Positions 1 to 64,000 of a stretch of DNA of 64,000 nucleotides are shown piece by piece (within the stretch, counting starts at the first letter, position 1; each line of letters begins with the position of its first letter). The position numbers were made by a program, and so were the translations under genes. This stretch comes from Loxodes magnus. Taxonomy: Eukaryota > Ciliophora > Karyorelictea > Loxodida > Loxodidae. Below the pieces are notes generated by a model. The model worked only from the letters and a program-made list of their open reading frames with translations, did not search any database and was not told where the DNA came from. The stretch spans positions 124,001 to 188,000 of the forward strand of contig CAMPDV010000188.1 in NCBI GenBank assembly GCA_946699065.1. The letters are read 5' to 3'.

Positions 1-3000
1 TTAATTTAGTAACAGTTCCGCAAGTGAAGGCTCCTTTCTATATGCATAAGGTTCTTAATTTATAATAGAAAACTCAGATATTTATAGTAACAATGCCTCA
101 TCTACAGGAGCTATCTATTTATAGACTTCACTTTTCTAAAATCCAAGTGAGATAGTAAAGTGTTAAATTTTTGATAATTGAGCTTACATTTCCACAGTGT
201 TTTTATACAAAAGCAAACTAATCTTATATAATGTTTATATTAGTAATAATCAAGCCTTTACAATGACCTCTGGAATATTAGTCAGAAATTCAGAAATCTT
301 CATTGAGGAATCTATCTTTTAGAATCAAACTACGAAAAAAGGACCCTTTATTCTCTGTGACTTCTAGGGAAAAGTAGAAATAATATAGACTTCATTTTAA
401 AATGGCTAGTGATAAGAAGGAGGTTCTATTCATCTGATTTCTTCTGAGATAACTCTAAAGTCAGTGATGTTTTAGAATATGAGTACTAAATCAGGAAGCG
501 TTATTTATGGTCATGAATCTAATATTGACATTTGAAATGGTAGCTTTAGCTATATAAGTTTAGAAGAAAATTTTGGTTCAGTTGTTAACTTAGAAAGTTC
601 AAATATAAGAATAGAGTATTGCTCTATAAGTAACTATAAGAATACAGCTATTTCTATAAAAGAAAGCTTTCTATATCTAAACTTAACCTCTTTTTCTTAG
701 GGATTTAGTATAAATTACTAAGGCTCTGCTATCTATTCTTTTAATTCATAGTTGAGCATGTATAATTCTCAATGTATTGATTAGATAGCGAAATCAGGAG
801 CATGCTTCTATATTATAAATGATGAGCTTTAATATTAATATTTGTTTTAGAATAATATTTTCGAACGATGTACAGCTCTAGAAAATGGAGGAGTTGGGTA
901 CTGTCTGAATGGTAATGTTACTTTCCAAAATAACTAATTTCACAATAACAAAATAGATAGTGACTAAGACTATATAGCTAAGGGAGGAGCTTTGAGACTC
1001 GTTTGTGACAAATAATAAAGATGCGACTATTTAATTATAAATAGCTCATTTATAAATAACCAAATTAATAGTAGAATTAGTGAAGGAGGAGCTATTTCAT
1101 TTTAAGGTGCTCTTATAACTTTAGATCCAGGTATCTAAAGTGAAGAAATATGCTCACTATTTGTAAATAATTCAGCTTATTATGGGAGTAATTTGGCTTC
1201 TTTTCCTTATAAATTTGGAAACCAGTCTGCTATTCAAATATTTTCTCATTGCCATCAAAATTAAATAAGAAGAAATTTAATTTCTTCGATACCTGGTCTG
1301 CCAATATAGTAGCAGTTAATACAGATTCTCGATATTTATGGATAAATAGTTAACAGTGACTCTTCATCGATAGTTTCAATTTTCTCTGAAGAAGCAGAGT
1401 TATCTGGTAAAACCAGAATTTAAGCGGAGTAAGGAATTTATAATATGAAAGATATTATAATAAAAGCAAAGCCTGGAAGTTTAGTTAGTTTATGATTGGA
1501 AACGAATGCTATAGATAAAAACAATTTACCTTTTGATAATAGCATGACTAATAAAATTTAATAAGAGGTATTCATCTAAAAATGCTTGGAAGGATAAATT
1601 CTAATAGATTCGAATCTATGTCAAAATTGCTTTTATGGATAATATTCGTTGAATCAGAGCGATAAGTCTTGCACAGAGTGTATGGAAGGAGCTAAATGTT
1701 ATGGAGGAAATTTAATTGCCCCTAAAATAAATTATTGAAGAGAAAGTTTCAAATCTAATATTCTACTTAAATGCCCTAATTCGCAAGCATGCTTAGGAAC
1801 TAACGTTAACAATAGCTTTCTAGAAAAATATTTTGGAACTATTAATTAAAACTAAAGAGTAGAATATCTCAAATAAATAAACTGATAAGGATAATGTGCA
1901 GATGGATATTAAGGAGTTTTATGTGATGTTTGCTTGCATAACTGATCTAAAAATGAGTTTAACTAATGCTAGAAGTGTTAAGAAAAAAAGATTTCAATTG
2001 CTTTAGCGGTAATATTCCTAACTACTTTTATAGTTTATATTCTCTTTATAGTTCGATAGACTTTAAAATAAACCAAAAAATCATATTTCGATGCATATTT
2101 CAAAATCCTTACAAACTATATGCAATACTAGATTTTAATAAAGAACTTCAAATTTAGTTGACCTAATATTTATGGAGAGTTCTTTAAGTTCAACTAAGGA
2201 TATGTCATAGCTACCTCAACTCTTCTCAAGTTTGACTGCATATATAATGAAGATGGAGATGTAAAGTTTTATAACAAGGTTGGAGTGGCAATGCTATTAC
2301 CTTTTATAATTTGGATAATAACAGTAGTAGCGTTGCTTACATGATCTAAAGTAAAAAGTAGAAAATTTAATAAATCAGCTGCTGCAAGTATAATGACAAT
2401 TTCTTTTTTCTAGATTTATCCAAATCTTATCTAAAATATTTTTAATTCTTTTAGCTGCTATAGTATTTCTAAAGATACTTCTGTTTTGAACTCCTATACT
2501 GATATAAAATGTTGGGTTGGATATCATTAAAGATTCGCTTTAACATTTGCTTTGCCTGGATTTCTACTTTATACCATTTTAGTTCCTTTTCTAGTATTTT
2601 TATACTTATGAAAGAACCGAAGTCTTATATAAACTAAATAGATAAAATAATAATTTGGATTCTTTATAAATGGATATAAAACGGAGTTCTGATATTGAGA
2701 GTTTCTAAAGATGTATCAAAAATTGATTATCTCTTGCATTTACGTCTTTCTATAAAACACATCAATAGTTTTTTAATTTTGGTGTCTAGCATTTATTATG
2801 ATTATATGTGTATCACTTCAAATCAAGTTTATACCCTATGAGAAGAAAGAGCTAAATGAGTTAGAACTTAATTATTTACTCATTTCATCTTTAATTCTTT
2901 ATGTAGGGGTATATTTTGACACAGGTGAACGGCATTTGATAGTTGACCTAATTTTATTTGTTCTGGTAGTGACTGTAAATTTATAGTTCTTAGTCTTCTG

Positions 3001-3931
3001 GTTTAAATAGCTTACTATTGAATTAGGTTATTCTGCATAAAACAAAACTATTACTAAATTATTTAGACTCTGTTTGCCTTAAAGAAAATGTAACATCCTT
3101 GAAAATCCCAAGATATAAGAAGACAATGCAAACCAAGATGATAACTCATAAGGATAAAAAACTCTACAAAAATTAAAAACAAAAGTATAGAAATGATTCA
3201 ATAAAAAGGTATAAAATGATCCAATAATCATGGATGAAATATTTAGCCTGAATTAAGAAAACAAACATGCAAGACCTTTATACTAATAATTCTAAAATTA
3301 AGAGTAAATTTTAATTTTAAAGGAAATTGAATTATATATATTAAAGGGTTTTAATTTAATTGAATTGTATTCAGATAATGCTATCAACTTCCGATAATCG
3401 TGATAATCATATTGAAATAATCGCCTTAAAACTTTTGTTGAAAAGTATTAACAATTAGAGTAAGAATATCGCATGATGGAAAATGGTCAAAAAAATTATG
3501 AGTAAATTAATGTTGAACTTGAAGATAGAGATAAGGAAAATAAATAAAAAATTGATTGAAATGAAATTAACTAAAATGAGTAAAGCCTAGATAGTGATTA
3601 AAGCTAATAGATGATCTATGAACAAGATTAATATATCTATGACAAGCTAAGCGATAAAAAATTGCCACAAATAAAAAAAAAAAACAATGATCAAAATTAC
3701 TGAAAAACAAAAAAAGTTAGATCTTTCTCTTACTAAAAAAATCCTTTTAGTCTAAAAGTTATTAAGGAGTATCAAGACGAATAAGGGATATAAATTGAAT
3801 CAGAAAGTTCTTAGGAACATGACATGACTTTAGATAAAACAAAATGTGAGATAAAAGATAACAGCTTGGTTTTCTAATTTTCTTCGAATATGGGTGATTT
3901 TGAAGATAATCTCTCGCCTTTGAACAAATGA
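1..3931 (+). CDS. Giant beta-helix/multipass membrane protein, copy A (5' truncated)
   Basis: This is the C-terminal two thirds of the protein encoded complete at 32396-38146; base 1 here equals base 34216 there and the codon frame starts at base 2. It shows the end of the GG-rich parallel beta-helix repeats, a cysteine-rich domain with the motif NYWRES (W = TGA at 1736-1738), then a membrane core with 6-7 hydrophobic segments (about 2005-2985) and a charged C-terminal tail. The nucleotide match to copy B is nearly perfect with only scattered substitutions and no indel through 3931. The end is taken at TGA 3929-3931; a second in-frame TGA lies at 3944-3946. Many in-frame TAA/TAG codons are read as Gln. 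The family resembles large ciliate surface proteins with Pmp-like repeats; the ligand is unknown. Confidence 0.85.
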
Positions 3932-5740
3932 TTTGAAATAGTTTGACTTATTAAATATTTTCTAAATTTTTAAATTAAGTATATTTACATCTAATCTAAA
4001 CCAATAACTTACTTGCTTAACTTTATATTCATTTTAATAGATTTTAGTTTAACTATAATCACAGCTATTTGCTTAATTAGTCATTACAAAAATCTGAGAA
4101 ATAAATTATTAGTTTAGAATAAAGATTGATAGTAGTAGAATTATAGCAATAGATGAAATGCTTAGTAAAATAAGCAGCTAAATTAAAGTAATATTATACA
4201 ATAGAACTAGGAGTATTCAATAAAGTATTGGACTATAAAAATTCTATTTTTATTCATTTTTTAATATTTTGGATATGAAACTGAGTGAGTAAACTTTTGA
4301 AGATAATTGGTCTTAAAGTTAAAAGGAATAATTAAATAAGTATTAAACAAAGAAATAAAGCTAAAGAATAAAATAATTTTATTTATTTATCCTAAGTCAA
4401 CAAGAATAAACTAGAAGCTTAATTATCATAATCAAAGCTAAGAAGGAAAAGTAGTTTACTATAAATTATAGAAATTATAATAAATATAGAGGCTAAATGA
4501 ATCTCCCTTAGATTTGATTTAAATAAGAGCTTACTTGTATGTAGCTTATTATTTATTTAATTTAACTAAATTCTTTAATTTATGAAAGAAAATTTAAGAT
4601 GATCTTTTAAAAGCTATTTACATTCTATCACTAAATTATTTTGCTATATAACATTTAATTTCTAAAAATTTAATTTTTCTAGGATGTAAAAATTCTTAAA
4701 TTTGAAAGAAAAAGTTTTAAAAAATAAGCAAAACTTTACTTGATGGATATATAAAAAACCTGGAGGCAAATTAAATTTCTTTATTTTAGTGAAAACAATT
4801 AAAATTAATTTAAAATTAGTTTAATATTAGGTTTTGCTCTTGATTGCTTCTATTTAATAAATAGCTTTTAAGTATGAATTTATTATTTATAAAGAGCTAG
4901 CTGATTTTAAATTTTACTAAATATAATTATTTTTATGATTTATTAGTTAGATTAAGCATTTCAAATAAATAATACCATCTATTATAACCTTACAAAATTG
5001 ATTTCACGATTTCAGTATGCTATATCCTTACTCAAATTGTTAATGCTAAAAGTAAAAATATAATGTGATTATTCTCTTCAGTTATCACGATTGTAGAAGT
5101 CGATAATATTGTCTTAATTTAAATCTATAAAGATAAGCCTCTTTAATAGGTATAATTAGATCTACTTTAAACTAATTAATTTTATCTTATCCGATTCTTC
5201 TTTTGATTTATTTATATCTATTAGTTAAGCTTTAACAAATAAAGTTGAGATTCTTAATTTTATAATTTTTATCCTTAATCTATTTATAAATTCCATATAT
5301 CCATCTATTATTATCTTCTAGACTAGCATTTTTAGTTATTAGCTTTTGTTGCTAAGATAGTAGGCATTAATAAATTAATTATTTATAGAATTCAATTATA
5401 TTTAAAGTCTATAATTAAACTAAAGATTCTATCCATTGTAGCAGCAAAGTTTAATTATAAACTTATTTTATATCCTTCAATTAAGCATTCCAATACTTCT
5501 ACAAGTCCTTTTATTTACTAAATGTATTCATTATTGTTTCTAGTCTAATTACTTAAAATTCTATAAATAGATTTAAGTATTTCCTATTATTAAACTATCA
5601 ATCAAGTTGTCTAAGACATCTTTCAAAATTAGTTAGATAATAAGAATTAGAAAGATCGATCTTCTTATAGCTAAATTAAGAAAGAGGATATTATTAAGAA
5701 TTCAGATGAGAGCAAAGTAATATTTATAGACTAAATTATA
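3932..5740. other. AT-rich 3' flank of giant gene A, no gene recognised
   Basis: The giant gene's frame formally stays open here because no codon is a dedicated stop, and it contains stretches that could be membrane segments. However, most differences from copy B in this stretch change the residue, and copy B carries a 32-bp frame-breaking deletion, so I do not call it coding. Confidence 0.5.
5722..5740. repeat. Target site duplication, left copy
   Basis: The 19-bp sequence atttatagactaaattata recurs at 6665-6683 and is present only once in the uninterrupted copy B around 39905-39923, which is the signature of a target-primed insertion. Confidence 0.9.
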
Positions 5741-6664
5741 ATAGGATAAATTAAGTTTAGCAATTTTCGAGGATTTTCACCTCTTCATGCTGGACACCAG
5801 ATTGCTCCAGTGTTAAAAATAAAGTTTTAGATGTCTCTACTCCTCCCTCCTCCCATTACTCTTGTCATTTCCGGATCTAGCCTTATTTCTAATTAAATTT
5901 TCTCTTGTAAATGTATGCTTATTCATTTAAGTATAATCTTTCTCTTATTTGTCTCTACTACATTTGTTTTTTCTTCCTCTACTGTACTTGTATGGTTCTT
6001 TATTTATTCCAGTACTACGTCTTGAAATTTTGGAATTCCTTGCAGCATCTTCATAAGTGTTCTGTCGAATTGCAGTAGTAGCATTTCTTCACTACTTTTT
6101 GGAGTTTAACCTTAGTCTTCCTATTGGTCTCTTCAATCATCATTGGATCTCCCCTTTGTTCATTTAATTTCTTTTCTAGTATTTCCAGTCTAATACTCAT
6201 ATCAGATTGTTTCTGAAGGTAATTTTAGGATTAGCTACTCTGGTCTTAAGATATGTTTCAGAAAACGCTTAGTTCTCTTTCTTAGGACATAAGTCTGGAT
6301 TATATTCCTTCCGTTAGGTTGAGTTTTTCCATCAGTTTCTCATTGTCCTTTCTCAGTTTCCTAACCTCTTCCTGGAGTCTTAGTACCACTTTGATGAGCT
6401 GTTCCATGCTTATCTGGCCAGAAGGATTGAACTTTGAGACCTCCTGGTGTAGAGCAGACTTCATCTGCTTTCTGGGCTTCTATTCTGAGGTTGGAGTTAT
6501 TTCATGTGTTGTCTTCTGAGCTTGTTTCTGTTCCTCTTCAGGTTGTTAGAATTAAGAAAAAGGTTAGGGTAAGAAGACTATCCAAGATTGGATTCAGGTT
6601 TCCTCTCCAACTTTTTGGAGATGGTGTAGAAACCTCTTTTGAATCCTTCCCTTTTTTTATTATA
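5741..6664 (-). mobile_element. Gag-only non-LTR-type element (gag1), insertion in copy A
   Basis: About 924 bp between two 19-bp target site duplications, absent from copy B. Read on the minus strand it starts near 6660 with a peptide GFKRGFYTIS, like the N-terminus of LINE ORF1 at 22222. It carries a coiled-coil plus CCHC protein and ends near 5745 after a possible stem-loop (CTGGA...TCCAG near 5780-5800). No reverse transcriptase is present, so it must depend on enzymes encoded elsewhere. Confidence 0.85.
5865..6464 (-). CDS. Gag-like protein of gag1: coiled coil plus CCHC zinc knuckle
   Basis: About 199 residues from ATG 6464 to TGA 5865-5867. Residues 1-25 carry a conserved segment (MKSALHQEVSKFNPSGQ). 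A heptad-like coiled coil starts at MEQLIKVVLRLQEEVRKLRK, and a conserved FWNIS motif follows. The zinc knuckle is CYYCNSTEHLWRCC (6045-6083), followed by the basic FQNFKTQYW segment. The Trp in FWNIS and the one in LWRC are TGA codons, so TGA is internal sense here. The protein is probably a nucleic-acid-binding chaperone or ribonucleoprotein coat of the element, by analogy with LINE ORF1 and Gag. The upstream part of the frame appears shifted, so the true N-terminus may be longer and damaged. Confidence 0.75.
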
Positions 6665-6683
6665 ATTTATAGACTAAATTATA
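6665..6683. repeat. Target site duplication, right copy
   Basis: Matches 5722-5740 exactly over 19 bp and joins directly to the sequence that is contiguous in copy B (39924 onward). Confidence 0.9.
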
Positions 6684-7163
6684 TTGGAAATTATTTACCC
6701 TTATATATGCAATCCTTTTATTAGTTATTGATAAAGCTTTTTCACTTTTATTTAAATTTAGCCAAGGCAAATGTTTGCTTATTATATAGATACAAATTAA
6801 GCTGCAAGATAATCTGACAAACTTAATTAATTTATGAAGTTAAAGTTTGCTAATAATTTATTGCTTTTATTAGTATTTCTATTTATATGCTTCTTTATCA
6901 AGGTTTTTGCTTAATAAGAGAAAACTAGTTTTGCTATTCTTCTTCCAATTTAATACACTACTTTCCCTCACTTTCAAAAGTTTTATATTTTAAATATTTA
7001 ATTTTTAGCTTAAATGAATAAACAAGAGTAAAAGTTACATCTATTTAAGACTGTGGAATAAAACTAATAAAGAAAACTTAAAATAAGAAAATAAGAAAAT
7101 TTTGGCTTTGTAACTTGATATTTAATGGTTAAATGTATTCAACTTAATTTTTCTCTTTCGTAC
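6684..7163. other. AT-rich spacer conserved between copies A and B
   Basis: About 480 bp nearly identical to 39924-40403. No gene was recognised on either strand. Confidence 0.5.
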
Positions 7164-7529
7164 TCAAAAATCAGAAAGAGTTACCATTTTGACTAAGTAT
7201 CTCCTCAAAATACTTTATCTATCTTCTAACTGGTTTATCATCATTAAAGAACTTAGTCTGTTTATTTATTCGTATCTTTGTTTCTCTTCTTCACTCAAAC
7301 TGTCTAACTGATCATAAATGAAATTATAAGTTTCTATACTTTCCTCTTCGTTTTCCTATTTAAACTCCTCTGAGTTACTTGATCCATTGTTAAGTTTAGA
7401 AGAAGCTAAATTTTGGGAGTTTTCTCTTGATTCAGTAGAATTTTTCTAAGATCCATGATTTGATTTGGAAGATTTATAAATTTAAGGCAGTTGGAAATTA
7501 GTTAGTGATAATTTAGAAGAGAAGGTCAT
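7164..7529 (-). CDS. Small acidic repeated-family protein, copy 1
   Basis: 121 residues from ATG 7529 to TGA 7164-7166. The N-terminus is MTFSSKLSLTNFQLPQIYKS. It is followed by a Ser/Asn/Lys-rich linker, an acidic block (EEFKQENEEESIETYNF) and a C-terminal helical segment YDQLDSLSEEEKQRYEQIN... ending in RRYLVKMV. Five paralogues occur in the window (also 40404, 51491, 53654, 55712). All share the core of about 90 residues while the ends differ. TAA/TAG are read as Gln at four or more places. No known domain is recognised. The charged helical composition suggests a small soluble protein; no function is proposed. The TGA after SDF might instead be Trp, so the C-terminus is uncertain. Confidence 0.7.
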
Positions 7530-7724
7530 AGCTTAGAATGAATGAATTATAAAATAAAATAGAAAATAATTATAAAATAATTATAAAAGAATGCTAAGTT
7601 TATCTTTTAAACTAATTACAATACAATTAACAAACTATAAATTATTAAATAATAATATTATTTTAGGCTTTTTATTTTCTCTACTAGAAATTTATTTTTC
7701 ATTAATATGCTCAAATTATCAAAA

Positions 7725-8530
7725 TAGTAGAAGGCCTTCATAGAGCTTTTTATGTAGATCTATAAAAGTTGCAACTAACACCATCCTATGAAATCAAGAC
7801 TAGGAACTGGACACTAATAGAATGCCTATAGGACATCCATCTCTTAAATCTTGAAGAAAGGCTAAGAACTTTATTCTCTCTAAATTCTCTGATTTCACTT
7901 CAGAATAGTAGATAAACTACGAATAGCTTATTAAAGTAGTGCTGAACCTTCAAGGAAGAGGCTAAATCAAAGAAAATATTAAAAATTCTAATGATTAAAC
8001 TAGAAATAATAGAATAAATAGAATAAAGCCTTTCTTTAACATATAATAGGACTAGAAAAATTAATCTTAGAATTAGCAATAAAAGCAGAAAGAATTTATC
8101 AGCAAAGAGTTGAAATAATATCAAATTAACGAAAAATGAAAAATTAATTGATCAAAAAGATAAAAAAATCGATATAATGATATAAGAGAAAAATAAGATC
8201 CGACTACCAAGTCCAATTAGAAACTGAAAAAAAGCTATTTAATGCTTTTCAGAAGTACATCTTTGAAGAAGATGCAAGCAATTTATTAATTTAAAATGAA
8301 AATACTTGAAATATCAAAGATTGACACGAAAAATGAGAAGAATGAAGTAAATGAAACTAAAAAAAAGAGAAATACTATATTGTAATGTACTTTGACAAAT
8401 TTACTAGAAAAAAAGAAGACGGGTACTGACAGAGAAATGGATGATCTTAAGAGGTATACACAAGGTAGGGAAGGAGAACATTTAAACTTTTATTTTTAGC
8501 CTATTAAGCAGTTTTGAGGTCAGCAGGGAA
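7725..8530 (+). mobile_element. Decayed gag-only element, present in both A and B
   Basis: This stretch keeps the skeleton of the gag-only family: a segment resembling LIKVVLNLQEEVKRLK (about 7905-7990) and, near 8370-8400, a remnant in which knuckle cysteines are lost (KYYIVMYFDKF-like reading). The same decayed copy is at 40965-41800, so it was inserted and degraded before the tandem duplication. Boundaries are approximate. Confidence 0.55.
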
Positions 8531-8886
8531 GAATTTATAAATTTTCCAAGAACATAAAACATTTAAATATATATCTATTATCTAATTTTCTTAAAAGTTT
8601 AAATTTTAATTTAGAGAGTAAAGAAACACTTTGAATGATTAAAAATTTAACTAAAATAAGGTAATAATTATGAAAAAATACAACTTCAGAATTTTTCTTT
8701 AGATTTGATTTTTTTTAAATTAAAAAATCTAATGAGAAAACATAAAGATATAATAGAATATTTTGATAAAGTATATTTAAATTAATAGCTAATCTTTATA
8801 AAATAATTAATATAATAAATTTCTCTAGTTTTATTTTAGCTTTTAGTGTTATATCCTTTTTATATTATTAAATTATAAAATATAAA

Positions 8887-9621
8887 ATGGCACCTAAGAA
8901 ATAATAGACCTCTATTAACGAATACTTGAAAAAATAAGAATAACCTAATTTAATTGAAGAATAGCCTTAATAAGATAAAGATTAATAATCTAAGGAATCC
9001 TTTGCATAATCAGTTCAGCAAAGGATATCAAATATCCAATATGACTTGAAAAAGCAAAGATAAAGAATAGAAAATTTAGAAAACTTACTAGAAAAATTAA
9101 TGGAATAATTAAACCTATAATTCCCATCCATAGATGAATCATTAAATAAAATCTAATCGTAAATAGTAATTAAATTGGAATAAATTGATAAATAATTTAA
9201 CGAAGTCCCTCAAATGTTCCAATTTCATTTTTCTTAAATTGAATATCAAATAAAGCAACTTTAAGAAAAACAAGAATAATAACAAGTAATAATTTAAAAA
9301 TTATAAGATTAATAAGATTAATAATCAAATATCTCAATGGAAATCGAATCGGAATTCTAATAATAAGAAATAAATAAGATCAATTATTATCGCAAAAAGA
9401 TTCGGTGCTATTTATGCTAGAAAAATAATTGCTGGAAGAAACAAGAAATTGAAAAAATTAACAAGAAATTGAAAAAATTAACAAGTAATAAATATTAGAC
9501 TAACTTTTCAGAATATGACCAACAAGAACAGGATAAGTATACAGAAAGAAATTCTACAACTCAAGAAACAACGAGTTTTATAAAAATGGAAGAAGAAACT
9601 ATAACGATAATTAGTGGATGA
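8887..9621 (+). CDS. Gag-like protein, second subfamily (gag2a)
   Basis: 244 residues from ATG 8887 to TGA 9619-9621. It starts MAPKKQQTSINEYLKKQEQ, then has a long coiled coil (roughly residues 45-150, e.g. IENLENLLEKLMEQL and IEYQIKQLQEKQEQQQ), then a short cysteine motif RCYLCQKNNCWKK that is an altered knuckle. Related copies are at 20053-20865 and 48371-49051. The 3' flank (about 9630-9665) has the same ATTAATG...GTCCTAC layout as the stem-loop at the ends of the other two copies. It probably encodes the RNA-binding coat of a non-autonomous retroelement. No reverse transcriptase follows it. Confidence 0.65.
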
Positions 9622-9724
9622 GGGAGAGACAAGGATGGCGGATTAATGTAGTCCTACGCAGTCCTTTAGTTCAGGAAAGAGCAGGAACAAAAACAGGTGA
9701 ACCCTGGAGCTCTTTTCTAAAACT

Positions 9725-10976
9725 ATAAACTTAATTTTATCCTTTTTTAAACCAAAACAAACATTCTATAAAACAAATTAGGTATAATTTATTTAAGATT
9801 TATTTAGGAATATTTAAATAGTTACAATAATTTTGCTTTCAATTAATAGCTTTACTAGAAAAGATAGATAATATGAAGATAAAAAGTTACTATTTATAAT
9901 GTAAATTTCGTTTTAGATATTTAATGAAGAATATAAAAATAAAACAGTCTTTGTAGTTAAGAACGAAGCTTTAGCAATAATTAAATTAATATAGATAATC
10001 TTTTATTTGATGCTTACTAAAAGCAACTATTAATCTATTTGTATTATTGATTATTTTAATTATTATTTTATAATTAATCTCTATTATCTTTTGTATTTAA
10101 TTCTCTTTTTATGCTTTCTTCTCTATTATAACTTTTATATACAAATGCTTTTAATTGTTAGCAATAATATACTACTAAAGATAAACATTTATGAAATAGA
10201 GGCCAAGAAAATTTAGACAAACTAAACGAAATTAATAAATTATTAGGAAATTATAAGCAAATATACACTGAAAATAATAATTTAATACTCATAATAAGAG
10301 TAAAGTGCTAGCTAAAAATAATTAAAATCATCAAATTTACAAAAAATTAAAAGTAAACATATTATTTGCTTATTATAGAAAGTTTATAGATAGGATATTT
10401 TAAGCTGTTTCTTTACTTTAGAACTTTATTACATACTCATAAATTTAAAGAAAATATGGTTAAAAAGTTTTATTATATAGTTAAATATATTTTTAATTTA
10501 GAACTAAATTAATTTTAGCGTGTAATAATTATACAATAAATAGCACAGATTTAGTATGGTATAAAAGCATTATCATTTGAGTTAACAAAAAGAAAACACA
10601 GCTTAGATATTTTTGTTTTATTATAAAATAAAATTTTTAATTTAAAAATGAAATATTTAAAGTTTAATATCAAAAGTATCTCATTTTGAATAGAGTAAAT
10701 ATTTCCTCTACTTCATTTTTTTAATCTTATTTTTTATTTTATTTTATTTTATCTCGATTTTATATCTTTTTTTATCGATTCTTTTTTATTCCTTCTATTT
10801 TACTTCTATAGCTCTTTCTTTTTTCTATTTTATAAAAATTTTATAATATTCATTTGATTTTTTATATTCTTTTACAGAATTAAAATTCTCCTTTTTCAGG
10901 CTAAAATATTATGTTTATCAGATTAGGTTCCAATCCTATGAAAAATTATTTATAAAACTGCTTAAATAATCAATAT
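9725..10976. other. AT-rich stretch without recognised gene
   Basis: About 1.25 kb of very AT-rich DNA inside the A-specific segment, downstream of the minus-strand zinc-finger gene. I see no motif, hairpin tail or coherent reading frame. Confidence 0.4.
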
Positions 10977-12323
10977 TCATATTTATTTATCGATTAAAAA
11001 AGAAAGAACGATTTTCATTCTAAAATAATTCCAAATTAATTTGATTATTTCTTACTAAGCATCCTAAAAATTTTATTGTAGTTACTAATATTATGTTTCT
11101 TTTTTTTCTATTATTCTCTTTTTTTACTCTATTTCCTCTCTCAATTATTACATTTCTATTTAAATTTAATTTTATCTTGTTCTCGAGTGTTATATATTCT
11201 AGTATATCTATTCTCGTAAAAATTATCTATTTTCAATGTATCTTTTTTTTTCCTCACTATCAGATTCCAAACTACCAAATGCTTCTACAATTACAATTTT
11301 TTATTTTTATTCTTGTTATTAACTTTATTTTTTTCTTTTTTCTTTTATCATTTTTCTTTTCCAATCAGCATATTAAAAATCACTATATTAAACTTAAGAA
11401 AAATCAAGAGAAGATTTTATAGGATGAAGAGGATCTACCAAATAGAAAGTTATAAGTTGTACTTTTATCTATGACTGATATCAGAGGTTTGTTAACTAAT
11501 AAAGATGCTTTTACTCTAAATTATCTAAAACTATTAAATCGTTTTTATTTAGCTAATATTCTACAAATTTATAATCATTCTCATTCTTTTCTTTTTCAAG
11601 TGCTTTCTTTCCTACCTTAATTATTTGTTTATATTACTTATTTTATGGAGGAGCATCATAACAGTAAACTGCAACAGCTATTACATTTTCGTTTTGGTTT
11701 TCTTTACATCAATCCCTTTAATAAGTTCAATTAGCATCTACTTTTATACACTAACTCTTTATTAAAATCTACAAATTAGAGTTATCTTTTATTTAGTATT
11801 TGGAACAAAAAGGTTAAAAGTGACTAATGCATTAGCTTAAAATGGCATTTATTGACTTATATATCTCTTTATCTTATAAATCTACTCCTGGAACCTCAGA
11901 TATACAAACGCATTCACCTTGCTAAATTTAGAAATTAGTAGCAACTAAGCTCCAGTAGTATTTAGGAACGTTCAGAAAAGGATCTATTATCTCCTATATT
12001 TCTATCTTTTATTTATCCTAATAACTAAAATCTTTAATTTTTTTCCTAAACTAATCAAAATTCTTCTATACTTCTTATCTCACTTCTTCACTTAAAAGCT
12101 TTTTATGATTAATTGCTATTAGCTTTATTTATTAATTTTATGTTGTTATTTATTAGCTTTTTTGGATAAATTCTTAGGAATAAAAGCTAGAAAAGCAATC
12201 ACTACAAAAGTATAAACAGCATAAAGGACAGTAAATTGTAGTGAAATATCTGTCACAGATTCCTATTTTGAGGAAGCAGAGACAACATTTGACTTTTTCC
12301 AATTAATCACACAAAAGTTTCAT
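10977..12323 (-). CDS. Zinc-finger (B-box-like) plus coiled-coil protein
   Basis: 448 residues from ATG 12323 to TGA 10977-10979, one uninterrupted frame. Near residues 13-45 there is a Cys cluster KCCLC...GIC...YCPLC...YFCSDC, spaced like the C-x2-C, C-x2-C, C-x2-C ladder of B-box fingers in ciliate proteins. A helical region follows (SEEVRQEVQKNFDQFRKKIK), then a mixed domain (YYWSLVATNF, VIAVAVYCYDAPP), and the C-terminus is a charged coiled coil (EEKKRYIENRQFLREQIYQN, IEMQQLREEIEQKK). Tripartite-motif-like regulators share a finger-plus-coil layout; identity as such is inference. Only copy A has the gene. An open frame on the opposite strand of this locus is its shadow. Confidence 0.7.
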
Positions 12324-12740
12324 TTATGAAATGTTGATTTCTAAGTATTCCTTAGAATGATCTTCTAAGCATCTCTATTTGGTTTAACTTATTTTGTTCT
12401 AAGTTTTCACTACGGTATAGGTATACATTATAAGAACTTATAAAGAAATGTGAATTTAAGAAGAATTATAATGGAATAATTTAAGCTTATTTTATAAAAA
12501 GTTAAATAGAAGCTTACTTTATATTATAATTGGCACTTTATAAAATAAATTCTTGTCGATACTATAAATTTTTAAGTTGTTTTGTAATTTACTATTTAAT
12601 TTTTTAATTATATTGTATATTTTTATTTTAAATGATATTATGCTACTCAGAAGATAGGATTTACTATTGGTGGTAGATTGATAAAAGTCTAAAAGAAACG
12701 AATAATAATTTTTTAAAACTGAAAGATATTTATTTAATTT
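12324..12740. other. Spacer, mostly duplicated flank
   Basis: From about 12546 this matches B 42150-42350. The first 220 bp belong to the A-specific segment. No gene was seen. Confidence 0.45.
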
Positions 12741-13580
12741 ATTTAATATTGCTTAACAGCAGAATCATATCCGCCGTTCAAATAATGGGTCTAAAAGTTT
12801 AGTCCTTCTCTACCAATGGCTTTGAGTTTCTCTTTCTTGTATTTCCTGCCCCATAGCTGATTATATTACAGTAATTCTACGCTTGAAAATTCTCCCTTCT
12901 TGATCACATCATAGCCTCTGAGCTCTTTGTATCTCTCTAAGTCAGTATTATCTTTTAAATTATTGAAATTATCTACATTTTTTTTGCAGATGATAACTAC
13001 TTTTACAAAAGTAACATCGCTTTTTAGGTTTTCAGTTCTATTATTATGTTACTATCGTCCTTTAGTAAATCTTTTCATTTTCAATGTCCATTCTATTATG
13101 CTAGGGAATCAGCTGGCTCTATTGGCTTTATTGGCTCTATATTATGTTTTCAAGGAATTAATTTTAGTCCTAAATCTTCTTTACTTAGGAGTTCGTCTAA
13201 CTAAGTTGATCTTTTTAATAATTTCAGAGAGTAGTGAGTTCTCTTTCCTAATTGGCCATTCTAAGGTCTAGAGTATCCTAAAGCCCGTGCTAAATCTGCT
13301 CAGTCAGCTTTTCATTTTCCTTTCGTAATTTTCAAACCTCTTCCTGGAGGTTTAACACCGCCTTGACGAGCTAATCCATGCTCATCTGACCAGTAGGGTT
13401 AAATTCGGAGACCTCCTGATGTAGGATAGACTTGACCTACTTCCTCGGTTTCTCTTCCGAGGTGGGAGTTGTCGCAGTATGGGTGGTTTTTGAAGGTTTA
13501 TTTGTTTCCTAACGCTATTGTTAGGCGCCAGTCTCCTAATTCTTTGGAGCTGGAAAGAATCCAATTCGGAGGTTCGACAT
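12741..13580 (-). mobile_element. Gag-only element gag3, insertion in copy A
   Basis: Copy B reads straight through the site (about 42350), while A has about 840 bp extra flanked by a tatttaattt repeat at 12731-12740 and 13582-13591. The element reads on the minus strand. Its 5' end is almost the ATG of its protein, and the 3' end near 12745-12780 can fold as AACGGC...GCTGTT. It is compact: a single ORF fills nearly the whole insertion. Confidence 0.8.
12765..13580 (-). CDS. Gag-like protein of gag3, apparently intact
   Basis: 271 residues from ATG 13580 to TGA 12765-12767. The order is an N-terminal MSNLRIGFFPAPK, a Gln/Thr-rich linker, the conserved EEKPRKQVKSILHQEV and FNPTGQMSMDQL blocks, a coiled coil (LVKAVLNLQEEVWKLRK), and the CCHC knuckle CYFCKSSYHLQKKC (12975-13016). 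This is followed by RQFQQFKRQYW. The Trp codons in EEVWKLR, QYW and RLW are TGA, whereas paralogues use TGG in the QYW/NYW motif. It is likely the RNA-binding structural protein of the element. It is the best preserved member with a plausible start at the element edge. Confidence 0.8.
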
Positions 13581-14140
13581 TTTATTTAATTTGAATATAT
13601 AATATTATAACTCTTAATAAAAAATGAAAATAATGACAAACATAAGCATATTACTGGATTAACTAAGTTATTTATTTTTCCTAGTTTATTAGTGAAAGGT
13701 GAGCTAATTTACTAATTTAGATTTCTTTTCCAAAAATGTTTAACATAGGTTTAAATTAGATTTATTATCCTTTAGTTTAAAAAATCACGGAATGGAAAAA
13801 ACCAAAGGAATATAAACCTTAATTCTAACCTAATAGATAAATATTTAGTCTCAGTTAACTAACAAGAACAAGAATTCCAAAAAGATAAATTTACTCCTGT
13901 TAAGGATTGGGAAATAATGAATTTCCTAACAAATTTAAAAAGTTTGAGAAACCCCATGAGCAAAACTAGCTTATTTCTTAATTGAGAAATTAATACAAAA
14001 ATTTAAAACCTAAAAGCAGAAAACTAGAATCTTAAGTTTATTTTGTAAGATGAAAAAAGGAAGATAAAGGTTAGGTTAGTTAAATTTTGTTTTAAATTGA
14101 AGCCTTAACTTCCAAATTTGTATTAATATATAATTAAATT
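13581..14140. other. Duplicated flank, then A-specific AT-rich sequence
   Basis: 13590-13780 matches B 42345-42540. From about 13785 the sequence is A-specific up to about 15050. No gene is recognised before the hairpin-tailed element at 14140. Confidence 0.4.
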
Positions 14141-14430
14141 TAAATAGAGTGGTCTTTACCTTTTAAGATCGCGAAAAGAATTCCCCAGAGGTGAACTGAC
14201 TGTGAAGCAACTTTTTCTAAATGTTGGAGCTGATTAATCTCTTCATCATGGGTTGGAAATCTACCTGTATTCACCTGTTGGGGTTCTGTGCTTTGGAGAT
14301 TTTGAACCGCAACCTTGCCCACAAATAGAAAAGAGAATGATATGGGAATATTGGAGATTAATGAGACTTATAAATTGACTTTTTTAAAGAGATGCGCCCT
14401 ATTGTAGGGCTACGCACTCTATAATAACAT
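14140..14430 (+). mobile_element. Hairpin-tailed short retroelement fragment
   Basis: About 290 bp with a GC-richer body than its surroundings. It ends in the same stem-loop and TCTATAAT tail as the SINEs and LINE of the window (14387-14426). Its body does not match either SINE family, so it is a third SINE-like type or a LINE 3' fragment. Confidence 0.5.
14387..14426 (+). other. 3' terminal stem-loop, perfect stem variant
   Basis: GCCCT-ATTGT-AGGGC forms a perfect five-pair inner stem, inside GAGATGCG...CTACGCACTC. The pairs differ from those in the copy at 26473 (GCACC/GGTGC), so the stem is preserved while its sequence changes. Confidence 0.7.
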
Positions 14431-14439
14431 TTTTTTTAT

Positions 14440-15050
14440 ATAAAAAACCTAGCAGAAAATTAATAGAAAATTGAAAAAGAAGTCCAATTAGAAATTAAAA
14501 AACACTAACCTCAAACAGATAAGATGGAAATTAAGCAAAATATTTAAACACAATAAAAACTTTACTTAAAACCCTTAATAAAATGTTGCTATTGTTGTCA
14601 AAAGACTGTCATTAATGGAGATAATGTCTAAAGTGAAGAAGAGGGCTTAAGCAGCACCTAACAGAATTTGGAACATCAAGGAGACTATATTGAGACTGCT
14701 TTGGAGGTATTTATAGAAAGAAGCCGGTATTAGAAGACTCAAGTTTGAAATTACTCAAACAGGATCTTTGTAATTAATAGTAACAAAATAAACAACTTCA
14801 AAAGGACAACGATGACCTTAGAATTTATTTAGAAAAGCTGGAAAAAATTACAAGAAGATGGAAGAGCAATTCTATTAGTTTATAGAAGAGAAAGAAGAAT
14901 TATCTCAATTTGAAATTGATTCAGATGAAAACATGCACAGTTGAGCGATTGATATAAAAACTTTTATTATCTTTAATTTTAGGAAGCTTTTCCTCTAATT
15001 TAAGATGATTCTAACCCTTTTTGCTAAAACTAATTAATGAATTAAAAAAA
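14440..15050 (+). mobile_element. Decayed gag-like element
   Basis: A KCCYCCQKT reading at about 14581-14607 resembles the start of the CCHC knuckle, and Glu/Gln-rich segments follow. The frame is broken and no start is evident. It is A-specific (B lacks it). Boundaries are approximate. Confidence 0.4.
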
Positions 15051-15054
15051 ATGA

Positions 15055-15814
15055 ATAACTTTCATATACTGTTTTCAAATATTGGGCTGTTTAAATTAAA
15101 AGATATTGATTTAATATTAATTATAAAATAATATTTATATGTTTTAATTAATAAAATTATTTAAAGGTGCTTTTTATAAGAATTATTTCTTTAAGGTTCG
15201 TATTAATTTAATTGCTTTATTTACGTTATTTTGAAATATCCTTCAAATATCTTGGAAGTATTTTAGAATATATTATTTTTTTAATTTTGTCAATCAAGCC
15301 AATATGCTAATATTGATTTAATATTCCATAAATTGTCTATTTTTTGTTATTTTTAACTTTAAAATGAACTGATAAGTCTACTAATATAACTAATTTAAAA
15401 TATACATCACAGTAATTTCAAAAACTGAATATGAGTAGCAAATAATATTGTAGCATGCTATAATTTAAATTTATAAATAAAATTGAAAAACATATATGAT
15501 ATTAAAATATTTAATCTAGCTTTCTATAATTGCTATAGGAATAATTAATATTTTCTGATAGATTTAAATTCTTTAATTTATACATTTTAAATTAGTTTAC
15601 CAAATTTTGCTAAATTATTAAAATTAAGTATTTAGAAATAATTAAAATTTATATAAAGCTAGATGAATATTGATCAATCAATCAATTATATTATAAGTAA
15701 CTTTAAATACAATTAAGATTTTTCAAGACTCTTTAAAGCTTAAATAATTTAGTAAAATATTTTATTCAAATATATATAAATAAATAGGGAAAAGCATTTC
15801 GTAAATGAAATTTA
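15055..15814. other. Duplicated AT-rich flank (matches B 42540-43304)
   Basis: Homologous to copy B with several small indels, so more diverged than the giant gene. No gene or element was recognised. Confidence 0.5.
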
Positions 15815-16092
15815 CCTAAACTCTGGTACCAGGAAATATCCCATAATTGAAGAACCAAACAAAAATCTTGGTAGGAGCCAAGAGAAGAAAGATTGAAGAA
15901 ATATCATGTATATTATGACGAAAGATGCCAGATACTAAGGATTCTTAAGGTAGTATTTCGATCACAGCCCTATAGAAGACAAAACTCACAAGGAAATACT
16001 AGCACTGTGGGAGATTTCAGCAAAATTTTTTTAACTTTAAAAATTTAGATTAAAGAGCTGCGCACCATTGAGGGGCTACGTGCTCTATAATT
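15815..16092 (+). mobile_element. SINE family 1, copy a
   Basis: About 275 bp starting CTCTGGTACCAGGAAATATC and ending in the shared stem-loop (16054-16091) with a CTCTATAAT tail. It has counterparts at 27424-27692, 43305-43583 and, inverted and truncated, 44250-44453. It occupies the same place in both duplicated units, so it predates the duplication. No protein is encoded; the 5' source RNA is not recognised. Confidence 0.75.
16054..16091 (+). other. 3' terminal stem-loop of SINE 1a
   Basis: GAGCTGCGCACC-ATTGA-GGGGCTACGTGCTC is an imperfect hairpin of the type shared by the LINE and SINEs here. Confidence 0.65.
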
Positions 16093-17560
16093 ATTTAATT
16101 ATTTAATTTATTAATTTTAAAATAATTATAAATTCCTTTATACTGATAGGTTATACCCTTACTATGAATAAATATTCAATTCTTTATATCTTAAGAGTTT
16201 TATTACAATTATAAGAATAATTTATAAAATAAACTTTGAAAGTTCATTATTTTTATCAAATTATGCCTTTATATTAAGTAAAAAAGTATTGAAGTTTAGC
16301 TAAGGTATTACATTGAATAGACTCTAGTGTATTAATAGGATTATAAAAATACTTAATTTTGCTTATTGTAAAAATAAATAAATGTTTCTAAAGAAAATAT
16401 AAAAAACTTAAAATATTTATTTTAATATAAATTAATTAATTTTTATTTAAATTATTAATTTTTAATTGTCTATATTATATCAGGATGATATGTATTAAAC
16501 AAGATTATTATTTATAAATATACGATAAAGAAAAAATCATATCCTAAAGATAACTATCTCATTCTACTGACTTTCATTTTTTATAAATTATAAAGTTAAT
16601 TTAGTTTATTTTCGCATGACATTAATTCTATTATATTTTTCACTTAAATAATAAAAAATTATTGCAAAAGTTAAAAAATAAAAAATGATATTGCAGAGCA
16701 CATAGCATCACGATGGTATATCTTTAATAAAGTTTTTTTTAAGTTTATAAAAAGTTATACATTCAATAATACAATAAACAGTGCTAGACATTATAAAATT
16801 AAGTCTTATTTTTTAGTTAAGAACTAGAGAATCAATAACAATAAAATTCTGAACAGATTAGGATATTACAAGCACAGCAGTAATAAAAAGAATAAATCCT
16901 GTAAGGATTATTAACATAAAAATAAAATGAAATTGAAAGCATAACAAGCTTTTATACTAAGCAACTATAAAAATATTAAAAATATATTTTGAAATGTAAA
17001 TATAAACAGAAACAAATTAAACCAAAATTAATTAAACTTAAACAGATGTTATAGGATAAGCAAATTCAAGTAAAATTCCAGTGTTTAGATATATAATTTA
17101 ACACAATAAAAGTTACCCAATAAGACCAATTCTGCCAAGTGAATTTGTAAGAAAAAAATTATATAAAACTCTAGTAATCCTATCATTAGTTAAATATAGA
17201 TTTCATATGTAACAATTAAAAATAAGAGGAAAATCTGAGAAAATAATAAGAAACTAATAGAATGTCAATGAAAGGATTATTTAGCCTTAAAGCTAAAACT
17301 TAATCAAAAGATTAATAGAACTAGACAAATTTCAATAAAATTGAAAACTAAAAATGTTCTGTTGCTAAATCAAACCCTCTTAAAAGAAAATAGAAAGAAG
17401 ATTATTTTAAATTCCAGTAGCTAAACGTAGTATTAAATATAGAGATTAAAAAGAAAGTGAAAAATAATGCAATTCTTAAATTTTAAATCGTCTTTACTCA
17501 AGGAATTTATATTATAGGGTTCTTGAATAAAAACACAGTATGAAATGAGTAATATTTAAG
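16093..17560. other. End of duplication A, then AT-rich DNA
   Basis: Homology with B (43584-44243) stops at about 16757, where B continues into an inverted SINE. 16758-17560 is AT-rich. It may contain the decayed ORF1 of the LINE that follows, but I could not identify a knuckle or RRM motif. Confidence 0.4.
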
Positions 17561-20035
17561 GCAGGTATGTGACAATTAATTAAGAATTAACCTTTGAAAC
17601 TATTGATAATATTAAAAAAGCCAAATATTTGTGGATCAAAAGCTGTTATAAAAATATAATAAATAAGTAATTTTTATAATTATCTAATTCTTTCATCAGC
17701 ATCCAGAATATGGTAAAAAATTTGTAAATGTTGATTATGATTTACAAGGGAATAAAAATATTTGCATTTACGAAAATGGACTTCCAGCTGGATCAAAAGA
17801 AAGTAATAAAGATAATAATTAATATTAATATAGAACTCGAATCAAGATTGGACACGTTAACATTAATGGAATAGCAGGAAAACAGTTAATGATTGAAGAA
17901 TTTATTAAAAATAATGACATAGACATCTTCTCAATTAATGAAACATGACAAAAGTAAGATTTTCCTCCTATACTAATAAAGAATATAAGACATACTTTAG
18001 AAATGTAGATAAAGGAGGAAGTGTAAGCTTGATTATTAGAGATGAAATAAATAGTACTTAATCTAGAGTAAATATAGAAACCTAAAATCGATTTGTTTCA
18101 GTCAAAATGGAAAGTATATTAATCACATCTTGCTATATTCCAGACAATAATAAAAGTAGTCTTATTAAAGATTAAGCTTATGATTATATTAATACATATA
18201 TTGGATAATTTCCAAACAATCCTCATATATTGATAGGAGACTTCAATGCTCTATTATAAAATTACGGAAATAATACTTAAAACGATTATGACAACACATC
18301 TAGATTTTAAGAATTCTTGCAATAAAACGATCTTCAAATAGTTAATAATACGATTAGTAACACATGCATACACAAAGGAACGGGAAAATTGTACTGTAAT
18401 GACTATATTTTAATTAGTAGTCATTTAAATAATAATTAATTTAGAAATTTTTAGGTTCACAATGGCTGCTTAAAAGCTGATCACATTCCAATTACATTTA
18501 ACTTTTTGTTTAATACAAAATATTATGATAATGAAAAAATAATTTAGAGAAAATATAAAATTAATCGTTTGTAGATCCAATTGATAGATAAAGATATTAA
18601 CAATCATTTATACAAACTTGTAATTAATTATTTCAAATAGATAGAAATAATTTAGAGGAATAGTACATGTACATTAGCAGAAATATTAAAAAAAACGCAG
18701 ATTCAGTACTAGGATCATTTATTCCTGATCCTAAATACAACAAACTTCCTCAAGATCTTCCAAGAAAGTATATAGATGGGAAAAGAGCTAACTAAGAGTA
18801 TAAAGAAACTCAAATTTATTTTGGAAGAATTAATTAAAGAGTCCTTAATCTTCAGAAATCAGCTAATAAACTTTGAAATAAATACAAATATCATCTATGA
18901 AAATGGTTAAAAGATAAAACAAAGAAGAAATTTCTAAATCTTAACGAAGAACAGAAAATTATGCTTTCACAGGCGAAAAAGATACTTAACCCAAAAATAA
19001 GAAACAAAATGAACTTTAATTAAGAGCTTAAAAACCAATTCGTTGATTCATGAGAGAACTTTGTTTTTAACAAACATTAAAATCTTACTTAATAGTAACT
19101 TGACAATAGTAACAAAAATTTTAATCTAGTTTATTGAAATATTAAAGAAATTTAAGAGTAAATATCTTCCTATTTACAAGAATTCCAACTCTTCACGATT
19201 TAAGAAATTTAAGAAATTTAAGAAATTATTGAATAAATCCATAATGGAAAAGCAGCTGATCCAGACGACATAAAGGGAGAATTATTGAAGTATGGAGGTT
19301 ATTCTTACTTTGATTCTTCATTCTTTCTCGAATAATATGCTGAGGTTTGGTAGAATACCTGAAGAACTTAATACGTCAATCATTATTCCTATATTTAAAA
19401 AAGGAAGCAAAGATAGCTGGAAAAATTGGAGACCTATTTCTTTAATGAACTCTATACTAAAAATATATGATAAAGCTTTAACTAAAAGGTTATATGATTA
19501 AATATATAAAAAAAACTTAATTCATAAAAGCTAGATGGGATTTATGAAATGGAAATTAACTGCTATGCAAATTTGGACAATATAGTAAATAATAGAATCC
19601 TATCGCAAATAAGCAAAAGGGAAGACAAAACTCCTTGCCACACTAATAGATGTAGAGAAAATGTTTGATACTATAGAAAGATGATTGCTTTTCGTTTAAC
19701 TCAGGAGAATCAAGCTACCTTTAGGACTTTTAAATGCCCTTGAATCTTTCTATAAAAACATAAATTCCTCCTTTCTTATAGATTGAACCTTATCTAGGAG
19801 GATAAAATAAATAATGGAGTTATGTAAGGTAGCTCACGAGATCCAGTGCTTGCTTTGCTGTACTTTGATATTGTAATCAGATAATTAGAAAGTAAAAGTA
19901 ACATAATAGGATTCAAATATAATACTATTAGCAGAAGTTGCGATTGTAGAATATGGGCAGATGCGTTAATTCTCCTATCCAAAACTGAAAAGACCATGTA
20001 GATTTAAAAAAAGTTAAAAGTTAAAAAGCTTTGTT
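17560..20035 (+). pseudogene. LINE-1 fragment: broken endonuclease and reverse transcriptase
   Basis: APE-type endonuclease motifs occur in order: NINGIAG, SINETW (W = TGA 17946-17948), IGDFNALL (about 18237), NDYILISS (about 18400) and ADHIPITF (about 18480). Reverse transcriptase motifs follow: SWKNWRPISLMN (about 19420), LIDVEKMFDTI (motif A, about 19648), GVMQGSS (motif B) and WADALILLS (motif C, 19954-19965). Frameshifts lie near 17965, in an A-run near 18690 and near 19290. The second catalytic Asp of motif C is Ala, so the enzyme is dead. The 3' end is missing; a gag2 element abuts it at about 20040. The first ~130 bp may be the end of ORF1. Confidence 0.8.
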
Positions 20036-20052
20036 AAAGCCTTAGTAGTTAA

Positions 20053-20865
20053 TCATCTGACCTATTCTATCAGCTTATTACCATTAGTTTGCCATAAATT
20101 CCTACTAGTCTTAGTGAGGCGGTGTAGCATTTCATTAGCGCACCATCTTTTAATATTCTGAATAGTCTTCATCTTGCATGTAGCGTTCCTAATTATTTCT
20201 CCAAGGATTAAGATTTGAATTAAAGAATTTTTTCTATAAATGTTTCCGCTTTATGTTGGATATATCCTAAATAGTTTTCTAAAAATATCTTATTTATTCT
20301 TTCTTTAAATTTCGCTTAGTTAGTAGCAGTATTTTCATTGGTGTTATTTATTGCACGCGTAGCATTTTATTCTTCTTTTAAACTATTATACCTGTAACAC
20401 TTATTTAATTTAAATTTACTACTTATTTTAAATAAACGTTTACTGTTTATTTTAATTTGAGGCTTCATTTTCTATTTCCATAGGATCTTATTGATTCTGT
20501 TAAATTGAAAATGGCGTTACCTGAATTTATTATTAAATTAAAAAACTTATTTGCTACAGTTTGTTTTCTATTTTTTATGATGAATAATATTTTTTCTCAA
20601 GCAAGGACGTTATTAATTTTTCTAATTTTTCAACTTTATCAGAGGTATCTATTTTTAACATAAACTCTTTTAAAAACTTAGATAATATTTCTATTTGAGT
20701 TTGTGTCGGAAGTTTTTTTAATTCTGGATTTCCAAGTGGTTAATGTTCGTCATATCAATCATACTTATCACTTTCACTCATTGTAATTATTTAGTTTTTT
20801 TATTTTTTAGAGAATTTTCCTGTTTAAATGTTTTGTTCAAAGTTCTCTTATTTCTTAGAAGCCAT
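20053..20865 (-). CDS. Gag-like protein, second subfamily (gag2c)
   Basis: 270 residues from ATG 20865 to TGA 20053-20055. It begins MASKKQENFEQNIQTGKF. The middle is helical (QIEILSKFLKEF and KLEKLITSLLEKK), with a Gln-rich stretch after it. The zinc knuckle is CYACNKQHQWKYC, a C-x2-C-x3-H-x4-C variant, followed by a basic tail. It is very similar to 48371-49051 on the other strand. The 3' flank ends in a TTTAACTTTTAACTTT tail. At the homologue of this TGA, the 48 kb copy has TGG in shifted context, so termination here is uncertain. Internal Trp codons (YDWYDE, HQWKY) are TGA. Confidence 0.7.
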
Positions 20866-20879
20866 TTTATATTTGAATC

Positions 20880-21085
20880 TTAGAAAAGCACTATCAATTT
20901 TATTTATGAAAAAACTAGTGGTTTGATTGAACTTATTTTATCAGGATAAAAATAAAGAATACAATTTAAAATAATTATAATAGAATCAAAGAGAAAAATA
21001 ATCAATTAAAATACTAAAATAATTATTTTTTAATTGAAAAAGCGCTTAAAAGAAATAATTATTTTTACTTCTATAAAAAAGCTTA
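20880..21085. other. Flank shared with 46070-46260 (segment C/C')
   Basis: It shares ATTTATGAAAAAACTAGTGG and the following sequence with 46070 onward. This shows that the duplicated unit extends beyond 16.8 kb. Confidence 0.65.
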
Positions 21086-22065
21086 TAAAAAAAATTGTTG
21101 AAGGTTTCAAGTCAGGCTTCTATACCACCTCTTCCTAAGCCAAAAAGGAAGGGAGGAAGCAAGAAATCAAATCTTTATAATCTTAACAATCTTCTCTATC
21201 ACAACCTTAACCAACACTTAACTAACAACTTGGAATCTAACAAAACGAAAGAAAGCCAACCTTGAAGAATATACTCACGGAAACTCCAACCTCAAGCGAG
21301 AAACCGAGGAAACGGATGAAGTCTGTTCTCCACCAGGAGGTATCAGAGTTCAACCCTTCTGGCTAGACGAACATGGAGTAGCTCATCAAAGTGGTACTGA
21401 ACCTCCAGGAAGAGGTCAAGAGATTGAAGAATGACAATGATATGCTGATGGCAAAGCTAGACCTAGCAGAAGAAATTGAATCAAGACTTATTTCCTAGGA
21501 AAGAGATCTTAACGCCTTTTGGAATATCTCGCAAAGTCAGACTAACGAATCCTAAAATTAGTTTTAGAAACAGACTGAACTGAATAACAGACTCGAAAAA
21601 GTAGAAGAGAAATTGTAAACTTTTAAGAAAGATTAAAGCGAAACTGGAGCTATACAAATGGAAATCGAAGCCTAGAAAGAGCAAACAAATCAAAGAAAAT
21701 AATTCAAAATAAAAAAGAAATGCTTCTACTGTGGAAGCGTATGACATTTTTATCGGAAGTGTTAGAAATTCTAATAGAAATAAAGAAACTATTGGATAAA
21801 AGAACAACAAAAGAAGAAAAAGGAAGAAGCAAGAATGAATAGAATGTATTGCAACCCGGAAGGTTCAATACACAAGATTAAGATGGAACCATATCAAGTA
21901 AAAGGAAAGAAAACCTGGAGAAACCCGAGTTCCCAATCTCGCTAAAATTGGACGCCAAAACATTTATATTTAACAGCAGGGAGCCCGAACTCCTGTCCTC
22001 CTGACGGGGCTGGAAATTCCTAAAACGGAAAACTCAAAATTAATATTATTATTATTATAAAAAAG
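21085..22065 (+). mobile_element. Gag-only element gag4, with empty site at 46.2 kb
   Basis: About 980 bp flanked by ctataaaaaagcttat and tataaaaaagagcttat. The homologous stretch at about 46230-46250 has the site once and uninterrupted. The element begins with the FKSGFYTTSS-type peptide and ends with a stem-loop (CAGGGAG...CTCCTG, about 21985-22005) and an (ATT)n tail. GC content is much higher than the surroundings. Confidence 0.85.
21316..22050 (+). CDS. Gag-like protein of gag4
   Basis: The conserved core starts at ATG 21316 (MKSVLHQEVSEFNPSGQ). It continues with MEQLIKVVLNLQEEVKRLKN (coiled coil), AFWNIS (W = TGG, 21520-21522) and a second coil (LNNRLEKVEEKLQTFKK). The CCHC knuckle CFYCGSVWHFYRKC begins at 21721, then KFQQKQRNYWIKEQQKKK. 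The frame is open upstream into TPTSSEKPRKR and as far as FKSGFYTTSS at about 21100, but the position matching the LINE ATG reads ATT. No in-frame TGA follows the knuckle before the element ends, so the stop is not identified. It is probably an RNA-binding element protein. Confidence 0.75.
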
Positions 22066-22215
22066 AGCTTATTATAAAAATACAATTTTTATAAGAAACT
22101 AGGGCAGAATTTACTAAAAATTTAAGCAAACTCTATAAATGTATCTCTCTAATAGATAATATAATAAACAAATAATTATTTTTTATTTTTAGATGATAGA
22201 AATTATTATATATAT
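22066..22215. other. Flank shared with 46260-46390
   Basis: It resumes the match to C' after gag4 and is interrupted again where the LINE begins. Confidence 0.55.
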
Positions 22216-22221
22216 TAAAAA

Positions 22222-23367
22222 ATGGTTAGCTTCAAGAAGGGTTTTTATACTACCTCCTCAGAGTAGGAGAGAAAACCTGAAGCAATTTCTTTTACCACGT
22301 CTTTGCTTTAATTATTCCAACCTTCTTTATTATGCATGGAAACCAGACTAATAATGCAAGACCTCAGACTACGCAGGACCAAACTAACTGACCGAACGAA
22401 CACGAAATAATAGAACGAATAATAGAAAAAAAATAGCAATATACCCATGATTGGTCGAACTGTACTAAAAGGAGGTGCACAAAATAAGAAAGGAATGTGG
22501 CAAAAAAAGAAAACAACCTAAGTAATAATTTAACAAAATAATGAACAACTCATTTCAGCCAACGTCCCTGAAGAATAAATGTAATGGGTCTACTAAAATG
22601 CCTATGATGATTTATCAGAAATGGTGGCCGCAATTTACTTTAACCATTAATTGGAAAACACTGATTTAGTAGAGAAAAAGGCCAAAGACTAAGAAGTTAT
22701 ACAAGTGTTTAGAAATCAAATATGGAAGGATTACGGACAAGCAGTGGCGAAGTTCATAGTGAAATAAAACGGAATTGTATACGTGGTATTTAACAATGAA
22801 GAAAGATGCTAACATTTCACTTAATTCAGGGAATGAACGTTCAAAGGAGTTAGAATTCCTATCTAAGCTAGAAACTAATTGGAATATTTTGACATTCATA
22901 ACTACCCAATTTACTTCACAATCAACGAATACTCAAATATGAAGGAAGTAATGGAAATAATAAGATAATATGGAAAATCAAGAGGAGAGATATAGCATAC
23001 ATATCCAAACACAACAATGCTAACAGGGAGCAGTGTAGTCTACCTAGATTTAAAGGATGTAGACGAAGCAAAAAGGATACCAGAAGTAATAGATTTGAAT
23101 GGAAACAAAATGAGAATATAACACCCAGTAAATTTTATCTGCTACCTATGTAAAGTGAAAGGGCACACAGACAAGCAATGCAGAAGGGTAGAAGCAGCAA
23201 AAAGGAAAAAGCTACATACAAGAGAATTAGAGATGCTTGAAGGAGAAGTTATTTTAACAATAAACAAACCAGATTTTGAAGCAAATCAAGCAAATAAGAG
23301 GATAATTGGAGAAGAAGAATAAATGAATATAGAGGGATCAAGGGAAGAAGAGAAGGAAATAAAATGA
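22222..23367 (+). CDS. LINE-2 ORF1: RNA-binding protein with CCHC knuckle
   Basis: 381 residues from ATG 22222 to TGA 23365-23367. The N-terminus MVSFKKGFYTTSSEQERKPE is shared with gag-only elements. The middle domain has beta-alpha alternation resembling an RRM (GIVYVVFNNEERCQHF, FKGVRIPIQAR, SSVVYLDLKDVDEAK). The knuckle CYLCKVKGHTDKQC (about 23138-23179) is a canonical C-x2-C-x4-H-x4-C, followed by a basic stretch. The RRM plus knuckle layout is typical of ORF1 proteins of several LINE clades, which bind element RNA. The stop overlaps the ORF2 start as ATGA, which suggests coupled translation. Confidence 0.85.
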
Positions 23368-26200
23368 GGATAATAGAAAAATAATTAGCAGTAATAAATG
23401 TCTACGCTCCTGTTGCAAATAACAACGAACAGTATGAGCCTTTCTATAATTTAGTGAATGAATTTAAACTATAAGCAATAGAAAAAGGACTTAATATAAT
23501 GATAATAGGAGACTGAAATACGCACATAGAAAAATGACTGCCAAAGAAAACAAACTCAGCAGGAAAGAGAATGACACAGTTTATGGAACAGAATAATTTA
23601 ATATGCCTAGACCCAACTGAAATAGGTACCTTTATTCACTAAAACAATGAGTATAAAATAGATTACTTTTTAATCGAAGAGAGTATGAGAGAAAAGGTGT
23701 TAAAGAGTGATTTTTATTACTCATACGTAATAGGTGACCATAGGCCTGGTATTATATAGGTAAAGATGGGTAAAGAAGTAAGAAAACCATAAAAGATAGC
23801 AAAAATAAACTACCTACTATTAAAGAAAAAAGAGATATAAGAAAAATTTGAAAGATTTATACAAGAAAATCTCTAAGAAGAAGAAATTGATAACCTAAAC
23901 GGCACATAGACTTATAAATGATGAAAGAAAAAGATATAAGAAGGAGTTTAAATAGTATGTGGAAAATTCAAAACATAAAACTCTAAGATATATAAATATT
24001 CAGAAACAACAAAATAGTGTAATAAAATCTTTAGAAAATGCAGCAAACAATTAAAACAAAGGGTAAAGAACAGAGAACAAATAAATGAAAATCAATAAAT
24101 TGAGAATCAAAGAGAATACCAAAGAGTAAGATAAGAATACATTTAATCAAGAAAAAAAGATAAAAGAAACTAACTAAACCTATTTATGGACAATGTAAAT
24201 AAAGGAAGCCTAACAGATATGTGGAAGAAACTAAAAAGCTTACTTAATAGAAAAAATAATTAATGAGTACCCTTATTAAAAGAAGATGTTAATACTTTCA
24301 GGGATGAATGGTAGAAACTGTATGAAGATGGCGATAATATGCTACCAACTAAATTCTTAAATAAGAGATAAATAGTGGTAAACGAATATGAAATTTGAGA
24401 AATCATCAACTAATTGGCGAAATGAAAAGCAGCAGGACCTGATGAAATTCAAGTAGGCACAATATTAGCAGGTGGGAAAAAACTAACAGAAGTAACATGT
24501 AAAATGATAGTTAAGATGATTTAAGAGGGAGTAATACCTTAAGAGATGAAATAATAATACATAATATTAATATACAAAAAAGGAGGACAGATGAACCCGA
24601 TGAATTATAGACCAATCTCTTTACTGAATCATGCTTTAAAAATAGTAGATGCATGAATTTTCTAGCAACTATAAGGATATCTGCATAATGATGAAAGCGA
24701 ATATTAATATGGCTTTAAAAAAGGAAAATCATGCTCACTATAAATTTTCAACCTAAGAACAGTATAGGAATGATCAATGCAGAACAAAAAAGTTGCTTTT
24801 GTGATACTTATTTGATATTAAGAAAGCTTATAACTCGGTGCAAAGAAAATATATATGATAAATCCTAAATGATCTAAAAGTTCCGCAATAGATAATTAAA
24901 CTTCTAGCAAACTTCTACTGTGAAGAAGAAATTAAACTGAAAATCAATGATTAAATAGCAAAATCATTTGCTAAAAATAAAGGGTTAAAATAGGGAAGCG
25001 TAAAGTTGTCTAAACTTTTTAAATAATAATAGCAAGAGTTAACCATAGCTCGGAAGATTAAAAGCTAGAAATTACGATAGATTATAAAAAACGAAAGGGA
25101 TGAATATAAGAAATATATGTAGGATGTTTTGCATACGCAGATGACCTAGCCTTAATAAGTGAATGGGAATAATTAGAGGAAGTGATCGAAAATATAACCA
25201 TATGGACAGAAAAGTACAAACTGGAAATTGCAGATAAAAAAATAAATGATATGAAAAGCAGCAGAAATAGTAACTGAGAAAATATTGGAAATACCATCGA
25301 AGTGGGAAATTTAAGGATAGAAAGAGTAAATACTTTATATTACCTAGGTTATATAATAGAAGAGAACATCAGTTTTGAAAAACACATGGAGAATAGACTA
25401 GAAGTAGCAGAAAAGATATAAAAAGGAATACTGGGAAAAATATCAATGAATAAGGGATTAACGTCATATAGCGCAGGAATAATGATAAAAACTTTCGTTA
25501 GCTCAGTTTTTAGGTATGAGACAGAAGTGATTCAATATTGAAAATAATTTGTAGGAAAATAATTGATAGAGCAATTAGAAGTAAAACAGAGAATATATTT
25601 AAGAACAATCATAGATGCCCCTTTCTAAGTGTAAAATAAGATGTTAGAAATTGAATTGTAGTTTATGAAATTTAAACATTACCGAAAGCGTTGAAATTAA
25701 GAGAATATTAATAGGTAAATAAGAAAAAACAGTAAAGAATTAATGTTAGACCTAAGTAAAGAAGATAACTTTATAATTGAATAAAATCGGACGGCAATAA
25801 AATTAGAATTAAAAATTGAGGACAAAGATATATTTATAGATGTTGGTAATAATAATCAAAAAGGGAAGTAAAATATTATTCGTCAATTTGAGAATATAGA
25901 ATATACATAGAAGATAGAGAAAGAATGGAGTAAATGATAACAACATTACAGTATATCATAGAAAAATATCCAGAATACAAAAAAGGAAGTTAAATATGTA
26001 TTTGAAATATAAGAGCAATAAGAGTAGAGAGATAAGGAATGAAACTATTTCGTATAATATAAGGTTAGGAAAATTCGAGAAATTCATTAGTGTCTAAGAA
26101 GAGTAAAAAAGAGCTAAAGCTGACTTGATAATAAAAGATTATATCAAATATGTACTAGAAAAAAGGAAAAGGACACAAAAAAAAGAAAATTGAATGAAAA
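23364..26200 (+). pseudogene. LINE-2 ORF2: endonuclease/reverse transcriptase, frameshifted
   Basis: From ATG 23364 the frame gives AVINVYAPVANN, IIGDWNTH (W = TGA 23514-23516), KIDYFLIEES and GDHRPGII, which are the C-terminal half of an APE-type endonuclease. The N-terminal catalytic Asn and Glu motifs are absent. Reverse transcriptase motifs follow: NYRPISLLN (about 24600), FDIKKAYNSV (motif A, one extra base just upstream at about 24812), GLKQGS (motif B, about 24985), and CFAYADDLALIS (motif C, 25134-25145, catalytic Asp pair intact). A second frameshift lies near 25020. The thumb and C-terminal region continue to about 26.2 kb. It is recently active in appearance but not functional as it stands. 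Confidence 0.8.
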
Positions 26201-26472
26201 AAAGGAATAGGAAAAGTCTATAGAGCAGGAAAAGGATAATTTTTATGAGTTTATAAAAGCTGATTTAAAAAAGAATTAGAAACGAAAAATAACAAAATAT
26301 GTAAGAAAAAATAAAGGAAGCTTGCAACAAAGATAAAAAAACATAGATAGATATAAGAAAGAAGAAAAAAAGATAATATAGAGGAAAACGACGAAGATAT
26401 GTAATTAATAAGATAAGAATTTCTATTACCTGAAGGTTTACTTGAAGAAACTGGCATATATTGAAATATGGA

Positions 26473-26512
26473 AAGAGCTGCGCACCAACGAGGTGCTGCG
26501 CGCTCTATAATC
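26473..26512 (+). other. 3' terminal stem-loop of LINE-2
   Basis: GAGCTGCGCACC-AACGA-GGTGCTGCGCGCTC can pair over most of its length with two single-base bulges. SINE 1, SINE 2 and the 14.4 kb fragment end in the same structure, so it is probably the reverse transcriptase entry signal. Confidence 0.75.
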
Positions 26513-26545
26513 AAATTTATAATAATAATAATAATAATATTCTTA
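26513..26545. repeat. (AAT)n between two converging element tails
   Basis: ATAATAATAATAATAATA joins the plus-strand LINE tail to the (ATT)n tail of a minus-strand gag element, giving a tail-to-tail arrangement. Confidence 0.7.
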
Positions 26546-27290
26546 ATTAAAGTTTTTGTGGGTTTGAGGTATTTCAACCTCATTTCCACTGAGATCCAGT
26601 GATCGCTCCTGGATGCATAAAATAAAAGTTCGGGTCATCCAGTTTTTTCGGAGTTCTGGAACTCGAATGGAAAATTCTTCTTCTGTTAATTCTTCCTTCC
26701 ATCGTCACGTAAATTTTTTTTAATTCTCTTCAGACTTCTTCGTTGTTTCTCTTCATCTTTTCCTTGTATATCTTGCATCTCTTGAATCTATGAAATCTTG
26801 ATTAGCCAGGTAACATCTCTTGAGAATCCTTCTAATATTCGTTAGTTCTATTTGCATATCGTCTTCTACTTCCATTTTTATTTCTTAGATTAGAGGATCT
26901 ATTCATTTTTGATTCTTTTTTGTCTAAGTTGCTATACTTCGATTTATTATTTGACTAATCTTTCTTCAGTATTTTAACTTTTTTCTAATAACTTTTTTGT
27001 TTTCTTATCTTAATATTTTTACTTCTTTTTACTGAATACGTACAGATTTCAAAAGACTTTCAATTAATAATGATTATTCATTTGTATGTTTTTCATCTTT
27101 TTCGGATTCTATTATTTCCTATAGTTACTTGGTCTCGGTTTAGGAAGAAAGCCAATATTGTATTATTAGTTTTATTCTGTTTATGCTTATTTAAGTTCTT
27201 ATTTTATTTAATATTGTCTTAAATTTTCAACTATTGGAGGTTATTAAGATTAAGAAGATTATTATTTTATTAAAGAAGACATGATGGATG
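26545..27290 (-). mobile_element. Decayed gag-only element, minus strand
   Basis: The 3' end (26580-26650 read on minus) has a CCAGGAGCGATCACTGGATC hairpin and an (ATT)n tail, as in gag4. The interior is Lys/Glu-rich with one KRCYLANQ remnant near 26810, where a knuckle would be. The frame and other cysteines are lost. Boundaries are approximate. Confidence 0.5.
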
Positions 27291-27423
27291 AAGAATTAGA
27301 AGTCTCTGATTTTTGCTCCTTTATCTATGGAGCCTGCAAAAAACCCTTTTTGAGACCTTATTGCCATTTTTTTTAATTTATTATATAAATAAGAAGGAAC
27401 AGTTCTTTCAACTGAAATTGACT

Positions 27424-27692
27424 TAAATTCTAGTACCAGGAAGTACCCCATAGGTGTAGAGCTAGCCAAGATAAGAGAAGACAAGACAAGATCGAAGAGG
27501 CATCAAGTAGCATTAATAATGAAAGATGCCAGATAATTAGAACTCTTAGGGTAGCATTCCTATCACGATTCTAAAGAAGACAAAACTCACAAAGGAATGC
27601 AAGCACTTTGGAAGACTTCAGCAAGGAATTTTTTAACTTTAAAAATCTTTATTAAAGAACTGCGAACCATTGAGATGCTACGCGTTTTATAA
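27424..27692 (+). mobile_element. SINE family 1, copy b
   Basis: It matches copy a over about 270 bp (TCTAGTACCAGGAAGTACCCC start). It has the GATGCCAGATA and AAGACAAAACTCACAA blocks and the 3' stem-loop at 27654-27693. It is absent from C', so it inserted after the duplication. Confidence 0.75.
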
Positions 27693-27734
27693 TAAAACTT
27701 ATATTTTTATATTTATTTATTATATAATATAATA

Positions 27735-28133
27735 AAATGGATGTCGATTGCAGTCAGGAGAACAATAGGTAATCTGGTTCAGTGTATATAGAATAATCTT
27801 ACACTAGATGCCACCACGGGGAATTGTGGACAAACTCGAAAAAGACAACCCTAACTTGCCCGAGAGCTCTCGCTAGTAGTATGAAAGTTTGACTAACGGG
27901 TCAGCTAAAGTCTTAATAAATAATTATTATATGAATCTTATTCAAGAAGACTGGAGCATTTGATTAAAGATTCAAGAATAATCTTTAATAAGTAAATTCC
28001 CCATTTGGAGAAACTGAAGCGTCTCATTGAACTACTAGAATTTTAACAAGATGTATAAGAATATTTTTTCTTAATATTGAATATTAATATGAAAGAGCTG
28101 CGCGTCAACGAGTTGCTATGTGCTCTATAATAA
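27735..28133 (+). mobile_element. SINE family 2, copy a
   Basis: About 395 bp starting near AAATGGATGTCGATTGCAG. The 5' body is GC-richer with ACCACGG and AACTTGCCCGAG blocks, the second half is AT-rich, and the 3' stem-loop is at 28091-28133 with a CTCTATAAT tail. A second copy is at 46400-46786. No protein frame was found. The source RNA was not recognised; tRNA-type box B was not convincingly seen. Confidence 0.65.
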
Positions 28134-28507
28134 TCTTTATTTATTAAACATGATGAAAAATTATGGAATAAATTTTAAATATATTAACCGTAAATGATGA
28201 AAGTGATTTATTAGCTTGGATGCTAGTTAAATTTTTATTTCTTTAGCAAACTTTAGTAAAAACAGATAAAATTAATAATAATAATTAATTATAGTGATTT
28301 CTCCTTTAATAAGTACATCACTGTATTAAAGTTTAATTTTTTCGTTAAAATTTGAAAAAAAGTCTTCGCCTTAATCGCATTTCTTGGAAAATATTTATTT
28401 ATACTGATTTATTCTTTTTTATTATCGGAAACTGGCTTCAGTCAAGTTCACTGCCTAGCATTTATTCGTTTTTTCTTTATTGTGGCATTACTGTGTCTCT
28501 CAGAATT
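28134..28507. other. Flank shared with 46787-47200
   Basis: About 88% similar to C'. The substitutions show no third-position bias in any frame, so this is read as non-coding or long-dead sequence. Confidence 0.5.
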
Positions 28508-29778
28508 TCACTCCCTCTATACATTTTCTTTGTGTATAATATCCCATTTTAGTGTAATATAAATTACTGAAAGGTTGTCATAAATTTAAGTTTTCTTGTT
28601 ATTTCTATTCATTTTGCTACTCAGCCTTTTTAATTTTTTCCTGACATTTCTTGTATTAAGTAGATCAAGTTTTACTATGAGTCTACTTTCAAGTACGTTA
28701 TCATTAGGCATAATTAGCTGACGTTTTCTAATTTCACCTGATTTATTTTCAGAAATAGGCTCTTCAAAGATATACTTAGATGCTTGAATATAACTTATTG
28801 GTTTAGTTCTGGTATGAGGAGAATCATATATACCAAATATTTGGTCTATTTTCACCATCATGAGGTTACACATTGAAGTTCTTTAAATAATTTCCATAAA
28901 TTATTCCTCCTACGGATGGTTTTGTATTTCCTTATCCAAAATATGTAAAGCAGGTTTCCCCCAGTAACTTGATATAGATGAGTTGTGCAACCAACGAGAC
29001 GTTTTATACAGATAAGAAATTCGTTATTGATGAGTTTTTTCTTTAGATAATTCATTCTCAAGATCTTTTATAATATTTTCAGGTTTAACGGATTTTTGTC
29101 TTTTTTGCTTCTAAGTTTATTTCTCTTACTACTCTAAGGCTGCTTATTACTACTGTTCTCCATTCTATTACGGTTATGTTTATATCTAAACTTGCTATTT
29201 TATAAGCTTTGACCTTGTACTAGCTTTCGATTATCTCTCAGATTTATCAGGTGCAGTCTATTGAGATAAAGCATCCTATGTAATCTACTGCTTTAATTCT
29301 TACTAAGCTTCTTTTTCGTTTTACTCTTCTCTCTGCAACTCAATTTCTTCAGGATGTAGTTTAACATAGTATTTATCTTAGTGTTTTACATAAACTTTTA
29401 ATTAGCAGCCTATTCACTTATCTTAGCTTTGCTAGCTTAAGGAATCTTTGTAGTTTTTGATGGGCTAGATTTTTCGAGCCATTTCGATACTTCAGATATA
29501 GGTAAATCTTTCTTTCTCTTAAGATCTCCAAATTCAATATTTTTGGGTAATTCTTTTAAAGTTTGTTAGAATTCTACCACTTCCATTTAACGATTATATA
29601 GAATAAATTCCAAATTCAAATATAAATAGAAGTTTAATCTATTTCTTAAATCATTTACACTATGAATAAGCATTTTCAAATTCCTCTAACTATGAATCTC
29701 TTGTATATTCACTTTTATTGCTATTTCACTTCATTCCAAACATTTCAGCCTTCCATTATAATACTGTGGGGATAACAT
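28508..29778 (-). CDS. Basic Lys/Asn/Ser-rich protein, unknown, with a 26-nt intron
   Basis: Read from ATG 29778 (MLSPQYYNGRLKCLEWSEIA), with helical segments (IHSVNDLRNRLNFYLYLN) and PKNIEFGDLKRKKDLP. A strongly basic middle (KLRSKKDKNPLNLK) follows, then KRLVGCTTHLYQVTGGNLLY. The frame then jumps; removing a GT...AG stretch of 26 nt (28846-28871) joins FKELQ to YQIFGIYDSPHTRTKP in phase. The C-terminus contains EEPISENKSGEIRKRQL and LDLLNTRNVRKKLKRL. The end is uncertain: TAA 28586 or TGA 28508. The upstream frame is also open, so the start may lie before 29778, and the gene could be the 3' part of its neighbour. No family is recognised. Confidence 0.6.
28846..28871 (-). other. Candidate 26-nt intron
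   Basis: It begins GTGTAACC and ends AAAATAG on the minus strand. Its length is not a multiple of three, and removal restores one frame across the break. Confidence 0.55.
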
Positions 29779-29966
29779 GGTTGAAAGAGCATTTTACTCT
29801 TTTTTAGTTTATTTGCATCTTTTAACTGAATAATGACAATTGTTTATTCCTTCAAAAAGGTGTTTGGAAATATAGTTGATGATGGTTTTTTAAAAGGTAG
29901 ATAATAAGTAAAGTATTATACTACTAACAAGACTAATTATAAAAATTTAATTAGACATAAAGAAAA

Positions 29967-32223
29967 TCAGATGAAAGGATTATCAACTCCCTAAGTAAAA
30001 TTGACATATTGCATGAAGCTTACATCTAAAGGATCAGGATTACATGCCACTACTAACTTTATATTCTTTAAAGGATTTGTAAAGCTACTTGTGATGCTTT
30101 GAAACTGTCCAGTATTGAAGCAATTCATTTCAAGAGATTTGAAATTCGGTATTCCTGATCCACATCTACTACCCACTCTAGTCATAAATATAGGCAAAGG
30201 AGATTATGGCTTACTATTTGGAGTCTGACTTTTCAAGTTTAATCTTCCAAGCTATTTATCAAATGTTAATAAAGGAATCTTTTTGTGTAAAACTTGGAAT
30301 TTAACATCATAAAATTCAGGCTTTTCTTCAAGTTCTCTTTATGAAGCTAATCTTCCTTTTAATTTATTAAAAGAAGAACCAATCTTTTAAAGAGATTTCT
30401 TAGTATATTCATAATTAGGATTATAACTTGGCTATTCAATTTCTCTTGCTATTTTACTTGTTCTAAGTAGCTACTTTTCTGAAATTGGAGATTTCAATTT
30501 CTATGTTCTTGACCATACAGAAGGTCATAATTTCCATGATTTAAATCTGCTTTCATGCGGATCGAAAGACTGAGCACTATTTCTTTAAAGTTGCTTATCA
30601 AACTGGATAACTTTAGGTTATTCAAAATACTGTTTCTTTGGATTTAAGACCACGTCATGAGGATTCTTTATTTCCTTTTTTACCTTTGCTTTTGTTTTTG
30701 GTCTCATGGTAAAATCGATTTCAGGTATACATCTTCATAATAAAACTTACTTCTTTACTCTTGTATAACTAACGTTATAATGACACATATCTGGAAATGT
30801 ATCTTTCATTGACTAAATTATAAAAAAATACATTGACAGCATAATATTATTCTCTTGACTAATTAGCGAAGACATGTAAGATAGTTTTGTTCTTAATTTG
30901 ATCTTCTTTAAGTCTTTATTTCTCTTCTTCTATTATTTTCTACAGATCTTTATAGCTAGTTTGATCATTTCCCTTCATATCCATCGTCTAGTTTTTTACA
31001 ACAAATTTCTTTCTAGCACCTAATAAAATTTCCTCCTTATGCTTCAATACCATATGTTTCTAAGATGACTACTTTCCAATTCTGCTAACCATGTTAAGGA
31101 TTCCCACTTCCATCTTTAAAATATTATAAGAAACTATTTATTTTCCAAAGTTCAAGTTAAAGAAATAAGTTTACTTTTCTAAATACAGTGTAGCTTTTAA
31201 TTAATTAGCACTCTTTATTATTATAGCTTCATTACCTAGCTTGTTTATAGCATCATGCTACAGCATTGGGATTTAGCAAGCAGAAGCTGTCTATAAAATA
31301 GTAATATTATATTAAAAATAAGGAATATCACTTACGCTTTTTTGATGCATAATAAAGTAATTGATAAATTCATTAAACTTGCTTGCGAAACTAATTTAAG
31401 TATAAATTCCTCAAAGGTTTGCTTCAAATTTTTATAATATATATGAAACAGAGAAATACTTTTTTCCTAAAGATTCTAATTTTAAATCCTTTATAAATTT
31501 GAGATCTAAAGTACCAGTACCATCATTATTGATATTGATATATTTAAAATTCTATAAATAAGGTTTAAATAAAATAGCTAGTCTATGCAAAATTTAAGTA
31601 TTTAGATACTCTATTTGGATATATACCTATGACTATTTGAAATGCTAGTGTTCTTAATAGAAGAAAGAATAAGAAAATTATCTTAGAATCTTATTTTTAA
31701 ATTAAAGCTATTAGTTATTATTTTAGCAAATTCTAAATATTATTCCTATTTAACATTCTAGATTTCTTCTTTATTCTTTTTGCTGCCAGCTATTATAATT
31801 TTAATATTTTTATTATTTTATGCCAATTACTTGGGAATTATCTTAACATGGACGCTGAGAGATTTAAGCTTGAAATGTATTTAAATTTCCTAAATTGAAA
31901 AGTTTAGAAAATAAATTAGAAATAAAACAAGCAATTTACCTTTAAACCAATTTAAAATCTTAGACTGTAAAAGCAAGTAAAACCTACTGCTTGATAATTA
32001 TTAAGAAAATCATTTTTAAATCTCAACATCAATTATTATCTAATCTTCATCAACTGAGAAAATAGAAAATGTACAATCTTTAATCTAGCTAAAATGATAT
32101 TAATGAGGAAAGCATTCTTCGTATAAGATCTTTTAGTTTATTTAAAATAGAAAAGATACAACTATCAACTTCTTCTTTTTATAGTTAGCTAAAAATATTA
32201 GTAATTTAGTCTGAATAAATCAT
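29967..32223 (-). CDS. EF-hand-like, intron-rich protein of unknown function
   Basis: Tentative model from ATG 32223 to TGA 29967-29969. The N-terminal exons give MIYSDQITNIFSQLQKEEVD and helical segments. Then QNFKYININNDGTGTLDLKF (31501-31545) resembles an EF-hand loop (N-N-D-G-T-G-T-L-D-L) but lacks the position-12 Glu; FNEFINYFIMHQ nearby resembles a second EF helix. Downstream come KEEILLGARKKFV, a coiled segment (DLQKIIEEEKQRLKED) and a Pro/Ser-rich C-terminal region (HESRFKSWKLWPSVWS, SQTPNSKPQSPLPIFMTR, VACNPDPLDVSFMQYV). Proposed introns are at 32040-32074, 31965-31987, about 31890-31947, 31611-31626, 31291-31335, 30813-30831 and possibly 30733-30750. The 3' half (29967-31113) is secure; the 5' exon joins are not. 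Confidence 0.6.
30813..30831 (-). other. Candidate 19-nt intron
   Basis: GTATTTTTTTATAATTTAG on the minus strand. Removing it joins EQYYAVN to SMKDTFPDMCHYN in one frame. Confidence 0.65.
31291..31335 (-). other. Candidate 45-nt intron
   Basis: It has a GTAAGT donor and TTATAG acceptor, is strongly AT-rich inside, and joins IMHQKS to TASACQIPML in phase. Confidence 0.6.
31611..31626 (-). other. Candidate 16-nt intron
   Basis: GTATATATCCAAATAG on the minus strand. Its removal links the upstream LRTLAFQIV frame to IEYLNTQILHRLAILF, the frame of the EF-hand-like segment. Introns of 15-16 nt are known from heterotrich ciliates. Confidence 0.5.
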
Positions 32224-32395
32224 TACAACTATGATGGTTCGTATTCCGTTTTGCTTGTATAATAAAAGTATAAAATGCCTTTAATACTCTAATATATTTA
32301 TCTTTTATACCTTCTAACTAAAGTTTAATTATAGTTACTTATTTTAGGTTTGTCTTTGACTGATCTTATTTAAAATTTCTTAGCTACAAATAAAT
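32224..32395. promoter_or_regulatory. Short divergent intergenic region
   Basis: 172 bp separate the minus-strand EF-hand-like gene from giant gene B on the plus strand. If both starts are right, both promoters must lie here. No specific element is recognised. Confidence 0.4.
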
Positions 32396-35300
32396 ATGAA
32401 ATAAGCTTATCTTACCAAGTGCTTTATAATTCAGCTATTTCTAATATCTTCTCTAACTCAAACCTTCAAATTTTATGTTACATCCCCTGATGTTAAAACT
32501 TAACTAGGCTATGGGGAGCCTTCTGGGAAAATAGAAAGTCCCTACACGTCACTAGAGTAAGCTTTGTATGCTATACCTGAGAGTTCTGAAAGTGAAATTT
32601 GAATTTCTCCTCATAATCATATACTAAACTGCTTACCTCCTAGTACTTGTGACTAGTGTAATATCTGCGATATTTTAAGAGCTGGAAATGCTGAAAAAGC
32701 TTAAATGCAAATAAAAATTTAGAAGTTTGAATGTAGTGAGAGAAGCAAAGATTTAGCAATGTGCTTTAATTAGTAGCAATCCTCCCTTATATTTGTTAAC
32801 AATCCTAACCTTAAAATAATACTCAAAGGAGATTTACTATAACTGTCAGATTTAACTATTAGTGGCTAATTATTAGCAGATGAGAATTTCTGCCAAGAGG
32901 ATTCTTGCATATCCACAGAAGTTTTAATGCAGGCTGAAAATGCAGTAATTTCTATAAGAAATACAGCTTTAATAAACTTCACTCTAATATTCTATCATCT
33001 TTTGGATGCTAGTTCAAGTATAACTTAATTTTAGAATTTTTAAATGGTTAATAATTGAGCATCAAATGGAGTGATAAACTTAGTAAACACTTATTTAGAA
33101 ATGACAAACTGTTATTTTAAAGAAAACTAAGGATCAGTTTTATACGTTTATGGAAGCTAAATAGTCGTAAATAATTCGATATTCTAGGAGAATTAATCAG
33201 AATAAGCAGGGTGCATTTATTATGACTCTTCTACTCTCATTATATAGAACTCTGTTTTTTAATCTAATCATGCTTATGATAAAGGTGGTGGCTTATATGC
33301 GGTCAGTTCAGATTCATATTTTATTTCTAGCGTTTCCTCTAATAACACTGCGGATTAGTGAGGAGGGTTTTAAGAATCTGAAGGGTTTTCAAATTTTTCT
33401 ATTGTAGATAGTATTTTTATAGGTAATAAGGGATACTTTGGTGGAGCTTTAGATTTTAATGTAGATAGCATTAACTTAATAGATAATTGTACTTTTATCC
33501 AAAACGAAGCTTTATATGGAGGAGCTTTTTCTCTATATTAAGTTAATATTGGATCAATTCTAAATACAAACTTTTAATAGAATAAAGCATCCAGAAGTGG
33601 AGGAGGGATTTGATTCGAGCTTTCTGGAGTAAGTGAAATAATAAACACAACTTTCTTTCAAAACAGTGGATAATTAAAGGCAGGAGGTATTCATATCTCT
33701 TAATAAACATATGTTTAGTTATTTTAAAACTGTGTCTTTATAGAAAATTACGCTGAAAATGGAGGAGGTGTGAATTTGTAGGACTAAGCTTATATTTTTT
33801 AGGTAATAAACTGTTCATTCATTGCAAATAATGCAACAGATGGAGGTGCTATTCATTTACAAGAATAATCGGCTGAAATTAGCAGTGATAGCATCTTCTT
33901 TTCAAATTGCTCTTTCATCAATAATACTGCTTCGAACGGAGCTGCTTTTTCGTTTTTGAAAGCAAATATAGAAATGGAATTCATAGAAGCAAAGAATAAT
34001 ATTGCAAAGTATGGAGGCTTCATTAAATCTGAATTAACTCAAATAAAAGTTTCGTATTCAAACCTAGTAAGCAATTAAGCTTTCGAAGGAGCAATTTTTC
34101 ATATCAAGTTTTCATAATTAGACTTTTAGGAAGTTTGATGCAATTAAAATACAGCCTAGAGTAAGGGAGGAGTAGGATTAGTTGATACCTAAAGTTTTTT
34201 TATTGCTTAGAATTCTTAATTTAGTAACAATTCCGCGAGTGAAGGCTCCTTTCTATATGCATAAGGTTCTTAATTTATAATAGAAAACTCAGATATTTAT
34301 AGTAACAATGCCTCATCTACAGGAGCTATCTATTTATAGACTTCACTTTTCTAAAATCCAAGTGAGATAGTAAAGTGTTAAATTTTTGATAATTGAGCTT
34401 ACATTTCCACAGTGTTTTTATACAAAAGCAAACTAATCTTATATAATGTTTATATTAGTAATAATCAAGCCTTTACAATGACCTCTGGAATATTAGTCAG
34501 AAATTCAGAAATCTTCATTGAGGAATCTATCTTTTAGAATCAAACTACGAAAAAAGGACCCTTTATTCTCTGTGACTTCTAGGGAAAAGTAGAAATAATA
34601 TAGACTTCATTTTAAAATGGCTAGTGATAAGAAGGAGGTTCTATTCATCTGATTTCTTCTGAGATAACTCTAAAGTCAGTGATGTTTTAGAATATGAGTA
34701 CTAAATCAGGAAGCGTTATTTATGGTCATGAATCTAATATTGACATTTGAAATGGTAGCTTTAGCTATATAAGTTTAGAAGAAAATTTTGGTTCAGTTGT
34801 TAACTTAGAAAGTTCAAATATAAGAATAGAGTATTGCTCTATAAGTAACTATAAGAATACAGCTATTTCTATAAAAGAAAGCTTTCTATATCTAAACTTA
34901 ACCTCTTTTTCTTAGGGATTTAGTATAAATTACTAAGGCTCTGCTATCTATTCTTTTAATTCATAGTTGAGCATGTATAATTCTCAATGTATTGATTAGA
35001 TAGCGAAATCAGGAGCATGCTTCTATATTATAAATGATGAGCTTTAATATTAATATTTGTTTTAGAATAATATTTTCGAACGATGTACAGCTCTAGAAAA
35101 TGGAGGAGTTGGGTACTGTCTGAATGGTAATGTTACTTTCCAAAATAACTAATTTCACAATAACAAAATAGATAGTGACTAAGACTATATAGCTAAGGGA
35201 GGAGCTTTGAGACTCGTTTGTGACAAATAATAAAGATGCGACTATTTAATTATAAATAGCTCATTTATAAATAACCAAATTAATAGTAGAATTAGTGAAG

Positions 35301-38146
35301 GAGGAGCTATTTCATTTTAAGGTGCTCTTATAACTTTAGATCCAGATATCTAAAGTGAAGAAATATGCTCACTATTTGTAAATAATTCAGCTTATTATGG
35401 GAGTAATTTGGCTTCTTTTCCTTATAAATTTGGAAACCAGTCTGCTATTCAAATATTTTCTCATTGCCATCAAAATTAAATAAGAAGAAATTTAATTTCT
35501 TCGATACCTGGTCTACCAATATAGTAGCAGTTAATACAGATTCTCGATGTTTATGGATAAATAGTTAACAGTGACTCTTCATCGATAGTTTCAATTTTCT
35601 CTGAAGAAGCAGAGTTATCTGGTAAAACCAGAATTTAAGCGGAGTAAGGAATTTATAATATGAAAGATATTATAATAAAAGCAAAGCCTGGAAGTTTAGT
35701 TAGTTTATGATTGGAAACGAATGCTATAGATAAAAACAATTTACCTTTTGATAATAGCATGACTAATAAAATTTAATAAGAGGTATTCATCTAAAAATGC
35801 TTGGAAGGATAAATTCTAATAGATTCGAATCTATGTCAAAATTGCTTTTATGGATAATATTCGTTGAATCAGAGCGATAAGTCTTGCACAGAGTGTATGG
35901 AAGGAGCTAAATGTTATGGAGGAAATTTAATTGCCCCTAAAATAAATTATTGAAGAGAAAGTTTCAATTCTGATATTCTACTTAAATGCCCTAATTCGCA
36001 AGCATGCTTAGGAACTAACGTTAACAATAGCTTTCTAGAAAAATATTTTGCAACTATTAATTAAAACTAAAGAGTAGAATATCTCAAATAAATAAACTGA
36101 TAAGGATAATGTGCAGATGGATATTAAGGAGTTTTATGTGATGTTTGCTTGCATAACTGATCTAAAAATGAGTTTAACTAATGCTAGAAGTGTTAAGAAA
36201 AAAAGATTTCAATTGCTTTAGCGGTAATATTCCTAACTACTTTTATAGTTTATATTCTCTTTATAGTTCGATAGACTTTAAAATAAACCAAAAAATCATA
36301 TTTCGATGCATATTTCAAAATCCTTACAAACTATATGCAATACTAGATTTTAATAAAGAACTTCAAATTTAGTTGACCTAATATTTATGGAGAGTTCTTT
36401 AAGTTCAACTAAGGATATGTCATAGCTACCTCAACTCTTCTCAAGTTTGACTGCATATATAATGAAGATGGAGATGTAAAGTTTTATAACAAGGTTGGAG
36501 TGGCAATGCTATTACCTTTTATAATTTGGATAATAACAGTAGTAGCGTTGCTTACATGATCTAAAGTAAAAAGTAGAAAATTTAATAAATCAGCTGCTGC
36601 AAGTATAATGACAATTTCCTTTTTCTAGATTTATCCAAATCTTATCTAAAACATTTTTAATTCTTTTAGCTGCTATAGTATTTCTAAAGATACTTCTGTT
36701 TTGAACTCCTATACTGATATAAAATGTTGGGTTGGATATCATTAAAGATTCGCTTTAACATTTGCTTTACCTGGATTTCTACTTTATACCATTTTAGTTC
36801 CTTTTCTAGTATTTTTATACTTATGAAAGAACCGAAGTCTTATATAAACTAAATAGATAAAATAATAATTTTAATTCCTTATAAATGGATATAAAACGGA
36901 GTTCTGATATTGAGAGTTTCTAAAGATGTATCAAAAATTGATTATCTCTTGCATTTACGTCTTTCTATAAAACACACCAATAGTTTTTTAATTTTGGTGT
37001 CTAGCATTTATTATGATTATATGTGTATCACTTCAAATCAAGTTTATACCCTATGAGAAGAAAGAGCTAAATGAGTTAGAACTTAATTATTTACTCATTT
37101 CATCTTTAATTCTTTATGTAGGGGTATATTTTGACACAGGTGAACGGCATTTGATAGTTGACCTAATTTTATTTGTTCTGGTAGTGACTGTAAATTTATA
37201 GTTCTTAGTCTTCTGGTTTAAATAGCTTACTATTGAATTAGGTTATTCTGTATAAAACAAAACTATTACTAAATTATTTAGACTCTGTTTGCCTTAAAGA
37301 AAATGTAACATCCTTGAAAATCCCAAGATATAAGAAGACAATGCAAACCAAGATGATAACTCATAAGGATAAAAAACTCTACAAAAATTAAAAACAAAAG
37401 TATAGAAATGATTCAATAAAAAGGTATAAAATGATCCAATAATCATGGATGAAATATTTAGCCTGAATTAAGAAAACAAACATGCAAGACCTTTATATTA
37501 ATAATTCTAAAATTAAGAGTAAATTTTAATTTTAAAGGAAATTGAATTATATATATTAAAGGGTTTTAATTTAATTGACTTGTATTCAGATAATGCTATC
37601 AACTTCCGATAATCGTGATAATCATATTGAAATAATCGCCTTAAAACTTTTGTTGAAAAGTATTAGCATCTTGAGCAAGAATATCGAATGATGGAAAATC
37701 GTCAAAATAATTATGAGTAAATTAATGTTGAACTTGAAGATAGAGATAAGGAAAATAGGTAAAAAATTGATTAAAATGAATCTACTTAAAATGAATAAAG
37801 TCAAGAAAATATTTAAAGATAAAAGGTAATATAAAAGCAAGATTAATATATCTATGACAAGCTAAGCGATAAAAAATTGCCACAAATTAAAAAAAAAAAC
37901 AATGATCAAAATTACTGAAAAACAAAAACAATTAGATCTTTCTCTTACTAAAAAAATCCTTTTAGTCTAAAAGTAATTAAGGAGTATCAAGACGAATAAG
38001 GGATATAAATTGAATCAGAAAGTTCTTATGAACATGACATGACTTTAGATAAAACAAAATGTGAGATAAAAGATAACAGCTTGGTTTTAAAATTTTCTTC
38101 GAATATGGGTGATTTTGAAGATAATCTCTCGCCTTTGAACAAATGA
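32396..38146 (+). CDS. Giant beta-helix/multipass membrane protein, copy B (complete)
   Basis: About 1916 residues from ATG 32396 to TGA 38144-38146, one frame without intron; a second TGA is at 38159. A signal peptide lies at residues 1-24 (FIIQLFLISSLTQTF). Next are a Cys-containing N-terminal region, then roughly residues 200-1080 of parallel beta-helix repeats with the consensus (F)xxNxAxxGGAI, like Pmp-type surface proteins. A cysteine-rich domain follows (about 1130-1260, CQNCFYGQY, CTECMEGAKC, NYWRES, CDVCLHNW). Then come about seven membrane segments (about 1268-1610) including the EFWYWEF motif with both Trp as TGA (36905-36913), and an acidic/coiled cytoplasmic tail. This layout matches large ciliate surface receptors or adhesins of unknown ligand. 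Its tandem copy starts at base 1. Confidence 0.9.
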
Positions 38147-40403
38147 TTTGAAATAGTTTGACTTATTAAATATTTTCTAAATTTTTAAATTAAGTATATT
38201 TACATCTAATCTAAACCAATAACTTACTTGCTTAACTTTATATTCATTTTAATAGATTTTAGTTTAACTATAATCACAGCTATTTGCTTAATTAGTCATT
38301 ACAAAAATCTGAGAAATAAATTATTAGTTTAGAATAAAGATTGATAGTAGTAGAATTATAGCAATAGATGAAATGCTTAGTAAAATAAGCAGCTAAATTA
38401 AAGTAATATTATACAATAGAACTATGAGTATTCAATAAAGTATTGGACTATAAAAATTCTATTTTTATTCATTTTTTAATATTTTGGATATGAAACTGAG
38501 TGAGTAAACTTTTGAAGATAATTGGTCTTAAAGTTAAAAGGAATAATTAAATAAGTATTAAACAAAGAAATAAAGCTAAAGAATAAAATAATTTAATTTA
38601 TTTATCCTAAGTCAACAAGAATAAACTAGAACCTTAATTATCATAATCAAAGCTAAGAAGGAAAAGTAGTTTACTATAAATTATAGAAATTATAATAAAT
38701 ATAGAGGCTAAATGAATCTCCCTTAGATTTGATTTAAATAAGAGCTTACTTGTATGTAGCTTATTATTTATTTAATTTAACTAAATTCTTTAATTTATGA
38801 AATAAAATTTAAGATGATCTTTTAAAAGCTATTTACATTCTATCACTAAATTATTTTGCTATATAACATTTAATTTCTAAAAATTTAATTTTTCTAGGAT
38901 GTAAAAATTCTTAAATTTGAAAGAAAAAGTTTTAAAAAATAAGCAAAACTTTACTTGATGGATATATAAAAAATCTGGAGGCAAATTAAATTTCTTTATT
39001 TTAGTGAAAACAATTAAAATTAATTTAAAATTAGTTTAATATTAGGTTTTGCTCTTGATTGCTTCTATTTAATAAATAGCTAGCTGATTTTAAATTTTAC
39101 TAAATATAATTATTTTTATGATTTATTAGTTAGATTAAGCATTTCAAATAAATAATACCATCTATTATAACCTTACAAAATTGATTTCACGATTTCAGTA
39201 TGCTATATCCTTACTCAAATTGTTAATGCTAAAAGTAAAAATATAATGTGATTATTCTCTTCAGTTATCACGATTGTAGAAGTCGATAATATTGTCTTAA
39301 TTTAAATCTATAAAGATAAGCCTCTTTAATAGGTATAATTAGATCTACTTTAAACTAATTAATTTTATCTTATCCGATTCTTCTTTTGATTTATTTATAT
39401 CTATTAGTTAAGCTTTAACAAATAAAGTTGAGATTCTTAATTTTATAATTTTTATCCTTAATCTATTTATAAATTCCATATATCCATCTATTATTATCTT
39501 CTAGACTAGCATTTTTAGTTATTAGCTTTTGTTGCTAAGATAGTAGACATTAATAAATTAATTATTTATAGAATTCAATTATATTTAAAGTCTATAATTA
39601 AACTAAAGATTCTATCCATTGTAGCAGCAAAGTTTAATTATAAACTTATTTTATATCCTTCAATTAAGCATTCCAATACTTCTACAAGTCCTTTTATTTA
39701 CTAAATGTATTCATTATTGTTTCTAGTCTAATTACTTAAAATTCTATAAATAGATTTAAGTATTTCCTATTATTAAACTATCAATCAAGTTGTCTAAGAC
39801 ATCTTTCAAAATTAGTTAGATAATAAGAATTAGAAAGATCGATCTTCTTATAGCTAAATTAAGAAAGAGGATATTATTAAGAATTCAGATGAGAGCAAAG
39901 TAATATTTATAGACTAAATTATATTGGAAATTATTTACCCTTATATATGCAATCCTTTTATTAGTTATTGATAAAGCTTTTTCACTTTTATTTCAATTTA
40001 GCCAAGGCAAATGTTTGCTTATTATATAGATACAAATTAAGCTGCAAGATAATCTGATAAACTTAATTAATTTATGAAGTTAAAGTTTGCTAATAATTTA
40101 TTGCTTTTATTAGTATTTCTATTTATATTCTTCTTTATCAAGGTTTTTGCTTAATAAGAGAAAACTAGTTTTGCTATTCTTCTTCCAATTTAATACACTA
40201 CTTTCCCTCACTTTCAAAAGTTTTATATTTTAAATATTTCATTTTTAGCTTAAATGAATAAACAAGAGTAAAAGTTACATCTATTTAAGACTGTGGAATA
40301 AAATTAATAAAGAAAACTTAAAATAAGAAAATAAGAAAATTTTGGCTTTGTAACTTGATATTAAATAGTTAAATGTATTCAACTTAATTTTTCTCTTTCG
40401 TAC
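38147..40403. other. AT-rich flank of giant gene B
   Basis: Matches 3932-7163 without the gag1 insertion (site at about 39905-39923) and with a 32-bp deletion near 39080. No independent gene was recognised. Confidence 0.5.
39078..39086. other. Deletion scar relative to copy A
   Basis: Copy A has AGCTTTTAAG...AAAGAGCTAGC (4865-4905), while B has AGCTAGC. 32 bp between two AGCT tetranucleotides were lost, which fits microhomology repair or slippage. Confidence 0.75.
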
Positions 40404-40769
40404 TCAAAAATCAGAAAGAGTTACCATTTTGACTAAGTATCTCCTCAAAATACTTTATCTATCTTCTAACTGGTTTATCATCATTAAAGAACTTAGTCTG
40501 TTTATTTATTCGTATCTTTGTTTCTCTTCTTCACTCAAACTGTCTAACTGATCATAAATGAAATTATAAGTTTCTATACTTTCCTCTTCGTTTTCCTCTT
40601 TAAACTCCTCTGAGTTACTTGATCCATTGCTAAGTTTAGAAGAAGGTAAATTTTGGGAGTTTTCTCTTGATTCAGTAGAATTTTTCTAAGATCCATGATT
40701 TGATTTGGAAGATTTATAAATTTAAGGCAGTTGGAAATTAGTTAGTGATAATTTAGAAGAGAAGGTCAT
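40404..40769 (-). CDS. Small acidic repeated-family protein, copy 2
   Basis: 121 residues from ATG 40769 to TGA 40404-40406, the tandem partner of 7164-7529. Compared with copy 1, the Gln (TAG) before ENEEES is Glu (GAG) and a few other residues differ. It keeps the core YDQLDSLSEEEKQRYEQIN and RRYLVKMV. No known family. Confidence 0.7.
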
Positions 40770-40964
40770 AGCTTAGAATGAATGAATTATAAAATAAAAT
40801 AGAAAATAATTATAAAATAATTATAAAAGAATGCTAAGTTTATCTTTTAAACTAATTACAATACAATTAACAAACTATAAATTATTAAATAATAATATTA
40901 TTTTAGGCTTTTTATTTTCTCTACTAGAAATTTATTTTTCATTAATATGCTCAAATTATCAAAA

Positions 40965-41800
40965 TAGTAGAAGGCCTTCATAGAGCTTTTTATGTAGATC
41001 TATAAAAGTTGCAACTAACACCATCCTATGAAATCAAGACTAGGAACTGGACACTAATAGAATGCCTATAGGACATCCATCTCTTAAATCTTGAAGAAAG
41101 GCTAAGAACTTTATTCTCTCTAAATTCTCTAATTTCACTTCAGAATAGTAGATAAACTACGAATAGCTTATTAAAGTAGTGCTGAACCTTCAAGGAAGAG
41201 GCTAAATCAAAGAAAATATTAAAAATTCTAATGATTAAACTAGAAATAATAGAAGAAATAGAATAAAGATTAAAATACCAAGAAATATAAATAAAGCCTT
41301 TCTTTAACATATAATGGGACTAGAAAAATTAATCTTAGAATTAGCAATAAAAGCAGAAAGAATTTATCAGCAAAAAATTGAAATAATATCAAATTAACGA
41401 AAAATGAAAAATTAATTGATCAAAAAGATCAAAAAATCGATATGATGATAAAAGAGAAAAATAAGATCCGACTACCAAGTCCAATTAGAAACTGAAAAAA
41501 AGCTATTTAATGCTTTTCAGAAGTACATCTTTGAAGAAGATGCAACCAATTTATTAATTTAAAATGAAAATACTTGAAATATCAAAGATTGACACGAAAA
41601 ATGAGAAGAATTAAGTAAATGAAACTAAAAAAAAGAGAAATACTATATTGTAATGTACTTTGACAAATTTACTAGAAAAAAAGAAGACGGGTACTGACAG
41701 AGAAATTGATGATCTTAAGAGGTATACACAAGGTAGGGAAGGAGAACATTTAAACTTTTATTTTTAGCCTATTAAGCAGTTTGGAGGTCAGCAGGGAAAA
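40965..41800 (+). mobile_element. Decayed gag-only element (partner of 7725-8530)
   Basis: The same degraded copy as in unit A, with a 20-bp local difference near 41265-41285. It marks the age of the insertion as older than the duplication. Confidence 0.55.
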
Positions 41801-43304
41801 AGTTATAAATTTTCCAAGAACATCAAACATTTAAAAATATATCTATTATCTAATTTTCTTAAAAGTTTAAATTTTAATTTAGAGAGTAAAGAAACACTTT
41901 GAATGATTAAAAATTTAACTAAGATAAGGTAATAATTATGAAAAAATACAACTTCAGAATTTTTCTTTAGATTTGATTTTTTTTCTTTTAAATTAAAAAA
42001 TCTAATGAGAAAAACATAAAAATATAATAGAATATTTTGATAAAGTATATTTAAATTAATAGCCAATCTTTATAAATAACTAATATAATAAATTAAATTA
42101 TTTTAGTATTTAGTGATTATATCCTTTTTTATATTACTTAAATCAAAATAAACATTCTAAAATTTTTAAATTATTTTGTAAATTACTATTTAATTCTGTT
42201 AATTATATTGTATCTTTTTCATTTTATTTTAAGTTTTAAGTGTTTTTTGCTACTCAGAATATAGGATTTACTATTGGGGGTAGATTGATAGAAAGTCTAA
42301 AAGAAATGAATAATAATTTTTCAAAACTGAAAGATATTTAATTTGAATATATAATATTATAATTCATAATAAAAAATTAAAAGAATGACAAATCATAAAC
42401 ATAATACTGGATTAACTAAGTTATTTATTTTTCCTTATTTATTAGTGAAAGGTGAGCTTAATTTACTAATTTAAAATTTCTTTTTCAAAAATGTTTAACA
42501 TAGGTTTAAATTAGATATTTTGTAATTTAGATTAAAATAAAGAAATTTCATATTCTGTTTTTAAATATTAAGCTGTTTAGTGCTATTATATTAAAAATTA
42601 TTGATTTAATATTAATTATAAAATAATATTTATATATTTATTTCATAATATAATTTAAAGGTGCTTTTTATAATAATTATTTCTTTAAGATTCATATTAA
42701 TTTAATTGCTTTATTTACTTTATTTTGAAATATCCTTCAAATATCTTAGAAGTATTTTTTTTTAAATTTTAAAACTTTGTCAATCAAGTCAATATGCTAA
42801 TATTGATTTAATATTCCATAAATTGTCTATTTTTTGTTATTTTTAACTTTAAAATGAACTGATAAGTCTACTAATATAACTAATTTAAAATATACATCAC
42901 AGTAATTTCAAAAACTGAATATGAGTAGCAAATAATATTGTAGCATGCTTATAATTTAAATTTATAAATAAAATTGAAAAACATATATGATATTAAAATA
43001 TTTAATCTAGCTTTCTATAATTGCTATAGGAATAATTAATATTTTCTGATAGATTTAAATTCTTTAATTTATACATTTTAAATTAGTTTACCAAATTTTG
43101 CTAAATTATTAAAATTAAGTATTTAGAAATAATTAAAATTTATATAAAGCTAGATGAATATTTATCAATCAATCAATTATATTATAAGTAACTTTAAATA
43201 CAGTTAAGATTTTTCAAGACTCTTTAAAGCTTAAATAATTTAGTAAAATATTTTATTCAAATATATATAAATAAATAGGGAAAAGCATTTCGTAAATGAA
43301 ATTT
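41801..43304. other. Duplicated AT-rich flank, uninterrupted version
   Basis: This single 1.5-kb stretch corresponds to 8531-15814 of unit A, where 3.7-kb, 0.84-kb and 1.27-kb extra segments sit. No gene was recognised. Confidence 0.6.
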
Positions 43305-43583
43305 ACTTGAACTCTGGTACCAGGAAATATCCCATAATTGAAGAACCAAACAAAAATCTTGGTAGGAGCCAAGAGAAGAAAGATTAAAGAAATATCATGT
43401 ATATTATGATGAAAGATGCCAGATACTAAGGACTATTAGAGTAGTATTTCGATCACAGCCCTATAGAAGACAAAACTCACAAGAAAACTTCTAGCACTGT
43501 TGGAGATTTCAGCAAAATTTTTTTAACTTTAAAAATCTAGATTAAAAAGCTGTGCACCATTGAGACGCTACGTGCTCTATAAT
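43305..43583 (+). mobile_element. SINE family 1, copy c
   Basis: Tandem partner of 15815-16092 with the same start (ACTCTGGTACCAGG) and 3' stem-loop (43545-43583, weakened inner stem). Confidence 0.75.
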
Positions 43584-44243
43584 TATTTAATTTATTAATT
43601 TTAAAATAATTATAAATTCATTTATACTGATAGGTTATACCCTTACTATGAATAAATATTTAATTCTTTATATCTTAAGAGTTTTATTACAATTATAAGA
43701 ATAATTTATAAAATATACTTTGTAAAAGTTTATTATTTTTATCAAATTATACTTTTATATTAATTATAAAAAGTATTGAAGTTTAGCTAAGGGATTATAT
43801 TGAATAGACAATATTCTATTAATAGGATTATAAAAATACTTAATTTTGTTTATTGTAAAAAATAAATAATGTTTCTAAAGAAAATATAAAAAACTTAAAA
43901 TATTTATTTTAATATAAATTAATTAATTTTTATTTAAATTATTATTTTTTAATTGTCTATATTATATCATGATGATATGTATTAAACAAGATTATTATTT
44001 ATAAATATACGAAAAAGAAAAAATCATATCCTAAAGATAACTATCTCATTCTACTGACTTTCATTTTTTATAAATTATAAGATAATTAAATTTATTTTTG
44101 CATAACATTAATTCTATTATATTTTCTACTTATATAATAAAAAATTATTGCAAACATTAAAAAATAAAAAATGAGATTGCAGAGCATGTAGAATCACAAT
44201 GGTATGTAGCACTTTAATAAAGTTTTTTTTAAGTTTATAAAAA
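43584..44243. other. End of duplicated block B
   Basis: Matches 16093-16757. Homology stops at AGTTTATAAAAAGT, next to an inverted SINE fragment. Confidence 0.6.
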
Positions 44244-44249
44244 GTACTA

Positions 44250-44453
44250 CATTAAAGTCTTCTTTATGTTAGCATCCTTTGAAAACTCGTATCTTCTATA
44301 AGGTCAGTGTTGGGTGCTTCCCTAAGAGACCTTAATAGCTGGCATCGTTCAACATTTCATTTTTTGATGCTTCAGTCTTTTCTCGCTTGGCTCCTGCCAA
44401 TATCATTTTTCAGCTTTCACATGTGATATTTCGTGGTACCAGAGTTTTAATCT
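44250..44453 (-). mobile_element. SINE family 1, copy d, inverted and 3' truncated
   Basis: On the minus strand it runs from ACTCTGGTACCACGAAATATC through CAGGAGCCAAGCGAG to a GATGCCAGCTATTAAGG block, then stops before the stem-loop. It sits exactly at the end of homology between the two duplicated blocks. Confidence 0.65.
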
Positions 44454-44954
44454 ATCATATTGGAAGGATTTTCCTTCCTATTAAAAACAAATATAATAGT
44501 ATTTTATATAAACTACATAATTAAACTAAAGATAACTCTTAGCATTATAAATTTAAGTCTTAAAAATAAAAATGGATACAAAATATTATTTTACACCTAA
44601 TATTACCTCACTCTAACTCAAGTTTAGCTTTTATTGAGACTGAATTTTTAATTTATTTGAATTTCGTTTTATTAATAACTATTATAATTTATTTGATTAA
44701 CAAAAAAGAAATAAAATTGCTTATTCATAATAAGTATATTAATCAAGTTAAATTCTATAATGTTTATTATTTTACACTCAATATTTCTTCAAAATTTTAA
44801 TTTAAGCATTAAAGTTCTAAATTCTTAAAATTTTATTTTAAAGCAAATAGTATAAGAGTAAATGGTTAAAAATAAAATATAATATTATGTATGAAAAGAA
44901 GGCTTATATTTTAATTTAATATAATATAATTGCTAAATTTTGTAAAATTTCAGA
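44454..44954. other. AT-rich, nothing recognised
   Basis: About 500 bp with no motif, repeat or coherent frame. Confidence 0.4.
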
Positions 44955-45745
44955 AAGAATTCTTTTCCACACCAAGGAATTAGATGCCCGAAACGAAGCA
45001 GAACTATGAGAAATACAAAAAGCTGCAGAAAATTACGAAGCTATAATGACTAAAACCTAGGAGAAGAAACCGAGGAAGTAAGCGAAGTCCGCTTTACACC
45101 AGGAGATCTTAGAGTTAAATTCTTCTGGTCAGATGAGCATGTAATAGCTCATAAAAATGGTTCTAAGTCTTTAAAAGAGGCTAAGAAGCTCCATGAGGAG
45201 AACACGCGGCTATCATATAACGAACTTTAAAATACATTAAACTACAGAATGGCTAATTAGGAGAGAGATCGATGTTCTATGAAAATATTAACAATAATAA
45301 ACAGTTATACCAAATTTTAGATGTAATGAATACAATGCTATATTACATAATTAGAAATTAAAATTTAAAGCTAACAAATTGAACAAATTAAAATGGAACT
45401 TAACTAAAACTGGCAAAATGAAACTTTAAGAAATGGGAGGAAACAAGATAAACATGAAAATAGCTAGGCAGACTTTATTTAAAAAGAAATGATACTTCTG
45501 TTGATAACTAAATCAATTATACAAGTAGTTTAAGAAATTTTAATAATTCAAGAAAAAATACTGGATTGAGGGAAAAAGAAAGAAAAATGTTATTCTACTA
45601 CTGGGAAATGGAATTTATAAGAGAAAAGGGAATCAAAATATATGAAACTGATTTTAACAAGTTCTATAGGAAAAAATCGACAAGGATTCAATCAAATGGA
45701 AGAGAGATAAAACTTAAAAACTTATTTTAAGCGGCAGATGTGAAA
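44955..45745 (+). mobile_element. Decayed gag-only element (gag5)
   Basis: It keeps the family blocks GEETEEVSEVRFTPGDL/KPRK..KSALHQEIL and a LIKMVLSL-like coil (about 45060-45190). The knuckle has become KKWYFCWQLNQLYKQF (about 45486-45530), losing two zinc ligands. The EKKYWIEGKRK tail is recognisable. It is non-functional. Confidence 0.6.
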
Positions 45746-46069
45746 TAGGTTGCTAAACAATTTTAAATAAATAAATTATAATATTAAGTATTATTTGAAC
45801 TAATTTTACCTAGATTATAGCGAAATATAATTAAAAACAACAATTTTCTTAAAATTACAAAATATAGAGAAGTAGAACACGGCACTATATTATAAGATAA
45901 ATTAGACTTGTAAATAAATTTATGTTATTTGTGAAATAATTAGAATACTTAAAAAATGTCATAAATCATTGAAAAAAAAAAACATAAATGGAATTTTATA
46001 TATAAAACTTATTAAAGGAAGAAATCATTGAATCAGATTTGAATTAAAAAATAACTATCATTCTTATTT
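45746..46069. other. AT-rich spacer
   Basis: Nothing recognised. Confidence 0.4.
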
Positions 46070-46399
46070 ATGAAAAAACTAGTGGTTGATTGAACTTATT
46101 TTATCAGAATAAAAATAAAGAATATATTTTAAAATAATTATTATATAATAAAAAGAAAAATAATCACTTAAAATACTAAAATAAGTCTTTTTTTATTGAA
46201 AAAGCACTTAAAAGAAATATATATTTTTACTCCTATAAAAAAGAGCTTTATTATAAAAATACAATTTTCTTAAGAAACTAGGTAGAATTAAAAATTTAAG
46301 CAAACTCTATAAAATGTATCTATCTAATCTATAATATAATAAATAAATAAATAAATAAATAAATTGTTTAATTTTTAGATGGTAGAAATTATTATATAA
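46070..46399. other. Segment C' (compact counterpart of 20880-22215)
   Basis: It contains the uninterrupted insertion site of gag4 (about 46230-46250) and continues directly into SINE 2, whereas the C locus carries gag4, LINE-2, another gag element and SINE 1b in between. Confidence 0.65.
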
Positions 46400-46786
46400 T
46401 ATAATAAAATGGAAGTCGGTTGCGGTCAGGAGAAATAGTAGTTAATCTGGTGTAGTTATATAGAGTAATCTCCGCTATATACCACCACGGAAAAGTGAGG
46501 ACAAGCTCGGAAGAGATAAGCCTAACTTGCCCAAGGGTTCTCTCTAGCAGTTTGAACGTTTGACTGACGATTCTATTAAAGTCTTAATAACTAATTATTA
46601 TATGGATCTTATTTAAGAAGACTGGAGCATTTGATTCAAGATTCAAGAATAATTTTTAATAAGTAAATTTTCCATTTAGAGAAGCTAACGTGTCTCATTG
46701 GATTACTAGAATTTTAAAAGATGTATGAGAACACTTTTTTTGATAATAAATATTAATATTGAAAGAGTTGCTACGTGCTCTATAAT
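46400..46786 (+). mobile_element. SINE family 2, copy b
   Basis: Matches 27735-28133 over its length. The 3' stem-loop has an internal deletion (GAAAGAGTTGCTACGTGCTC, 46761-46780), so the tail signal is broken. Confidence 0.65.
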
Positions 46787-48370
46787 AATCTTTATTTATT
46801 AATCATGACGAAAAATTATGAAATAAATTTTAAATATATTAACCGTAAATGATGAAAGTGATTTATTAACTTGGATGCTTTTTAAATTTTGATTTAAATT
46901 TTAAACTTTAGTAAAAACAGATAAAACTAATAATAATAATTAATTATAGTGATTTCCCCTTTAATAAGTGCATCACTGTATTAAAGTTTAATTTTTTTGT
47001 TAAATCTTGAATTCAAGTCTTCGTCTGATCGTATTTTTTAAAAACATATCTATTTTTACTGATTTATTCTTTTTTATTATTGGAAACTAACTTCAGTAAA
47101 GTTCCCTGCCTAGCTTTTATTAGTTTTTTCTTTATTGTTGTATTGCTATGTTTCTTAGACCTTCACTCTCTCTATAAATTTTCTTTGTGTAAAATATTCC
47201 ATTGGAGTAAGATATTACTGAATGATTGTCGTAAATTAAATTTTCTTATTATTATTTTGATTTAAAATATCTGCAATATTTTATGTTTTGACGAAATCTC
47301 CTACAATATCAGCATAACTTTTTCTTTAAAATAAATAATTTATTCTGGTTTATCTTTTGGTTCTACATCCATAGAATCTTTCATCGTCATTTTTTAAAGA
47401 AATATGCTTTCCGTAATTTCTATGAATTAATAAATTTTTTTTCTAAATGTGTTATTCATATATTTGCTGAATATTATTTTTCATTTTTTATCCTTAAGTG
47501 TAAAAAATCAGGTATGCATTTTTTCCTTTGCATTCTTGTATGTGTCTCAAAAATCTCAAAATTTTCGTCTTGTATATATTTAATTATTTAATTATTTAAT
47601 TTAGATTTTATTTTCGTAATTTAGTTGAGATTAAGCCTTTTTAGAAAGGACTTTTTGCAATAAACTGTCCATTTTTTTATTAATATTAAAACAATTTAAT
47701 TTGCAAACTTTTAATTTGCAAAAGAGAATAGATTTTAATTAGAATTTAAAAGAAATTTAAAGATTAAATATACTATTTTTCTAATAAATTTTCTTTAATT
47801 CTTCCTTTATCTTTTAAATCAATTTAAAAAATTACTTATTTTTCAATTATTGAATAAGATGAAAAGCTTTTAGCTCTCTCTTTAATAAAAGTATAAATAA
47901 AATGCAAAAAACTTTATGTATAAATAAAATTATTTTATTTATAATTATACTTTTAATATTTTTTTTATATAAAACCCCAAATTTTTTACTTCAAATTTTG
48001 ATTGAATTTTTAAATAAAAAATTATTTAATAACTTAAAAAAATAAGGCATTCTTTTCTTTGAAAGTAATAAAGCATGACATAGAATTCATATTAGTGCTT
48101 CATAACTAAAATTTTTTTAATTTTTACTCACTTTTCATTAGATTTTATTAATAAATTTTAGAAAATTGCTCATAAAGATAAAATTTAATTAATAGTTTAA
48201 AAGAATATTATACTCTTTCGCTTAAATTAATTCTTATGTTTTTTATCTATTCTGGTTTCGTTTTATTTTTAACTTTATAATCAGAAATCCCCCACTTAAA
48301 AGCTAAAAAAGATTAAATATGTGCTAAATAAAGTAAAATTATGAAATTTTAATATACATATATATATAAA
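46787..48370. other. Duplicated flank then AT-rich DNA
   Basis: 46787-47260 matches 28134-28600. 47260-48370 is AT-rich with no gene recognised on either strand. Confidence 0.45.
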
Positions 48371-49051
48371 ATGGCTTCTAAGAAATAACAGAACTTTGAA
48401 CAAAACATTTAAACAGGAAAATTCTCTAAAAAATAAAAAAACGAAATAATTACAATGAATGAAAGTGAGAAATATGATTGATATAATGAACATTAACCAC
48501 TTGGAAATCCAGAATTAAAAAAACTTCCGACACAAACTCAAATAGAAATATTATCTAAGTAATTAAAAGAGTTTATGTTTAAAAATAGATACCTCACTGA
48601 TAAAGTAGGAAAATTAGAAAAATTAATAACGTCTTTACTTGAGAAACAATATTAATCATCATAAGAAATAGAAAACAAACTGGAACAAAGAATTCTTTAA
48701 ATTTAATAATAAACTCAGGTAACGCCATTTTCAATTTAACAGAATCAATAAGATCCTATGGAAATAGAAAATGAAGCCTCAAATTAAAATAAACAGTAAA
48801 CGTTTATTTAAAATAAGTAGTAAATTTAAATTAAATAAGTGTTACAGGAATAATAGTTTAAAAGAAGAATAAAATGCTACGTGTGCAATAAATAACACCA
48901 ATGAAAATACTGATACTAACTAAGCGAAATTTAAAGAAAGAATAAATAAGATATTTTTAGAAAACTATTTAGGATATATCCAACATAAAGCGGAAACATT
49001 TAGAAAAAAATTCTTTAATTCAAATCTTAATCCTTGGAGAAATAATTATGA
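48371..49051 (+). CDS. Gag-like protein, second subfamily (gag2b)
   Basis: 226 residues from ATG 48371 to TGA 49049-49051. It is almost the same protein as gag2c: MASKKQQNFEQNIQTGKF, KYDWYNEHQPLGNPELKKL, KLEKLITSLLEKQ, a Gln-rich stretch and the knuckle CYVCNKQHQWKYW, in which the last Cys is replaced by Trp. Near 49000 an A-run differs by one base from gag2c and shifts the frame, so the two C-termini differ. The element continues to about 49225 with a GGTGCATTAATGAAGTGC stem-loop and a TTTAACTTTAACTTT tail. Confidence 0.65.
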
Positions 49052-49224
49052 ACGCTACATGCAAGACCAAAACTATTCCGAATATTAAAGGATGGTGCAT
49101 TAATGAAGTGCTACACCGCCTAACTAAGCCTAGTAGAAATTCAAGACAAACTAATAGAGACAAGCTGATAGAATAGGTCAGATGGCTGACTACTAAGGCT
49201 TTAACAAAGCTTTTTAAATTTAAC

Positions 49225-51490
49225 TTTAACTTTATATTATAAAATAATAAAATTAATGTTCATAATAGTTAATTATTTAAAAAATTAAATATTTGTATCT
49301 ATTATTGTATATTATTATGATTTTTCTAATTTTATTAAAATTTATTATTTTTAAATTAATTTAGCGTCAAATAGAATTTTTTCGTTTTAAATATATTTTT
49401 AATTTCGCTTTTGTTTAATATTAAAATTGTTTACTTGTTGCTAGTAGATTTTATATTAAAGTCTCAAATGTTTAAACTTTTATAATCTTAAATATAAAAT
49501 TAATTTTATTTTATTTTAGAATTAAAATATGAAATAATTTATAAGGATTTTTGACTAATATTTTGATTTAAAAATTTGTATAAACCTTCAAATTAGTAAA
49601 ATTATTTAATTTAGGGAAATATTTATTAAAAATGACTATTTAAAAGTAAAATAAATAATATAGGAATATTTTTATCCAAATAGAACAATCTCTTTTCTCT
49701 CAGCAGAAACCTTTGATATCATTTATTTTTTAATCCCACTTGATTAAGAAAATTTTGCTTTAATAGTTCAATTTTATTGAGAGATTTAAATTTTACTAGA
49801 GCTAGGACATTAATATAAAATTTAGAGTTGAAATACAAATTCAAGAAATTAAAATTTATTATATAAAGAACCTAGTTTAAATGATTTTAATAACTTAATT
49901 AGAATACATTTAAGTATTTAAATTTACTTTTTTATTTATTCTAAAAAAACTTAAAATCCATTAGAGAAAAATAATAATATTTATTCTTATGATTCAATTT
50001 ATTATAAATAAAATAATATAATTATTTTTCATAAAGGACTTAACTTAGTGCTATTAACTGACTAATTAATTATATCTTAAAATTAATTTTAATATTAAGT
50101 TAACTTAGAAATTATTTTATATAAATATTATTCTTTAAACATATTAAACAAAAATAAGACTAAAACGAGTAATATAATCCTAAAATTTAAAAATTGTCGT
50201 AAAGATATTATCTTTAAAGCTTTCTTTAAAACTAATATTTTTATTTGTCCATTTTATTGTAAATTTAGTTGGCTTTTAAGATTGTTCATTTTAGCTTCAT
50301 TTTACTCTTTTTGATTAAATAGATATTTCTTTTATTGGGTTATATTTTGATAATAATTAAATTTATTTATTAAACTAAGTATTCAATTTATCTAAAAGTA
50401 AAAATAAAACTCTTAATAATTAATTTATCCTTATTAGTATGATTTTTCTATATTAAACTTCCAAAAAATATTTTAAACACGCTCAACAAAACTTTCTTTT
50501 ATAAATTTTAACTAAACGCTATTTATTCTAAAAATAGAATATTCAACTTTAAATAATTTCCTTTAATTTCTCTCTTAATGCAAATAATTAATATTTTTAT
50601 TTATTCTACTGTAAAAATAAATAAAAAAATATAAACTAAATTTAATTGCTTAAACTAAATAAAAGTTTTAAAATTTATATAAAGGATAACTAAAAAGCAT
50701 GTATTTAAGATTAAAATATAAAAAGAGAAATAAATAATAGTAAAAATTATATTTAGATATTCATTTAAGTAAACTATAATACAAATAATAGATAGTAGTT
50801 TTTAGTGTGTTTCAAATAAAAGATTATCACTATTATTTATTACTAGTTAAAAATTGAACTAAACTATAACATTATTTTACTCTTATATCTTAACATTTTC
50901 TAAAAATTAAAAGCACATGATTGATATTATAATTAATATCTTCTATATATTAAGTTATTCATTCTATCTATTCTTTTCTAATAAAGAGTATTATTTAAAA
51001 GAAAAATTACTAAAATTATATATAACATTCCAAATAAATTATTAAATAAGTTAAACAAAATTAGGTACATAGAATTCTAATTTTGATAAAAATAAATAAA
51101 TGATATAATAATCACTAAATGATAAAATTAAATTAGAGAAATTTAATTTATTATTATTTTATAAAATTGTCTATAAAACTAAAATTATTTATATAAATAT
51201 AAATATAAATTAGACTTTTGTTTTATTATTTATATTTTTTAATTTAAGACAAGCAAAACAATCAAATAAAAAACTATCTTGAAAATTCTGAAACTTAAAG
51301 TATCCATGATATTTACTTTATTATAGATATAATAAAATATTTGCAAGTATTTCTTAGCTCTTTAGAATAATAAACTTTAGGAACTTTAAGCAAATTAAAT
51401 TAAAAAATTAAGAAAAGCAAAATTAAAATTTTATTTCTCTTAGAATAATTAGTTTCAAAATAAATTATTTTAATTTTAGTTTTAGTTTTA
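49225..51490. other. Very AT-rich stretch, nothing recognised
   Basis: About 2.3 kb of low-complexity A/T-rich DNA. I see no coherent protein, hairpin tail or repeat shared with the rest of the window. Confidence 0.4.
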
Positions 51491-51877
51491 ATGGATTGAG
51501 TTTAAGCTTAAAGTCAGCCTTTTTGACCGCGGAAAGATTTCGAAGTTCTTTAAATTTCTAAATCTTCCAAAAGATCTTTCAAATCGAAATCTTACAAAAC
51601 TTCTACTGAATCAAGAGAAAACTCCCAAAATTTACCTTCTTCTAAACTCAATAACGGATCAAATAGCTCAGAGGAGTTTAAAGAGGAAAACGAAGAGGAA
51701 AGTATAGAAACTTATAATTTCATTTATGATCAATTAGACAGTTTGAGTGAAGAAGAGAAACAAAGATACGAATAAATAAACGGATTAAGTTCTTTAATGA
51801 TGATAAACCAGTTAGAAGATAGATAAAATATTTTGAGGAGATACTTAGTCAAAATGGTAACTCTTTCTGATTTTTGA
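51491..51877 (+). CDS. Small acidic repeated-family protein, copy 3
   Basis: 128 residues from ATG 51491 to TGA 51875-51877. The N-terminus MDWVQAQSQPFWPRKDFE is unlike copies 1 and 2 but begins MDW as in copy 4. The second and twelfth Trp-type codons are TGA. The core KSYKTSTESRENSQNLPSS, FKEENEEESIETYNF, YDQLDSLSEEEKQRYEQIN and RRYLVKMV is nearly identical at DNA level to the other copies. The C-terminus TLSDF matches copies 1 and 2. Confidence 0.65.
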
Positions 51878-53653
51878 GTACGAAAGAGAAAAATTAAATT
51901 TAGATCATTTAATTAAAAATTATAAAAATAATTTTGCTTGTTTTTAATTTTATTCTTTCTTTAACAATTATTCCTGTGAGGCTTACGAACTATATTTCTA
52001 GTTTTAACTTAAAGCTGTTTTTATTTATTTTATAATATTGCTTAATAAATAGAAGAAAGTTACCATTAAAAAAATTCTCTTATCTTAAGATAATTAAAGC
52101 TGAAATATTATGTACCTTGAAATATTTTTAATTTATTTATAATGAAAAACATTTCTCTTAATTTAACTTAATTTATTAAATAAGGATTAACATAAATACA
52201 AATTAAAAATAGACAGGACTAATAAAGCTTTAGTTCTATTGCACTAAGCTTTTATAGATAATCTTTATATTTGATAAAAATAAACTACTTAGCAGATATT
52301 AACCTATTATAAAGAATAGTCAAAATAGAAAAACAACTGAAAAATGAAAAATATAATAATTATATATATTAAGATAGAAAAAATCAAGTACTAATCCAGT
52401 TTATGGATAATCTTTAATTACCATATTATGAATTCATTTATCATTTCTTCTCTCTTTATTAAGTTATAGAATCATTATCTTCCTGATTTTTTATATGATA
52501 TATAATTAAAGATATTTTAGTTGATTTATTAATAGTTATTTTGAGATAATTTGCTTGAAATCAATTAAAATATAAAGATGAAAATATCTATTTTAGAGGT
52601 TTTCATGTTTGATATATTTTTGGATTACTAAGGTTTCTAAATAATCTAAGCTATAAACTTTTAAATAAATAGCTGAGATTTAAAATTATGAAATTCTAGA
52701 GTTGCTTGATTTATCAAAGCTACTATTAGCCAGATTTATACAAATACTTTCGTTAATACTTACTATTATTATACAGAGAGCAACTCAAAAATAGAAATAA
52801 AAAATTTAAAATGCTTAATTATAGATCTAGCTTTTTGAGTTTTTGATAATTTAACAATATAAAACTTGAGCTTTTCACACTTATTATCTTAATATACTTA
52901 TTAACTATTTATATATGAACTTTAAGTTTAAATTTTAAAATAAAATCTTGGGATTCTTCTTCAGTATGATTAAAGCATACTAAATCATATAAATATTTAA
53001 TTTAAAGTTTCTTTGAAAATAGTTCATTTATTATTTAACTAATATTTCCTCTTGATACTTCAAATAGAATAAACAAAAATTAATTAAAAATTTAAAAGGA
53101 TGTAAAGTTTATTGAGATATCAATTTTAAAAATTAAAATATTAGATCTTATAAGAGAAACTCTTAGGGGAAGAGTATCTACTTTTCTCTATACTTCTATT
53201 TTATACCACATTCAATTTTAATTTAATGTTTCTAACTATTTTGTATCTTTATGACAACCAAAGCCCATATGCCTATTTAATAATTGCTTTATTTATTCAT
53301 ATTAAACTAGAAAATTATAATGCTTAAAGTTAAAAAATGAAAGCACTCCATAATTATTTAACTTTTACTCTATAAATTAGGAATAAAATAATAATATTTG
53401 CTTTAGATATATAAAATTATAAACATTTGCAGAAGGATTGCAGCGAATAAACTAAAAGAAAGATAAAAAGTTGGAAAATTGCATATCTAACAATAATTTG
53501 TTATGCAGAAAGCAATAGATTAAAATAATTTAAGTTTAAAAAGCTTCAAATATAAAATACTAAATTATATTAGATTAGTTAAAATAACAAAATAATTAAT
53601 TCTGAATAAATTTTATAAGTTATTTATAAATCACTTAATAGTTTACATTTTTA
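51878..53653. other. AT-rich, nothing recognised
   Basis: About 1.8 kb between two copies of the small acidic gene. No motif was seen. Confidence 0.4.
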
Positions 53654-54010
53654 ATGGATTGAATTATAACTTCCAATTTCGATCTACCTTAAATTTCTAA
53701 ATCTTCCAAAAGATCTTTCAAATCGAAATCTTACAAAACTTCTACTGAATCAAGAGAAAACTCCCAAAATTTACCTTCTTCTAAACTCAATAACGGATCA
53801 AATAGCTCAGAGGAGTTTAAAGAGGAAAACGAAGAGGAAAGTATAGAAACTTATAATTTCATTTATGATCAATTAGACAGTTTGAGTGAAGAAGAGAAAC
53901 AAAGATACGAATAAATAAACGGATTAAGTTCTTTAATGATGATAAACCAGTTAGAAGATAGATAAAATATTTTGAGGAGATACTTAGTCAAAATGGTAGA
54001 GGCTTCGAAT
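53654..54010 (+). CDS. Small acidic repeated-family protein, copy 4 (3' end uncertain)
   Basis: From ATG 53654 (MDWIITSNFDLPQISKSSKR) the conserved core runs to RRYLVKMV at 53998. It then continues EASNLQTKQK, an ending shared in part with copy 5. No in-frame TGA occurs for at least 100 codons, so the stop cannot be placed; the interval given covers the recognisable part. Confidence 0.6.
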
Positions 54011-55711
54011 TTATAAACTAAATAAAAATAAATTCTTTTGACCTTAAAAAAGTTAAAATATCACTCTCCTTTTTCGTATATTTTTCAATTATTTCAATCT
54101 TTCATTCTAATTTTTAGCTTAATTTTTAAAAATTTATATCTTTTTAAATATGCTTATTATAAAGTTTTTTAGAAAAATGTATAGATATAATTTCAAATAA
54201 AATCATTTATTTTATCAAATAAAAGAAATATTTTAATTATTTTTCTTACTAAATAAATTTATTTTTTTAATTTTATTTAAATAGAATTTCTTCTATTTTT
54301 AAACTAACTGTCTATTAAGCATTTAATAATAATTATATCTGAAAAGTAAATCTCAGAATTTATTTAATTTCTTTAATTATTTTAACATTTTGATCTCTAT
54401 GATCACTTGATTTTATATATCTCAGATTTATAAAAGGTAAACATGTATAGATGAGATATTTAACTTGATCCATTAGTCATTATTCAAAATTTTGAAAGGA
54501 AAATTATTGAAAAAAGTATCAATCCAAGTATTTCTCTAACTTTTTTTCTGAATTAATTAGTTATTTGAAGCATACCTTGAGAAAATTATAAGTATAAGCT
54601 AAATAAAATTAAAAATTGTAGTAGTTAAAGCCAATTTATTATATCATTCAATCTACATCAATTTCTCAGATAAACAATCACACATATTCAATGATTTTAA
54701 AGCTATTAATGCATTTGATTTTATTGTAATAGTTATAATTTAATTTTTACTTTATTTTTAAATAAAACATTTATTAATTATTAATTAAGAGCTTAGAAAT
54801 ATTGTTCTTCCAAACAAAATTAATTTTTAAGATATATCAACAATTAGATAGAAATATTAAGGAAATATAACAAATTCGCTCTTTGATAAAATTTACTTCT
54901 AAGAAATAACTTTATAAAGACAATAAATTTTGTAATAGATCAATAAAGAAACTTGTAGTAATAGGATTTTAAATTAGACAAGATATTTAATTCACTTGCA
55001 AAGAATAAATAATACAGACAAAATAAGAGAGGATTTAATTGAAATTATAAGTAAAGGGGAAAGATAGTTATTTTATTTTATTTAAAAAATATTTTGCTTG
55101 AATTATCTTAAATAACTTGCTTAGAAGAACAGAATAAGAAAATATTTAAGAATCAACAATTTATTTATTTAAATTTAAAAATTACCTTAGAAAATAATTT
55201 TAAATATTAAGATATTATTAAATTTTATCAAATGCCAATATAATTTCATATAAAGGTTTATTAAAAAGAAGAAAATTATTAAGAATTAATAGAACATAAA
55301 GTTAATTTATTTTATAACTTTTAATAAAAAATTATTTATTTATACATTATGAAAATCTTAGAATGTGAATATTCGTGAAAAAACTTGATCATTATCTATT
55401 TTTAAATAAGGATGATATTATAAATTTTTATTATTTAACTTAAATTATAAGAATAGATCAATTTATTCATTAATTTTTGTATTTTTTTCATAAAAGCATC
55501 TATTATTTTATAAAATTTAAATGAACAAAATTTCTGAAATAAAGCAGATATAAACTCACTATAATTTTACCTATTATTTAATTAATTTCTTAAATCATCA
55601 TAAATCTTAATATAATTTCTTTAAATTTTATAAAGAATGATTGTATGATTTAAATATAAATGAAATACCATTAAAAGAATTTATTTCTTATTTCAAAAGG
55701 GAGATTTCATA
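54011..55711. other. AT-rich, nothing recognised
   Basis: About 1.7 kb of low-complexity DNA between convergent copies 4 and 5 of the small acidic gene. Confidence 0.4.
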
Positions 55712-56113
55712 TCAAATATCAGAAGCCTCTACCATTTTGACTAAGTATCTCCTCAAAATATTTTATCTATCTTCTAACTGGTTTATCATCATTAAAGAAC
55801 TTAATCCGTTTATTTATTCGTATCTTTGTTTCTCTTCTTCACTCAAACTGTCTAATTGATCATAAATGAAATTATAAGTTTCTATACTTTCCTCTTCTTT
55901 TTCCTCTTTAAACTCCTCTGAGCTATTTGATCCGTTATTAAGTTTAGAAGAAGGTAAATTTTGGGAGTTTTCTCTTGATTCAGTAGAAGTTTTCTAAGAT
56001 CCATGATTTGATTTGAAAGATCTTTTGGAAGATCTCTTTGATTGTATTTCTTAAGTGATTTTTATTTGATAAAATCACTACAATTAGTCCTCATTGCTTC
56101 TTTTAAATTCCAT
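55712..56113 (-). CDS. Small acidic repeated-family protein, copy 5
   Basis: 133 residues from ATG 56113 (MEFKRSNEDQLQWFYQIK) to TGA 55712-55714. Its N-terminal junction combines pieces seen separately elsewhere: KRSFKS as in copies 3 and 4, then SNHGSQK as in copies 1 and 2. The core and YDQLDSLSEEEKQRYEQIN are conserved. The end EASDIW resembles copy 4, not copies 1-3. A plus-strand frame over this locus is its shadow. Confidence 0.65.
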
Positions 56114-58193
56114 TTATAAAAAGTTAAATTTAAGTCAATTTGAAAAAGTATTTCTTATTTATAATTATCAAATTAAAAAATCTATATCAATGCCCTATTT
56201 ATTTTATTACAAGTCCATTCCTTTTTGTCATTATTTTAGAATAAGAGCAACAATTTAAAATATTATTTAAATTTACTAGAATAAAAGAAATTCTGGTTTG
56301 ATAGAATATAATCCAAAAAATAGGAATATCTAAAAGATTGTCTTTGTAATAATCTAAATCGATGTTCAAATTATAAATTTAGTAAGTAATCAAATTCTAA
56401 AATATATAACTTTGATCTTTTGCCAAAACTTCGTATTTTACGTCCTTACTTGCTTAGAGATAATAGCTTATTAAATTTTATTAAATTAAGTTTTTGAGTT
56501 TATAATATAAATGGCTATTACTAAATTATATCCCACTAATTTTATAATTGAATCCTTGATTTAAAGCTTTAATTTTTTAAAATCTTTGTGCATCAGTAAA
56601 ATAGATAGATCGAAGCAAAGAAATCTGAATTTTCATTAAATGATTGCCAATGTATGTATTTAGTTTATTTTACGCTTCTTAAATAAATAATATGAAACAA
56701 ATATTGATTTACTGTTTAATTAAATTAATAGACTTCCTTTTTTCTCTTTATGTGGAGTACAAATATTCAAAAATTTCTCATTTTTAATTTTAAATTCTGA
56801 TTACTCTATACATTCCAAAAAGCCCCTCTATAAATCTTTTTAATTTAGTCTATAAGATATTTAACTAGAAAAATAATCCAATGCAAATTAAGCATGCAAG
56901 GATAAATATTTAGATAGTTATATTAAATTAAAATACAATTATCCTTATATTACTCTTAAAAATATATTAAGCTACCTTTAGAAGCAATAGCTTTCTTTAG
57001 ATTATTAAATATAAAACTAAAAAATTAATAGCCTAATAGAGCATCTAGCTATCAAGCAGTTTATTTTCGTATTAAATATTCCTTATTTTCTAAGTTTAAA
57101 CATTAGAATTTGTTTAAAAGGACCTAAGAAACTAAAAAATATAGCCGCAAAAAAAATAAATTGTAGAATAGCTTACTAAATTTTTAGAATTTTATAATTT
57201 AAATTAGGCATAAAATCTTCTTATTGCACATTGCAATAGAGTTAAATAATAAGTCTAAGTAGATCTATTTTATATAAGCATAAGCACTATAAATTATGTT
57301 AATTATTTACTTTATTTAGAAGTCTATTCCAGGCAAGTTTAATGATAATTTTCTTAATTTAATATAATTATAATTTTATTTAGCTTAGCTAACTTTATAT
57401 TTTAGATATAATTATAAGCATATCTGTTTAATAAGCTTCTCTTTAAATATCAAATAGCATTAATATATGATATATAAATTCTTTTAACTACTTTGATTTA
57501 AGAATGAAAATCTCAGAAGAAGTTTATTTTAGTTAAAGTTGTAATCAATAAAAGCTAGAGATAGTACTAGCTAATTTAGTAATATTTTACAGTTTGCTAA
57601 TAAAATTGTAGATATATATTAGTAGCTAATGTCCTTTAAGTATTATACTCATATACAAATCTAAAATTCTCCAAACTTTTTTTTTTCCCTAACATGTTCA
57701 CATATTTTCCTTAAATGCTAGCACTAGATTTTATAAAATGCTGGTAATCTGATATAAAAATTCTAATTGATTTAAGAGAATATAGTTATTTATCATTGAT
57801 AGTTGGTAATGCAAAAGCTGATAAATATTCTAAAATCTTAATTTATTTTCCTTTGTAAATAAATAAGCATTTCTTAATTTAAATAATTTATTAATACTTA
57901 TTAAATCACTAAATTTAAATATTAATAACTATCTAAAATTAATTAGCAGCAAAAGTAAAATATTAGAGAAGCTTTAATGATAATATAGTAACTGTAATAA
58001 TAATAGTTAAACTTAAATATAATTAATATAGTGATTTATCTAAAGATTTATCTTTTAAACTTTCAATTACTAAAGAGTGATGCTATTAGTTAAACTTAGC
58101 TAAAATTTATAAGATTTATAGCTTATTTTATAGAGAATATATTTAATTGCCTTGCTATTATTTCAAAGTAATTATACAACTTAATTATTTAAA
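56114..58193. other. AT-rich upstream region of the third giant gene
   Basis: About 2.1 kb with no recognised gene. The last few hundred bases presumably contain the promoter of 58194-64000, but no element is identifiable. Confidence 0.4.
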
Positions 58194-61100
58194 ATGCTTT
58201 CTTATGAAGTGAATAACACTTAACTTTTAACTTTTATTTGGCTATTTGTTTGTTTTATTATCTCCTTTTCCCAAGGATCTAATCTTACCAACTTTAGATG
58301 AAATTAAATCAATCCTAGTTTTAGAGAGACTTTAGACTGTGGAAATTATTGTAACTCTTGCTTCTAAGGTTCTGATCCTAGCTGAAAAAGATGTTATGAT
58401 TGTAAATCCTGGTAAGATGATTAAGGCTAATGACAAGCTTATTATAAAATAGTAAAGACTTCTTGGTGTGTAGAGGAATGTCCACCTGGATATTAGAAAG
58501 TGTTTGATTACGAAAATTCTTTGTGTGACTAGATTAATAAAGATCCTACTACTTTAAGTAGCCCTTAAATCATCTACGTTGCTTCTAATCAAAGTTATGA
58601 ATTCGATCCTTTAAATGAAAACTGGCCTAAATATAAAGAAAATGGATCTCCTCTTAGACCTTATACTCATATATAAAACGCTTTAGTGGAAGGAATTTTA
58701 TTTAAGTATGTTTTAATAGTTTTATCAGCTTCAGATGGACATATTGAAGAGCATTCTTTTAGTAGAGTTATTACTTAAGACTTATTCTTTACCTACCAAG
58801 ACTCTAATATTATTCAGCTTGTTTCAACTAATGCTAATAATATAGCCATCTAACCCTTTTATTGCTCCTAAAAAAACTAAAGTTAAGAATATAGTGAAGA
58901 TATAAAATGTGCAAGGAATGAAAAGTAGAGAGTGTAGATAAATCTGCTAAACATAAAGCAATCATTAAAGATATTTTACTTTGAATTTTTCTATCTTTAC
59001 AACTTAATAATAAATGCCTAATAAAGCTCTGATTTAGATAACATTTATGACTGTGACTTTAAACTTAACTAAGCTGCTTGCAGTTTCTGTCCAAATTTTA
59101 ACCCTTAGAATTATTTAGAGGACGAATATGGAATTAAATGATCAAATAATGATTTTCCTTACCTTAAAAGCTGTATAGGAGATTTAAGTCAAAACAACCA
59201 CTACAGCGTAGTCCCTTTTTATTTTAAGAAGGTTTAATAAATAGTTTTTGAAGGAGTTTAGTTTATCTAAATAAGAAGGAAATGAAAATATTTCCTCTAA
59301 ATGCTGGATAGTGATAATATCCTATTTAATAGCTGCTAGTTCTATTTAATAGAAGCTAGTTATTTTATTTATACTAGCTAATAATAGTCAAGCAATCAAA
59401 TCTTAAAACTAAATTATACTGATATATCGGGATTTGGATAAGGACATAGTTCTTATTTAAATACTAACCAGTTCAAATTCCAAAGACAAGGAGTGTTTCT
59501 ACATAGCTCATAAACAAGTACAGTTGTATTAGAGAATCTAAAACTTAGCAATAATTTCAATTCTCTTAGTTTATTCTATATCTTCAATTCCACTAGCATA
59601 ATAGTCAAGCAATGCATTTTTGAGTATAATTATGCAGAAGATTCTTTAGTTTACATCTATCAGCCATAGTCTCCTTAATAAATTTAAGTGAATGTAGATA
59701 TTTAAAGAACTATTATAAGATATAATACATGCTAGAAAAGATTCCTAATGTTTGACTTGACTGAAAGCTATTACGAAATTAAAATAGACAACTGTTTATT
59801 TTCCCATAATGTAGGCTCTAAAGCTACATATGCCATTATATAAATATTTTCATGGTAATTAATTCCACCGGATTAAGAAAATAACCTTTGAACTAACTGT
59901 TCATTGATGAATAATATAATAGAATATGATTATATATATAACTGGATTTCTCCCTTAAAAGTATATAACTTAAACTTAATCAATAATACCTTCTTTAATG
60001 TTAGGCATTACAACTTTGATGCTATTTTAAAATACTCTTGCCTTTATTAAGTAGGTGTGTTTGGGCTAGATTTACCATTTAAGTAGTGAATGCTTTCTAG
60101 AAATTACTATCTTCCTGATTATAGTGCTCTAATGTAAAAAGCCTATTAAGACATAAACGTCCCTAAAAATCTCTAAGATTTTCCAAATCTAATAGCTTTT
60201 GCAGATCTGTTATCTGACCCAAATAAAATGTCATACAATTTCCTCGACTAGATATATATTGACTATAATGACATGCAATAGAATGAATTTGATAGCTATT
60301 TTCTAATAGTATAAGTAAGAATATTCATTATTACAAACTCTATTATAAGTAAAAATAAATCTCCTGTCTACCCTTTGACCTTTCTATGAGTGTCTGAGTA
60401 TTTAGAGTTTGATAACTTAACTGTGAGTGGAAATGAAGTAGATAACTTATACTACTAAAATGAGATAATCGGCATTTGATAGCAGTATGATTATTTAAAA
60501 GTTGTTATAAAAAATGCTTTGATTGAAAATACTGAAGCGTAGTACATCATTCATATAGATGCTTAACAAATTGAATTAGAATCTTGTATATTTAAAAATC
60601 TTAAGGCTTCTTATACTTTATTTATAAGAAATAGTGTTTACATGCCTAGTCAAAATTTAAAAATAGCTAGATCTAGTTTTTAGAATTAAAAGGAAGGCTT
60701 TTACATTATAAGAAAATATTATGATTAGTAAATAGATTTTTACTTAGATATATAGGATACGCTATTTGAGGGAATAGATAATAAGATACAAGATATGGTG
60801 CATGTAGATTTTGGTATTAATATTGCCAAAACTATATTCAAGAATATTACTATTAGAAACTTCTAGACTAAATCTATTTTAATATACCTTGGTTAAGCCA
60901 ATAATATTTAATTTCAAAACGTTACCATCTATAATAATTCTAATATAGGAAACGCTGTTAACTCTGGTATTTTAGTAGTTGACTTATTACTAGACAAGCA
61001 ACCAGTGTTTAATGATGTTCAGTTTATAAATAATAATCATAATTACTTGATTCTCATTTAGAAATCGGCATAAGAAGTGTATTTAAAGCTATAATAAATG

Positions 61101-64000
61101 AAGTTTTAGAATAATAAAGGAGACATTTACTTACCTTAGTTAACTAGCTTTAATATCTCTAATGTTAAGTTTTAAGATAATACTGGATCTTATGTAGTGG
61201 AATAAAGCGAAGATGTTTGAATAAGTGAAGTTACGTTCTATAGAAATAGAAACAATAACAAGAACTTCATTTAAATTAGCAACTTATATAGCAATCTAAG
61301 AGTACAAAATACTTACTTTATAGAAAACTAGTGTCTGCTATACTTAATCTCAGTGTCTAATAATTAAGGGTAGAACTAATAGAGTTAATGCTAGTTTATC
61401 AATAATACAGCTTAGTTAAATGAAGGAGGAGTGCTTCAAAGTAACTATATCAGCGAAGTAGAAGTATAAGACTGCTTATTCCAAGGTAATTCAAACAGTG
61501 GCTCTTCTGGAATGATAAGCTTGAAAGAAAGTGAGTTTAGATTGACAAATAACAGATTTAATAAGAATAGACACACTTAATAAAACTAAGCGCTTATTTC
61601 TATTAGCCTTAAAGAATAAACTTATAATCTCCTAGATAATAACTATTTCATAGAGAATGAAGGATTCTTAGTAATCTGCTCTTAATAACTAAAATTACTT
61701 TATGCCTAATATCCTAAAATAGACTCTTATTAGAATCTCTTCTGGAGAAATAAAGCGCTGCTCATATAAGTGTAGCAAGCAAATCTTTAAGTAAACATAA
61801 GTAATTTTAGTGAAAACTACGATTACTAGACAGCTTCTTCAGTTTTAAGTTTGCATGATTCATCTGCTAGTTTTATGGATTCAGAGTTCTCTAGCAACAT
61901 AGTAGCTGATGAGGAGAGTTAGCTAATGTACCTTGAGTATAAAGAAGGAAGTGGCATTAATCACGTAATAGATCTATGAAATGTAAAAGTTTATAATAAC
62001 ACAGCTAATAAATTCATGGCTTGCATTAATTTAGATACTAAGCAGAATAAAACTTTTATAGTGACTAGCAATTCCTTTGCTTTTAATAGCTAACTATTAC
62101 TACATATTCAAGGCTTTAACGTTTAGATCACTTCATCCTTATTTGATTCCAATGATCAAATCTTACTGCTTCAAGATTGTTATGCTTCGCTTACTAGTAA
62201 TCGCTTTCTTAATAACTAAGCTCATACAAGTCCTTTGCTTATCATGCTGAATCCTAATTAAGAAGGAACGATTCGTATACAGAAATGTGACTTTAAATAC
62301 AATAATGGAACTTATTTAATTCAAGTCTAAGCTAACAAATTCTAATCTAGACTATAGATCAACCAAACTAACTTCCTATATAATACAATTGCCTCATTCT
62401 GGATATAGAGCTACTATCTGGTATCCATTTAAAGTTCTTAAATAATTTCCAATTAGAATAAAATTGCCCAAATAGAAAATGGGTAAGTATAAGTTAGAAA
62501 TACAACAATAGCTTGGAATTACTACTAAGGCTAATTGATTTATATATCAGACACTTCTTAGACTTAACACATCTTAGAGGGTAATTTATTTTACCAAAAC
62601 ACTGCCTCGCTACTGATAAGTGCTTAGAACCTTAATTTATAGACTTAGACTTCTATTCTACTTAAGACTAATAAGTTCATTCAAAATAAAGCTTCTCTTG
62701 TGTAAACTTATTTGAGAGTCAATTATACCGATTACAGTTCTGAATATTTTACCAATGCATGTACTTTAAACTGTCTTAAGTTAGATGGATTCTTAACTCT
62801 AATAAGCTAAGCTAATTTTACTTTAAATAGCAACTAAGCGATTGGCAATTTAATTTCATCCTCCTTTCTAGAAATCTATTCAGAGATAAAGATTTAGAGC
62901 TCCTACTTTTAGCAAAATCAAGCTTTTTATATAATTTAAGTTAAAAGCAAGCAAAGAGATAACTTCAGCAGATGCTTATGCTTCAATAACTTATTCGTCA
63001 CTAACTCTAATTCCAACACTTTGATATCCATCACTGATTATGTTAACTACACTGAATTTGCTAATTAGTATTATGACAATACAGCTTCTTCATCTTTAAT
63101 TTAGATTAATTAAGCATCCAATGGATAAATTAATCTATCTACCTTTAAACAAAATGAAGCTAATTTTGGTTGTATAAGCTTGACATATTATGCGTTGACA
63201 CGTCTTTAGGATTGTGAGTTTTCATAAAACCGAGCAGTTCAAAAAGGGGGAGCTTTATACTAGAATTTCAATGCTCAGCTATATGTTACTAATTGCAACT
63301 TTTAGAATAATTTTGCCGAATAAGGAGGAGTTTTGTTTTCAACAGGTTATTCATTTGCTAAATTTGAAAGATCTAAATTTCTCAGCAATTTAAGCTAAAA
63401 AGGAGGATGCTTAGCAGTCTTTTCGGAATCTTGAATTTAGATAGTCAATGCTACATTCAAAAATAACCAAGCTTAGTAAGGGGGAGTAGTTTATCTTGCA
63501 ACGAATAGTATACTTCAAGTAGATGATATTTTCAGCCAGTACAATATTGCTTAGCATGGAGGAGTGATATATTCTACTTAAAGTGCTTTGCAAATATAAA
63601 ACTCTAAATTTACTGATAATAAAGACGAGCTTTATGGAACTATCATTTATGTAGTATTAAGCTAAGAAATTTAATACTAGAATAAAAAATGGAAAAACTT
63701 CATTCACAACAGTATCATCTATAGGAACTAAGCTTACGGAGGAATTATTTGAATGCTAGAGTCTAAGATAGAAATTGATGGCCTTATTATGTATGAAAAT
63801 GTTGCAGAATACAACTCACCTAGTATAATGGCTTTAATATCAGTTCTAGAAATTTATAATTCTCAATTTATGAATTAGAAAGGAGAAATAAGCGCCTTTT
63901 TAATTCTAACCTAAAACTCAACTGCATCTATATTCAATTCATAGTTCGAAGAAGGGTTTTCAAATACAGATGGCGCCGCAGTTAGTGTTTAAAATTCGGT
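58194..64000 (+). CDS. Giant beta-helix surface protein, third paralogue (3' truncated)
   Basis: At least 1935 residues from ATG 58194, one frame to the window edge. The N-terminus has a signal anchor/peptide (LLTFIWLFVCFIISFSQG), then a Cys-rich box (CGNYCNSCFQGSDPSWKRC, CPPGYQK) absent from copies A and B. A unique region of about 1000 residues is rich in NxT/NxS glycosylation sequons and beta-helix-like NCxFxxN turns. Toward the window end, typical GG repeats appear (FSQNRAVQKGGALYQNFN, NNQAQQGGVVYLA). Membrane segments are expected beyond 64000 by analogy with copy B. Several Trp codons are TGA (e.g. in SWKRC). It diverges from A/B too much to align at DNA level, so it is an old paralogue. 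Confidence 0.85.

Follow-up and report, generated by a model that had tools for sequence, protein, structure and literature searches.

Short gag-only units in Loxodes magnus as probable non-autonomous non-LTR retroelements

Do short units that encode a Gag-like protein and no reverse transcriptase (RT) represent elements in their own right, or are they what remains of longer LINEs? The question is raised by a window of 64,000 nucleotides, covering 124-188 kb of a 517-kb contig, which appears to be MAC DNA of Loxodes magnus. A preliminary description had listed at least eight such copies and suggested that they form an undescribed class of element. In the window TAA and TAG are read as Q and TGA as W or stop (longest open frame 510 codons under table 6); codon tables 1, 4 and 10 were rejected, their longest open frames being merely 127, 166 and 166 codons. 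ARAGORN identified no genes in the window.

gag units and their proteins

Local scans of all six frames of the window, with TGA read as W, were performed with three gag profiles. The units, coding regions and profile matches are as follows:

5741..6664, minus strand: gag2a unit, insertion of ~0.92 kb; coding frame changes near the 5' end
5904-6575, minus strand: gag2 profile match in gag2a (E 9.9e-64)
7837-8094, plus strand: weak gag2 remnant (profile E 1.6e-4)
41077-41199: duplicate of the weak gag2 remnant (profile E 2.4e-5)
8871..9735, plus strand: gag1 unit, ~865 bp, interrupting a repeat
8887-9618, plus strand: gag1 ORF, also the gag1 profile match; 244 codons without internal TGA
12751..13582, minus strand: gag2b unit; empty site at 42335-42358 in the duplicate
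12768-13580, minus strand: gag2b ORF, 271 codons; knuckle CX2CX4HX4C
12882-13559, minus strand: gag2 profile match in gag2b (profile contains this copy)
20010..20872, minus strand: gag4 unit, a member of the gag3 family, its frame broken by gaps; 93.6% identity to 49227-48364
20239-20865, minus strand: gag3-type profile match in gag4 (profile contains gag4)
21096..22036, plus strand: gag2c unit, insertion relative to 46037-46412
21103-21876, plus strand: gag2c coding region; in-frame ATG not seen at its start
21100-21876, plus strand: gag2 profile match in gag2c (profile contains gag2c)
45016-45582, plus strand: gag2 fragment (profile E 5.1e-23)
48364..49227, plus strand: gag3 unit; its ORF starts at 48371 and goes out of frame near nt 630; W in place of the final knuckle Cys
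48371-49000, plus strand: gag3-type profile match in gag3 (profile contains gag3)

Because the profiles were partly built from gag2b, gag2c, gag3, gag4 and gag1, these copies match by construction; the independent finds are gag2a, the fragment at 45.0 kb, and the weak remnant with its duplicate. One shuffled window gave no match to any of the three profiles. The copies listed previously were thus recovered as gag1, gag3, gag4, gag2a, gag2b, gag2c, the 45.0 kb fragment and the weak remnant at 7.8/41.1 kb, but the supposed decayed copies at 14.4 and 26.5 kb have no match to the gag profiles.

The proteins had been described as sharing a coiled coil plus CCHC knuckle design. By motif reading, the knuckle is CX2CX4HX4C in gag2 and one residue shorter (CX2CX3HX4C) in gag3 and gag4, but in gag1 it has been lost, with the canonical H and the last C absent. 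Heptad patterns outdo most shuffles (5-12 of 300 shuffles are equally good), which suggests that the gag proteins are likely to form a coiled coil. No Pfam family, zf-CCHC included, exceeded its cut-off on the gag proteins scanned, and searching PDB sequences with the gag2 profile gave nothing at E 0.1. Moreover, gag3 is a broken copy and not an intact one as first thought: 2 nt are missing near nt 630 of its ORF relative to locus L072, and its knuckle ends in W instead of cysteine. L072, the relative used for this judgement, itself carries a C to Y change in its knuckle.

Unit structure, insertion and abundance

The gag units in the window are insertions of 0.8-1.0 kb, with ends common to most copies examined and with empty sites in the window. 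For instance, the gag2a unit is missing from a 98%-identical duplicate (1-5740 vs 34216-39923; 6665-8873 vs 39905-42143) and is bounded by an exact 19-nt repeat. The repeat that gag1 interrupts runs uninterrupted at 51400-50718 (~70% identity), and the near-repeat ATCCTTTTT lies at either end of the gag1 unit. At the ends of gag2c a diverged repeat of ~27 nt scores no better than control level.

Elsewhere in the genome, all 29 other gag3 loci match L040 across a single stretch of ~870-920 bp with unmatched flanks, L048/L068 and L052/L060/L061 being sets with flanks in common (gag4 of the window is locus L039). All 30 gag2b loci match as well (gag2b of the window is L009), with a unit length of ~0.9 kb where loci are independent. 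Several of the loci, though, go back to a single insertion copied by segmental duplication, and the 5' end is shortened in L016/L019. The gag2' subfamily covers ~1.0 kb in five of six loci, the match in L070 being ~0.87 kb. The two gag2 subfamilies stay collinear for ~1,000 bp, the 3' end included, and one gag-only layout is therefore older than their split.

Flanks were cut for analysis of target-site duplications at 15 of 30 gag3 loci and 13 of 14 gag2b loci. Duplications of variable length were found for gag2b, where 10 of 13 loci lie above the 95th percentile of mismatched flanks. Near-repeats of 14-23 nt flank gag2' in 5/5 loci tested without a separate control. Target-site duplications are not evident for gag3 (3/15 loci above control, two of these being one insertion).

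At least two RT-bearing LINEs are present in the window:

22214..26540, plus strand: LINE-A; ORF1 at 22222-23364 with a single knuckle motif; APE and RT encoded by ORF2, which starts at ~23334
17000..19990, plus strand: LINE-B, with APE endonuclease and RT; ends not set

LINE-A gave Pfam matches to Exo_endo_phos_2 (E 3e-12) and, on one piece, to RVT_1 (E 2.4e-6; 27.8 bits, below the cut-off of 29.6); its ORF2 changes frame near 24.81 and 25.02 kb. LINE-B matched both RVT_1 (E 1.1e-12) and Exo_endo_phos_2 (E 3.7e-11). Searches for an attached RT, as had been proposed, revealed no match to ORF2 pieces of LINE-A or LINE-B inside any gag unit of the window and of the sampled loci, a subset of all copies. 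In L071 an RT follows the gag2' unit at a distance of 1.3 kb; it was rejected as an attached ORF2, since it is outside the shared 3' end and resembles LINE-B of the window. Each gag unit has one coding frame and encodes only an ORF1p-like protein, and in the sampled loci copies of like length without RT are dispersed. The earlier view of protein-coding, RT-less elements with defined ends is borne out.

The units appear to be abundant. First-look candidates in the genome number 6774 for gag3 (150 scored, 150 matched), 3368 for gag1 (150 scored, 150 matched) and 5067 for gag2 (142 scored, 145 matches), the gag2 sample having been drawn by DNA likeness with a wrong-frame gag2b query, blind to the true frame.

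Selection on the protein

Between subfamilies, the gag2 protein was under strong purifying selection: the six pairs of L069/L074 against L071/L072/L073 have an in-frame omega of 0.11-0.14 (pN 0.18-0.20, pS 0.65-0.71), compared with 0.95-1.32 when the same pairs are read in the other frames. Over all 28 gag2 pairs, in-frame omega was defined in 15 (0.11-0.50) and saturated in 13.

Young gag copies decay neutrally. Fifteen independent gag2b insertions have a pN/pS of 0.74 in frame, compared with 0.62 and 0.74 in the other two frames; for shared variants the ratio is 1.0. Segmental duplicates, in which selection is not expected, gave 0.52 in frame against 0.66 and 0.88 off frame, so the noise of the measure extends to values near 0.5. 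Eight young gag3 copies, namely gag3, L072 and six chosen by their 3' UTR, give 0.62 in frame against 0.66 and 0.81 off frame; none of the eight copies fetched by 3' UTR has an unbroken ORF, and they look like six insertions. A gag3 value of 0.37 was discarded as proof of selection, since the copies had been ranked by protein score, which biases the value. The test of dN/dS suggested at the outset therefore points to selection for gag2 between subfamilies but not for gag3.

RNA structures and relation to LINEs

Conserved RNA structure is found at both ends of gag2, at the following places in the window:

6591..6645, minus strand: 5' RNA structure of gag2a (row gag2a_w, alignment A1)
21104..21167, plus strand: 5' RNA structure of gag2c (row gag2c_w, alignment A1)
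22229..22283, plus strand: 5' RNA structure of LINE-A, common to gag2 (row LINEA_w, alignment A1)
12756..12777, minus strand: 3' terminal hairpin of gag2b (row L009, alignment A3)

A covarying 5' RNA fold is common to gag2 and LINE-A. It comprises 16 pairs, seven with changes on both sides; 95.1% of cells are paired against 48-65% when the structure is slid, and double-change cells number 21 against 6.2 in shuffles. The 3' hairpin of gag2 is paired in 96.2% of cells (32-61% when slid), with double changes in 6/8 pairs. Standard pair types show no excess over shuffles in either structure. As an Rfam scan of the window (E up to 1) gave no matches, no known ribozyme family is recognised at the 5' fold.

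LINE-A ORF1 aligns to gag2 along 29 N-terminal columns only, with a weak knuckle match in addition, and the 3' ends of gag2 and LINE-A differ, that of LINE-A being a hairpin with an AAT-type tail. A PDB sequence search with LINE-A ORF1 listed three chains (E 0.18-0.75), none convincing.

These observations bear on whether each gag family is an internal deletion of its own LINE, with selection dating from the LINE parent, as HAL1s arose independently several times from L1 (PMC5753468). The common 5' end of gag2 and LINE-A agrees with such an origin, as do the many and diverse LINEs of the genome, given that the ORF1 comparison with gag profiles covered few families, namely LINE-A and LINE-B. 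However, we regard it as unlikely. The two gag2 subfamilies are collinear through the 3' hairpin, and a repeated origin therefore needs the same junction to have formed twice. Homology of gag2 to a LINE ORF1 along its whole length was found neither in LINE-A nor in the LINE-B copy L083, which has no gag-profile match and no knuckle motif; gag1 and gag3 profiles have no match in LINE-A or LINE-B of the window.

It is much less probable still that the units are retrogenes, that is, a host coiled-coil/knuckle gene copied by LINEs into processed pseudogenes. The near absence of a 5' leader, an ORF that fills the unit like a short mRNA, and the death of young copies would suit this origin, but the 5' fold shared with a LINE, the existence of several related subfamilies, whose first-look candidates run to thousands, and the conserved 3' hairpin argue against it. 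Lastly, 5' or random LINE fragments left without ORF2 after truncation or decay, which would have undone the preliminary description, can practically be dismissed: LINE copies in this genome are mostly incomplete (PMC11441545) and LINE-A and gag2 have a 5' end in common, but independent copies are alike in length and at both ends, target-site duplications surround the whole gag2 unit and its 3' hairpin covaries.

Known systems

The gag-only kind of element is already known through HAL1 and HeT-A, and the proposal of an undescribed class is therefore not upheld. HAL1 (half-L1) of mammals is a non-LTR derivative that encodes ORF1p alone and likely uses the L1 machinery (PMC5753468, PMC4161310); the gag units likewise encode only an ORF1p-like protein and no RT. 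However, HAL1 derives from L1, whereas the overlap of gag2 with LINE-A is limited to the features given above, and gag2 differs in having its own 3' hairpin and a protein selected between subfamilies at pS near 0.7. HeT-A of Drosophila also encodes only a Gag-like protein (PMC3776773), but it transposes to chromosome ends only, in tandem, whereas the gag units are dispersed, gag2 with target-site duplications. No tandem insertion at chromosome ends was found; the copies lie inside contigs amid unrelated sequence, the present window being an example. Among LINE ORF1 proteins, the coiled coil is part of type II and the CCHC knuckle part of type I (PMC4120745); gag proteins seem to join both in one protein, in which an RRM was not detected.

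LINE-A or LINE-B may be among the published 5-6 kb RT-bearing elements, from which the gag units differ in lacking RT; the main text of that paper does not mention gag, ORF1, SINE, zinc knuckle or non-autonomous. Literature searches gave no match for gag-only non-LTR retrotransposons, and for ORF1-only retrotransposons a match that concerned L1 ORF2 mRNA instead.

A model for gag-only elements

Taken as a whole, the gag units are likely to be non-autonomous non-LTR retroelements of ~0.8-1.0 kb, whose protein would coat their own RNA and which would use the enzyme of a LINE. A unit would give rise to an RNA most likely beginning near the start codon, encoding a single coiled-coil and knuckle protein, an RNA binder of the ORF1p/Gag type, and ending in a hairpin followed by a short A/T-rich tail. 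The protein would probably coat its own RNA in cis and help this RNA to compete for the endonuclease and RT made by a LINE of that cell, the RT priming on the RNA tail where the target is nicked. The most likely helper of gag2 is LINE-A or a relative, because of the covarying 5' fold and the 29 N-terminal residues in common, and gag2 would be mobilised by its enzyme. Transcription, RNA binding, cis action and the borrowing of RT are predicted here from sequence, and gag1 and gag3 presumably work like gag2.

SINEs indicate that LINE parasites can do without a protein; a short parasite that keeps a selected protein of RNA-binding type through long evolution hence implies a benefit of packaging its own RNA that outweighs the cost. 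Since the old subfamilies show that the protein was kept working, gag elements seem to be long-lived, either as parasites of complete LINEs or as their partners. More tentatively, Loxodes could harbour a guild of ancient gag-only lineages that predate the split of their subfamilies and persist through selection on proteins acting on their own RNA, with a 5' RNA badge shared with the helper LINE. Packaging and enzyme may then sit on separate elements as in a split genome, and on this tentative view gag units might also act for LINEs like LINE-B, of which the copy sampled is without a knuckle ORF1. The setting is a ciliate whose somatic genome is reportedly not purged of transposons, and the shared covarying 5' fold offers a testable candidate for how LINE machinery may recognise LINE RNA as well as the RNA of LINE parasites.

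Gag-only copies in the window

The Loxodes magnus MAC assembly amounts to 706 Mbp, and the species uses code 27, in which UGA is the sole stop and also encodes tryptophan (PMC11441545). In the window the longest open frames reach 510 codons with table 6 versus 127 with table 1, and reading TGA as W gives peptides such as GDWNTH in a LINE endonuclease. The preliminary description reported at least eight copies of units that encode only a coiled-coil and zinc-knuckle protein. Six-frame profile searches confirmed this in part: they recovered four copies of gag2 type, two of gag3 type, gag1 and a weak remnant present in duplicate, whereas the copies proposed at 14.4 and 26.5 kb were not found. Five of the window copies were themselves used to build the profiles and so match by construction; the remaining ones are independent finds, and the three profiles gave zero matches to one shuffled window.

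Empty sites, shown by a segmental duplication inside the window (1-16,766 versus 34,216-44,256) and by other window repeats, delimit four insertions:

5741-6664, gag2a insertion, empty site in a window repeat
8871-9735, gag1 insertion, empty site relative to a ~70% identical repeat
12751-13582, gag2b insertion, empty site in a window repeat
21096-22036, gag2c insertion, empty site in a window repeat

For gag3 and its relative gag4, no empty site was found among the window repeats. An exact 19-nt repeat lies on both sides of gag2a, while the scores of repeats around the window's gag2b and gag2c are not above control. Elsewhere, 10 gag2b loci above control carry terminal repeats of 14-28 nt, compatible with target-primed reverse transcription; target-site duplications are not evident among the sampled gag3 loci.

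Units across the genome

All 29 other gag3 loci compared align to locus L040 over the unit alone. Each scored gag3 copy matches at least 203 of 206 residues, these being the best 150 by score, not a random sample, of 6,774 first-look candidates (such counts are of candidates, not verified copies). The gag2b unit is present in 30 loci, several of which are segmental copies of one insertion; its 5' end is shorter in two of them (L016 and L019), and many lower-ranked matches in the genome search with gag2b are partial. In a distant gag2 group, gag2' (L069-L074), the unit measures ~1.0 kb in five of six loci.

Matches to LINE-A, one of at least two reverse transcriptase (RT)-bearing LINEs in the window, are spaced exactly 5,094 bp apart on assembly contig C967 (26018, 31112, 36206, 41300 and 46394), and gag1 matches recur at ~6.0 and ~16.2 kb steps on C208, C197 and C425. 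These are tandem arrays carrying retroelements, real or assembly-made.

Two other sequence types were observed in the window. A ~300-bp repeat, 87-99% identical, occurs in at least five places (7164-7463, 40404-40703, 55712-56011, and inverted at ~51537-51963 and 53676-53998); one of its frames reads as an acidic protein, NEEESIETYNFIYDQLDSLSEEEKQRYEQI, and is not a gag. Long frames for N/S/Q-rich, repeat-like protein at 536-1492 (duplicated), 34751-35707 and ~58.4-63.4 kb are perhaps host genes for surface-type proteins.

Relations between gag families and LINEs

The gag2 profile matches the N-terminus of LINE-A ORF1 (E 7.2e-7 in the six-frame search; 62% identity over 29 columns with hhalign) and, weakly, its knuckle (E 0.007). 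Gag2 aligns with gag4 over ~30 knuckle columns (probability 53%, E 1.3e-4). A region containing MEIE and the knuckle connects gag1 with gag4 (E 1e-4), and the 5' ends of gag1 and gag3 have ~32 bp in common. The families look modular, combining one of two N-terminal modules with knuckle regions that resemble one another. The LINE-B element at 17.0-19.99 kb is a member of a large group with 6,901 first-look candidates; upstream of the RT in its copy L083, long coil-like stretches are seen by eye, with neither a knuckle motif nor a gag-profile match.

In L048 and L068, at ~1142-1253, a LINE-A-like 5' end starts ~25 nt beyond the 3' end of a gag3 copy and on its strand; the pair of loci apparently represents a single insertion that was duplicated. 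Another stretch starting MAPKKQ, which has a coil-like segment and a knuckle-like motif that is damaged, adjoins a gag3 copy in L058 (645-1480); its final ~300 bp also occur in eight further loci, of which three represent a single duplicated region, and it is possibly a further gag family.

RNA ends

Thirteen 5' ends, some of them very similar to one another, from LINE-A, LINE-A-like and gag2 types align to a fold of three helices and 16 pairs, seven with changes on both sides (95.1% of cells paired versus 48-65% in slid versions). The 3' ends of gag2b and gag2' form an 8-bp hairpin with double changes in six of eight pairs (96.2% paired versus 32-61%), followed by a common AACAAT-type tail; LINE-A ends in a different hairpin and an AAT-type tail. 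For both structures the count of standard pair types is not above shuffles, and since the 5' fold falls where the coding region begins, conservation there could in part be due to the protein.

Selection on the proteins

The preliminary description proposed comparing copies for purifying selection, and the signal appears between gag2 subfamilies. Between L069/L074 and L071/L072/L073, whose DNA is 70-73% identical, the coding frame gives pN 0.18-0.20 and pS 0.65-0.71, versus ratios of 0.95-1.32 in shifted frames. The query that retrieved these loci was in the wrong frame, hence their choice did not depend on how well the true protein is conserved. Both subfamilies are collinear up to and including the 3' end and have no RT, so the selection most likely acted on gag-only elements. 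Among all 28 gag2 pairs, 13 are saturated in frame and the remaining 15 lie at 0.11-0.50, with the higher ones found within subfamilies and between gag2a and gag2c.

Clear selection is not seen among recent copies, whose in-frame ratios lie near the off-frame ones (gag2b, 0.74 versus 0.62 and 0.74; gag3, 0.62 versus 0.66 and 0.81), and none of eight gag3 copies fetched by the 3' UTR is unbroken. Such a pattern would be expected if a small number of active masters had produced many dead copies. The measure is noisy (segmental duplicates give 0.52 in frame), and the divergent gag3-type copies L073, L022 and gag4 (0.50-0.61 in frame versus 0.56-1.18 off frame) fall within that noise.

A probable protein-coding non-autonomous element

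The gag2 data support the proposal of a protein-coding non-autonomous element, which is plausible for gag1 and gag3 too. The suggestion that the class is undescribed does not hold, as precedents exist: HAL1 is described as coding for ORF1p alone (PMC5753468, PMC4161310) and HeT-A for a Gag-like protein alone (PMC3776773), the gag units resembling each in having such a protein as sole product. The terms gag, ORF1, SINE, zinc knuckle and non-autonomous do not occur in the main text of PMC11441545, and literature searches, in a collection without most subscription papers, listed no title or abstract opening that describes ciliate gag-only elements. We consider it quite probable that the gag unit is a protein-coding LINE parasite, whose protein would coat the RNA of its own element, while its 5' fold and 3' hairpin-tail would be read by LINE proteins.
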